NCBI GenBank assembly: GCA_034231615.1
Contig: CM067306.1
Coordinates: 45,142,094-45,206,093, forward strand
Direction of reading: 5' to 3'
From: Meghimatium bilineatum
Lineage: Eukaryota; Mollusca; Gastropoda; Stylommatophora; Philomycidae
Length of the DNA stretch: 64,000 nucleotides
The notes under the pieces were generated by a model that saw only the letters and a list, made by a program, of their open reading frames with translations, was not told the DNA's origin and ran no database searches. Each line of letters begins with the position of its first letter. The stretch's first letter is position 1. A program made the position numbers and the translations under genes. This document shows positions 1-64,000 of the stretch, piece after piece.

Positions 1-53
1 TTGTACTGCAGCTTTATACGTCAGAACACTGGCGTATTACACAAGAATTGGGT

Positions 54-224
54 GTATTGCAGTTTAGTACGCCAAAACTCGTTGTATTCTGGGATATTAC
101 TCACAAATTCATTGTACTGAAGCTTACTACACTAGAATTGAGTGTATTCTGGCCTATAACACATGATTTCGTTGTATGGCACCTTAATACCACAGATCAC
201 TGGCGTATTAAACACGAATTGTGT
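54..224 (+). repeat. Representative 171-bp monomer with six subunits A-F
   Basis: This is the first complete monomer. Subunits are A 54-83, B 84-113, C 114-143, D 144-173, E 174-200 and F 201-224 (30+30+30+30+27+24 bp). A-E each begin gta(t/c)t or a close variant. By eye A and E match at 22 of 27 positions, B and D at 23 of 30, D and F at 18 of 24, A and C at 19 of 30, and A and D at 18 of 30 (consensus subunits compared). The pattern is therefore (A-type, B-type) three times. C carries an AAGCTT palindrome in nearly every monomer, and E often carries CTGCAG. A digest at AAGCTT should give a ladder with 171-bp steps. Monomer start is arbitrary; I chose A because its border is sharp. Confidence 0.93.
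174..224 (+). repeat. E/F half-unit: a 60-bp dimer shortened by 9 bp
   Basis: The third dimer of the monomer measures 51 bp rather than 60. Aligning E with A and F with D places the missing bases together: the last three of E and the first six of F, the gtattc that opens B and D. One 9-bp deletion at the E/F border explains both shortened subunits. The same length is seen at every E/F border I checked throughout the window, so the event predates amplification of the array. Confidence 0.8.
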
Positions 225-1046
225 GTATTGCAGTTTAGTACGCCAAAAATCGTTGTATTCTGGGATATTACTCACATATTCATTGTACTTAAGCTTACTA
301 CACTAGAATTGAGTGTATTCTGGCCTATTACACATGATTTCGTTGTATTGCAGCTTAATGCGTCAGAACACTGGCGTATCACATACGAATTGGGTGTATT
401 GCAGTTTAGTACGCCACAACTGGTTGTATTCTGGCACATTACTCACAAATTCATTGTACTGAAGCTTACTACACTAGAATTGAGTGTATTCTGGCCTATA
501 ACACATGATTTCGTTGTATGGCACCTTAATACTGCAGATCACTGGCGTATTAAACACGAATTGGGTGTATTGCAGTTTAGTACGCCAAAAATCCTTGTAT
601 TCTGGGATATTACTCACATATTCATTGTACTGAAGCTTACTACACTAGAATTGAGTGTATTCTGGCCTATTACACATGATTTCGTTGTATTGCAGCATAA
701 TGCGTCAGAACACTGGCGTATCACATACGAATTGGGTGTATTGCAGTTTACTACGCCACAACTGGTTGTATTCTGGCACATTACTCACAAATTCATTGTA
801 CTGAAGCTTACTACACTAGAATTGAGTGTATACTGGCCTATTGCACATGATTTTGTTGTATTGCACCTTAATACTGCAGAACACTGGCGTATTAAACACG
901 AATTGGGTGTATTGTAGTTTAGTACGCCAAAACTCGTTGTATTCTGGCATATTACTCACAAATTCATTGTACTGAAGCTTACTACACTAGAATTGAGTGT
1001 ATTCTGGCCTATTGCATATGATTCCATTGTACTGCAGCTTTATACG

Positions 1047-2813
1047 TCAGAACACTGGCGTATTACACAAGAATTGGGTGTATTGCAGTTTAGTACGCCA
1101 AAAATCGTTGTATTCTGGGATATTACTCACATATTCATTGTACTGAAGCTTACTACACTAGAATTGAGTGTATTCTGGCCTATTACACATGATTTCGTTG
1201 TATTGCAGCTTAATGCGTCAGAACACTGGCGTATCACATACGAATTGGGTGTATTGCAGTTTAGTACGCCACAACTGGTTGTATTCTGGCACATTACTCA
1301 CAAATTCATTGTACTGAAGCTTACTACACTAGAATTGAGTGTATACTGGCCTATTGCACATGATGTTGTTGTATTGCACCTTAATCCTGCAGAACACTGG
1401 CGTATTAAACACGAATTGGGTGTATTGTAGTTTAGTACGCCAAAACTCGTTGTATTCTGGCATATTACTCACAAATTCATTGTACTGAAGCTTACTACAC
1501 TAGAATTGGGTGTTTTCTAGCCTATTGCACATGATTTCGTTGTACTGCAGCTTAATACGTCAGAACACTGGCGTATTACACACACATTTGGTGTATTGCA
1601 GTTTAGTACGCCAAAACTCGTTGTATTCTGGCATATTACTCACAAATTGGGTGTACTGAAGCTTACTACACTAGAATTGAGTGTATTCTGGCCTATTGCA
1701 CATGATTCCGTTGTACTGCAGCTTAATACGTCAGAACATTGGCGTATTACACAAGAATTGGGTGTATTGCAGTTTAGTACGCCAAAACTCGTTGTATTCT
1801 GGGATATTACTCACAAATTCATTGTACTGAAGCTTACTACACTAGAATTGAGTGTATTCTAGCCTATTACACATGATTTCGTTGTAGTGCAGCTTAATAC
1901 TTCAGAACACTGGCGTATTACACAAGAATTGGGTGTATTGCAGTTTAGTACGCCAAAAATCGTTGTATTCTGGGATATTACTCACATATTCATTGTACTG
2001 AAGCTTACTACACTAGAATTGAGTGTATTCTGGCCTATTACACATGACTTCGTTGTATTGCAGCTTAATGCGTCAGAACACTGGCGTATCACATACGAAT
2101 TGGGTGTATTGCAGTTTAGTACGCCACAACTGGTTGTATTCTGGCACATTACTCACAAATTCATTGTACTGAAGCTTACTACACTAGAATTGAGTGTATA
2201 CTGGCCTATTGCACATGATTTTGTTGTATTGCACCTTAATCCTGCAGAACACTGGCGTATTAAACACGAATTGGGTGTATTGTAGTTTAGTACGCCAAAA
2301 CTCGTTGTATTCTGGCATATTACTCACAAATTCATTGTACTGAAGCTTACTACACTAGAATTGGGTGTTTTCTAGCCTATTGCACATGATTTCGTTGTAC
2401 TGCAGCTTAATACGTCAGAACACTGGCGTATTACACACACATTTGGTGTATTGCAGTTTAGTACGCCAAAACTCGTTGTATTCTGGCATATTACTCACAA
2501 ATTGGGTGTACTGAAGCTTACTACACTAGAATTGAGTGTATTCTGGCCTATTGCACATGATTCCGTTGTACTGCAGCTTAATACGTCAGAACATTGGCGT
2601 ATTACACAAGAATTGGGTGTATTGCAGTTTAGTACGCCAAAACTCGTTGTATTCTGGGATATTACTCACAAATTCATTGTACTGAAGCTTACTACACTAG
2701 AATTGAGTGTATTCTAGCCTATTACACATGATTTCGTTGTAGTGCAGCTTAATACTTCAGAACACTGGCGTATTACTCAAGAATTGGGTGTATTGCAGTT
2801 TAGTACGCCAAAA
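1047..2813. repeat. 855-bp (5-monomer) tandem duplication
   Basis: Bases 1047-1958 recur at 1902-2813, a shift of exactly 855 bp. The interval 1596-1862 and its partner 2451-2717 translate identically. Differences noted include catgatgttg (about 1364) against catgattttg, and catgatttc (about 1192) against catgacttc. The copies diverge on the right, where aaaatc becomes aaactc in subunit A. The same 5-monomer arrangement is present again at about 5363-6744 because the region was later duplicated as a whole. Confidence 0.85.
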
Positions 2814-4093
2814 CTCGTTGTATTCTGGGATATTACTCACACATTCATTGTACTGAAGCTTACTACACTAGAATTGAGTGTATTCTGGCCTATAACACAT
2901 GATTTCGTTGTATGGCACCTTAATACTGCAGATCACTGGCGTATTAAACACGAATTGGGTGTATTGCAGTTTAGTACGCCAAAAGTCGTTGTATTCTGGG
3001 ATATTACTCACATATTCATTGTACTGAAGCTTACTACACTAGAATTGAGTGTATTCTGGCCTATTACACATGATTTCGTTGTATTGCAGCTTAATGCGTC
3101 AGAACACTGGCGTATCACATACGAATTGGGTGTATTGCAGTTTAGTACGCCACAACTGGTTGTATTCTGGCACATTACTCACAAATTCATTGTACTGAAG
3201 CTTACTACACTAGAATTGAGTGTATACTGGCCTATTGCACATGATTTTGTTGTATTGCACCTTAATACTGCAGAACACTGGCGTATTAAACACGAATTGG
3301 GTGTATTGTAGTTTAGTACGCCAAAACCCGTTGTATTCTGGCATATTACTCACAAATTCATTGTACTGAAGCTTACTACACTAGAATTGAGTGTATTCTG
3401 GCCTATTGCATATGATTCCATTGTACTGCAGCTTTATACGTCAGAACACTGGGGTATTACACAAGAATTGGGTGTATTGCAGTTTAGTACGCCAAAACTC
3501 GTTGTATTCTGGGATATTACTCACAAATTCATTGTACTGAAGCTTACTACACTAGAATTGAGTGTATTCTGGCCTATAACACATGATTTCGTTGTATGGC
3601 ACCTTAATACTGCAGATCACTGGCGTATTAAACACGAATTGGGTGTATTGCAGTTTAGTACGCCAAAAATCGTTGTATTCTGGGATATTACTCACATATT
3701 CATTGTACTGAAGCTTACTACACTAGAATTGAGTGTATACTGGCCTATTGCACATGATTTTGTTGTATTGCACCTTAATACTGCAGAACACTGGCGTATT
3801 AAACACGAATTGGGTGTATTGTAGTTTAGTACGCCAAAACTCGTTGTATTCTGGCATATTACTCACAAATTCATTGTACTGAAGCTTACTACACTAGAAT
3901 TGTGTGTATTCTGGCCTATTACACATGATTTCGTTGTATTGCAGCATAATGCGTCAGAACACTGGCGTATCACATACGAATTGGGTGTATTGCAGTTTAG
4001 TACGCCACAACTGGTTGTATTCTGGAACATTACTCACAAATTCATTGTACTGAAACTTACTACACTATAATTGAGTGTATTCTGGCCCATTAC

Positions 4094-4104
4094 ACATGAT
4101 ACGT
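4094..4104 (+). other. 1-bp deletion type 1 at the D/E border (six copies)
   Basis: The usual catgatttcgttg is shortened to catgatacgttg. It always follows ctataattgagtg and ctggcccattac, in a class 8 context. Copies are at about 4101, 9401, 12307, 13502, 15211 and 15893. All sit in the same haplotype, so one founder mutation spread by duplication. At about 22391 the same haplotype has the full-length ttcgttg, either an ancestral form or one repaired by exchange. Confidence 0.9.
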
Positions 4105-4445
4105 TGTATTGCACCTTAATACTGCAGAACACTGGCGTATTAAACACGATTTGGGTGTATTGCAGTTTAGTTCGCCAAAACTCATTGTATTCTGGCATAT
4201 TACTCACACATTGTGTGTACTGAAGCGTACTACACTAGAATCGAGTGTTTTCTGGCCTATTGCACATGATTTCGTTGTACTGCAGCTTAATACGTCAGAA
4301 CACTGGCGTATTACACACAAATTGTGTGTATTGCAGTTTAGTACGCCAAAACTCGTTGTATTCTGGCATATTACTCACAAATTAGGTGTACTGAAGCTTA
4401 CTACACTAGAATTGAGTGTATTCTGGCCTATTGCATATGATTCCG

Positions 4446-5362
4446 TTGTACTGCAGCTTTATACGTCAGAACACTGGCGTATTACACAAGAATTGGGTGT
4501 ATTGCAGTTTAGTACGCCAAAACTCGTTGTATTCTGGGATATTACTCACAAATTCATTGTACTGAAGCTTACTACACTAGAATTGAGTGTATTCTGGCCT
4601 ATAACACATGATTTCGTTGTATGGCACCTTAATACTGCAGATCACTGGCGTATTAAACACGAATTGTGTGTATTGCAGTTTAGTACGCCAAAAATCGTTG
4701 TATTCTGGGATATTACTCACATATTCATTGTACTTAAGCTTACTACACTAGAATTGAGTGTATTCTGGCCTATTACACATGATTTCGTTGTATTGCAGCT
4801 TAATGCGTCAGAACACTGGCGTATCACATACGAATTGGGTGTATTGCAGTTTAGTACGCCACAACTGGTTGTATTCTGGCACATTACTCACAAATTCATT
4901 GTACTGAAGCTTACTACACTAGAATTGAGTGTATTCTGGCCTATAACACATGATTTCGTTGTATGGCACCTTAATACTGCAGATCACTGGCGTATTAAAC
5001 ACGAATTGGGTGTATTGCAGTTTAGTACGCCAAAAATCCTTGTATTCTGGGATATTACTCACATATTCATTGTACTGAAGCTTACTACACTAGAATTGAG
5101 TGTATTCTGGCCTATTACACATGATTTCGTTGTATTGCAGCATAATGCGTCAGAACACTGGCGTATCACATACGAATTGGGTGTATTGCAGTTTAGTACG
5201 CCACAACTGGTTGTATTCTGGCACATTACTCACAAATTCATTGTACTGAAGCTTACTACACTAGAATTGAGTGTATACTGGCCTATTGCACATGATTTTG
5301 TTGTATTGCACCTTAATCCTGCAGAACACTGGCGTATTAAACACGAATTGGGTGTATTGTAG
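4446..5362. repeat. Second copy of 1-917 (displaced 4445 bp)
   Basis: This block matches 1-917 at a displacement of 4445 bp, which is 26 monomers less the 1-bp deletion at about 4101. Few changes are visible: ccacagatcac near 190 against tgcagatcac here, tttactacg near 748 against tttagtacg, and an aat-cct variant in subunit E near 5317. A third related copy lies at about 9891-10662, and a fourth in 20139-21089. Confidence 0.85.
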
Positions 5363-7528
5363 TTTAGTACGCCAAAACTCGTTGTATTCTGGCATATTAC
5401 TCACAAATTCATTGTACTGAAGCTTACTACACTAGAATTGGGTGTTTTCTAGCCTATTGCACATGATTTCGTTGTACTGCAGCTTAATACGTCAGAACAC
5501 TGGCGTATTACACACACATTTGGTGTATTGCAGTTTAGTACGCCAAAACTCGTTGTATTCTGGCATATTACTCACAAATTGGGTGTACTGAAGCTTACTA
5601 CACTAGAATTGAGTGTATTCTGGCCTATTGCACATGATTCCGTTGTACTGCAGCTTAATACGTCAGAACATTGGCGTATTACACAAGAATTGGGTGTATT
5701 GCAGTTTAGTACGCCAAAACTCGTTGTATTCTGGGATATTACTCACAAATTCATTGTACTGAAGCTTACTACACTAGAATTGAGTGTATTCTAGCCTATT
5801 ACACATGATTTCGTTGTAGTGCAGCTTAATACTTCAGAACACTGGCGTATTACACAAGAATTGGGTGTATTGCAGTTTAGTACGCCAAAAATCGTTGTAT
5901 TCTGGGATATTACTCACATATTCATTGTACTGAAGCTTACTACACTAGAATTGAGTGTATTCTGGCCTATTACACATGACTTCGTTGTATTGCAGCTTAA
6001 TGCGTCAGAACACTGGCGTATCACATACGAATTGGGTGTATTGCAGTTTAGTACGCCACAACTGGTTGTATTCTGGCACATTACTCACAAATTCATTGTA
6101 CTGAAGCTTACTACACTAGAATTGAGTGTATACTGGCCTATTGCACATGATTTTGTTGTATTGCACCTTAATCCTGCAGAACACTGGCGTATTAAACACG
6201 AATTGGGTGTATTGTAGTTTAGTACGCCAAAACTCGTTGTATTCTGGCATATTACTCACAAATTCATTGTACTGAAGCTTACTACACTAGAATTGGGTGT
6301 TTTCTAGCCTATTGCACATGATTTCGTTGTACTGCAGCTTAATACGTCAGAACACTGGCGTATTACACACACATTTGGTGTATTGCAGTTTAGTACGCCA
6401 AAACTCGTTGTATTCTGGCATATTACTCACAAATTGGGTGTACTGAAGCTTACTACACTAGAATTGAGTGTATTCTGGCCTATTGCACATGATTCCGTTG
6501 TACTGCAGCTTAATACGTCAGAACATTGGCGTATTACACAAGAATTGGGTGTATTGCAGTTTAGTACGCCAAAACTCGTTGTATTCTGGGATATTACTCA
6601 CAAATTCATTGTACTGAAGCTTACTACACTAGAATTGAGTGTATTCTAGCCTATTACACATGATTTCGTTGTAGTGCAGCTTAATACTTCAGAACACTGG
6701 CGTATTACACAAGAATTGGGTGTATTGCAGTTTAGTACGCCAAAACTCGTTGTATTCTGGGATATTACTCACACATTCATTGTACTGAAGCTTACTACAC
6801 TAGAATTGAGTGTATTCTGGCCTATAACACATGATTTCGTTGTATGGCACCTTAATACTGCAGATCACTGGCGTATTAAACACGAATTGGGTGTATTGCA
6901 GTTTAGTACGCCAAAAATCGTTGTATTCTGGGATATTACTCACATATTCATTGTACTGAAGCTTACTACACTAGAATTGAGTGTATTCTGGCCTATTACA
7001 CATGATTTCGTTGTATTGCAGCTTAATGCGTCAGAACACTGGCGTATCACATACGAATTGGGTGTATTGCAGTTTAGTACGCCACAACTGGTTGTATTCT
7101 GGCACATTACTCACAAATTCATTGTACTGAAGCTTACTACACTAGAATTGAGTGTATACTGGCCTATTGCACATGATTTTGTTGTATTGCACCTTAATAC
7201 TGCAGAACACTGGCGTATTAAACACGAATTGGGTGTATTGTAGTTTAGTACGCCAAAACTCGTTGTATTCTGGCATATTACTCACAAATTCATTGTACTG
7301 AAGCTTACTACACTAGAATTGAGTGTATTCTGGCCTATTGCATATGATTCCATTGTACTGCAGCTTTATACGTCAGAACACTGGGGTATTACACAAGAAT
7401 TGGGTGTATTGCAGTTTAGTACGCCAAAACTCGTTGTATTCTGGGATATTACTCACAAATTCATTGTACTGAAGCTTACTACACTAGAATTGAGTGTATT
7501 CTGGCCTATAACACATGATTTCGTTGTA
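5363..7528. repeat. Second copy of 1431-3596 (displaced 3932 bp)
   Basis: The displacement is 23 monomers less 1 bp. Landmark stops and variants at 1596, 1887, 2451, 2742 and 3387 all reappear at 5528, 5819, 6383, 6674 and 7319. I found few differences, among them aaagtcgtt near 2993 against aaaatcgtt here. The copies part at about 3597/7529, where one continues as gtatggcacc (class 1) and the other as gtactgcagc (class 5). The switch lies at the D/E border, as expected for an exchange between misaligned monomers. Confidence 0.88.
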
Positions 7529-8267
7529 CTGCAGCTTAATACGTCAGAACACTGGCGTATTACACACACATTTGGTGTATTGCAGTTTAGTACGCCAAAA
7601 CTCGTTGTATTCTGGCATATTACTCACAAATTGGGTGTACTGAAGCTTACTACACTAGAATTGAGTGTATTCTGGCCTATTGCACATGATTCCGTTGTAC
7701 TGCAGCTTAATACGTCAGAACATTGGCGTATTACACAAGAATTGGGTGTATTGCAGTTTAGTACGCCAAAACTCGTTGTATTCTGGGATATTACTCACAA
7801 ATTCATTGTACTGAAGCTTACTACACTAGAATTGAGTGTATTCTAGCCTATTACACATGATTTCGTTGTAGTGCAGCTTAATACTTCAGAACTCTGGCGT
7901 ATTACACACAAATTGGGTGTATTGCAGTTTAGTACGCCAAAAATCGTTGTATTCTGGGATATTACTCACATATTCATTGTACTGAAGCTTACTACACTAG
8001 AATTGAGTGTATTCTGGCCTATTACACATGATTTCGTTGTATTGCAGCTTAATGCGTCAGAACACTGGCGTATTAAACACGATTTGGGTGTATTGCAGTT
8101 TAGTTCGCGAAAACTCATTGTATTCTGGCATATTACTCACACATTGTGTGTACTGAAGCGTACTACACTAGAATTGAGTGTATACTGGCCTATTGCACAT
8201 GATTTTGTTGTATTGCACCTTAATACTGCAGAACACTGGCGTATTAAACACGAATTGGGTGTATTGT

Positions 8268-9256
8268 AGTTTAGTACGCCAAAACTCGTTGTATTCTGGC
8301 ATATTACTCACAAATTCATTGTACTGAAGCTTACTACACTAGAATTGAGTGTATTCTGGCCTATTGCATATGATTCCATTGTACTGCAGCTTTATACGTC
8401 AGAACACTGGCGTATTACACAAGAATTGGGTGTATTGCAGTTTAGTACGCCAAAACTCGTTGTATTCTGGGATATTACTCACAAATTCATTGTACTGAAG
8501 CTTACTACACTAGAATTGAGTGTATTCTGGCCTATAACACATGATTTCGTTGTATGGCACCTTAATACTGCAGATCACTGGCGTATTAAACACGAATTGG
8601 GTGTATTGCAGTTTAGTACGCCAAAAATCGTTGTATTCTGGGATATTACTCACATATTCATTGTACTGAAGCTTACTACACTAGAATTGAGTGTATACTG
8701 GCCTATTGCACATGATTTTGTTGTATTGCACCTTAATACTGCAGAACACTGGCGTATTAAACACGAATTGGGTGTATTGTAGTTTAGTACGCCAAAACTC
8801 GTTGTATTCTGGCATATTACTCACAAATTCATTGTACTGAAGCTTACTACACTAGAATTGGGTGTTTTCTAGCCTATTGCACATGATTTCGTTGTACTGC
8901 AGCTTAATACGTCAGAACACTGGCGTATTACACACACATTTGGTGTATTGCAGTTTAGTACGCCAAAACTCGTTGTATTCTGGCATATTACTCACAAATT
9001 GGGTGTACTGAAGCTTACTACACTAGAATTGAGTGTATTCTGGCCTATTGCACATGATTCCGTTGTACTGCAGCTTAATACGTCAGAACATTGGCGTATT
9101 ACACAAGAATTGGGTGTATTGCAGTTTAGTACGCCAAAACTCGTTGTATTCTGGGATATTACTCACAAATTCATTGTACTGAAGCTTACTACACTAGAAT
9201 TGAGTGTATTCTAGCCTATTACACATGATTTCGTTGTAGTGCAGCTTAATACTTCA
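8268..9256. repeat. Composite block built from two earlier modules
   Basis: Bases 8268-8782 match 3310-3824 at a displacement of 4958 bp (29 monomers less 1 bp). The adjoining 8783-9256 matches 5363-5836 at 3420 bp (20 monomers exactly). The junction falls at the class 4 TAG around 8778-8780. The block is thus a mosaic, with each part copied in register with the 171-bp unit. Confidence 0.75.
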
Positions 9257-9339
9257 GAACTCTGGCGTATTACACACAAATTGGGTGTATTGCAGTTTAG
9301 TACGCTAAAATTCGTTGTATTCTGGCATATTACTCACAA

Positions 9340-10640
9340 ATTCATTGTACTGAAACTTACTACACTATAATTGAGTGTATTCTGGCCCATTACACATGAT
9401 ACGTTGTATTGCACCTTAATACTGCAGAACACTGGCGTATTAAACACGATTTGGGTGTATTGCAGTTTAGTTCGCCAAAACTCATTGTATTCTGGCATAT
9501 TACTCACACATTGTGTGTACTGAAGCGTACTACACTAGAATCGAGTGTTTTCTTGCCTATTGCACATGATTTCGTTGTACTGCAGCTTAATACGTCAGAA
9601 CACTGGCGTATTACACACAAATTGTGTGTATTGCAGTTTAGTACGCCAAAACTCGTTGTATTCTGGCATATTACTCACAAATTGGGTGTACTGAAGCTTA
9701 CTACACTAGAATTGAGTGTATTCTGGCCTATTGCATATGATTCCGTTGTACTGCAGCTTTATACGTCAGAACACTGGCGTATTACACAAGAATTGGGTGT
9801 ATTGCAGTTTAGTACGCCAAAACTCGTTGTATTCTGGGATATTACTCACAAATTCATTGTACTGAAGCTTACTACACTAGAATTGAGTGTATTCTGGCCT
9901 ATAACACATGATTTCGTTGTATGGCACCTTAATAATGCAGATCACTGGCGTATTAAACACGAATTGTGTGTATTGCAGTTTAGTACGCCAAAAATCGTTG
10001 TATTCTGGGATATTACTCACATATTCATTGTACTTAAGCTTACTACACTAGAATTGAGTGTATTCTGGCCTATTACACATGATTTCGTTGTATTGCAGCT
10101 TAATGCGTCAGAACACTGGCGTATCACATACGAATTGGGTGTATTGCAGTTTAGTACGCCACAACTGGTTGTATTCTGGCACATTACTCACAAATTCATT
10201 GTACTGAAGCTTACTACACTAGAATTGAGTGTATTCTGGCCTATAACACATGATTTCGTTGTATGGCACCTTAATACTGCAGATCACTGGCGTATTAAAC
10301 ACGAATTGGGTGTATTGCAGTTTAGTACGCCAAAAATCCTTGTATTCTGGGATATTACTCACATATTCATTGTACTGAAGCTTACTACACTAGAATTGAG
10401 TGTATTCTGGCCTATTACACATGATTTCGTTGTATTGCAGCATAATGCGTCAGAACACTGGCGTATCACATACGAATTGGGTGTATTGCAGTTTAGTACG
10501 CCACAACTGGTTGTATTCTGGCACATTACTCACAATTTCATTGTACTGAAGCTTACTACACTAGAATTGAGTGTATACTGGCCTATTGCACATGATATTG
10601 TTGTATTGCACCTTAATACTGCAGAACACTGGCGTATTAA
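9340..10640. repeat. Copy of 4040-5340 (displaced 5300 bp)
   Basis: This approximately 1.3-kb block repeats 4040-5340 at 31 monomers less 1 bp, and both copies carry the D/E 1-bp deletion (4101 and 9401). Changes seen here are ttcttgcct for ttctggcct near 9552, aataatgca for aatactgca near 9932, cacaatttc for cacaaattc near 10533, and gatattgtt for gattttgtt near 10594. It begins with class 8 and runs through 3,1,2,1,2,4. Confidence 0.85.
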
Positions 10641-12120
10641 ACACGAATTGGGTGTATTGTAGTTTAGTACGCCAAAACTCGTTGTATTCTGGCATATTAC
10701 TCACAAATTCATTGTACTGAAGCTTACTACACTAGAATTGAGTGTATTCTGGCCTATTGCATATGATTCCGTTGTACTGCAGCTTTATATGTCAGAACAC
10801 TGGCGTATTACACAAGAATTGGGTGTATTGCAGTTTAGTACGCCAAAACTCGTTGTATTCTGGGATATTACTCACAAATTCATTGTACTGAAGCTTACTA
10901 CACTAGAATTGAGTGTATTCTGGCCTATAACACATGATTTCGTTGTATGGCACCTTAATACTGCAGATCACTGGCGTATTAAACACGAATTAGGTGTATT
11001 GCAGTTTAGTACGCCAAGAATCGTTGTATTCTGGGATATTACTCACATATTCATTGTACTGAAGCTTACTACACTAGAATTGAGTGTATTCTGGCCTATT
11101 ACACATGATTTCGTTGTATTGCAGCTTAATGCGTCAGAACACTGGCGTATCACATACGAATTGGGTGTATTGCAGTTTAGTACGCCACAACTGGTTGTAT
11201 TCTGGCACATTACTCACAAATTCATTGTACTGAAGCTTACTACACTAGAATTGAGTGTATACTGGCCTATTGCACATGATTTTGTTGTATTGCACCTTAA
11301 TACTGCAGAACACTGGCGTATTAAACACGAATTGGGTGTATTGTAGTTTAGTACGCCAAAACTCGTTGTATTCTGGCATATTACTCACAAATTCATTGTA
11401 CTGTAGCTTACTACACTAGAATTGGGTGTTTTCTGGCCTATTGCACATGATTTCGTTGTACTGCAGCTTAATACGTCAGAACACTGGCGTATTACACACA
11501 CATTTGGTGTATTGCAGTTTAGTACGCCAAAACTCGTTGTATTCTGGCATATTACTCACAAATTGGGTGTACTGAAGCTTACTACACTAGAATTGAGTGT
11601 ATTCTGGCCTATTGCACATGATTCCGTTGTACTGCAGCTTAATACGTCAGAACATTGGCGTATTACACAAGAATTGGGTGTATTGCAGTTTAGTACGCCA
11701 AAACTCGTTGTATTCTGGGATATTACTCACAAATTCATTGTACTGAAGCTTACTACACTAGAATTGAGTGTATTGTGGCCTATTACACATGATTTCGTTG
11801 TATTGCAGCTTAATACTTCAGAACACTGGCGTATTAAACACGAATTGGGAGTATTGCAGTTTAGTAAGCTAAAACTCGTTGTATTCTGGCATATTACTCA
11901 CAAATTCATTGTACTGAAGCTTACTACACTAGAATTGAGTGTATTCTGGCCTATTGCACATGATTTCGTTGTACTGCAGCTTAATACGTCAGAACACTGG
12001 CGTATTACACAAGAATTGGGTGTATTGCAGTTTAGTACGACAAAACTCGTTGTATTCTGGCATATTACTCACAAATTCATTGTACTGAAGCTTACTACAC
12101 TAGAATTGATTGTATTCTAG

Positions 12121-14336
12121 CCTATTACACATGATTTCGTTGTAGTGCAGCTTAATACTTCAGAACTCTGGCGTATTACACACAAATTGGGTGTATTGCA
12201 GTTTAGTACGCTAAAATTCGTTGTATTCTGGCATATTACTCACAAATTCATTGTACTGAAACTTACTACACTATAATTGAGTGTATTCTGGCCCATTACA
12301 CATGATACGTTGTATTGCACCTTAATACTGCAGAACACTGGCGTATTAAACACGATTTGGGTGTATTGCAGTTTAGTTCGCCAAAACTCATTGTATTCTG
12401 GCATATTACTCACAAATTGTGTGTACTGAACCGTACTACACTAGAATCTAGTGTTTTCTGGCCTATTGCACATGATTTCGTTGTACTGCAGCTTAATACG
12501 TCAGAACACTGGCGTATTACACACAAATTGTTTGTATTGCAGTTTAGTACGCCAAAACTCGTTGTATTCTGGCATATTACTCACAAATTGGGTGTACTGA
12601 AGCTTACTACACTAGAATTGAGTGTATTCTGGCCTATTGCATATGATTCCGTTGTACTGCAGCTTTATACGTCAGAACACTGGCGTATTACACAAGAATT
12701 GGGTGTATTGCAGTTTAGTACGCCAAAACTCGTTGTATTCTGGGATATTACTCACACATTCATTGTACTGAAGCTTACTACACTAGAATTGAGTGTATTC
12801 TGGCCTATAACACATGATTTCGTTGTATGGCACCTTAATACTGCAGATCACTGGCGTATTAAACACGAATTGGGTGTATTGCAGTTTAGTACGCCAAAAA
12901 TCGTTGTATTCTGGGATATTACTCACATATTCATTGTACTGAAGCTTACTACACTAGAATTGAGTGTATTCTGGCCTATTACACATGATTTCGTTGTATT
13001 GCAGCTTAATGCGTCAGAACACTGGCGTATCACATACGAATTGGGAGTATTGCAGTTTAGTACGCCACAACTGGTTGTATTCTGGCACATTACTCACAAA
13101 TTCATTGTACTGAAGCTTACTACACTAGAATTGAGTGTATTCTGGCCTATTGCACATGATTTCGTTGTACTGCAGCTTAATACGTCAGAACACTGGCGTA
13201 TTACACAAGAATTGGGTGTATTGCAGTTTAGTACGACAAAACTCGTTGTATTCTGGCATATTACTCACAAATTCATTGTACTGAAGCTTACTACACTAGA
13301 ATTGATTGTATTCTAGCCTATTACACATGATTTCGTTGTAGTGCAGCTTAATACTTCAGAACTCTGGCGTATTACACACAAATTGGGTGTATTGCAGTTT
13401 AGTACGCTAAAATTCGTTGTATTCTGGCATATTACTCACAAATTCATTGTACTGAAACTTACTACACTATAATTGAGTGTATTCTGGCCCATTACACATG
13501 ATACGTTGTATTGCACCTTAATACTGCAGAACACTGGCGTATTAAACACGATTTGGGTGTATTGCAGTTTAGTTCGCCAAAACTCATTGTATTCTGGCAT
13601 ATTACTCACAAATTGTGTGTACTGAACCGTACTACACTAGAATCTAGTGTTTTCTGGCCTATTGCACATGATTTCGTTGTACTGCAGCTTAATACGTCAG
13701 AACACTGGCGTATTACACACAAATTGTTTGTATTGCAGTTTAGTACGCCAAAACTCGTTGTATTCTGGCATATTACTCACAAATTGGGTGTACTGAAGCT
13801 TACTACACTAGAATTGAGTGTATTCTGGCCTATTGCATATGATTCCGTTGTACTGCAGCTTTATACGTCAGAACACTGGCGTATTACACAAGAATTGGGT
13901 GTATTGCAGTTTAGTACGCCAAAACTCGTTGTATTCTGGGATATTACTCACACATTCATTGTACTGAAGCTTACTACACTAGAATTGAGTGTATTCTGGC
14001 CTATAACACATGATTTCGTTGTATGGCACCTTAATACTGCAGATCACTGGCGTATTAAACACGAATTGGGTGTATTGCAGTTTAGTACGCCAAAAATCGT
14101 TGTATTCTGGGATATTACTCACATATTCATTGTACTGAAGCTTACTACACTAGAATTGAGTGTATTCTGGCCTATTACACATGATTTCGTTGTATTGCAG
14201 CTTAATGCGTCAGAACACTGGCGTATCACATACGAATTGGGTGTATTGCAGTTTAGTACGCCACAACTGGTTGTATTCTGGCACATTACTCACAAATTCA
14301 TTGTACTGAAGCTTACTACACTAGAATTGAGTGTAT
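12121..14336. repeat. 1196-bp (7-monomer) HOR, tandem copies 1 and 2
   Basis: Copy 1 runs 12121-13316 and copy 2 starts at 13317 and matches to about 14336. The period is seven monomers less the 1-bp D/E deletion that both carry (12307 and about 13502). Order is 7, 8, 5, 3, 1, 2 and a closing monomer. Copy 1 closes with a TAG in subunit D at 13314-13316; copy 2 diverges into a class 4 monomer with a TAG at 14420-14422. Within the shared part the only difference I noticed is ttgggagta near 13044 in copy 1 against ttgggtgta. Confidence 0.85.
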
Positions 14337-15708
14337 ACTGGCCTATTGCACATGATTTTGTTGTATTGCACCTTAATACTGCAGAACACTGGCGTATTAA
14401 ACACGAATTGGGTGTATTGTAGTTTAGTACGCCAAAACTCGTTGTATTCTGGCATATTACTCACAAATTGGGTGTACTGAAGCTTACTACACTAGAATTG
14501 AGTGTATTCTGGCCTATTGCACATGATTCCGTTGTACTGCAGCTTAATACGTCAGAACATTGGCGTATTACACAAGAATTGGGTGTATTGCAGTTTAGTA
14601 CGCCAAAACTCGTTGTATTCTGGGATATTACTCACAAATTCATTGTACTGAAGCTTACTACACTAGAATTGAGTGTATTGTGGCCTATTACACATGATTT
14701 CGTTGTATTGCAGCTTAATACTTCAGAACACTGGCGTATTAAACACGAATTGGGAGTATTGCAGTTTAGTAAGCTAAAACTCGTTGTATTCTGGCATATT
14801 ACTCACAAATTCATTGTACTGAAGCTTACTACACTAGAATTGAGTGTATTCTGGCCTATTGCACATGATTTCGTTGTACTGCAGCTTAATACGTCAGAAC
14901 ACTGGCGTATTACACAAGAATTGGGTGTATTGCAGTTTAGTACGACAAAACTCGTTGTATTCTGGCATATTACTCACAAATTCATTGTACTGAAGCTTAC
15001 TACACTAGAATTGAGTGTATTCTAGCCTATTACACATGATTTCGTTGTAGTGCAGCTTAATACTTCAGAACTCTGGCGTATTACTCACACATTGGGTGTA
15101 TTGCAGTTTAGTACGCTAAAATTCGTTGTATTCTGGCATATTACTCACAAATTCATTGTACTGAAACTTACTACACTATAATTGAGTGTATTCTGGCCCA
15201 TTACACATGATACGTTGTATTGCACCTTAATACTGCAGAACACTGGCGTATTAAACACGATTTGGGTGTATTGCAGTTTAGTTCGCCAAAACTCATTGTA
15301 TTCTGGCATATTACTCACAAATTGTGTGTACTGAAGCGTACTACACTAGAATCGAGTGTTATCTGGCCTATTGCACATGATTTCGTTGTACTGCAGCTTA
15401 ATACGTCAGAACACTGGCGTATTACACACAAATTGTGTGTATTGCAGTTTAGTATGCCAAAACTCGTTGTATTCTGGCATATTACTCACAAATTGGGTGT
15501 ACTGAAGCTTACTACACTAGAATTGAGTGTATTCTGGCCTATTGCATATGATTCCGTTGTACTGCAGCTTTATACGTCAGAACACTGGCGTATTACACAA
15601 GAATTGGGTGTATTGCAGTTTAGTACGACAAAACTCGTTGTATTCTGGCATATTACTCACAAATTCATTGTACTGAAGCTTACTACACTAGAATTGATTG
15701 TATTCTAG

Positions 15709-16728
15709 CCTATTACACATGATTTCGTTGTAGTGCAGCTTAATACTTCAGAACTCTGGCGTATTACACACAAATTGGGTGTATTGCAGTTTAGTACGCT
15801 AAAATTCGTTGTATTCTGGCATATTACTCACAAATTCATTGTACTGAAACTTACTACACTATAATTGAGTGTATTCTGGCCCATTACACATGATACGTTG
15901 TATTGCACCTTAATACTGCAGAACACTGGCGTATTAAACACGATTTGGGTGTATTGCAGTTTAGTTCGCCAAAACTCATTGTATTCTGGCATATTACTCA
16001 CAAATTGTGTGTACTGAACCGTACTACACTAGAATCTAGTGTTTTCTGGCCTATTGCACATGATTTCGTTGTACTGCAGCTTAATACGTCAGAACACTGG
16101 CGTATTACACACAAATTGTTTGTATTGCAGTTTAGTACGCCAAAACTCGTTGTATTCTGGCATATTACTCACAAATTGGGTGTACTGAAGCTTACTACAC
16201 TAGAATTGAGTGTATTCTGGCCTATTGCATATGATTCCGTTGTACTGCAGCTTTATACGTCAGAACACTGGCGTATTACACAAGAATTGGGTGTATTGCA
16301 GTTTAGTACGCCAAAACTCGTTGTATTCTGGGATATTACTCACACATTCATTGTACTGAAGCTTATTACACTAGAATTGAGTGTATTCTGGCCTATAACA
16401 CATTATTTCGTTGTATGGCACCTTAATACTGCAGATCACTGGCGTATTAAACACGAATTGGGTGTATTGCAGTTTAGTACGCCAAAAATCGTTGTATTCT
16501 GGGATATTACTCACATATTCATTGTACTGAAGCTTACTACACTAGAATTGAGTGTATTCTGGCCTATTACACATGATTTCGTTGTATTGCAGCTTAATGC
16601 GTCAGAACACTGGCGTATCACATACGAATTGGGTGTATTGCAGTTTAGTACGCCACAACTGGTTGTATTCTGGCACATTACTCACAAATTCATTGTACTG
16701 AAGCTTACTACACTAGAATTGAGTGTAT
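15709..16728. repeat. Third, dispersed copy of the 1196-bp HOR
   Basis: It matches 13317-14336 at a displacement of 2392 bp (14 monomers less two 1-bp deletions) and carries the D/E deletion at about 15893. Private changes are aagcttatta for aagcttacta near 16366 and cattatttc for catgatttc near 16403. These suggest that it has been separate from the other two copies for some time. Confidence 0.82.
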
Positions 16729-17744
16729 ACTGGCCTATTGCACATGATTTTGTTGTATTGCACCTTAATACTGCAGAACACTGGCGTATTAAACACGAAT
16801 TGGGTGTATTGTAGTTTAGTACGCCAAAACTCGTTGTATTCTGGCATATTACTCACAAATTCATTGTACTGAAGCTTACTACACTAGAATTGGGTGTTTT
16901 CTGGCCTATTGCACATGATTTCGTTGTACTGCAGCTTAATACGTCAGAACACTGGCGTATTACACACACATTTGGTGTATTGCAGTTTAGTTCGCCAAAA
17001 CTCGTTGTATTCTGGCATATTACTCACAAATTGGGTGTACTGAAGCTTACTACACTAGAATTGAGTGTATTCTGGCCTATTGCACATGATTCCGTTGTAC
17101 TGCAGCTTAATACGTCAGAACAATGGCGTATTACACAAGAATTGGGTGTATTGCAGTTTAGTACGCCAAAACTCGTTGTATTCTGGGATATTACTCACAA
17201 ATTCATTGTACTGAAGCTTACTACACTAGAATTGAGTGTATTGTGGCCTATTACACATGATTTCGTTGTATTGCAGCTTAATACTTCAGAACACTGGCGT
17301 ATTAAACACGAATTGGGAGTATTGCAGTTTAGTAAGCTAAAACTCGTTGTATTCTGGCATATTACTCACAAATTCATTGTACTGAAGCTTACTACACTAG
17401 AATTGAGTGTATTCTGGCCTATTGCACATGATTTCGTTGTACTGCAGCTTAATACGTCAGAACACTGGCGTATTACACAAGAATTGGGTGTATTGCAGTT
17501 TAGTACGACAAAACTCGTTGTATTCTGGCATATTACTCACAAATTCATTGTACTGAAGCTTACTACACTAGAATTGAGTGTATTCTAGCCTATTACACAT
17601 GATTTCGTTGTAGTGCAGCTTAATACTTCAGAACTCTGGCGTATTACTCACACATTGGGTGTATTGCAGTTTAGTACGCTAAAATTCGTTGTATTCTGGC
17701 ATATTACTCACAAATTCATTGTACTGAAACTTACTACACTATAA

Positions 17745-20700
17745 TTGAGTGTATTCTGGCCTATTGCACATGATTTCGTTGTACAGCAGCTTAATACGTC
17801 AGAACACTGGCGTATTACACACAAATTGTGTGTATTGCAGTTTAGTATGCCAAAACTCGTTGTATTCTGGCATATTACTCACAAATTGGGTGTACTGAAG
17901 CTTACTACACTAGAATTGAGTGTATTCTGGCCTATTGCATATGATTCCGTTGTACTGCAGCTTTATACGTCAGAACACTGGCGTATTACACAAGAATTGG
18001 GTGTATTGCAGTTTAGTACGCCAAAACTCGTTGTATTCTGGGATATTACTCACACATTCATTGTACTGAAGCTTACTACACTAGAATTGAGTGTATTCTG
18101 GCCTATTACACATGATTTCGTTGTATTGCAGCATAATGCGTCAGAACACTGGCGTATCACATTCGAATTGGGTGTATTGCAGTTTAGTACGCCACAACTG
18201 GTTGTATTCTGGCACATTACTCACAAATTCATTGTACTGAAGCTTACTACACTAGAATTGAGTGTATACTGGCCTATTGCACATGATTTTGTTGTATTGC
18301 ACCTTAATACTGCAGAACACTGGCGTATTAAACACGAATTGTGTGTATTGTAGTTTAGTACGCCAAAACTCGTTGTATTCTGGCATATTACTCACAAATT
18401 CATTGTACTGAAGCTTACTACACTAGAATTGGGTGTTTTCTGGCCTATTGCAGATAATTTCGTTGTACTGCAGCTTAATACGTCAGAACACTGGCGTATT
18501 ACACACAAATTGTGTGTATTGCAGTTTAGTACGCCAAAACTCGTTGTATTCTGGCATATTACTCACAAATTGGGTGTACTGAAGCTTACTACGCTAGAAT
18601 TGAGTGTATTCTGGCCTATTGCATATGATTCCGTTGTACTGCAGCTTTATACGTCAGAACACTGGCGTATTACACAAGAATTGGGTGTATTGCAGTTTAG
18701 TACGCCAAAACTCGTTGTATTCTGGGATATTACTCACACATTCATTGTACTGAAGCTTACTACACTAGAATTGAGTGTATTCTGGCCTATAACACATGAT
18801 TTCGTTGTATGGCACCTTAATACTGCAGATCACTGGCGTATTAAACACGAATTGGGTGTATTGCAGTTTAGTACGCCACAAATCGTTGTATTCTGGGATA
18901 TTACTCACATATTCATTGTACTGAAGCTTACTACACTAGAATTGAGTGTATTCTGGCCTATTACACATGATGTCGTTGTATTGTAGCATAATGCGTCAGA
19001 ACACTGGCGTATCACATTCGAATTGGGTGTATTGCAGTTTAGTACGCCACAACTGGTTGTATTCTGGCACATTACTCACAAATTCATTGTACTGAAGCTT
19101 ACTACACTAGAATTGAGTGTATACTGGCCTATTGCACATGATTTTGTTGTATTGCACCTTAATACTGCAGAACACTGGCGTATTAAACACGAATTGTGTG
19201 TATTATAGTTTAGTACGCCAAAACTCGTTGTATTCTGGCATATTACTCACAAATTCATTGTACTGAAGCTTACTACACTAGAATTGGGTGTTTTCTGGCC
19301 TATTGCAGATGATTTCGTTGTACTGCAGCTTAATACGTCAGAACACTGGCGTATTACACACAAATTGGGTGTATTGCAGTTTAGTACGCCAAAACTCGTT
19401 GTATTCTGGGATATTACTCACAAATTGTGTGTACTGAAGCGTACTACAGTAGAATTGAGTGTTTTCTGGCCTATTGCACATGATTTCGTTGTACTGCAGC
19501 TTAATACGTCAGAACACTGGCGTATTACACACAAATTGTGTGTATTGCAGTTTAGTACGCCAAAACTCGTTGTATTCTGGCATATTACTCACAAATTGGG
19601 TGTACTGAAGCTTACTACACTAGAATTGAGTGTATTCTGGCCTATTGCATATGATTCCGTTGTACTGCAGCTTTATACGTCAGAACACTGGCGTATTACA
19701 CAAGAATTGGGTGTATTGCAGTTTAGTACGCCAAAACTCGTTGTATTCTGGGATATTACTCACAAATTCATTGTACTGAAGCTTACTACACTAGAATTGA
19801 GTGTATTCTGGCCTATAACACATGATTTCGTTGTATGGCACCTTAATACTGCAGATCACTGGCGTATCACATACGAATTGGGCGTATTGCAGTTTAGTAC
19901 GCCACAATTGGTTGTATTCTGGCACATTACTCACAAATTCATTGTACTGAAGCTTACTACACTAGAATTGAGTGTATACTGGCCTATTGCACATGATTTT
20001 GTTGTATTGCACCTTAATACTGCAGAACACTGGCGTATTAAACACGAATTGGGTGTATTGTAGTTTAGTACGCCAAAACTCGTTGTATTCTGGCATATCA
20101 CTCACAAATTCATTGTACTGAAGCTTACTACACTAGAATTGAGTGTATTCTGGTCTATTGCATATGATTCCGTTGTACTGCAGCTTTATACGTCAGAACA
20201 CTGGCGTATTACACAAGAATTGGGTGTATTGCAGTTTAGTACGCCAAAACTCGTTGTATTCTGGGATATTACTCACACATTCATTGTACTGAAGCTTACT
20301 ACACTAGATTTGAGTGTATTCTGGCCTATAACACATGATTTCGTTGTATGGCACCTTAATACTGCAGATCACTGGCGTATTAAACACGAATTGGGTGTAT
20401 TGCAGTTTAGTACGCCAAAAATCGTTGTATTCTGGGATATTACTCACATATTCATTGTACTTAAGCTTACTACACTAGAATTGAGTGTATTCTGGCCTAT
20501 TACACATGATTTCATTGTATTGCAGCTTAATGCGTCAGAACACTGGCGTATCACATACGAATTGGGTGTATTGCAGTTTAGTACGCCACAACTGGTTGTA
20601 TTCTGGCACATTACACACAAATTCATTGTACTGAAGCTTACTACACTAGAATTTAGTGTATTCTGGCCTATAACACATGATTTCGTAGTATGGCACCTTA

Positions 20701-22205
20701 ATACTGCAGATCACTGGCGTATTAAACACGAATTGGGTGTATTGCAGTTTAGTACGCCAAAAATCCTTGTATTCTGGGATATTACTCACATATTCATTGT
20801 ACTGAAGCTTACTACACTAGAATTGAGTGTATTCTGGCCTATTACACATGATTTCGTTGTATTGCAGCATAATGCGTCAGAACACTGGCGTATCACATAC
20901 GAATTGGGTGTATTGCAGTTTAGTACGCCACAACTGGTTGTATTCTGGCACATTACTCACAAATTCATTGTACTGAAGCTTACCACACTAGAATTGAGTG
21001 TATACTGGCCTATTGCACATGATTTTGTTGTATTGCACCTTAATACTGCAGAACACTTGCGTATTAAACACGAATTGGGTGTATTGTAGTTTAGTACGCC
21101 AAAACTCGTTGTATTCTGGCATATTACTCACAAATTCATTGTACTGAAGCTTACTACACTAGAATTGGGTGTTTTCTGGCCTATTGCACATGATTTCGTT
21201 GTACTGCAGCTTAATACGTCAGAACACTGGCGTATTACACACAAATTGGGTGTATTGCAGTTTAGTACGCCAAAACTCGTTGTATTCTGGGATATTACTC
21301 ACAAATTGTGTGTACTGAAGCGTACTACACTAGAATTGAGTGTTTTCTGGCCTATTGCACATGATTTCGTTGTACTGCAGCTTAATACGTCAGAACACTG
21401 GCGTATTACACACAAATTGTGTGTATTGCAGTTTAGTACGCCAAAACTCGTAGTATTCTGGCATATTACTCACAAATTGGGTGTACTGAAGCTTACTACA
21501 CTAGAATTGAGTGTATTCTGGCCTATTGCATATGATTCCGTTTTACTGCAGCTTTATACGTCAGAACACTGGCGTATTACACAAGAATTGGGTGTATTGC
21601 AGTTTAGTACGCCAAAACTCGTTGTATTCTGGGATATTACTCACAAATTCATTGTACTGAAGCTTACTACACTAGAATTGAGTGTATTCTGGCCTATAAC
21701 ACATGATTTCGTTGTATGGCACCTTAATACTGCAGATCACTGGCGTATTAAACACGAATTGGGTGTATTGCAGTTTAGTACGCCAAAACTCGTTGTATTC
21801 TGGGATATTACTCACAAATTCATTGTACTGAAGCTTACTACACTAGAATTGAGTGTATTCTGGCCTATTACACATGATTTCGTTGTATTGCAGCTTAATA
21901 CTTCAGAACACTGGCGTATTAAACACGAATTGGGAGTATTGCAGTTTAGTAAGCTAAAACTCGTTGTATTCTGGCATATTACTCACAAATTCATTTTACT
22001 GAAGCTTACTACACTAGAATTGAGTGTATTCTGGCCTATTGCACATGATTTCGTTGTACTGCAGCTTAATACGTCAGAACACTGGCGTATTACACAAGAA
22101 TTGGGTGTATTGCAGTTTAGTACGACAAAACTCGTTGTATTCTGGCATATTACTCACAAATTCATTGTACTGAAGCTTACTACACTAGAATTGAGTGTAT
22201 TCTAG
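17745..22205. repeat. Region 3: mosaic of modules from the left
   Basis: There is no gene here. The section combines an 855-bp tandem module (18060-18510 matching 18915-19365), an 11-monomer duplication (19209-19857 matching 21090-21738, displaced 1881 bp), and 20139-21089, which matches 4412-5362 at 15727 bp (92 monomers less the five intervening 1-bp deletions). The tail, 21890-22205, repeats the agtaagctaaaactc module of region 2. A TAG in subunit E near 18983 and a tta-TAG near 19206 are local variants of common stops. Confidence 0.78.
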
Positions 22206-22458
22206 CCTATTACACATGATTTCGTTGTAGTGCAGCTTAATACTTCAGAAATCTGGCGTATTACACACAAATTGGGTGTATTGCAGTTTAGTACGCTAAA
22301 ATTCGTTGTATTCTGGCATATTACTCACAAATTCATTGTACTGAAACTTACTACACTATAATTGAGTGTATTCTGGCCCATTACACATGATTTCGTTGTA
22401 TTGAACCTTAATACTGCAGAACACTGGCGTATTAAACACGATTTCGGTGTATTGCAGT

Positions 22459-22470
22459 TTAGTTGCCAAA
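22459..22470 (+). other. 1-bp deletion type 2 in subunit A (single copy)
   Basis: The local class 8 form agttcgccaaaactc reads agttgccaaaactc here. I found no second copy, so it is private to this monomer and arose after the type 1 deletion spread. It shifts the + frame by one. Confidence 0.85.
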
Positions 22471-22810
22471 ACTCATTGTATTCTGGCATATTACTCACAA
22501 ATTGTGTGTACTGAAGCGTACTACACTAGAATCGAGTGTTTTCTGGTCTATTGCACATGATTTCGTTGTACTGCAGCTTAATACGTCAGAACACTGGCGT
22601 ATTACACACAAATTGTGTGTATTGCAGTTTAGTACGCCAAAACTCGTTGTATTCTGGCATATTACTCACAAATTGGGTGTACTGAAGCTTACTACACTAG
22701 AATTGAGTGTATTCTGGCCTATTGCATATGATTCCGTTGTACTGCAGCTTTATACGTCAGAACACTGGCGTATTACACAAGAATTGGGTGTATTGCAGTT
22801 TAGTACGCCA

Positions 22811-22822
22811 AAACTTGTATTC
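22811..22822 (+). other. 3-bp deletion type 3 at the A/B border (two copies)
   Basis: The usual aaactcgttgtattc reads aaacttgtattc here and at about 27256. Both copies are in a class 3 monomer followed by class 1. The second sits inside the expanded unit of the 513-bp HOR, showing where that inserted material came from. Confidence 0.88.
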
Positions 22823-23554
22823 TGGGATATTACTCACAAATTCATTGTACTGAAGCTTACTACACTAGAATTGAGTGTATTCTGGCCTATAACACATGAT
22901 TTCGTTGTATGGCACCTTAATACTGCAGATCACTGGCGTATTAAACACGAATTGGGTGTATTGAAGTTTAGTACGCCAAAAATCGTTGTATTCTGGGATA
23001 TTACTCACATATTCATTGTACTTAAGCTTACTACACTATAATTGAGTGTATTCTGGCCTATTACACATGATTTCGTTGTATTGCAGCTTAATGCGTCAGA
23101 ACACTGGCGTATCACATACGAATTGGGTGTATTGCAGTTTAGTACGCCACAACTGGTTGTATTCTGGCACATTACTCACAAATTGGGTGTACTGAAGCTT
23201 ACTACACTAGAATTGAGTGTATTCTGGCCTATTGCACATGATTCCGTTGTACTGCAGCTTAATACGTCAGAACATTGGCGTATTACACAAGAATTGGGTG
23301 TATTGCAGTTTAGTACGCCAAAACTCGTTGTATTCTGGGATATTACTCACAAATTCATTTTACTGAAGCTTACTACACTAGAATTGAGTGTATTCTGGCC
23401 TATAACACATGATTTCGTTGTATTGCACCTTGATACTGCAGAACACTGCCGTATTAAACACGAATTGGGTGTATTGTAGTTTAGTACGCCAAAACGCGTT
23501 GTATTCTGGCATATTACTCACAAATTCATTGTACTGAAGCTTACTACACTAGAA

Positions 23555-25150
23555 TTGGGTGTTTTCTGGCCTATTGCACATGATTTCGTTGTACTGCAGC
23601 TTAATACGTCAGAACACTGGCGTATTACACACAAATTGGGTGTATTGCAGTTTAGTACGGCAAAACTCGTTGTATTCTGGCATATTACTCACACAGTGGG
23701 TGTACTGAAGCTTACTACACTAGAATTGAGTGTATTCTGGCCTATTGCACATGATTCCGTTGTACTGCAGCTTAATACGTCAGAACACTGGCGTATTACA
23801 CACAAATTGGGTGTATTGCAGTTTAGTACGCCAAAACTCGTTGTATTCTGGCATATTACTCACAAATTGGGTGTACTGAAGCTTACTACACTAGAATTGA
23901 GTGTATTCTGGCCTATTGCACATGATTCCGTTGTACTGCAGCTTAATACGTCAGAACATTGGCGTATTACACAAGAATTGGGTGTATTGCAGTTTAGTAC
24001 GCCAAAACTCGTTGTATTCTGGGATATTACTCACAAATTGGGTGTACTGAAGCTTACTACCCTAGAATTGAGTGTATTCTGGCCTATTGCATATGATTCC
24101 GTTGTACTGCAGCTTTATACGTCAGAACACTGGCGTATTACACAAGAATTGGGTGTATTGCAGTTTAGTACGCCAAAACTTGTTGTATTCTGGGATATTA
24201 CTCACAAATTCATTGTACTGAAGCTTACTACACTAGAATTGAGTGTATTCTGGCCTATAACACATGATTTCGTTGTATGGTACCTTAATACTGCAGATCA
24301 CTGGCGTATTAAACACGAATTGGGTGTATTGCAGTTTAGTACGCCAAAAATCGTTGTATTTTGGGATATTACTCACATATTCATTGTACTTAAGCTTACT
24401 ACACTAGAATTGAGTGTATTCTGGCCTATTACACATGATTTCGTTGTATTGCAGCTTAATGCGTCAGAACACTGGCGTATCACATACGAATTGGGTGTAT
24501 TGCAGTTTAGTACGCCACAACTGGTTGTATTCTGGCACATTACTCACAAATTCATTGTACTGAAGCTTACTACACTAGAATTGAGTATATTCTGGCCTAT
24601 AACACATGATTTCGTTGTATGGCACGTTAATACTGCAGATCACTGGCGTATTAATCACGAATTGGGTGTATTGCAGTTTAGTACGCCAAAAATCGTTGTA
24701 TTCTGGGATATTACTCACATATTCATTGTACTTAAGCTTACTACACTAGAATTGAGTGTATTCTGGCCTATTACACATGATTTCGTTGTATTGCAGCTTA
24801 ATGCGTCAGAACACTGGCGTATCACATACGAATTGGGTGTATTGCAGTTTAGTACGCCACAACTGGTTGTATTCTGGCACATTACTCACAAATTCATTAT
24901 ACTGAAGCTTACTACACTAGAATTGAGTGTATTCTGGCCTATAACACATGATTTCGTTGTATGGCACGTTAATACTGCAGATCACTGGCGTATTAATCAC
25001 GAATTGGGTGTATTGCAGTTTAGTACGCCAAAAATCGTTGTATTCTGGGATATTACTCACATATTCATTGTACTGAAGCTTACTACACTAGAATTGAGTG
25101 TATTCTGGCCTATTACACATGATTTCGTTGTATTGCAGCTTAATGCGTGA
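23555..25150 (+). other. Open frame of 531 codons, judged a repeat by-product
   Basis: It starts at TTG and has no internal ATG at all. It ends at the private TGA in subunit E (25148-25150). It spans nine monomers plus part of another, of classes 5, 6, 3, 1 and 2. Its length reflects the chance absence of stop-bearing monomers in this stretch, since 171 is divisible by three. Point differences between these monomers are largely amino-acid changing by eye. Confidence 0.85.
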
Positions 25151-25300
25151 GAACACTGGCGTATCACATACGAATTGGGTGTATTGCAGTTTAGTACGCC
25201 ACAACTGGTTGTATTCTGGCACATTACTCACAAATTCATTGTACTGAAGCTTACTACACTAGAATTGAGTGTATACTGGCCTATTGCACATGATTTTGTT
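24275..25300. repeat. 342-bp (2-monomer) tandem HOR, three copies
   Basis: Three class 1 + class 2 dimers lie at 24275-24616, 24617-24958 and 24959-25300. Copies 2 and 3 share tggcacgttaat and attaatcacgaa, which are absent from copy 1 (tggtaccttaat, attaaacacgaa). Copies 2 and 3 are therefore the closer pair. Copy 3 has a TGA in subunit E (25148-25150, gcgtga for gcgtca). The same gcgtga variant occurs near 29249 and 34550, in copies of this module. Confidence 0.85.
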
Positions 25301-25360
25301 GTATTGCACCTTAATACTGCAGAACACTGCCGTATTAAACACGAATTGGGTGTATTGTAG

Positions 25361-28300
25361 TTTAGTACGCCAAAACGCGTTGTATTCTGGCATATTACTC
25401 ACAAATTCATTGTACTGAAGCTTACTACACTAGAATTGGGTGTTTTCTGGCCTATTGCACATGATTTCGTTGTACTGCAGCTTAATACGTCAGAACACTG
25501 GCGTATTACACACAAATTGGGTGTATTGCAGTTTAGTACGCCAAAACTCGTTGTATTCTGGCATATTACTCACAAATTGGGTGTACTGAAGCTTACTACA
25601 CTAGAATTGAGTGTATTCTGTCCTATTGCACATGATTCCGTTGTACTGTAGCTTAATACGTCAGAACATTGGCGTATTACACAAGAATTGGGTGTATTGC
25701 AGTTTAGTACGCCAAAACTCGTTGTATTCTGGGATATTACTCACAAATTCATTTTACTGAAGCTTACTACACTAGAATTGAGTGTATACTGGCCTATTGC
25801 ACATGATTTTGTTGTATTGCACCTTAATACTGCAGAACACTGCCGTATTAAACACGAATTGGGTGTATTGTAGTTTAGTACGCCAAAACTCGTTGTATTC
25901 TGGCATATTACTCACAAATTCATTGTACTGAAGCTTACTACACTAGAATTGGGTGTTTTCTGGCCTATTGCACATGATTTCGTTGTACTGCAGCTTAATA
26001 CGTCAGAACACTGGCGTATTACACACAAATTGGGTGTATTGCAGTTTAGTACGCCAAAACTCGTTGTATTCTGGCATATTACTCACAAATTGGGTGTACT
26101 GAAGCTTACTACACTAGAATTGAGTGTATTCTGGCCTATTGCACATGATTCCGTTGTACTGCAGCTTAATACGTCAGAACATTGGCGTATTACACAAGAA
26201 TTGGGTGTATTGCAGTTTAGTACGCCAAAACTCGTTGTATTCTGGGATATTACTCACAAACTCATTTTACTGAAGCTTACTACACTAGAATTGAGTGTAT
26301 TCTGGCCTATAACACATGATTTCGTTGTATTGCACCTTAATACTGCAGAACACTGCCGTATTAAACACGAATTGGGTGTATTGTAGTTTAGTACGCCAAA
26401 ACGCGTTGTATTCTTGCATATTACTCACAAATTCATTGTACTGAAGCTTACTACACTAGAATTGGGTGTTTTCTGGCCTATTGCACATGATTTCGTTGTA
26501 CTGCAGCTTAATACGTCAGAACACTGGCGTATTACACACAAATTGGGTGTATTGCAGTTTAGTACGCCAAAACTCGTTGTATTCTGGCATATTACTCACA
26601 AATTGGGTGTACTGAAGCTTACTACACTAGAATTGAGTGTATTCTGGCCTATTGCACATGATTCCGTTGTACTGCAGCTTAATACGTCAGAACATTGGCG
26701 TATTACACAAGAATTGGGTGTATTGCAGTTTAGTACGCCAAAACTCGTTGTATTCTGGGATATTACTCACAAATTCATTTTACTGAAGCTTACTACACTA
26801 GAATTGAGTGTATACTGGCCTATTGCACATGATTTTGTTGTATTGCACCTTAATACTGCAGAATACTGCCGTATTAAACACGAATTGGGTGTATTGTAGT
26901 TTAGTACGCCAACACGCGTTGTATTCTGGCATATTACTCACAAATTCATTGTACTGAAGCTTACTACACTAGAATTGGATTTTTTCTGGCCTATTGCACA
27001 TGATTTCGTTGTACTGCAGCTTAATACGTCAGAACACTGGCGTATTACACACAAATTGGGTGTATTGCAGTTTAGTACGCCAAAACTCGTTGTATTCTGG
27101 CATATTACTCACAAATTGGGTGTACTGAAGCTTACTACACTAGAATTGAGTGTATTCTGGCCTATTGCATATGATTCCGTTGTACTGCAGCTTTATACGT
27201 CAGAACACTGGCGTATTACACAAGAATTGGGTGTATTGCAGTTTAGTACGCCAAAACTTGTATTCTGGGATATTACTCACAAATTCATTGTACTGAAGCT
27301 TACTACACTAGAATTGAGTGTATTCTGGCCTATAACACATGATTTCGTTGTATGGCACCTTAATACTGCAGATCACTGGCGTATTAAACACGAATTGGGT
27401 GTATTGCAGTTTAGTACGCCAAAAATCGTTGTATTCTGGGATATTACTCACACATTCATTGTACTTAAGCTTACTACACTAGAATTGAGTGTATTCTGGC
27501 CTATTACACATGATTTCGTTGTATTGCAGCTTAATGCGTCAGAACACTGGCGTATCACATACGAATTGGGTGTATTGCAGTTTAGTACGCTACAACTGGT
27601 TGTATTCTGGCACATTACTCACAATTTCATTGTACTGAAGCTTACTACACTAGAATTGAGTGTATTCTGGCCTATTGCACATGATTCCGTTGTACTGCAG
27701 CTTAATACGTCAGAACATTGGCGTATTACACAAGAATTGGGTGTATTGCAGTTTAGTACGCCAAAACTCGTTGTATTCTGGGATATTACTCACAAACTCA
27801 TTTTACTGAAGCTTACTACACTAGAATTGAGTGTATTCTGGCCTATAACACATGATTTCGTTGTATTGCACCTTAATACTGCAGAACACTGCCGTATTAA
27901 ACACGAATTGGGTGTATTGTAGTTTAGTACGCCAAAACGCGTTGTATTCTGGCATATTACTCACAAATTCATTGTACTGAAGCTTACTACACTAGAATTG
28001 GGTGTTTTCTGGCCTATTGCACATGATTTCGTTGTACTGCAGCTTAATACGTCAGAACACTGGCGTATTACACACAAATTGGGTGTATTGCAGTTTAGTA
28101 CGCCAAAACTCGTTGTATTCTGGCATATTACTCACAAATTGGGTGTACTGAAGCTTACTACACTAGAATTGAGTGTATTCTGGCCTATTGCACATGATTC
28201 CGTTGTACTGCAGCTTAATACGTCAGAACATTGGCGTATTACACAAGAATTGGGTGTATTGCAGTTTAGTACGCCAAAACTCGTTGTATTCTGGGATATT

Positions 28301-28435
28301 ACTCACAAATTCATTTTACTGAAGCTTACTACACTAGAATTGAGTGTATACTGGCCTATTGCACATGATTTTGTTGTATTGCACCTTAATACTGCAGAAT
28401 ACTGCCGTATTAAACACGAATTGGGTGTATTGTAG
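25361..28435. repeat. 513-bp (3-monomer) HOR
   Basis: TAG codons in subunit A at 25358-25360, 25871-25873, 26384-26386, 26897-26899 and 28433-28435 mark units ending in class 4, each holding classes 5, 6 and 4. Four units are 513 bp. The unit 26900-27922 is expanded to 1023 bp (six monomers less a 3-bp deletion) by insertion of class 3,1,2 material. Units 26387-26974 and 27923-28510 match at 1536 bp and share gaatactgccg near 26862 and 28398. Further 513-bp units occur at 34763-35275 and next to 37499. Confidence 0.85.
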
Positions 28436-31400
28436 TTTAGTACGCCAACACGCGTTGTATTCTGGCATATTACTCACAAATTCATTGTACTGAAGCTTAC
28501 TACACTAGAATTGGATGTTTTCTGGCCTATTGCACATGATTTCGTTGTACTGCAGCTTAATACGTCAGAACACTGGCGTATTACACACAAATTGGGTGTA
28601 TTGCAGTTTAGTACGCCAAAACTCGTTGTATTCTGGCATATTACTCACAAATTGGGTGTACTGAAGCTTACTACACTAGAATTGAGTGTATTCTGGCCTA
28701 TTGCACATGATTCCGTTGTACTGCAGCTTAATACGTCAGAACATTGGCGTATTACACAAGAATTGGGTGTATTGCAGTTTAGTACGCCAAAAATCGTTGT
28801 ATTCTGGGATATTACTCACATATTCATTGTACTTAAGCTTACTACACTAGAATTGAGTGTATTCTGGCCTATTACACATGATTTCGTTGTATTGCAGCTT
28901 AATGCGTCAGAACACTGGCGTATCACATACGAATTGGGTGTATTGCAGTTTAGTACGCTACAACTGGTTGTATTCTGGCACATTACTCACAAATTCATTG
29001 TACTGAAGCTTACTACACTAGAATTGAGTGTATTCTGGCCTATAACACATGATTTCGTTGTATGGCACGTTAATACTGCAGATCACTGGCGTATTAATCA
29101 CGAATTGGGTGTATTGCAGTTTAGTACGCCAAAAATCGTTGTATTCTGGGATATTACTCACATATTTATTGTACTGAAGCTTACTACACTAGAATTGAGT
29201 GTATTCTGGCCTATTACACATGATTTCGTTGTATTGCAGCTTAATGCGTGAGAACACTGGCGTATCACATACGAATTGGGTGTATTGCAGTTTAGTACGC
29301 CACAAATGGTTGTATTCTGGCACATTACTCACAAATTCATTGTACTGAAGCTTACTACACTAGAATTGAGTGTATACTGGCCTATTGCACATGATTTTGT
29401 TGTATTGCACCTTAATACTGCAGAACACTGCCGTATTAAACACGAATTGGGTGTATTGTAGTTTAGTACGCCAAAACGCGTTGTATTCTGGCATATTACT
29501 CACAAATTCATTGTACTGAAGCTTACTACACTAGAATTGGGTGTTTTCTGGCCTATTGCACATGATTTCGTTGTACTGCAGCTTAATACGTCAGAACACT
29601 GGCGTATTACACACAAATTGTGTGTATTGCAGTTTAGTACGCCAAAACTCGTTGTATTCTGGCATATTACTCACAAATTGGGTGTACTGAAGCTTACTAC
29701 ACTAGAATTGAGTGTATTCTGGCCTATTGCATATGATTCCATTGCACTGCAGCTTTATACGTCAGAACACTGGCGTATTACATAAGAATTGGGTGTATTG
29801 CAGTTTAGTACGCCAAAACTCGTTGTATTCTGGGATATTACTCACAAATTCATTGTACTGACGCTTACTACACTAGAATTGAGTGTATTCTGGCCTATTA
29901 CACATGATTTCGTTGTATTGCAGCTTAATGCGTCAGAACACTGGCGTATCACATACGAATTGGGTGTATTGCAGTTTAGTACGCCACAACTGGTTGTATT
30001 CTGGCACATTACTCACAAATTCATTGTACTGAAGCTTACTACACTAGAATCGAATGTATTCTGGTCCATTACACATGATTTTGTTGTATTGCAGCTTAAT
30101 ACTTCAGAACACTGGCGTATTACACACAAATTGGGTGTATTGCAGTTTAGTACGCCAAAACTCGTTGTATTCTGGCATATTACTCACAAATTGGGTGTAC
30201 TGAAGCTTACTACACTAGAATTGAGTGTATTCTGGCCTATTGCACATGATTCCGTTGTACTGCAGCTTAATACGTCAGAACATTGGCGTATTACACAAGA
30301 ATTGGGTGTATTGCAGTTTAGTACGCCAAAACTCGTTGTATTCTGGGATATTACTCACAAATTCATTTTACTGAAGCTTACTACACTAGAATTGAGTGTA
30401 TTCTAGCCTATAACACATGATTTCGTTGTATTGCACCTTAATACTGCAGAACACTGCCGTATTAAACACGAATTGGGTGTATTGCAGTTTAGTACGCCAA
30501 AACTCGTTGTATTCTGGGATATTACTCACAAATTCATTGTACTGAAGCTTACTACACTAGAATTGAGTGTATTCTGGCCTATTACACATGATTTCGTTGT
30601 ATTGCAGCTTAATACTTCAGAACACTGGCGTATTAAACACGAATTGGGAGTATTGCAGTTTAGTAAGCTAAAACTCGTTGTATTCTGGCATATTACTCAA
30701 AAATTCATTGTACTGAAGCTTACTACACTAGAATTGAGTGTATTCTGGCCTATTGCACATGATTTCATTGTACTGCAGCTTAATACGTCAGAACACTGGC
30801 GTATTACACAAGAATTGGGTGTATTGCAGTTTAGTACGACAAAACTCGTTGTATTCTGGCATATTACTCACAAATTCATTGTACTGAAGCTTACTACCCT
30901 AGAATGGAGTGTATTCTAGCCTATTACAAATGATTTCGTTGTAGTGCAGCTTAATACTTCAGAACTCTGGCGTATTACACACAAATTGGGTGTATTGCAG
31001 TTTAGTACGCTAAAATTCGTTGTATTCTGGCATATTACTCACAAATTCATTGTACTGAAACTTACTACACAATAATTGAGTGTATTCTGGCCCATTACAC
31101 ATGATTTCGTTGTATTGCACCTTAATACTGCAGAACACTGGCGTATTAAAAACGATTTGGGTGTATTGCAGTTTAGTTCGCCAAAACTCATTGTATTCTG
31201 GCATATTACTCACAAATTGTGTGTACTGAAGCGTACTGCACTAGAATCGAGTGTTTTCTGGCCTATTGCACATGATTTCGTTGTACTGCAGCTTAATACG
31301 TCAGAACACTGGCGTATTACACACAAATTGTGTGTATTGCAGTTTAGTACGCCAAAACTCGTTGTATTCTGGCATATTACTCACAAATTGGGTGTACTGA

Positions 31401-33432
31401 AGCTTACTACACTAGAATTTAGTGTATTCTGGCCTATTGCATATGATTCCGTTGCACTGCAGCTTTATACGTCAGAACACTGGCGTATTACACAAGAATT
31501 GGGTGTATTGCAGTTTAGTACGCCAAAACTCGTTGTATTCTGGGATATTACTCACAAATTCATTGTACTGACGCTTACTACACTAGAATTGAGTGTATTC
31601 TGGCCTATAACACATGATTTCGTTGTATGGCACCTTAATACTGCAGATCACTGGCGTATTAAACACGAATTGGGTGTATTGCAGTTTAGTACGCCAAAAA
31701 TCGTTGTATTCTGGGATATTACTCACATATTCATTGTACTGAAGCTTACTACACTAGAATTGATTGTATTCTGGCCTATTACACATGATTTCGTTGTATT
31801 GCAGATTAATGCGTCAGAACACTGGCGTATCACATACGAATTGGGTGTATTGCAGTTTAGTACGCCACAACTGGTTGTATTCTGGCACATTACTCACAAA
31901 TTCATTGTACTGAAGCTTACTACACTAGAATCGAATGTATTCTGGTCAATTACACATGATTTTGTTGTATTGCAGCTTAATACTTCAGAACACTGGCGTA
32001 TTAAACACGATTTGGGAGTATTGCAGTTTAGTACGCCAAAACTCGTTGTATTCTGGCATATTAATCACAAATTCATTGCATTGAAGCTTACTACACTAGA
32101 ATTGAGTGTATACTGACCTATTGCATATGATTTTGTTGTATTGCACCTTAATACTGCAGAACACTGGCGTATTAAACACGAATTGGGTGTATTGTAGTTT
32201 AGTACGCCAAAACTCGTTGTATTGTGGAATATTAATCACAAATTAATTGTACTGAAGCTTACTACACTAGAATTGAGTGTTTTCTGGCCTATTGCACATG
32301 ATTTCGTTGTACTGCAGCTTAATACGTCAGAACACTGGCGTATTACACACAAATTGGGTGTATTGCAGTTTAGTACGCCAAAACTCGTTGTATTCTGGCA
32401 TATTACTCACAAATTGGGTGTACTGAAGCTTACTACACTAGAATTGAGTGTATTCTGACCTATTGCACATGATTCCGTTGTACTGCAGCTTAATACGTCA
32501 GAACATTGGCGTATTACACAAGAATTGGGTGTATTGCAGTTTAGTACGCCAAAACTCGTTGTATTCTGGGATATTACTCACAAATTCATTGTACTGAAAC
32601 TTACTACACTATAATTGAGTGTATTCTGGCCCATTACACATGATTTCGTTGTATTGCACCTTAATACTGCAGAAAACTGGCGTATTAAACACGATTTGGG
32701 TGTATTGCAGTTTAGTACGCCAAAACGCATTGTATTCTGGCATATTACTCACAAATTGTGTGTACTGAAGCGTACTACACTAGAATTGAGTGTTTTCTGG
32801 CCTATTGCACATGATTTCGTTGTACTGCAGCTTAATACGTCAGAACACTGGCGTATTACACACAAATTGTGTGTATTGCAGTTTAGTACGCCAAAACTCG
32901 TTGTATTCTGGGATATTACTCACAAATTCATTGTACTGAAGCTTACTACAATAGAATTGAGTATATTCTGGCCTATAACACATGATTTCGTTGTATTACA
33001 TCTTAATACTGCAGATCACTGGCGTATTAAACACGAATTGGGTGTATTGCAGTTTAGTATGCCAAAAATCGTTGTATTCTGGGATATTACTCACATATTT
33101 ATTGTACTGAAGCTTACTACACTAGAATTGAGTGTCTTCTGGCCTATTACACATGATTTCGTTGTAGTGCAGCTTAATGCGTCAGAACACTGGCGTATCA
33201 CATACGAATTGGGTGTATTGCAGTTTAGTACGCCACAACTGGTTGTATTCTGGCACATTACTCACAAATTCATTGTACTGAAGCTTACTACACTAGAATT
33301 GAGTGTATTTTGGTCCATTACACATGATTTCGTTGTATTGCAGCTTAATACTTCAGAACACTGGCGTATTAAACACGATTTGGGAGTATTGCAGTTTAGT
33401 ACGCCAAAACTCGTTGTATTCTGGCATATTAA

Positions 33433-33786
33433 TCACAAATTCATTGCATTGAAGCTTACTACACTAGAATGGAGTGTATACTGGCCTATTGCACATGATT
33501 TTGTTGTATTGCACCTTAATACTGCAGAACACTGGCGTATTAAACACGAATTGGGTGTATTGTAGTTTAGTACGCCAAAACTCGTTGTATTCTGGCATAT
33601 TACGCACAAATTGGTTGTACTGAAGCTTACTACACTAGAATTGAGTGTATTCTGGCCAATTGCACATGATTTCTTTGTACTGCAGCTTAATAGGTCAGAA
33701 AACTGGCGTATTACACAAGAATTGGGTGTATTGCAGTTTATTACGCCAAAACTCGTTGTATTCCGGGATATTACTAACAAATTCAT
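33433..33786 (-). other. Minus-strand open stretch of 117 codons, judged spurious
   Basis: Several reverse-strand stretches of about 60 codons recur with the gatttctttg cassette (for example 41639-41821, 43690-43872, 53261-53443), and this one is the longest. They are rich in N, C, S and T and repeat with the same 57-residue period. They exist because some monomer classes lack reverse-frame stops. They overlap the opposite-strand frames completely and have no independent support. Confidence 0.8.
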
Positions 33787-33826
33787 TGTACTGAAGCTTA
33801 CTACACTAGAATTGAGTGTATTCTAG
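33604..33826 (+). repeat. Variant cassette (gatttctttg..ttactaacaaattc..ttctag), first copy
   Basis: This linked set of rare variants spans about 1.3 monomers: aaattggttgtactg, ggccaattgcac, gatttctttg, aataggtcagaaaac, cagtttattacg, ttactaacaaattc and a TAG in subunit D. Further copies start near 41646, 43697, 44893, 45917, 47968, 49849, 51900, 53268, 55320 and 57372, with shortened forms near 54463 and 58951. Two versions exist: ggccaattgaac (43697, 44893, 47968, 51900) and ggccaattgcac (the others). It is the best single marker of the right third of the window. Confidence 0.85.
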
Positions 33827-34060
33827 CCTATTACACATGATTTCGTTGTAGTGCAGCTTAATACTTCAGAACACTGGCGTATTAAACACGAATTGGGTGT
33901 ATTGCAGTTTAGTACGCCAAAACGCATTGTATTCTGGGATATTACTCACAAATTCATTGTACTGAAGCTTACTACACTAGAATTGAGTGTATTCTGGCCT
34001 ATAACACATGATTTCGTTGTATGGCACCTTAATACTGCAGATCACTGGCGTATTAAACAC

Positions 34061-34921
34061 GAATTGGGTGTATTGCAGTTTAGTACGCCAAAAATCGTTG
34101 TATTCTGGGATATTACTCACATATTCATTGTACTTAAGCTTACTACACTAGAATTGAGTGTATTCTGGCCTATTACACATGATTTCGTTGTATTGCAGCT
34201 TAATGCGTCAGAACACTGGCGTATCACATACGAATTGGGTGTATTGCAGTTTAGTACGCTACAACTGGTTGTATTCTGGCACATTACTCACAAATTCATT
34301 GTACTGAAGCTTACTACACTAGAATTGAGTGTATTCTGGCCTATAACACATGATTTCGTTGTATGGCACGTTAATACTGCAGATCACTGGCGTATTAATC
34401 ACGAATTGGGTGTATTGCAGTTTAGTACGCCAAAAATCGTTGTATTCTGGGATATTACTCACATATTTATTGTACTGAAGCTTACTACACTAGAATTGAG
34501 TGTATTCTGGCCTATTACACATGATTTCGTTGTATTGCAGCTTAATGCGTGAGAACACTGGCGTATCACATACGAATTGGGTGTATTGCAGTTTAGTACG
34601 CCACAAATGGTTGTATTCTGGCACATTACTCACAAATTCATTGTACTGAAGCTTACTACACTAGAATTGAGTGTATACTGGCCTATTGCACATGATTTTG
34701 TTGTATTGCACCTTAATACTGCAGAACACTGCCGTATTAAACACGAATTGGGTGTATTGTAGTTTAGTACGCCAAAACGCGTTGTATTCTGGCATATTAC
34801 TCACAAATTCATTGTACTGAAGCTTACTACACTAGAATTGGGTGTTTTCTGGCCTATTGCACATGATTTCGTTGTACTGCAGCTTAATACGTCAGAACAC
34901 TGGCGTATTACACACAAATTG
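34061..34921. repeat. Copy of 28760-29620 displaced 5301 bp
   Basis: The displacement is exactly 31 monomers. Both copies share private variants: acgctacaactgg in subunit A (about 28957 and 34258), catatttattg (about 29161 and 34462), gcgtgagaac (about 29247 and 34548) and ccacaaatgg (about 29301 and 34602). Four shared rare variants make a single duplication event the best explanation. Confidence 0.85.
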
Positions 34922-37900
34922 GGTGTATTGCAGTTTAGTACGCCAAAACTCGTTGTATTCTGGCATATTACTCACAAATTGGGTGTACTGAAGCCTACTA
35001 CACTAGAATTGAGTGTATTCTGGCCTATTGCACATGATTCCGTTGTACTGCAGCTCAATACGTCAGAACATTGGCGTATTACACAAGAATTGGGTGTATT
35101 GCAGTTTAGTACGCCAAAACTCGTTGTATTCTGGGATATTACTCACAAATTCATTTTACTGAAGCTTACTACACTAGAATTGAGTGTATACTGGCCTATT
35201 GCACATGATTTTGTTGTATTGCACCTTAATACTGCAGAACACTGCCGTATTAAACACGAATTGGGTGTATTGTAGTTTAGTACGCCAAAACTCGTTGTAT
35301 TCTGGCATATTACTCACAAATTCATTGTACTGAAGCTTACTACACTAGAATTGGGTGTTTTCTGGCCTATTTCACATGATTTCGTTGTACTGCAGCTTAA
35401 TACGTCAGAACACTGGCGTATTACACACAAATTGGGTGTATTGCAGTTTAGTACGCCAAAACTCGTTGTATTCTGGCATATTACTCACAAATTGGGTGTA
35501 CTGAATCTTACTACACTAGAATTGAGTGTATTCTGGCCTATTGCACATGATTCCGTTGTACTGCAGCTTAATACGTCAGAACATTGGCGTATTACACAAG
35601 AATTGGGTGTATTGCAGTTTAGTACGCCAAAACTCGTTGTATTCTGGGATATTACTCACAAATTCATTTTACTGAAGCTTACTACACTAGAATTGAGTGT
35701 ATTCTGGCCTATAACACATGATTTCGTTGTATTGCACCTTAATACTGCAGAACACTGCCGTATTAAACACGAATTGGGTGTATTGCAGTTTAGTACGCCA
35801 AAACTCGTTGTATTCTGGGATATTACTCACAAATTCATTGTACTGAAGCTTACTACACTAGAATTGAGTGTATTCTGGCCTATTACACATGATTTCATTG
35901 TATTGCAGCTTAATACTTCAGAACACTGGCGTATTAAACACGACTTGGGAGTATTGCAGTTTAGTAAGCTAAAACTCGTTGTATTCTGGCATATTACTCA
36001 CAAATTCATTGTACTGAAGCTTACTACACTAGAATTGAGTGTATTCTGGCCTATTGCACATGATTTCATTGTACTGCAGCTTAATACGTCAGAACACTGG
36101 CGTATTACACAAGAATTGGGTGTATTGCAGTTTAGTACGACAAAACTCGTTGTATTCTGGCATATTACTCACAAATTCATTGTACTGAAGCTTACTACCC
36201 TAGAATGGAGTGTATTCTAGCCTATTACACATGATTTCGTTGTAGTGCAGCTTAATACTTCAGAACTCTGGCGTATTACACACAAATTGGGTGTATTGCA
36301 GTTTAGTACGCTAAAATTCGTTGTATTCTGGCATATTACTCACAAATTCATTGTACTGAAACTTACTACACAATAATTGAGTGTATTCTGGCCCATTACA
36401 CATGATTTCGTTGTATTGCACCTTAATACTTCAGAACACTGGCGTATTAAACACGATTTGGGTGTATTGCAGTTTAGTTCGCCAAAACTCATTGTATTCT
36501 GGCATATTACTCACAAATTGTGTGTACTGAAGCGTACTACACTAGAATCGAGTGTTTTCTGGCCTATTGCACATGATTTCGTTGTACTGCAGCTTAATAC
36601 GTCAGAACACTGGCGTATTACACACAAATTGTGTGTATTGCAGTTTAGTACGCCAAAACTCGTTGTATTCTGGCATATTACTCACAAATTGGGTGTACTG
36701 AAGCTTACTACACTAGAATTGAGTGTATTCTGGCCTATTGCATATGATTCCGTTGCACTGCAGCTTTATACGTCAGAACACTGGCGTATTACATAAGAAT
36801 TGGGTGTATTGCAGTTTAGTACGCCACAACTCGTTGTATTCTGGGATATTACTCACAAATTCATTGTACTGACGCTTACTACACTAGAATTGAGTGTATT
36901 CTGGCCTATTACACATGATTTCGTTGTATTGCAGCTTAATGCGTCAGAACACTGGCGTATCACATACGAATTGGGTGTATTGCAGTTTAGTACGCCACAA
37001 CTGGTTGTATTCTGGCACATTACTCACAAATTCATTGTACTGAAGCTTACTACACTAGAATCGAATGTATTCTGGTCCATTACACATGATTTTGTTGTAT
37101 TGCAGCTTAATACTTCAGAACACTGGCGTATTACACACAAATTGGGTGTATTGCAGTTTAGTACGCCAAAACTCGTTGTATTCTGGCATATTACTCACAA
37201 ATTGGGTGTACTGAAGCTTACTACACTAGAATTGAGTGTATTCTGGCCTATTGCACATGATTCCGTTGTACTGCAGCTTAATACGTCAGAACAATGGCGT
37301 ATTACACAAGAATTGGGTGTATTGCAGTTTAGTACGCCAAAACTCGTTGTATTCTGGGATATTACTCACAAATTCATTTTACTGAAGCTTACTACACTAG
37401 AATTGAGTGTATACTGGCCTATTGCACATGATTTTGTTGTATTGCACCTTAATACTGCAGAACACTGCCGTATTAAACACGAATTGGGTGTATTGTAGTT
37501 TAGTACGCCAAAACTCGTTGTATTCTGGCATATTACTCACAAATTCATTGTACTGAAGCTTACTACACTAGAATTGGGTGTTTTCTGGCCTATTGCACAT
37601 GATTTCGTTGTACTGCAGCTTAATACGTCAGAACACTGGCGTATTACACACAAATTGGGTGTATTGCAGTTTAGTACGCCAAAACTCGTTGTATTCTGGC
37701 ATATTACGCACAAATTGGGTGTACTGAAGCTTACTACACTAGAATTGAGTGTATTCTGGCCTATTGCACATGATTCCGTTGTACTGCAGCTTAATACGTC
37801 AGAACATTGGCGTATTACACAAGAATTGGGTGTATTGCAGTTTAGTACGCCAAAACTCGTTGTATTCTGGGATATTACTCACAAATTCATTTTACTGAAG

Positions 37901-37929
37901 CTTACTACACTAGAATTGAGTGTATTCTG

Positions 37930-40900
37930 GCCTATAACACATGATTTCGTTGTATTGCACCTTAATACTGCAGAACACTGCCGTATTAAACACGAATTGG
38001 GTGTATTGCAGTTTAGTACGCCAAAACTCGTTGTATTCTGGCATATTACTCACAAATTCATTGTACTGAAGCTTACTACACTAGAATTGAGTGTATTCTG
38101 GCCTATTACACATGATTTCGTTGTATTGCAGCTTAATACTTCAGAACACTGGCGTATTAAACACGAATTGGGAGTATTGCAGTTTAGTAAGCTAAAACTC
38201 GTTGTATTCTGGCATATTACTCACAAAATCATTGTACTGAAGCTTACTACACTAGAATTGAGTGTATTCTGGCCTATTGCACATGAATTCATTGTACTGC
38301 AGCTTAATACGTCAGAACACTGGCGTATTACACAAGAATTGGGTGTATTGCAGTTTAGTACGACAAAACTCGTTGTATTCTGGCATATTACTCACAAATT
38401 CATTGTACTGAAGCTTACTACCCTAGAATGGAGTGTATTCTAGCCTATTACACATGATTTCGTTGTAGTGCAGCTTAATACTTCAGAACTCTGGCGTATT
38501 ACACACAAATTGGGTGTATTGCAGTTTAGTACGCTAAAATTCGTTGTATTCTGGCATATTACTCACAAATTCATTGTACTGAAACTTACTACACAATAAT
38601 TGAGTGTATTCTGGCCCATTACACATGATTTCGTTGTATTGCACCTTAATACTGCAGAACACTGGCGTATTAAACACGATTTGGGTGTATTGCAGTTTAG
38701 TTCGCCAAAACTCATTGTATTCTGGCATATTACTCACAAATTGTGTGTACTGAAGCGTACTACACTAGAATCGAGTGTTTTCTGGCCTATTGCGCATGAT
38801 TTCGTTGTACTGCAGCTTAATACGTCAGAACACTGGCGTATTACACACAAATTGTGTGTATTGCAGTTTAGTACGCCAAAACTCGTTGTATTCTGGCATA
38901 TTACTCACAAATTCATTGTACTGACGCTTACTACACTAGAATTGAGTGTATTCTGGCCTATAACACATGATTTCGTTGTATGGCACCTTAATACTGCAGA
39001 TCACTGGCGTATTAAACACGAATTGGGTGTATTGCAGTTTAGTACGCCAAAAATCGTTGTATTCTGGGATATTACTCACATATTCATTGTACTGAAGCTT
39101 ACTACACTAGAATTGATTGTATTCTGGCCTATTACACATGATTTCGTTGTATTGCAGCTTAATGCGTCAGAACACTGGCGTATCACATACGAATTGGGTG
39201 TATTGCAGTTTAGTACGCCACAACTGGTTGTATTCTGGCACATTACTCACAAATTCATTGTACTGAAGCTTACTACACTAGAATCGAATGTATTCTGGTC
39301 CATTACACATGATTTTGTTGTATTGCAGCTTAATACTTCAGAACACTGGCGTATTAAACACGATTTGGGAGTATTGCAGTTTAGTACGCCAAAACTCGTT
39401 GTATTCTGGCATATTAATCACAAATTCATTGCATTGAAGCTTACTACACTAGAATTGAGTGTATACTGACCTATTGCATATGATTTTGTTGTATTGCACC
39501 TTAATACTGCAGAACACTGGCGTATTAAACACGAATTGGGTGTATTGTAGTTTAGTACGCCAAAACTCGTTGTATTGTGGAATATTAATCACAAATTTAT
39601 TGTACTGAAGCTTACTACACTAGAATTGAGTGTTTTCTGGCCTATTGCACATGATTTCGTTGTACTGCAGCTTAATACGTCAGAACACTGGCGTATTACA
39701 CACAAATTGGGTGTATTGCAGTTTAGTACGCCAAAACTCGTTGTATTCTGGCATATTACTCACAAATTGGGTGTACTGAAGCTTACTACACTAGAATTGA
39801 GTGTATTCTGACCTATTGCACATGATTCCGTTGTACTGCAGCTTAATACGTCAGAACATTGGCGTATTACACAAGAATTGGGTGTATTGCAGTTTAGTAC
39901 GCCAAAACTCGTTGTATTCTGGGATATTACTCACAAATTCATTGTACTGAAGCTTACTACACTAGAATTGAGTGTATTCTAGCCTATTACACATGATTTC
40001 GTTGTAGTGCAGCTTAATACTTCAGAACTCTGGCGTATTACACACAAATTGGGTGTATTGCAGTTTAGTACGCTAAAATTCGTTGTATTCTGGCATATTA
40101 CTCACAAATTCATTGTACTGAAACTTACTACACTATAATTGAGTGTATTCTGGCCCATTACACATGATTTCGTTGTATTGCACCTTAATACTGCAGAACA
40201 CTGGCGTATTAAATACGATATGGGTGTATTGCAGTTTAGTACGCCAAAACGCATTGTATTCTGGCATATTACTCACAAATTGTGTGTACTGAAGCGTACT
40301 ACACTAGAATTGAGTGTTTTCTGGCCTATTGCACATGATTTCGTTGTACTGCAGCTTAATACGTCAGAACACTGGCGTATTACACACAAATTGTGTGTAT
40401 TGCAGTTTAGTACGCCAAAACTCGTTGTATTCTGGGATATTACTCACAAATTCATTGTACTGAAGCTTACTACAATAGAATTGAGTATATTCTGGCCTAT
40501 AACACATGATTTCGTTGTATTACATCTTAATACTGCAGATCACTGGCGTATTAAACACGAATTGGGTGTATTGCAGTTTAGTATGCCAAAAATCGTTGTA
40601 TTCTGGGATATTACTCACATATTTATTGTACTGAAGCTTACTACACTAGAATTGAGTGTCTTCTGGCCTATTACACATGATTTCGTTGTAGTGCAGCTTA
40701 ATGCGTCAGAACACTGGCGTATCACATACGAATTGGGTATATTGCAGTTTAGTACGCCACAACTGGTTGTATTCTGGCACATTACTCACAAATTCATTGT
40801 ACTGAAGCTTACTACACTAGAATTGAGTGTATTTTGGTCCATTACACATGATTTCGTTGTATTGCAGCTTAATACTTCAGAACACTGGCGTATTAAACAC
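37930..40900. repeat. Approximately 3-kb duplication of 30406-33370
   Basis: The displacement is 7524 bp (44 monomers) at 30407-31400, becomes 7353 bp (43 monomers) at 31560-32450, returns to 7524 bp at 32615-33370, and is 7182 bp (42 monomers) at the shared rare variant ttccggga (33761 and 40943). Since duplication, the right copy lost one monomer near 38920, gained one near 39970 and lost two near 40920, or the left copy did the reverse. All steps are whole monomers. A third partial copy of the left end lies at 35707-36790 (5301 bp from 30406-31489). Confidence 0.82.
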
Positions 40901-41452
40901 GATTTGGGAGTATTGCAGTTTATTACGCCAAAACTCGTTGTATTCCGGGATATTACTAACAAATTCATTGTACTGAAGCTTACTACACTAGAATTGAGTG
41001 TATTCTAGCCTATTACACATGATTTCGTTGTAGTGCAGCTTAATACTTCAGAACACTGGCGTATTAAACACGATTTGGGTGTATTGCAGTTTAGTACGCC
41101 AAAACGCATTGTATTCTGGCATATTACTCACAAATTGTGTGTACTGAAGCTTACTACACTAGAATTGAGTGTATTCTGGCCTATTGCATATGATTCCGTT
41201 GTACTGCAGCTTTATACGTCAGAACACTGGCGTATTACACAAGAATTGGGTGTATTGCAGTTTAGTACGCCAAAAATCGTTGTATTCTGGGATATTACTC
41301 ACATATTCATTGTACTGAAGCTTACTACACTAGAATTGAGTGTATTCTGGTCCATTACACATGATTTCGTTGTATTGCAGCTTAATACTTCAGAACACTG
41401 GCGTATTAAACACGATTTGGGAGTATTGAAGTTTAGTACGCCAAAACTCGTT

Positions 41453-41465
41453 GTATTCTCATATT
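41453..41465 (+). other. 2-bp deletion type 4 in subunit B (two copies)
   Basis: The usual ttctggcatatt reads ttctcatatt here and at about 45728. Both follow gtattgaagtttagtacg, a rare variant of subunit A, and precede attaatcacaaattc. The shared flanking variants point to one event followed by duplication at 25 monomers. Confidence 0.88.
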
Positions 41466-43318
41466 AATCACAAATTCATTGCATTGAAGCTTACTACACT
41501 AGAATTGAGTGTATACTGGCCTATTGCAAATGATTTTGTTGTATTGCACCTTAATACTGCAGAACACTGGCGTATTAAACACGAATTGGGTGTATTGTAG
41601 TTTAGTACGCCAAAACTCGTTGTATTCTGGCATATTACTCACAAATTGGTTGTACTGAAGCTTACTACACTAGAATTTAGTGTATTCTGGCCAATTGCAC
41701 ATGATTTCTTTGTACTGCAGCTTAATAGGTCAGAAAACTGGCGTATTACACAAGAATTGGATGTATTGCAGTTTATTACGCAAAAACTCGTTGTATTCTG
41801 GGATATTACTAACAAATTCATTGTACTGAAGCTTACTACACTAGAATTGAGTGTATTCTAGCCTATTACACATGATTTCGTTGTAGTGCAGCTTAATACT
41901 TCAGAACTCTGGCGTATAACACACAAATTGGGTGTATTGCAGTTTAGTACGCCAAAAATCGTTGTATTCTAGGAGATTACTCACATATTCATTGTACTGA
42001 AGCTTACTACACTAGAATTGAGTGTATTCTGGCCTATTACACATGATTTCGTTGTATTGCAGCTTAATACGTCAGAACACTGGCGTATCACATACGAATT
42101 GGGTGTATTGCAGTTTAGTACGCCACAACTGGTTGTATTCTGGCACATTACTCACAAATTCATTGTACTGAAGCTAACTACACTAGAATTGAGTGTATTC
42201 TGGTCCATTACACATGATTTCGTTGTATTGCAGCTTAATACTTCAGAACACTGGCGTATTAAACACGATTTGGGAGTATTGCAGTTTAGTACGCTAAAAC
42301 TCGTTGTATTCTGGCATATTACTCACAAATTCATTGTACTGAAGCTTACTACACTAGAATTGAGTGTATTCTGGCATATAACATATGATTTCGTTGTATG
42401 GCACCTTAATACTGCAGATCACTGGCATATTAAACACGAATTGGGTGTATTGCAGTTTAGTACGCCAAAAATCGTTGTATTCTTGGATATTACTCACACA
42501 TTCATTGTACTGAAGCTTACTACACTAGAATTGAGTGTATTCTGGCCTATTACACATGATTTCGTTGTATTGCAGCTTAATACGTCAGAACACTGGCGTA
42601 TCACATACGAATTGGGCGTATTGCAGTTTAGTACGCCACAACTGGTTGTATTCTGGGATATTACTCACAAATTCATTGTACTGAAGCTTACTACACTAGA
42701 ATTGAGTGTATTCTAGCCTATTACACATGATTTCCTTGTTTTGCAGCTTAATTCTTCAGAACTCTGGCGTATTACACACAAATTAGGTGTATTGCAGTTT
42801 AGTACGCTAAATCTCGTTGTATTCTGGCATATTACTCACAAATTCATTGTACTGAATCTTACTACACTATAATTGAGTGTATTCTGGCCCATTACACATG
42901 ATTTCGTTGTATTGCATCTTAATACTGCAGAACACTGGCGTATTAAACACGAATTGGGTGTATTGCAGTTTAGTACGCCAAAACTCGTTGTATTCTGGCA
43001 TATTACTCACAAATTGGGTGTACTGAAGCTTACTACACTAGAATTGAGTGTATTCTGGCCTATTGCACATGATTTCGTTGTACTGCAGCTTAATACGTCA
43101 GAACACTGGCGTATTACACAAGAATTGAGTGTATTGCAGTTTAGTACGACAAAACTCGTTGTATTCTGGGATATTACTCACAAATTCATTGTACTGAAGC
43201 TTACTACAATAGAATTGAGTATATTCTGGCCTATAACACATGATTTCGCTGTATTACATCTTAATACTGCAGATCACTGGCGTATTAAACACGAATTGGG
43301 TGTATTGCAGTTTAGTAT

Positions 43319-43331
43319 GCCAAAATTGTTG
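43319..43331 (+). other. 1-bp deletion type 5 in subunit A (five copies)
   Basis: After ttagtatgcc the usual aaaaatcgttg is one base shorter, reading aaaattgttg at about 43325, 44350, 47425 and 51357. The fifth copy, near 62985, has the derived form aaaatttttg. Full-length versions of the same ttagtatgcc haplotype are at about 33055, 40580, 48780, 52712, 54766 and 56818, so deleted and undeleted forms coexist in the array. Confidence 0.9.
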
Positions 43332-46300
43332 TATTCTGGGATATTACTCACATATTCATTGTACTGAAGCTTACTACACTAGAATTGAGTGTATTCTGGC
43401 CTATTACTCATGATTTCGTTGTAGTGCAGCTTAATGCGTCAGAACACTGGCGTATCACATACGAATTGGGTGTATTGCAGTTTAGTACGCCACAACTGGT
43501 TGTATTCTGGCACATTACTCACAAATTCATTGTACTGAAGCTTACTACACTAGAATTGAGTGTATACTGGCCTATTGCACATGATTTTGTTGTATTGCAC
43601 CTTAATACTGCAGAACACTGGCGTATTAAACACGAATTGGGTGTATTGTAGTTTAGTACGCCAAAACTCGTTGTATTCTGGCATATTACTCACAAATTGG
43701 TTGTACTGAAGCTTACTACACTAGAATTGAGTGTATTCTGGCCAATTGAACATGATTTCTTTGTACTGCAGCTTAATAGGTCAGAAAACTGGCGTATTAC
43801 ACAAGAATTGGGTGTATTGCAGTTTATTACGCCAAAACTCGTTGTATTCTGGGATATTACTAACAAATTCATTGTACTGAAGCTTACTACACTAGAATTG
43901 AGTGTATTCTAGCCTATTACACATCATTTCGTTGTAGTGCAGCTTAATACTTCAGAACACTGGGGTATTAAACGCGATTTGGGTGTATTGCAGTTTAGTA
44001 CGCCAAAACGCATTGTATTCTGGCATATTACTCACAAATTGGGTGTACTGAAGCTTACTACACTAGAATTGAGTGTATTCTGGCCTATTGCACATGATTT
44101 CGTTGTACTGCAGCTTAATACGTCAGAACACTGGCGTATTACACAAGAATTGAGTGTATTGCAGTTTAGTACGACAAAACTCGTTGTATTCTGGGATATT
44201 ACTCACAAATTCATTGTACTGAAGCTTACTACAATAGAATTGAGTATATTCTGGCCTATAACACATGATTTCGTTGTATTACATCTTAATACTGCAGATC
44301 ACTGGCGTATTAAACACGAATTGGGTGTATTGCAGTTTAGTATGCCAAAATTGTTGTATTCTGGGATATTACTCACATATTCATTGTACTGAAGCTTACT
44401 ACACTAGAATTGAGTGTATTCTGGCCTATTACTCATGATTTCGTTGTAGTGCAGCTTAATGCGTCAGAACACTGGCGTATCACATACGAATTGGGTGTAT
44501 TGCAGTTTAGTACGCCACAACTGGTTGTATTCTGGCACATTACTCACAAATTCATTGTACTGAAGCTTACTACACTAGAATTGAGTGTATTCTGGTCCAT
44601 TACACATGATTTCGTTGTATTGCAGCTTAATACTTCAGAACACTGGCGTATTAAACACGATTTGGGAGTATTGCAGTTTAGTACGCCAAAACTCGTTGTA
44701 TTCTAGCATATTAATCACAAATTCATTGCATTGAAGCTTACTACACTAGAATTGAGTGTATACTGGCCTATTGCACATGATTTTGTTGTATTGCACCTTA
44801 ATACTGCAGAACACTGGCGTATTAAACACGAATTGGGTGTATTGTAGTTTAGTACGCCAAAACTCGTTGTATTCTGGCATATTACTCACAAATTGGTTGT
44901 ACTGAAGCTTACTACACTAGAATTGAGTGTATTCTGGCCAATTGAACATGATTTCTTTGTACTGCAGCTTAATAGGTCAGAAAACTGGCGTATTACACAA
45001 GAATTGGGTGTATTGCAGTTTATTACGCCAAAACTCGTTGTATTCTGGGATATTACTAACAAATTCATTGTACTGAAGCTTACTACACTAGAATTGAGTG
45101 TATTCTAGCCTATTACACATGATTTCGTTGTAGTGCAGCTTAATACTTCAGAACACTGGCGTATTAAACACGATTTGGGTGTATTGCAGTTTAGTACGCC
45201 AAAACGCATTGTATTCTGGCATATTACTCACAAATTGTGTGTACTGAAGCTTACTACACTAGAATTGAGTGTATTCTGGCCTATTGCATATGATTCCGTT
45301 GTACTGCAGCTTTATACGTCAGAACACTGGCGTATTACACAAGAATTGGGTGTATTGCAGTTTAGTACGCCAAAAATCGTTGTATTCTGGGATATTACTC
45401 ACATATTCATTGTACTGAAGCTTACTACACTAGAATTGAGTGTATTCTGGCCTATTACACATGATTTCGTTGTAGTGCAGCTTAATGCTTCAGAACACTG
45501 GCGTATCACATACGAATTGGGTGTATTGCAGTTTATTACGCCACAACTGGTTGTATTCTGGCACATTACTCACAAATTCATTGTACTGAAGCTTACTACA
45601 CTAGAATTGAGTGTATTCTGGTCCATTACACATGATTTCGTTGTATTGCAGCTTAATACTTCAGAACACTGGCGTATTAAACACGATTAGGGAGTATTGA
45701 AGTTTAGTACGCCAAAACTCGTTGTATTCTCATATTAATCACAAATTCATTGCATTGAAGCTTACTACACTAGAATTGAGTGTATACTGGCCTATTGCAA
45801 ATGATTTTGTTGTATTGCACCTTAATACTGCAGAACACTGGCGTATTAAACACGAATTGGGTGTATTGTAGTTTAGTACGCCAAAACTCGTTGTATTCTG
45901 GCATATTACTCACAAATTGGTTGTACTGAAGCTTACTACACTAGAATTGAGTGTATTCTGGCCAATTGCACATGATTTCTTTGTACTGCAGCTTAATAGG
46001 TCAGAAAACTGGCGTATTACACAAGAATTGGATGTATTGCAGTTTATTACGCAAAAACTCGTTGTATTCTGGGATATTACTAACAAATTCATTGTACTGA
46101 AGCTTACTACACTAGAATTGAGTGTATTCTAGCCTATTACACATGATTTCGTTGTAGTGCAGCTTAATACTTCAGAACTCTGGCGTATTACACACAAATT
46201 GGGTGTATTGCAGTTTAGTACGCCAAAAATCGTTGTATTCTGGGAGATTACTCACATATTCATTGTACTGAAGCTTACTACACTAGAATTGAGTGTATTC

Positions 46301-49300
46301 TGGCCTATTACACATGATTTCGTTGTATTGCAGCTTAATACGTCAGAACACTGGCGTATCACATACGAATTGGGTGTATTGCAGTTTAGTACGCCACAAC
46401 TGGTTGTATTCTGGCACATTACTCACAAATTCATTGTACTGAAGCTAACTACACTAGAATTGAGTGTATTCTGGTCCATTACACATGATTTCGTTGTATT
46501 GCAGCTTAATACTTCAGAACACTGGCGTATTAAACACGATTTGGGAGTATTGCAGTTTAGTACGCTAAAACTCGTTGTATTCTGGCATATTACTCACAAA
46601 TTCATTGTACTGAAGCTTACTACACTAGAATTGAGTGTATTCTGGCCTATTACACATGATTTCGTTGTATTGCAGCTTAATACGTCAGAACACTGGCGTA
46701 TCACATACGAATTGGGCGTATTGCAGTTTAGTACGCCACAACTGGTTGTATTCTGGGATATTACTCACAAATTCATTGTACTGAAGCTTACTACACTAGA
46801 ATTGAGTGTATTCTAGCCTATTACACATGATTTCCTTGTTGTGCAGCTTAATTCTTCAGAACTCTGGCGTATTACACACAAATTAGGTGTATTGCAGTTT
46901 AGTACGCTAAATCTCGTTGTATTCTGGCATATTACTCACAAATTCATTGTACTGAATCTTACTACACTATAATTGAGTGTATTCTGGCCCATTACACATG
47001 ATTTCGTTGTATTGCATCTTAATACTGCAGAACACTGGCGTATTAAACACGAATTGGGTGTATTGCAGTTTAGTACGCCAAAACTCGTTGTATTCTGGCA
47101 TATTACTCACAAATTGGGTGTACTGAAGCTTACTACACTAGAATTGAGTGTATTCTGGCCTATTGCACATGATTTCGTTGTACTGCAGCTTAATACGTCA
47201 GAACACTGGCGTATTACACAAGAATTGAGTGTATTGCAGTTTAGTACGACAAAACTCGTTGTATTCTGGGATATTACTCACAAATTCATTGTACTGAAGC
47301 TTACTACAATAGAATTGAGTATATTCTGGCCTATAACACATGATTTCGTTGTATTACATCTTAATACTGCAGATCACTGGCGTATTAAACACGAATTGGG
47401 TGTATTGCAGTTTAGTATGCCAAAATTGTTGTATTCTGGGATATTACTCACATATTCATTGTACTGAAGCTTACTACACTAGAATTGAGTGTATTCTGGC
47501 CTATTACTCATGATTTCGTTGTAGTGCAGCTTAATGCGTCAGAACACTGGCGTATCACATACGAATTGGGTGTATTGCAGTTTAGTACGCCACAACTGGT
47601 TGTATTCTGGCACATTACTCACAAATTCATTGTACTGAAGCTTACTACACTAGAATTGAGTGTATTCTGGTCCATTACACATGATTTCGTTGTATTGCAG
47701 CTTAATATTTCAGAACACTGGCGTATTAAACACGATTTGGGAGTATTGCAGTTTAGTACGCCAAAACTCGTTGTATTCTGGCATATTAATCACAAATTCA
47801 TTGCATTGAAGCTTACTACACTAGAATTGAGTGTATACTGGCCTATTGCACATGATTTTGTTGTATTGCACCTTAATACTGCAGAACACTGGCGTATTAA
47901 ACACGAATTGGGTGTATTGTAGTTTAGTACGCCAAAACTCGTTGTATTCTGGCATATTACTCACAAATTGGTTGTACTGAAGCTTACTACACTAGAATTG
48001 AGTGTATTCTGGCCAATTGAACATGATTTCTTTGTACTGCAGCTTAATAGGTCAGAAAACTGGCGTATTACACAAGAATTGGGTGTATTGCAGTTTATTA
48101 CGCCAAAACTCGTTGTATTCTGGGATATTACTAACAAATTCATTGTACTGAAGCTTACTACACTAGAATTGAGTGTATTCTAGCCTATTACACATGATTT
48201 CGTTGTAGTGCAGCTTAATACTTCAGAACACTGGCGTATTAAACACGATTTGGGTGTATTGCAGTTTAGTACGCCAAAACGCATTGTATTCTGGCATATT
48301 ACTCACAAATTGTGTGTACTGAAGCGTACTACACTAGAATTGAGTGTTTTCTGGCCTATTGCACATGATTTCGTTGTACTGCAGCTTAATACGTCAGAAC
48401 ACTGGCGTATTACACACAAATTGTGTGTATTGCAGTGTAGTACGCCAAAACTCGTTGTATTCTGGCATATTACTCACAAATTGGGTGTACTGAAGCTTAC
48501 TACACTAGAATTGAGTGTATTCTGGCCTATTGCATATGATTCCGTTGTACTGCAGCATTATACGTCAGAACACTGGCGTATTACACAAGAATTGGGTGTA
48601 TTGCAGTTTAGTACGCCAAAACTCGTTGTATTCTGGGATATTACTCACAAATTCATTGTACTGAAGCTTACTACAATAGAATTGACTATATTCTGGCCTA
48701 TAACACATGATTTCGTTGTATTACATCTTAATACTGCAGATCACTGGCGTATTAAACACGAATTGGGTGTATTGCAGTTTAGTATGCCAAAAATCGTTGT
48801 ATTCTGGGATATTACTCACATATTCATTGTACTGAAGCTTACTACACTAGAATTGAGTGTATTCTGGCCTATTACACATGATTTCGTTGTAGTGCAGCTT
48901 AATGCGTCAGAACATTGGCGTATCACATACGAATTGGGTGTATTGCAGTTTAGTACGCCACAACTGGTTGTATTCTGGCACATTACTCACAAATTCATTG
49001 TACTGAAGCTTACTACACTAGAATTGAGTGTATTCTGGTCCATTACACATGTTTTCGTTGTATTGCAGCTTAATACTTCAGAACACTGGCGTATTAAACA
49101 CGATTTGGGAGTATTGCAGTTTAGTACGCCAAAACTCGTTGTATTCTGGCATATTAATCACAAATTCATTGCATTGAAGCTTACTACACTAGAATTGAGT
49201 GTATACTGGCCTATTGCACATGATTTTGTTGTATTGCACCTTAATACTTCAGAACTCTGGCGTATTACACACAAATTCGGTGTATTGTAGTTTAGTACGC

Positions 49301-50748
49301 CAAAAATCGTTGTATTCTGGGAGATTACTCACATATTCATTGTACTGAAGCTTACTACACTAGAATTGAGTGTATTCTGGCCTATTACACATGATTTCGT
49401 TGTATTGCAGCTTAATACGTCAGAACACTGGCGTATTAAACACGAATTGGGTGTATTGCAGTTTAGTACGCCAAAACTCGTTGTATTCTGGCATATTACT
49501 CACAAATTGGGTGTACTGAAGCTTACTACACTAGAATTGAGTGTATTCTGGCCTATTGCACATGATTTCGTTGTAGTGCAGCTTAATACTTCAGAACTCT
49601 TGCGTATTACACACAAATTGGGTGTATTGCAGTTTAGTATTCTAAAACTCGTTGTATTCTGGCATATTACTCACAAATTCATTGTACTGAAGCTTACTAC
49701 ACTAGAAGTGAGTGTATTCTGGCCCATTACACATGATTTCGTTGTATTGCACCTTAATACTGCAGAACACTGGCGTATTAAACACGAATTGGGTGTATTG
49801 TAGTTTAGTACGCCAAAACTCGTTGTATTCTGGCATATTACTCACAAATTGGTTGTACTGAAGCTTACTACACTAGAATTGAGTGTATTCTGGCCAATTG
49901 CACATGATTTCTTTGTACTGCAGCTTAATAGGTCAGAAAACTGGCGTATTACACAAGAATTGGATGTATTGCAGTTTATTACGCAAAAACTCGTTGTATT
50001 CTGGGAGATTACTCACATATTCATTGTACTGAAGCTTACTACACTAGAATTGAGTGTATTCTGGCCTATTACACATGATTTCGTTGTATTGCAGCTTAAT
50101 ACGTCAGAACACCGGCGTATCACATACGAATTGGGTGTATTGCAGTTTAGTACGCCACAACTGGTTGTATTCTGGCACATTACTCACAAATTCATTGTAC
50201 TGAAGCTAACTACACTAGAATTGAGTGTATTCTGGTCCATTACACATGATTTCGTTGTATTGCAGCTTAATACTTCAGAACACTGGCGTATTAAACACGA
50301 TTTGGGAGTATTGCAGTTTAGTACGCTAAAACTCGTTGTATTCTGGCATATTACTCACAAATTCATTGTACTGAAGCTTACTACACTAGAATTGAGTGTA
50401 TTCTGGCATATAACATATGATTTCGTTGTATGGCACCTTAATACTGCAGATCACTGGCATATTAAACACGAATTGGGTGTATTGCAGTTTAATACGCCAA
50501 AAATCGTTGTATTCTTGGATATTACTCACACATTCATTGTACTGAAGCTTACTACACTAGAATTGAGTGTATTCTGGCCTATTACACATGATTTCGTTGT
50601 ATTGCAGCTTAATACGTCAGAACACTGGCGTATCACATACGAATTGGGCGTATTGCAGTTTAGTACGCCACAACTGGTTGTATTCTGGGATATTACTCAC
50701 AAATTCATTGTACTGAAGCTTACTACACTAGAATTGAGTGTATTCTAG

Positions 50749-53222
50749 CCTATTACACATGATTTCCTTGTTGTGCAGCTTAATTCTTCAGAACTCTGGC
50801 GTATTACACACAAATTAGGTGTATTGCAGTTTAGTACGCTAAATCTCGTTGTATTCTGGCATATTACTCACAAATTCATTGTACTGAATCTTACTACACT
50901 ATAATTGAGTGTATTCTGGCCCATTACACATGATTTCGTTGTATTGCATCTTAATACTGCAGAACACTGGCGTATTAAACACGAATTGGGTGTATTGCAG
51001 TTTAGTACGCCAAAACTCGTTGTATTCTGGCATATTACTCACAAATTGGGTGTACTGAAGCTTACTACACTAGAATTGAGTGTATTCTGGCCTATTGCAC
51101 ATGATTTCGTTGTACTGCAGCTTAATACGTCAGAACACTGGCGTATTACACAAGAATTGAGTGTATTGCAGTTTAGTACGACAAAACTCGTTGTATTCTG
51201 GGATATTACTCACAAATTCATTGTACTGAAGCTTACTACAATAGAATTGAGTATATTCTGGCCTATAACACATGATTTCGTTGTATTACATCTTAATACT
51301 GCAGATCACTGGCGTATTAAACACGAATTGGGTGTATTGCAGTTTAGTATGCCAAAATTGTTGTATTCTGGGATATTACTCACATATTCATTGTACTGAA
51401 GCTTACTACACTAGAATTGAGTGTATTCTGGCCTATTACTCATGATTTCGTTGTAGTGCAGCTTAATGCGTCAGAACACTGGCGTATCACATACGAATTG
51501 GGTGTATTGCAGTTTAGTACGCCACAACTGGTTGTATTCTGGCACATTACTCACAAATTCATTGTACTGAAGCTTACTACACTAGAATTGAGTGTATTCT
51601 TGTCCATTACACATGATTTCGTTGTATTGCAGCTTAATATTTCAGAACACTGGCGTATTAAACACGATTTGGGAGTATTGCAGTTTAGTACGCCAAAACT
51701 CGTTGTATTCTGGCATATTAATCACAAATTCATTGCATTGAAGCTTACTACACTAGAATTGAGTGTATACTGGCCTATTGCACATGATTTTGTTGTATTG
51801 CACCTTAATACTGCAGAACACTGGCGTATTAAACACGAATTGGGTGTATTGTAGTTTAGTACGCCAAAACTCGTTGTATTCTGGCATATTACTCACAAAT
51901 TGGTTGTACTGAAGCTTACTACACTAGAATTGAGTGTATTCTGGCCAATTGAACATGATTTCTTTGTACTGCAGCTTAATAGGTCAGAAAACTGGCGTAT
52001 TACACAAGAATTGGGTGTATTGCAGTTTATTACGCCAAAACTCGTTGTATTCTGGGATATTACTAACAAATTCATTGTACTGAAGCTTACTACACTAGAA
52101 TTGAGTGTATTCTAGCCTATTACACATGATTTCGTTGTAGTGCAGCTTAATACTTCAGAACACTGGCGTATTAAACACGATTTGGGTGTATTGCAGTTTA
52201 GTACGCCAAAACGCATTGTATTCTGGCATATTACTCACAAATTGTGTGTACTGAAGCGTACTACACTAGAATTGAGTGTTTTCTGGCCTATTGCACATGA
52301 TTTCGTTGTACTGCAGCTTAATACGTCAGAACACTGGCGTATTACACACAAATTGTGTGTATTGCAGTGTAGTACGCCAAAACTCGTTGTATTCTGGCAT
52401 ATTACTCACAAATTGGGTGTACTGAAGCTTACTACACTAGAATTGAGTGTATTCTGGCCTATTGCATATGATTCCGTTGTACTGCAGCATTATACGTCAG
52501 AACACTGGCGTATTACACAAGAATTGGGTGTATTGCAGTTTAGTACGCCAAAACTCGTTGTATTCTGGGATATTACTCACAAATTCATTGTACTGAAGCT
52601 TACTACAATAGAATTGAGTATATTCTGGCCTATAACACATGATTTCGTTGTATTACATCTTAATACTGCAGATCACTGGCGTATTAAACACGAATTGGGT
52701 GTATTGCAGTTTAGTATGCCAAAAATCGTTGTATTCTGGCATATTACTCACATATTCATTGTACTGAAGCTTACTACACTAGAATTGAGTGTATTCTGGC
52801 CTATTACACATGATTTCGTTGTAGTGCAGCTTAATGCGTCAGAACATTGGCGTATCACATACGAATTGGGTGTATTGCAGTTTAGTACGCCACAACTGGT
52901 TGTATTCTGGCACATTACTCACAAATTCATTGTACTGAAGCTTACTACACTAGAATTGAGTGTATTCTGGTCCATTACACATGTTTTCGTTGTATTGCAG
53001 CTTAATACTTCAGAACACTGGCGTATTAAACACGATTTGGGAGTATTGCAGTTTAGTACGCCAAAACTCGTTGTATTCTGGCATATTAATCACAAATTCA
53101 TTGCATTGAAGCTTACTACACTAGAATTGAGTGTATACTGGCCTATTGCACATGATTTTGTTGTATTGCACCTTAATACTGCAGAACACTGGCGTATTAA
53201 ACACGAATTGGGTGTATTGTAG
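50749..53222. repeat. Near-identical copy of 46817-49290 (displaced 3932 bp)
   Basis: The displacement is 23 monomers less 1 bp. In about 2.5 kb I found only a handful of differences: ttcttgtcc near 51598 against ttctggtcc, gagtatattc near 52617 against gactatattc, ctggcatatt near 52738 against ctgggatatt, and a different ending near 49246 (ttcagaactc) against 53178 (gcagaacac). It looks like a recent event. A partial third copy, 62532-63408, matches 50905-51781 at 11627 bp. Confidence 0.88.
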
Positions 53223-56200
53223 TTTAGTACGCCAAAACTCGTTGTATTCTGGCATATTACTCACAAATTGGTTGTACTGAAGCTTACTACACTAGAATTG
53301 AGTGTATTCTGGCCAATTGCACATGATTTCTTTGTACTGCAGCTTAATAGGTCAGAAAACTGGCGTATTACACAAGAATTGGGTGTATTGCAGTTTATTA
53401 CGCCAAAACTCGTTGTATTCTGGGATATTACTAACAAATTCATTGTACTGAAGCTTACTACACTAGAATTGAGTGTATTCTAGCCTATTATACATGATTT
53501 CGTTGTAGTGCAGCTTAATACTTCAGAACTCTGGCGTATTACACACAAATTCGGTGTATTGTAGTTTAGTACGCCAAAAATCGTTGTATTCTGGGAGATT
53601 ACTCACATATTCATTGTACTGAAGCTTACTACACTAGAATTGAGTGTATTCTGGCCTATTACACATGATTTCGTTGTATTGCAGCTTAATACGTCAGAAC
53701 ACTGGCGTATTAAACACGAATTGGGTGTATTGCAGTTTAGTACGCCAAAACTCGTTGTATTCTGGCATATTACTCACAAATTGGGTGTACTGAAGCTTAC
53801 TACACTAGAATTGAGTGTATTCTGGCCTATTGCACATGATTTCGTTGTAGTGCAGCTTAATACTTCAGAACTCTTGCGTATTACACACAAATTGGGTGTA
53901 TTGCAGTTTAGTATTCTAAAACTCGTTGTATTCTGGCATATTACTCACAAATTCATTGTACTGAAGCTTACTACACTAGAAGTGAGTGTATTCTGGCCCA
54001 TTACACATGATTTCGTTGTATTGCACCTTAATACTGCAGAACACTGGCGTATTAAACACGAATTGGGTGTATTGCAGTTTAGTGCGCCAAAACTCGTTGT
54101 ATTCTGGGATATTACTCACAAATTGGGTGTACTGAAGCTTACTACACTAGGATTGAGTGTATTCTGGCCTATTGTACATGATTTCGTTGTACTGCAGCTT
54201 AATACGTCAGGACACTGGCGTATTACACAAGAATTGAGTGTATTGCAGTTTAGTACGCCAAAACTCGTTGTATTCTGGGATATTACTCACAAATTCATTG
54301 TACTGAAGCTTAATGCCCTAGAATTGAGTGTATTCTGGCCTATAACACATGATTTCGTTGTATGGCACCTTAATACTGCAGATCACTGGCGTATTAAACA
54401 CGAATTGGGTGTATTGCAGTTTAGTACGCCAAAAATCGTTGTATTCTGGCATATTACTCACAAATTGGTTGTACTGAAGCTTACTACACTAGAATTGAGT
54501 GTATTCTGGCCAATTGCACATGATTTCTTTGTACTGCAGCTTAATAGGTCAGAAAACTGGCGTATTACACAAGAATTGGGTGTATTGCAGTTTAGTACGC
54601 CAAAACTCGTTGTATTCTGGGATATTACTCACAAATTCATTGTACTGAAGCTTACTACAATAGAATTGAGTATATTCTGGCCTATAACACATGATTTCGT
54701 TGTATTACATCTTAATACTGCAGATCACTGGCGTATTAAACACGAATTGGGTGTATTGCAGTTTAGTATGCCAAAAATCGTTGTATTCTGGGATATTACT
54801 CACATATTCATTGTACTGAAGCTTACTACACTAGAATTGAGTGTATTCTGGCCTATTACACATGATTTCGTTGTAGTGCAGCTTAATGCGTCAGAACATT
54901 GGCGTATCACATACGAATTGGGTGTATTGCAGTTTAGTACGCCACAACTGGTTGTATTCTGGCACATTACTCACAAATTCATTGTACTGAAGCTTACTAC
55001 ACTAGAATTGAGTGTATTCTGGTCCATTACACATGATTTCGTTGTATTGCAGCTTAATACTTCAGAACACTGGCGTATTAAACACGATTTGGGAGTATTG
55101 CAGTTTAGTACGCCAAAACTCGTTGTATTCTGGCATATTAATCACAAATTCATTGCATTGAAGCTTACTACACTAGAATTGAGTGTATACTGGCCTATTG
55201 CAAATGATTTTGTTGTATTGCACCTTAATACTGCAGAACACTGGCGTATTAAACACGAATTGGGTGTATTGTAGTTTAGTACGCCAAAACTCGTTGTATT
55301 CTGGCATATTACTCACAAATTGGTTGTACTGAAGCTTACTACACTAGAATTGAGTGTATTCTGGCCAATTGCACATGATTTCTTTGTACTGCAGCTTAAT
55401 AGGTCAGAAAACTGGCGTATTACACAAGAATTGGGTGTATTGCAGTTTATTACGCCAAAACTCGTTGTATTCTGGGATATTACTAACAAATTCATTGTAC
55501 TGAAGCTTACTACACTAGAATTGAGTGTATTCTAGCCTATTATACATGATTTCGTTGTAGTGCAGCTTAATACTTCAGAACTCTGGCGTATTACACACAA
55601 ATTCGGTGTATTGTAGTTTAGTACGCCAAAAATCGTTGTATTCTGGGAGATTACTCACATATTCATTGTACTGAAGCTTACTACACTAGAATTGAGTGTA
55701 TTCTGGCCTATTACACATGATTTCGTTGTATTGCAGCTTAATACGTCAGAACACTGGCGTATCACATACGAATTGGTTGTATTGCAGTTTAGTACGCCAC
55801 AACTGGTTGTATTCTGGCATATTACTCACAAATTCATTGTACTGAAGCTTACTACACTAGAATTGAGTGTATTCTGGCCTATTACACATGATTTCGTTGT
55901 ATTGCAGCTTAATACGTCAGAACACTGGCGTATTAAACACGAATTGGGTGTATTGCAGTTTAGTACGCCAAAACTCGTTGTATTCTGGCATATTACTCAC
56001 AAATTGGGTGTACTGAAGCTTACTACACTAGAATTGAGTGTATTCTGGCCTATTGCACATGATTTCGTTGTAGTGCAGCTTAATACTTCAGAACTCTTGC
56101 GTATTACACACAAATTGGGTGTATTGCAGTTTAGTATTCTAAAACTCGTTGTATTCTGGCATATTACTCACAAATTCATTGTACTGAAGCTTACTACACT

Positions 56201-57326
56201 AGAAGTGAGTGTATTCTGGCCCATTACACATGATTTCGTTGTATTGCACCTTAATACTGCAGAACACTGGCGTATTAAACACGAATTGGGTGTATTGCAG
56301 TTTAGTACGCCAAAACTCGTTGTATTCTGGGATATTACTCACAAATTGGGTGTACTGAAGCTTACTACACTAGGATTGAGTGTATTCTGGCCCGTTGTAC
56401 ATGATTTCGTTGTACTGCAGCTTAATACGTCAGGACACTGGCGTATTACACAAGAATTGAGTGTATTGCAGTTTAGTACGTCAAAACTCGTTGTATTCTG
56501 GGATATTACTCACAAATTCATTGTACTGAAGCTTAATGCACTAGAATTGAGTGTATTCTGGCCTATTGCATATGATTCCGTTGTACTGCAGCATTATACG
56601 TCAGAACACTGGCGTATTACACAAGAATTGGGTGTATTGCAGTTTAGTACGCCAAAACTCGTTGTATTCTGGGATATTACTCACAAATTCATTGTACTGA
56701 AGCTTACTACAATAGAATTGAGTATATTCTGGCCTATAACACATGATTTCGTTGTATTACATCTTAATACTGCAGATCACTGGCGTATTAAACACGAATT
56801 GGGTGTATTGCAGTTTAGTATGCCAAAAATCGTTGTATTCTGGGATATTACTCACATATTCATTGTACTGAAGCTTACTACACTAGAATTGAGTGTATTC
56901 TGGCCTATTACACATGATTTCGTTGTAGTGCAGCTTAATGCGTCAGAACATTGGCGTATCACATACGAATTGGGTGTATTGCAGTTTAGTACGCCACAAC
57001 TGGTTGTATTCTGGCACATTACTCACAAATTCATTGTACTGAAGCTTACTACACTAGAATTGAGTGTATTCTGGTCCATTACACATGATTTCGTTGTATT
57101 GCAGCTTAATACTTCAGAACACTGGCGTATTAAACACGATTTGGGAGTATTGCAGTTTAGTACGCCAAAACTCGTTGTATTCTGGCATATTAATCACAAA
57201 TTCATTGCATTGAAGCTTACTACACTAGAATTGAGTGTATACTGGCCTATTGCACATGATTTTGTTGTATTGCACCTTAATACTGCAGAACACTGGCGTA
57301 TTAAACACGAATTGGGTGTATTGTAG
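53223..57326. repeat. 2052-bp (12-monomer) HOR, two copies
   Basis: Copy 1 is 53223-55274 and copy 2 is 55275-57326, both ending at a class 4 TAG. The lengths are equal but the contents are not. Copy 2 has one extra monomer near 55764-55870 (gaattggttgta form). It has a class 3 monomer near 56570, where copy 1 has class 1 plus a shortened gatttctttg cassette near 54340-54570. The gain and loss cancel. A third partial copy begins at 57327 and matches up to about 57660. Confidence 0.83.
53640..55274 (+). other. Open frame of 544 codons, judged a repeat by-product
   Basis: One of two equally long stop-free stretches (the other is 55692-57326). It begins at TTG inside subunit C and ends at a class 4 TAG. 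The translation is a degenerate ten-residue repeat with V-L or V-F near the start of each ten and frequent W and H, with no signal peptide, membrane segment or family that I recognise. The first in-frame ATG is near 54766, deep inside. No promoter or ribosome-binding context distinguishes it from the surrounding monomers. I see no reason to call it a gene. Confidence 0.85.
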
Positions 57327-57587
57327 TTTAGTACGCCAAAACTCGTTGTATTCTGGCATATTACTCACAAATTGGTTGTACTGAAGCTTACTACACTAGA
57401 ATTGAGTGTATTCTGGCCAATTGCACATGATTTCTTTGTACTGCAGCTTAATAGGTCAGAAAACTGGCGTATTACACAAGAATTGGGTGTATTGCAGTTT
57501 ATTACGCCAAAACTCGTTGTATTCTGGGATATTACTAACAAATTCATTGTACTGAAGCTTACTACACTAGAATTGAGTGTATTCTAG

Positions 57588-60266
57588 CCTATTATACATG
57601 ATTTCGTTGTAGTGCAGCTTAATACTTCAGAACTCTGGCGTATTACACACAAATTCGATGTATTGTAGTTTAGTACGCCAAAAATCGTTGTATTCTGGGA
57701 GATTACTCACATATTCATTGTACTGAAGCTTACTACACTAGAATTGAGTGTATTCTGGCCTATTACACATGATTTCGTTGTATTGCAGCTTAATACGTCA
57801 GAACACTGGCGTATCACATACGAATTGGTTGTATTGCAGTTTAGTACGCCACAACTGGTTGTATTCTGGCATATTACTCACAAATTCATTGTACTGAAGC
57901 TTACTACACTATAATTGAGTGTATTCTGGCCCATTACACATGATTTCGTTGTATTGCACCTTAATACTGCAGAACACTGGCGTATTAAACACGAATTGGG
58001 TGTATTGCAGTTTAGTACGCCAAAACTCGTTGTATTCTGGCATATTACTCACAAATTGGGTGTACTGAAGCTTACTACACTAGAATTGAGTGTATTCTGG
58101 CCTATTGCACATGATTTCGTTGTAGTGCAGCTTAATACTTCAGAACTCTTGCGTATTACACACAAATTGGGTGTATTGCAGTTTAGTATTCTAAAACTCG
58201 TTGTATTCTGGCATATTACTCACAAATTCATTGTACTGAAGCTTACTACACTAGAAGTGAGTGTATTCTGGCCCATTACACATGATTTCGTTGTATTGCA
58301 CCTTAATACTGCAGAACACTGGCGTATTAAACACGAATTGGGTGTATTGCAGTTTAGTACGCCAAAACTCGTTGTATTCTGGGATATTACTCACAAATTG
58401 GGTGTACTGAAGCTTACTACACTAGGATTGAGTGTATTCTGGCCTATTGTACATGATTTCGTTGTACTGCAGCTTAATACGTCAGGACACTGGCGTATTA
58501 CACAAGAATTGAGTGTATTGCAGTTTAGTACGCCAAAACTCGTTGTATTCTGGGATATTACTCACAAATTCATTGTACTGAAGCTTAATGCACTAGAATT
58601 GAGTGTATTCTGGCCTATAACACATGATTTCGTTGTATGGCACCTTAATACTGCAGATCACTGGCGTATTAAACACGAATTGGATGTATTGCAGTTTAGT
58701 ACGCCAAAAATCGTTGTATTCTGGGATATTACTCACAAATTCATTGTACTGAAGCTTAATGCACTAGAATTGAGTGTATTCTGGCCTATAACACATGATT
58801 TCGTTGTATGGCACCTTAATACTGCAGATCACTGGCGTATTAAACACGAATTGGGTGTATTGCAGTTTAGTACGCCAAAAATCGTTGTATTCTGGGATAT
58901 TACTCACAAATTCATTGTACTGAAGCTTAATGCACTAGAATTGAGTGTATTCTGGCCAATTGCACATGATTTCTTTGTACTGCAGCTTAATAGGTCAGAA
59001 AACTGGCGTATTACACAAGAATTGGGTGTATTGCAGTTTATTACGCCAAAACTCGTTGTATTCTGGGATATTACTAACAAATTCATTGTACTGAAGCTTA
59101 CTACACTAGAATTGAGTGTGTTCTAGCCTATTATACATGATTTCGTTGTAGTGCAGCTTAATACTTCAGAACTCTGGCGTATTACACACAAATTCGATGT
59201 ATTGTAGTTTAGTACGCCAAAAATCGTTGTATTCTGGGAGATTACTCACATATTCATTGTACTGAAGCTTACTACACTAGAATTGAGTGTATTCTGGCCT
59301 ATTACACATGATTTCGTTGTATTGCAGCTTAATACGTCAGAACACTGGCGTATCACATACGAATTGGTTGTATTGCAGTTTAGTACGCCACAACTGGTTG
59401 TATTCTGGCATATTACTCACAAATTCATTGTACTGAAGCTTACTACACTATAATTGAGTGTATTCTGGCCCATTACACATGATTTCGTTGTATTGCACCT
59501 TAATACTGCAGAACACTGGCGTATTAAACACGAATTGGGTGTATTGCAGTTTAGTACGCCAAAACTCGTTGTATTCTGGCATATTACTCACAAATTGGGT
59601 GTACTGAAGCTTACTACACTAGAATTGAGTGTATTCTGGCCTATTGCACATGATTTCGTTGTAGTGCAGCTTAATACTTCAGAACTCTTGCGTATTACAC
59701 ACAAATTGGGTGTATTGCAGTTTAGTATTCTAAAACTCGTTGTATTCTGGCATATTACTCACAAATTCATTGTACTGAAGCTTACTACACTAGAAGTGAG
59801 TGTATTCTGGCCCATTACACATGATTTCGTTGTATTGCACCTTAATACTGCAGAACACTGGCGTATTAAACACGAATTGGGTGTATTGCAGTTTAGTACG
59901 CCAAAACTCGTTGTATTCTGGGATATTACTCACAAATTGGGTGTACTGAAGCTTACTACACTAGGATTGAGTGTATTCTGGCCTATTGTACATGATTTCG
60001 TTGTACTGCAGCTTAATACGTCAGGACACTGGCGTATTACACAAGAATTGAGTGTATTGCAGTTTAGTACGCCAAAACTCGTTGTATTCTGGGATATTAC
60101 TCACAAATTCATTGTACTGAAGCTTAATGCACTAGAATTGAGTGTATTCTGGCCTATAACACATGATTTCGTTGTATGGCACCTTAATACTGCAGATCAC
60201 TGTCGTATTAAACACGAATTGGGTGTATTGCAGTTTAGTACGCCAAAAATCGTTGTATTCTGGGAT
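57588..60266. repeat. 1539-bp (9-monomer) HOR, two copies
   Basis: Bases 57588-58727 recur at 59127-60266, a shift of nine monomers exactly. Both copies carry caaattcgatgtattgtag (near 57650 and 59189), ctataattgag (near 57909 and 59448) and ttagtattctaaaactc (near 58184 and 59723). Differences seen are gtattctag near 57578 against gtgttctag near 59117, and ctggcgtatt near 58660 against ctgtcgtatt near 60199. Confidence 0.85.
58537..58954 (+). repeat. Single-monomer tandem run, about 2.4 near-identical copies
   Basis: With period 171 the sequence from about 58537 to about 58954 repeats itself with only gatgta (58683) against ggtgta (58854) differing. Elsewhere in the window directly adjacent monomers usually differ at many positions. 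This is therefore a fresh one-monomer expansion inside the older 9-monomer unit. The other copy of that unit (59127-60479) lacks it. Confidence 0.85.
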
Positions 60267-60479
60267 ATTACTCACATATTCATTGTACTGAAGCTTACTA
60301 CTCTAGAATTGAGTGTATTCTGGCCTATTACACATGATTTCGTTGTATTGCAGCTTAATACGTCAGAACACTGGCGTATCACATACGAATTGGTTGTATT
60401 GCAGTTTAGTACGCCACAACTGGTTGTATTCTGGCATATTACTCACAAATTCATTGTACTGAAGCTTACTACACTATAA

Positions 60480-62531
60480 TTGAGTGTATTCTGGCCCATT
60501 ACACATGATTTCGTTGTATTGCACCTTAATACTGCAGAACACTGGCGTATTAAACACGAATTGGGTGTATTGCAGTTTAGTACGCCAAAACTCGTTGTAT
60601 TCTGGGATATTACTCACAAATTGGGTGTACTGAAGCTTACTACACTAGGATTGAGTGTATTCTGGCCTATTGTACATGATTTCGTTGTACTGCAGCTTAA
60701 TACGTCAGGACACTGGCGTATTACACAAGAATTGAGTGTATTGCAGTTTAGTACGCCAAAACTCGTTGTATTCTGGGATATTACTCACAAATTCATTGTA
60801 CTGAAGCTTAATGCACTAGAATTGAGTGTATTCTGGCCTATAACACATGATTTCGTTGTATGGCACCTTAATACTGCAGATCACTGGCGTATTAAACACG
60901 AATTGGGTGTATTGCAGTTTAGTACGCCAAAAATCGTTGTATTCTGGCATATTACTCACAAATTGGTTGTACTGAAGCTTACTACACTAGAATTGAGTGT
61001 ATTCTGGCCAATTGCACATGATTTCGTTGTATGGCACCTTAATACTGCAGATCACTGGCATATTAAACACGAATTGGGTGTATTGCAGTTTAGTACGCCA
61101 AAAATCGTTGTATTCTTGGATATTACTCACACATTCATTGTACTGAAGCTTACTACACTAGAATTGAGTGTATTCTGGCCTATTACACATGATTTCGTTG
61201 TATTGCAGCTTAATACGTCAGAACACTGGCGTATCACATACGAATTGGGCGTATTGCAGTTTAGTACGCCACAACTGGTTGTATTCTGGGATATTACTCA
61301 CAAATTCATTGTACTGAAGCTTACTACACTAGAATTGAATGTATTCTAGCCTATTACACATGATTTCCTTGTTGTGCAGCTTAATTCTTCAGAACTCTGG
61401 CGTATTACACACAAATTAGGTGTATTGCAGTTTAGTACGCTAAATCTCGTTGTATTCTGGCATATTACTCACAAATTCATTGTACTGAAGCTTACTACAC
61501 TATAATTGAGTGTATTCTGGCCCATTACACATGATTTCGTTGTATTGCATCTTAATACTGCAGAACACTGGCGTATTAAACACGAATTGGGTGTATTGCA
61601 GTTTAGTACGCCAAAACTCGTTGTATTCTGGGATATTACTCACAAATTGGGTGTACTGAAGCTTACTACACTAGGATTGAGTGTATTCTGGCCTATTGTA
61701 CATGATTTCGTTGTACTGCAGCTTAATACGTCAGGACACTGGCGTATTACACAAGAATTGAGTGTATTGCAGTTTAGTACGCCAAAACTCGTTGTATTCT
61801 GGGATATTACTCACAAATTCATTGTACTGAAGCTTAATGCACTAGAATTGAGTGTATTCTGGCCTATAACACATGATTTCGTTGTATGGCACCTTAATAC
61901 TGCAGATCACTGGCGTATTAAACACGAATTGGGTGTATTGCAGTTTAGTACGCCAAAAATCGTTGTATTCTGGCATATTACTCACAAATTGGTTGTACTG
62001 AAGCTTACTACACTAGAATTGAGTGTATTCTGGCCAATTGCACATGATTTCGTTGTATGGCACCTTAATACTGCAGATCACTGGCATATTAAACACGAAT
62101 TGGGTGTATTGCAGTTTAGTACGCCAAAAATCGTTGTATTCTTGGATATTACTCACACATTCATTGTACTGAAGCTTACTACACTAGAATTGAGTGTATT
62201 CTGGCCTATTACACATGATTTCGTTGTATTGCAGCTTAATACGTCAGAACACTGGCGTATCACATACGAATTGGGCGTATTGCAGTTTAGTACGCCACAA
62301 CTGGTTGTATTCTGGGATATTACTCACAAATTCATTGTACTGAAGCTTACTACACTAGAATTGAATGTATTCTAGCCTATTACACATGATTTCCTTGTTG
62401 TGCAGCTTAATTCTTCAGAACTCTGGCGTATTACACACAAATTAGGTGTATTGCAGTTTAGTACGCTAAATCTCGTTGTATTCTGGCATATTACTCACAA
62501 ATTCATTGTACTGAAGCTTACTACACTATAA
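60480..62531. repeat. 1026-bp (6-monomer) HOR, two virtually identical copies
   Basis: Copy 1 is 60480-61505 and copy 2 is 61506-62531. Reading them line by line I found one difference, C at 60524 against T at 61550 in subunit E. The match extends left to about 60425 and right to about 62654. Inside are the ctaggattgag, gtcaggacac, aagcttaatgcac, ggcatattaaacac and ttcttggat variants. I judge this the youngest duplication in the window. Confidence 0.9.
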
Positions 62532-64000
62532 TTGAGTGTATTCTGGCCCATTACACATGATTTCGTTGTATTGCATCTTAATACTGCAGAACACTGGCGT
62601 ATTAAACACGAATTGGGTGTATTGCAGTTTAGTACGCCAAAACTCGTTGTATTCTGGCATATTACTCACAAATTGGGTGTACTGAAGCTTACTACACTAG
62701 AATTGAGTGTATTCTGGCCTATTGCACATGATTTCGTTGTACTGCAGCTTAATACGTCAGAACACTGGCGTATTACACAAGAATTGAGTGTATTGCAGTT
62801 TAGTACGACAAAACTCGTTGTATTCTGGGATATTACTCACAAATTCATTGTACTGAAGCTTACTACAATAGAATTGAGTATATTCTGGCCTATAACACAT
62901 GATTTCGTTGTATTACATCTTAATACTGCAGATCACTGGCGTATTAAACACGAATTGGGTGTATTGCAGTTTAGTATGCCAAAATTTTTGTATTCTGGGA
63001 TATTACTCACATATTCATTGTACTGAAGCTTACTACACTAGAATTGAGTGTATTCTGGCCTATTACTCATGATTTCGTTGTAGTGCAGCTTAATGCGTCA
63101 GAACACTGGCGTATCACATACGAATTGGGTGTATTGCAGTTTAGTACGCCACAACTGGTTGTATTCTGGCACATTACTCACAAATTCATTGTACTGAAGC
63201 TTACCACACTAGAATTGAGTGTATTCTGGTCCATTACACATGATTTCGTTGTATTGCAGCTTAATACTTCAGAACACTGGCGTATTAAACACGATTTGGG
63301 AGTATTGCAGTTTAGTACGCCAAAACTCGTTGTATTCTGGCATATTAATCACAAATTCATTGCATTGAAGCTTACTACACTAGAATTGAGTGTATACTGG
63401 CCTATTGCACATGATTTCGTTGTATTGCAGCTTAATACGTCAGAACACTGGCGTATCACATACGAATTGGTTGTATTGCAGTTTAGTACGCCACAACTGG
63501 TTGTATTCTGGCATATTACTCACAAATTCATTGTACTGAAGCTTACTACACTATAATTGAGTGTATTCTGGCCCATTACACATGATTTCGTTGTATTGCA
63601 CCTTAATACTGCAGAACACTGGCGTATTAAACACGAATTGGGTGTATTGCAGTTTAGTACGCCAAAACTCGTTGTATTCTGGCATATTACTCACAAATTG
63701 GGTGTACTGAAGCTTACTACACTAGAATTGAGTGTATTCTGGCCTATTGCACATGATTTCGTTGTAGTGCAGCTTAATACTTCAGAACTCTTGCGTATTA
63801 CACACAAATTGGGTGTATTGCAGTTTAGTATTCTAAAACTCGTTGTATTCTGGCATATTACTCACAAATTCATTGTACTGAAGCTTACTACACTAGAAGT
63901 GAGTGTATTCTGGCCCATTACACATGATTTCGTTGTATTGCACCTTAATACTGCAGAACACTGGCGTATTAAACACGAATTGGGTGTATTGCAGTTTAGT

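What the first reader, a model, noticed from the sequence alone, without database searches (positions are those of the whole stretch)
1..64000. A 64-kb uninterrupted HOR satellite with a 171-bp monomer that is not alpha satellite
The monomer length equals that of primate alpha satellite, and the array shows the same type of higher-order organisation. The sequence, however, has none of the alpha consensus that I know and is built from an entirely different 30-bp unit. A similar monomer length in an unrelated family would support the idea that about one nucleosome per monomer is favoured. The absence of any transposon in 64 kb suggests active homogenisation, as in a functional centromere core.
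Basis: partly seen in the sequence, partly recalled or inferred. Interest (0 to 1): 0.7.

Follow-up and report, generated by a model that had tools for sequence, protein, structure and literature searches.

The report
Land-slug centromere-like satellite DNA
This is part of a 1.7-million-base block of repeated DNA on chromosome 9 of a land slug, and related repeats form one block on most of its other chromosomes, so it is probably the DNA on or beside which the slug's centromeres sit.

Summary
All 64,000 bases are one head-to-tail 171-bp satellite: 374 complete monomers, 18 small deletions, no insertion. Monomer classes follow a strongly non-random order but show no fixed HOR period. The C9 array spans about 1.73 Mb, with a homogeneous middle and diverged sides. 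Related arrays were found on 19 of 25 chromosomes; every listed place fell in one internal cluster per chromosome, but four of ten listings were capped. The core word occurs 94,989 times. Best reading: the slug's (peri)centromeric satellite; no chromatin data exist here.

The 171-bp length is not the shared feature: it is six 30-bp units minus 9 bp, and some chromosomes use units near 450-1000 bp. What all 19 sampled arrays share is a ~10-bp AT-dinucleotide rhythm. No perfect CENP-B box in 17 samples. Not alpha satellite; a new member of a known kind.

The parts
1..64000 (+). Uninterrupted head-to-tail 171-bp satellite array (374 complete monomers), part of a ~1.73-Mb array on contig C9
   Evidence: TRF; wrap-around alignment; genome place; array ends
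1..30 (+). Subunit 1 of the first monomer, B-type 30-bp unit
   Evidence: subunit layout on the consensus; window position 1 is consensus position 1
31..51 (+). Subunit 2, truncated A-type unit of 21 bp (head of 9 bp missing)
   Evidence: the 9-bp gap against the 60-bp dimer is the commonest gap in the ten 171-bp samples
52..81 (+). Subunit 3, B-type (77% identical to subunit 1)
82..111 (+). Subunit 4, A-type
112..141 (+). Subunit 5, called B-type from its GAAGCTTA word; its identity to the B units (0.67, 0.63) is hardly above that to the A units (0.63, 0.60). Source of the 24-mer core used for the genome count
   Evidence: conservation profile; genome count
142..171 (+). Subunit 6, A-type (77% identical to subunit 4)
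1366..2776 (+). First copy of the longest exact repeat in the window (1411 bp), a recent local duplication of several monomers
5298..6708 (+). Second copy of the 1411-bp exact repeat

Best explanation
The window is part of the main (peri)centromeric satellite of the land slug Meghimatium bilineatum. A 30-bp unit with a strong 10-bp AT rhythm gave a 60-bp A-B dimer; three dimers, one having lost 9 bp, gave the 171-bp monomer, which is found on many chromosomes and is kept alike locally by unequal exchange or slippage (inferred). On C9 a homogeneous 171-bp middle, in which the window lies, is followed on both sides by more diverged copies, with words of a second, ~499-bp family at both ends. The middle most likely carries CENP-A chromatin, and AT steps phased to the helix favour wrapping in one rotational setting (inferred). 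Shown here: the repeat structure, the position on 19 of 25 chromosomes, the layering on C9, the AT rhythm. Inferred: centromere function, CENP-A, how the repeat spread.
For: One internal cluster per contig on 19 of 25 chromosome contigs, short-arm share of the cluster centre 0.22-0.48 (places; C9 ends; arithmetic). 94,989 genome hits of a 24-mer core with up to 2 mismatches, control 0. C9 array about 1.73 Mb with both ends in sequence without N. Lag-171 identity 0.89-0.91 in five 2-kb samples from 44.85 to 45.45 Mb, 0.49-0.84 to the left, 0.75-0.45 to the right. Family-2 word in the leftmost and the three rightmost samples of 14. Strongest AT-dinucleotide period at 9.90-10.06 bp in 19 of 19 samples.
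Against: No chromatin or FISH data. Six chromosome contigs (C6, C11, C13, C17, C21, C24) gave no listed place. The assembly has contig N50 1.36 Mb and was scaffolded by Hi-C (PMC10770140, passages), so order, strand and even placement of satellite contigs may be wrong. No perfect CENP-B box, though that box is not needed in all animals (recalled). The repeat could be pericentromeric only.
Confidence: 0.6

Rival explanations
1. Pericentromeric heterochromatin only: the arrays flank or lie near the centromere, while the kinetochore sits on another sequence that was not examined here.
For: One cluster per chromosome fits this equally well. Six chromosome contigs lack listed places. Listed spans vary from 3 kb (C19) to 3.6 Mb (C8), though these are lower bounds.
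Against: The homogeneous middle of the C9 array with diverged sides is the layout known for active alpha-satellite cores (recalled). No other sequence was looked for, so this is weak.
Confidence: 0.25
2. Heterochromatic knobs unrelated to centromeres, one per chromosome by chance or by exchange between non-homologous chromosomes.
For: No functional data; internal satellite blocks that are not centromeric exist in other organisms (recalled).
Against: A single internal site on each of the 19 chromosomes with listed places, and none of the listed places at a contig end, would be unusual for knobs.
Confidence: 0.1
3. Assembly effect: satellite contigs were gathered into one place per pseudo-chromosome by Hi-C scaffolding, so the clusters say little about biology.
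For: Contig N50 1.36 Mb and 3D-DNA scaffolding (passages of PMC10770140). Both strands occur inside the cluster on C3, C14, C20, C22 and C23, as misjoined contigs would give.
Against: The window has no N. Both C9 junctions with unique sequence lie within sequence without N. Variants are specific to chromosomes, for example blocks on C20 and C23.
Confidence: 0.05

Closest known systems
Primate alpha satellite
   Same: 171-bp monomer (PMC4904201 and PMC8122249, passages), megabase arrays, monomer classes in a non-random order, a homogeneous middle with diverged sides, families shared between chromosomes (the last two recalled for alpha).
   Different: Mollusc host; monomer made of six 30-bp units; unit length not kept between chromosomes; no fixed HOR period in the window; no perfect CENP-B box in 17 samples.
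Tribolium madens TmSat1/TmSat2 (PMC13081366, outline and passages)
   Same: Two related satellites from one ancestral element occupy multi-megabase, likely (peri)centromeric regions; strand switches within arrays.
   Different: Other sequence and unit (~110 bp). There the inversion sites are conserved; here strand switches on 5 of 19 chromosomes may be scaffolding effects and were not examined.
Arabidopsis 178-bp, rice 155-bp and maize 156-bp centromere satellites (table passage of PMC8122249)
   Same: Near-nucleosome-length tandem repeats at centromeres.
   Different: Unrelated hosts; no sequence comparison was made here.
Laevicaulis alte, land slug with proposed holocentric chromosomes (PMC13336835, passages)
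   Same: Terrestrial slug with a complete assembly and a centromere search.
   Different: Its authors propose no single localized centromere; here one satellite cluster per chromosome points to single sites.

Membership tests
Primate alpha satellite | Monomer of about 171 bp | tested here: met
   (358 of 374 monomers exactly 171 bp)
Primate alpha satellite | Regular n-mer higher-order repeat | tested here: not met
   Non-random class order but no lag from 1 to 79 stands out
Primate alpha satellite | CENP-B box NTTCGNNNNANNCGGGN in part of the monomers (motif from PMC4904201) | tested here: not met
   0 perfect boxes in 17 samples of 10 kb, both strands; 9 sites with one mismatch, close to shuffles. 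Two-mismatch sites are above shuffles on the + strand in 14 of 17 samples and below in C1, C2 and C8, so a distant resemblance is repeated but no box
Primate alpha satellite | Sequence homology to the alpha consensus | not tested
   No alpha sequence was compared; the host is a mollusc
Centromeric satellite (general) | One megabase-scale locus per chromosome | tested here: inconclusive
   One cluster on each of 19 of 25 chromosome contigs; 6 without listed places; some listed spans are small; four of ten listings capped at 100 places
Centromeric satellite (general) | Homogeneous core with more diverged sides | tested here: met
   C9 only, 14 samples
Centromeric satellite (general) | CENP-A or kinetochore occupancy | not testable with these tools
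Protein-coding tandem repeat | Reading frame open throughout | tested here: not met
   756-1725 stops in each of six frames

The most novel reading that the evidence does not exclude
The constraint on this satellite is helical phase rather than sequence or monomer length: chromosomes use different unit lengths (171, ~499, 451/740 and others) yet all sampled arrays keep AT steps every 9.9-10.06 bp, so selection for rotationally fixed (possibly CENP-A) nucleosomes may decide which indels spread.
Probability: 0.2. Interest if true: 0.65.

Novelty: new member of a known kind. Interest (0 to 1): 0.42.

Why it matters
It gives a concrete candidate for centromere DNA in a land slug. A recent paper on another land slug proposes holocentric chromosomes from entropy and Hi-C (PMC13336835, passages), so a single-site satellite here is a useful counterpoint. 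It also offers a natural test of whether monomer length or helical phase matters, because related arrays with different unit lengths coexist in one genome. The equality with the 171 bp of alpha satellite is best read as coincidence.

Tried and rejected
Rejected: a coding repeat (171 = 57 codons, but 756-1725 stops per frame); an RNA family; a CENP-B box (one 30-bp junction looked close by eye; the scan found no perfect box and 9 one-mismatch sites in 17 samples); strong hairpins (one monomer folded as DNA, z = -1.48, 19 of 200 shuffles at least as stable; no inverted repeats in 700 bp); a fixed HOR length; a general preference for indels near 10 bp (deletion lengths are spread over 1-12 with few longer). 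A viral-contig scan with a 22-mer of the core found nothing. The gap tests are kept only as weak support: one 9-bp gap is sometimes split in two by the alignment, which biases them, and the samples share ancestry. An earlier count said 13 of 19; the recount is 12 of 19.

Papers: listings (20 of 113 shown; 25 of 142; 25 of 2,557; 0 found; 25 of 248; 20 of 916; 10 of 18; 8 of 9; 10 of 7,095) showed no paper that by title or abstract start describes this repeat. In the genome paper PMC10770140 (passages and outline) the word search found 'centromer' 0 times and 'satellite' once, a table row of 0.48%. Supplements were not read; Dfam and Repbase were not available.

Full report
What is in the window. 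All 64,000 bases form one head-to-tail array with period 171. Lag-171 identity over the window is 0.876. An alignment to the tandem consensus places every base, with 18 deletion events totalling 22 bases and no insertion. Of 374 complete monomers 358 are exactly 171 bp, 12 are 170, 2 are 169 and 2 are 168; mean pairwise identity is 91.3%. There is no N, no Rfam match at gathering score, and no frame open throughout.

Inner structure. The monomer consists of six subunits of 30, 21, 30, 30, 30 and 30 bp. Subunits 1 and 3 share 77% identity, as do 4 and 6; the other pairs of full-length subunits share 53-67%. I read the monomer as B-A'-B-A-B-A: three A-B dimers of 60 bp, one A having lost its 9-bp head. 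The place of subunit 5 as a B rests on its GAAGCTTA word, since its identities to B units (0.67, 0.63) and A units (0.63, 0.60) hardly differ. TRF reports a 60-bp level.

Higher-order structure. Clustering at 6% distance gives 12 groups, 10 of them recurrent. Neighbours follow a strong order (1.28 bits; 1000 shuffles: mean 0.20, maximum 0.27) and avoid their own class (11 pairs, 55 expected). Yet mean identity stays between 0.903 and 0.920 for all lags 1-79, and the best lag changes from place to place. The longest exact repeat is 1411 bp. This is a mosaic of shared words, not a regular HOR.

Where it is. The window is G000:C9:45142094-45206093 of a 1,612,235,226-base assembly in 32 contigs. 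C1-C25 are chromosome-sized and C26-C32 are below 0.25 Mb. The published Meghimatium bilineatum genome has 25 pseudo-chromosomes of 25.66-135.71 Mb, 7 unanchored scaffolds and scaffold N50 68.08 Mb; the 22 chromosome lengths visible in the passages (chr1-8, chr12-25) agree with the contigs of the same number within 0.03 Mb (PMC10770140, passages). A nuclear copy of mitochondrial DNA on C2 reads without stops under the invertebrate code and with 6 stops under the vertebrate code. As I read it by eye, its order is nad4, a tRNA, nad2, then cox1 with a TTG start, like the mitogenome table of Philomycus bilineatus (nad4-trnI-nad2-trnK; cox1 with TTG; PMC6471268, passages). ARAGORN and Rfam found no tRNA there.

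The C9 array. Of the first 20 samples of 2 kb from C9, 13 were wholly satellite and 7 had none. The left junction is at 44,569,818 and the right near 46,300,375, both in sequence without N. The length is about 1.73 Mb if no gap lies in parts not sampled. Lag-171 identity in 2-kb samples is 0.49, 0.78, 0.80 and 0.84 from 44.57 to 44.70 Mb, 0.89-0.91 in five samples from 44.85 to 45.45 Mb, and 0.75, 0.62, 0.45, 0.45 and 0.46 from 45.5 to 46.2 Mb (the whole 10 kb at 44.57 Mb gives 0.69). Identity to the window consensus is 0.94-0.95 in nine samples from 44.60 to 45.5 Mb, 0.83 at 44.57 and 0.88-0.89 in the four samples from 45.6 Mb on. A family-2 word occurs in the leftmost and the three rightmost of 14 samples. 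The window lies in the homogeneous part.

The rest of the genome. The 24-mer core occurs 94,989 times with up to 2 mismatches (66,289 and 28,700 by strand; control 0); at one per 171 bp that would be about 16 Mb, 1.0% of the genome. To place copies on many chromosomes I searched rare variants of core words. Listings stop at 100 places. Six are complete: 9 places; 4; 98; 100; 42; 95. Four are cut: 20 (100 of 94,989), 26 (100 of 796), 28 (100 of 293) and 43 (100 of 139). Listed places lie on 19 of 25 chromosome contigs: C1-C5, C7-C10, C12, C14-C16, C18-C20, C22, C23 and C25. On each they form one internal cluster, with short-arm share 0.22-0.48. None was listed on C6, C11, C13, C17, C21, C24 or the small contigs; that does not show absence. 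Spans of listed places run from 3 kb (C19) to 3.6 Mb (C8) and are lower bounds. Both strands occur within the cluster on C3, C14, C20, C22 and C23. Contig N50 is 1.36 Mb, so strand switches may come from scaffolding.

Two families. In 10-kb samples of 17 chromosomes (C9 taken from the window) 171 is the strongest period or equal to its multiples on C1, C2, C3, C7, C8, C9, C14, C20, C23 and C25. C4, C15, C16, C18 and C22 instead show 497-499, 716, 969 or 995 with only 0.29-0.36 at lag 171. C19 shows 451 and 740, and C5 is a mixture (171 at 0.46). Satellite cover in the 16 fetched samples is 99.8% or more, except 88% on C2 and 80% on C18, where the rest was not examined. All samples, with 3-kb samples of C10 and C12, align to one 60-bp dimer at 75-79% identity, and the ~499-bp arrays share a second set of small gaps. 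Family-2 words lie at one end of the listed span on C8, C20 (one place) and C23. This resembles the families of alpha satellite that are shared between chromosomes (recalled), but shows no relation to it.

The 10-bp rhythm. AA/TT/TA/AT steps have their strongest period (5-20 bp tested) at 9.90-10.06 bp in 19 of 19 samples, with power 23.7-67.2 in 500-bp pieces; 12 non-satellite loci give 2.0-5.3 and shuffled arrays 2.1-5.4. The 30-bp unit has 10-bp power 172 of about 300 and 30-bp power 0.4; 0.3% of 2000 shuffled 30-mers reach it. Spacings (under 130 bp) between TGTA[TC]T unit heads lie within 1 of a multiple of 10 in 99.6% of 2,320 cases in the ten 171-bp samples and 64% of 1,322 in the other nine; for the word TTAC, which is not a unit head, the share is only about 47% in both groups. 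Permuting gap lengths lowers coherence in 18 of 19 samples (C8 has one gap type and says nothing), and at most 5 of 100 permutations reach the real value in 12 of 19. With random lengths, real arrays exceed the mean in 11 of 11 samples, and at most 3 of 60 reach them in 7. Split gaps and shared ancestry weaken both tests. A neutral origin from a short repeat (identity 0.34 and 0.37 at lags 10 and 20) remains more likely than selection for phase.

CENP-B box. The motif (PMC4904201, passages) has no perfect match in 17 samples on either strand and 9 one-mismatch sites, near the shuffled level. Two-mismatch sites exceed shuffles on the + strand in 14 of 17 samples. I do not count this as a box.

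Function. The single internal site per chromosome, megabase size, abundance and layered divergence fit a (peri)centromeric satellite. Which part, if any, carries CENP-A is unknown. The nucleosome argument from 171 bp falls, because that length is not kept between chromosomes.

Novelty. The genome paper's main text holds no 'centromer' and one 'Satellite' row (0.48%) (word search; supplements not read). The listings of my paper searches showed no description of this repeat. I file it as a new member of a known kind.

Noticed in passing
L009 (C2:121988305-121991928): Nuclear copy of mitochondrial DNA with part of cox1 open under the invertebrate mitochondrial code (208 codons); beside it lies what looks by eye like a retrotransposon endonuclease/reverse transcriptase region.
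   Followed up: partly
C3, C14, C20, C22, C23: Core words occur on both strands within one cluster, like the macro-dyad layout reported in Tribolium (PMC13081366, passages), or scaffolding errors.
   Followed up: no
L077, just left of its position 9818 (C9:44,569,818): The left end of the C9 array abuts another, degenerate tandem repeat of about 45 bp (lag-45 identity 0.41).
   Followed up: no
L078:3099-3734 (-): ORF of 211 aa to the right of the C9 array that looks by eye like the end of a LINE reverse transcriptase; no family search was made.
   Followed up: no
L051-L057 (starts of C10, C11, C12, C13, C17, C21, C24): These seven contigs start with CCCTAA telomere repeats; C6, C9, C26 and C29 start with N.
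   Followed up: no
L060, L062, L063 (C28, C30, C31): Starts of small unplaced contigs look by eye like ribosomal RNA genes; not tested.
   Followed up: no
window 1-64000, + strand frames 2 and 3: Stop-free runs of 556 and 569 codons arise although the frames hold 756 and 770 stops, because 171 is a multiple of 3; judged chance.
   Followed up: partly
C20:53285702-53480977 and C23:40096888-40187589: Variants of the core word are amplified in one block on a single chromosome (80 and 17 of 98 places), a sign of local spread.
   Followed up: no
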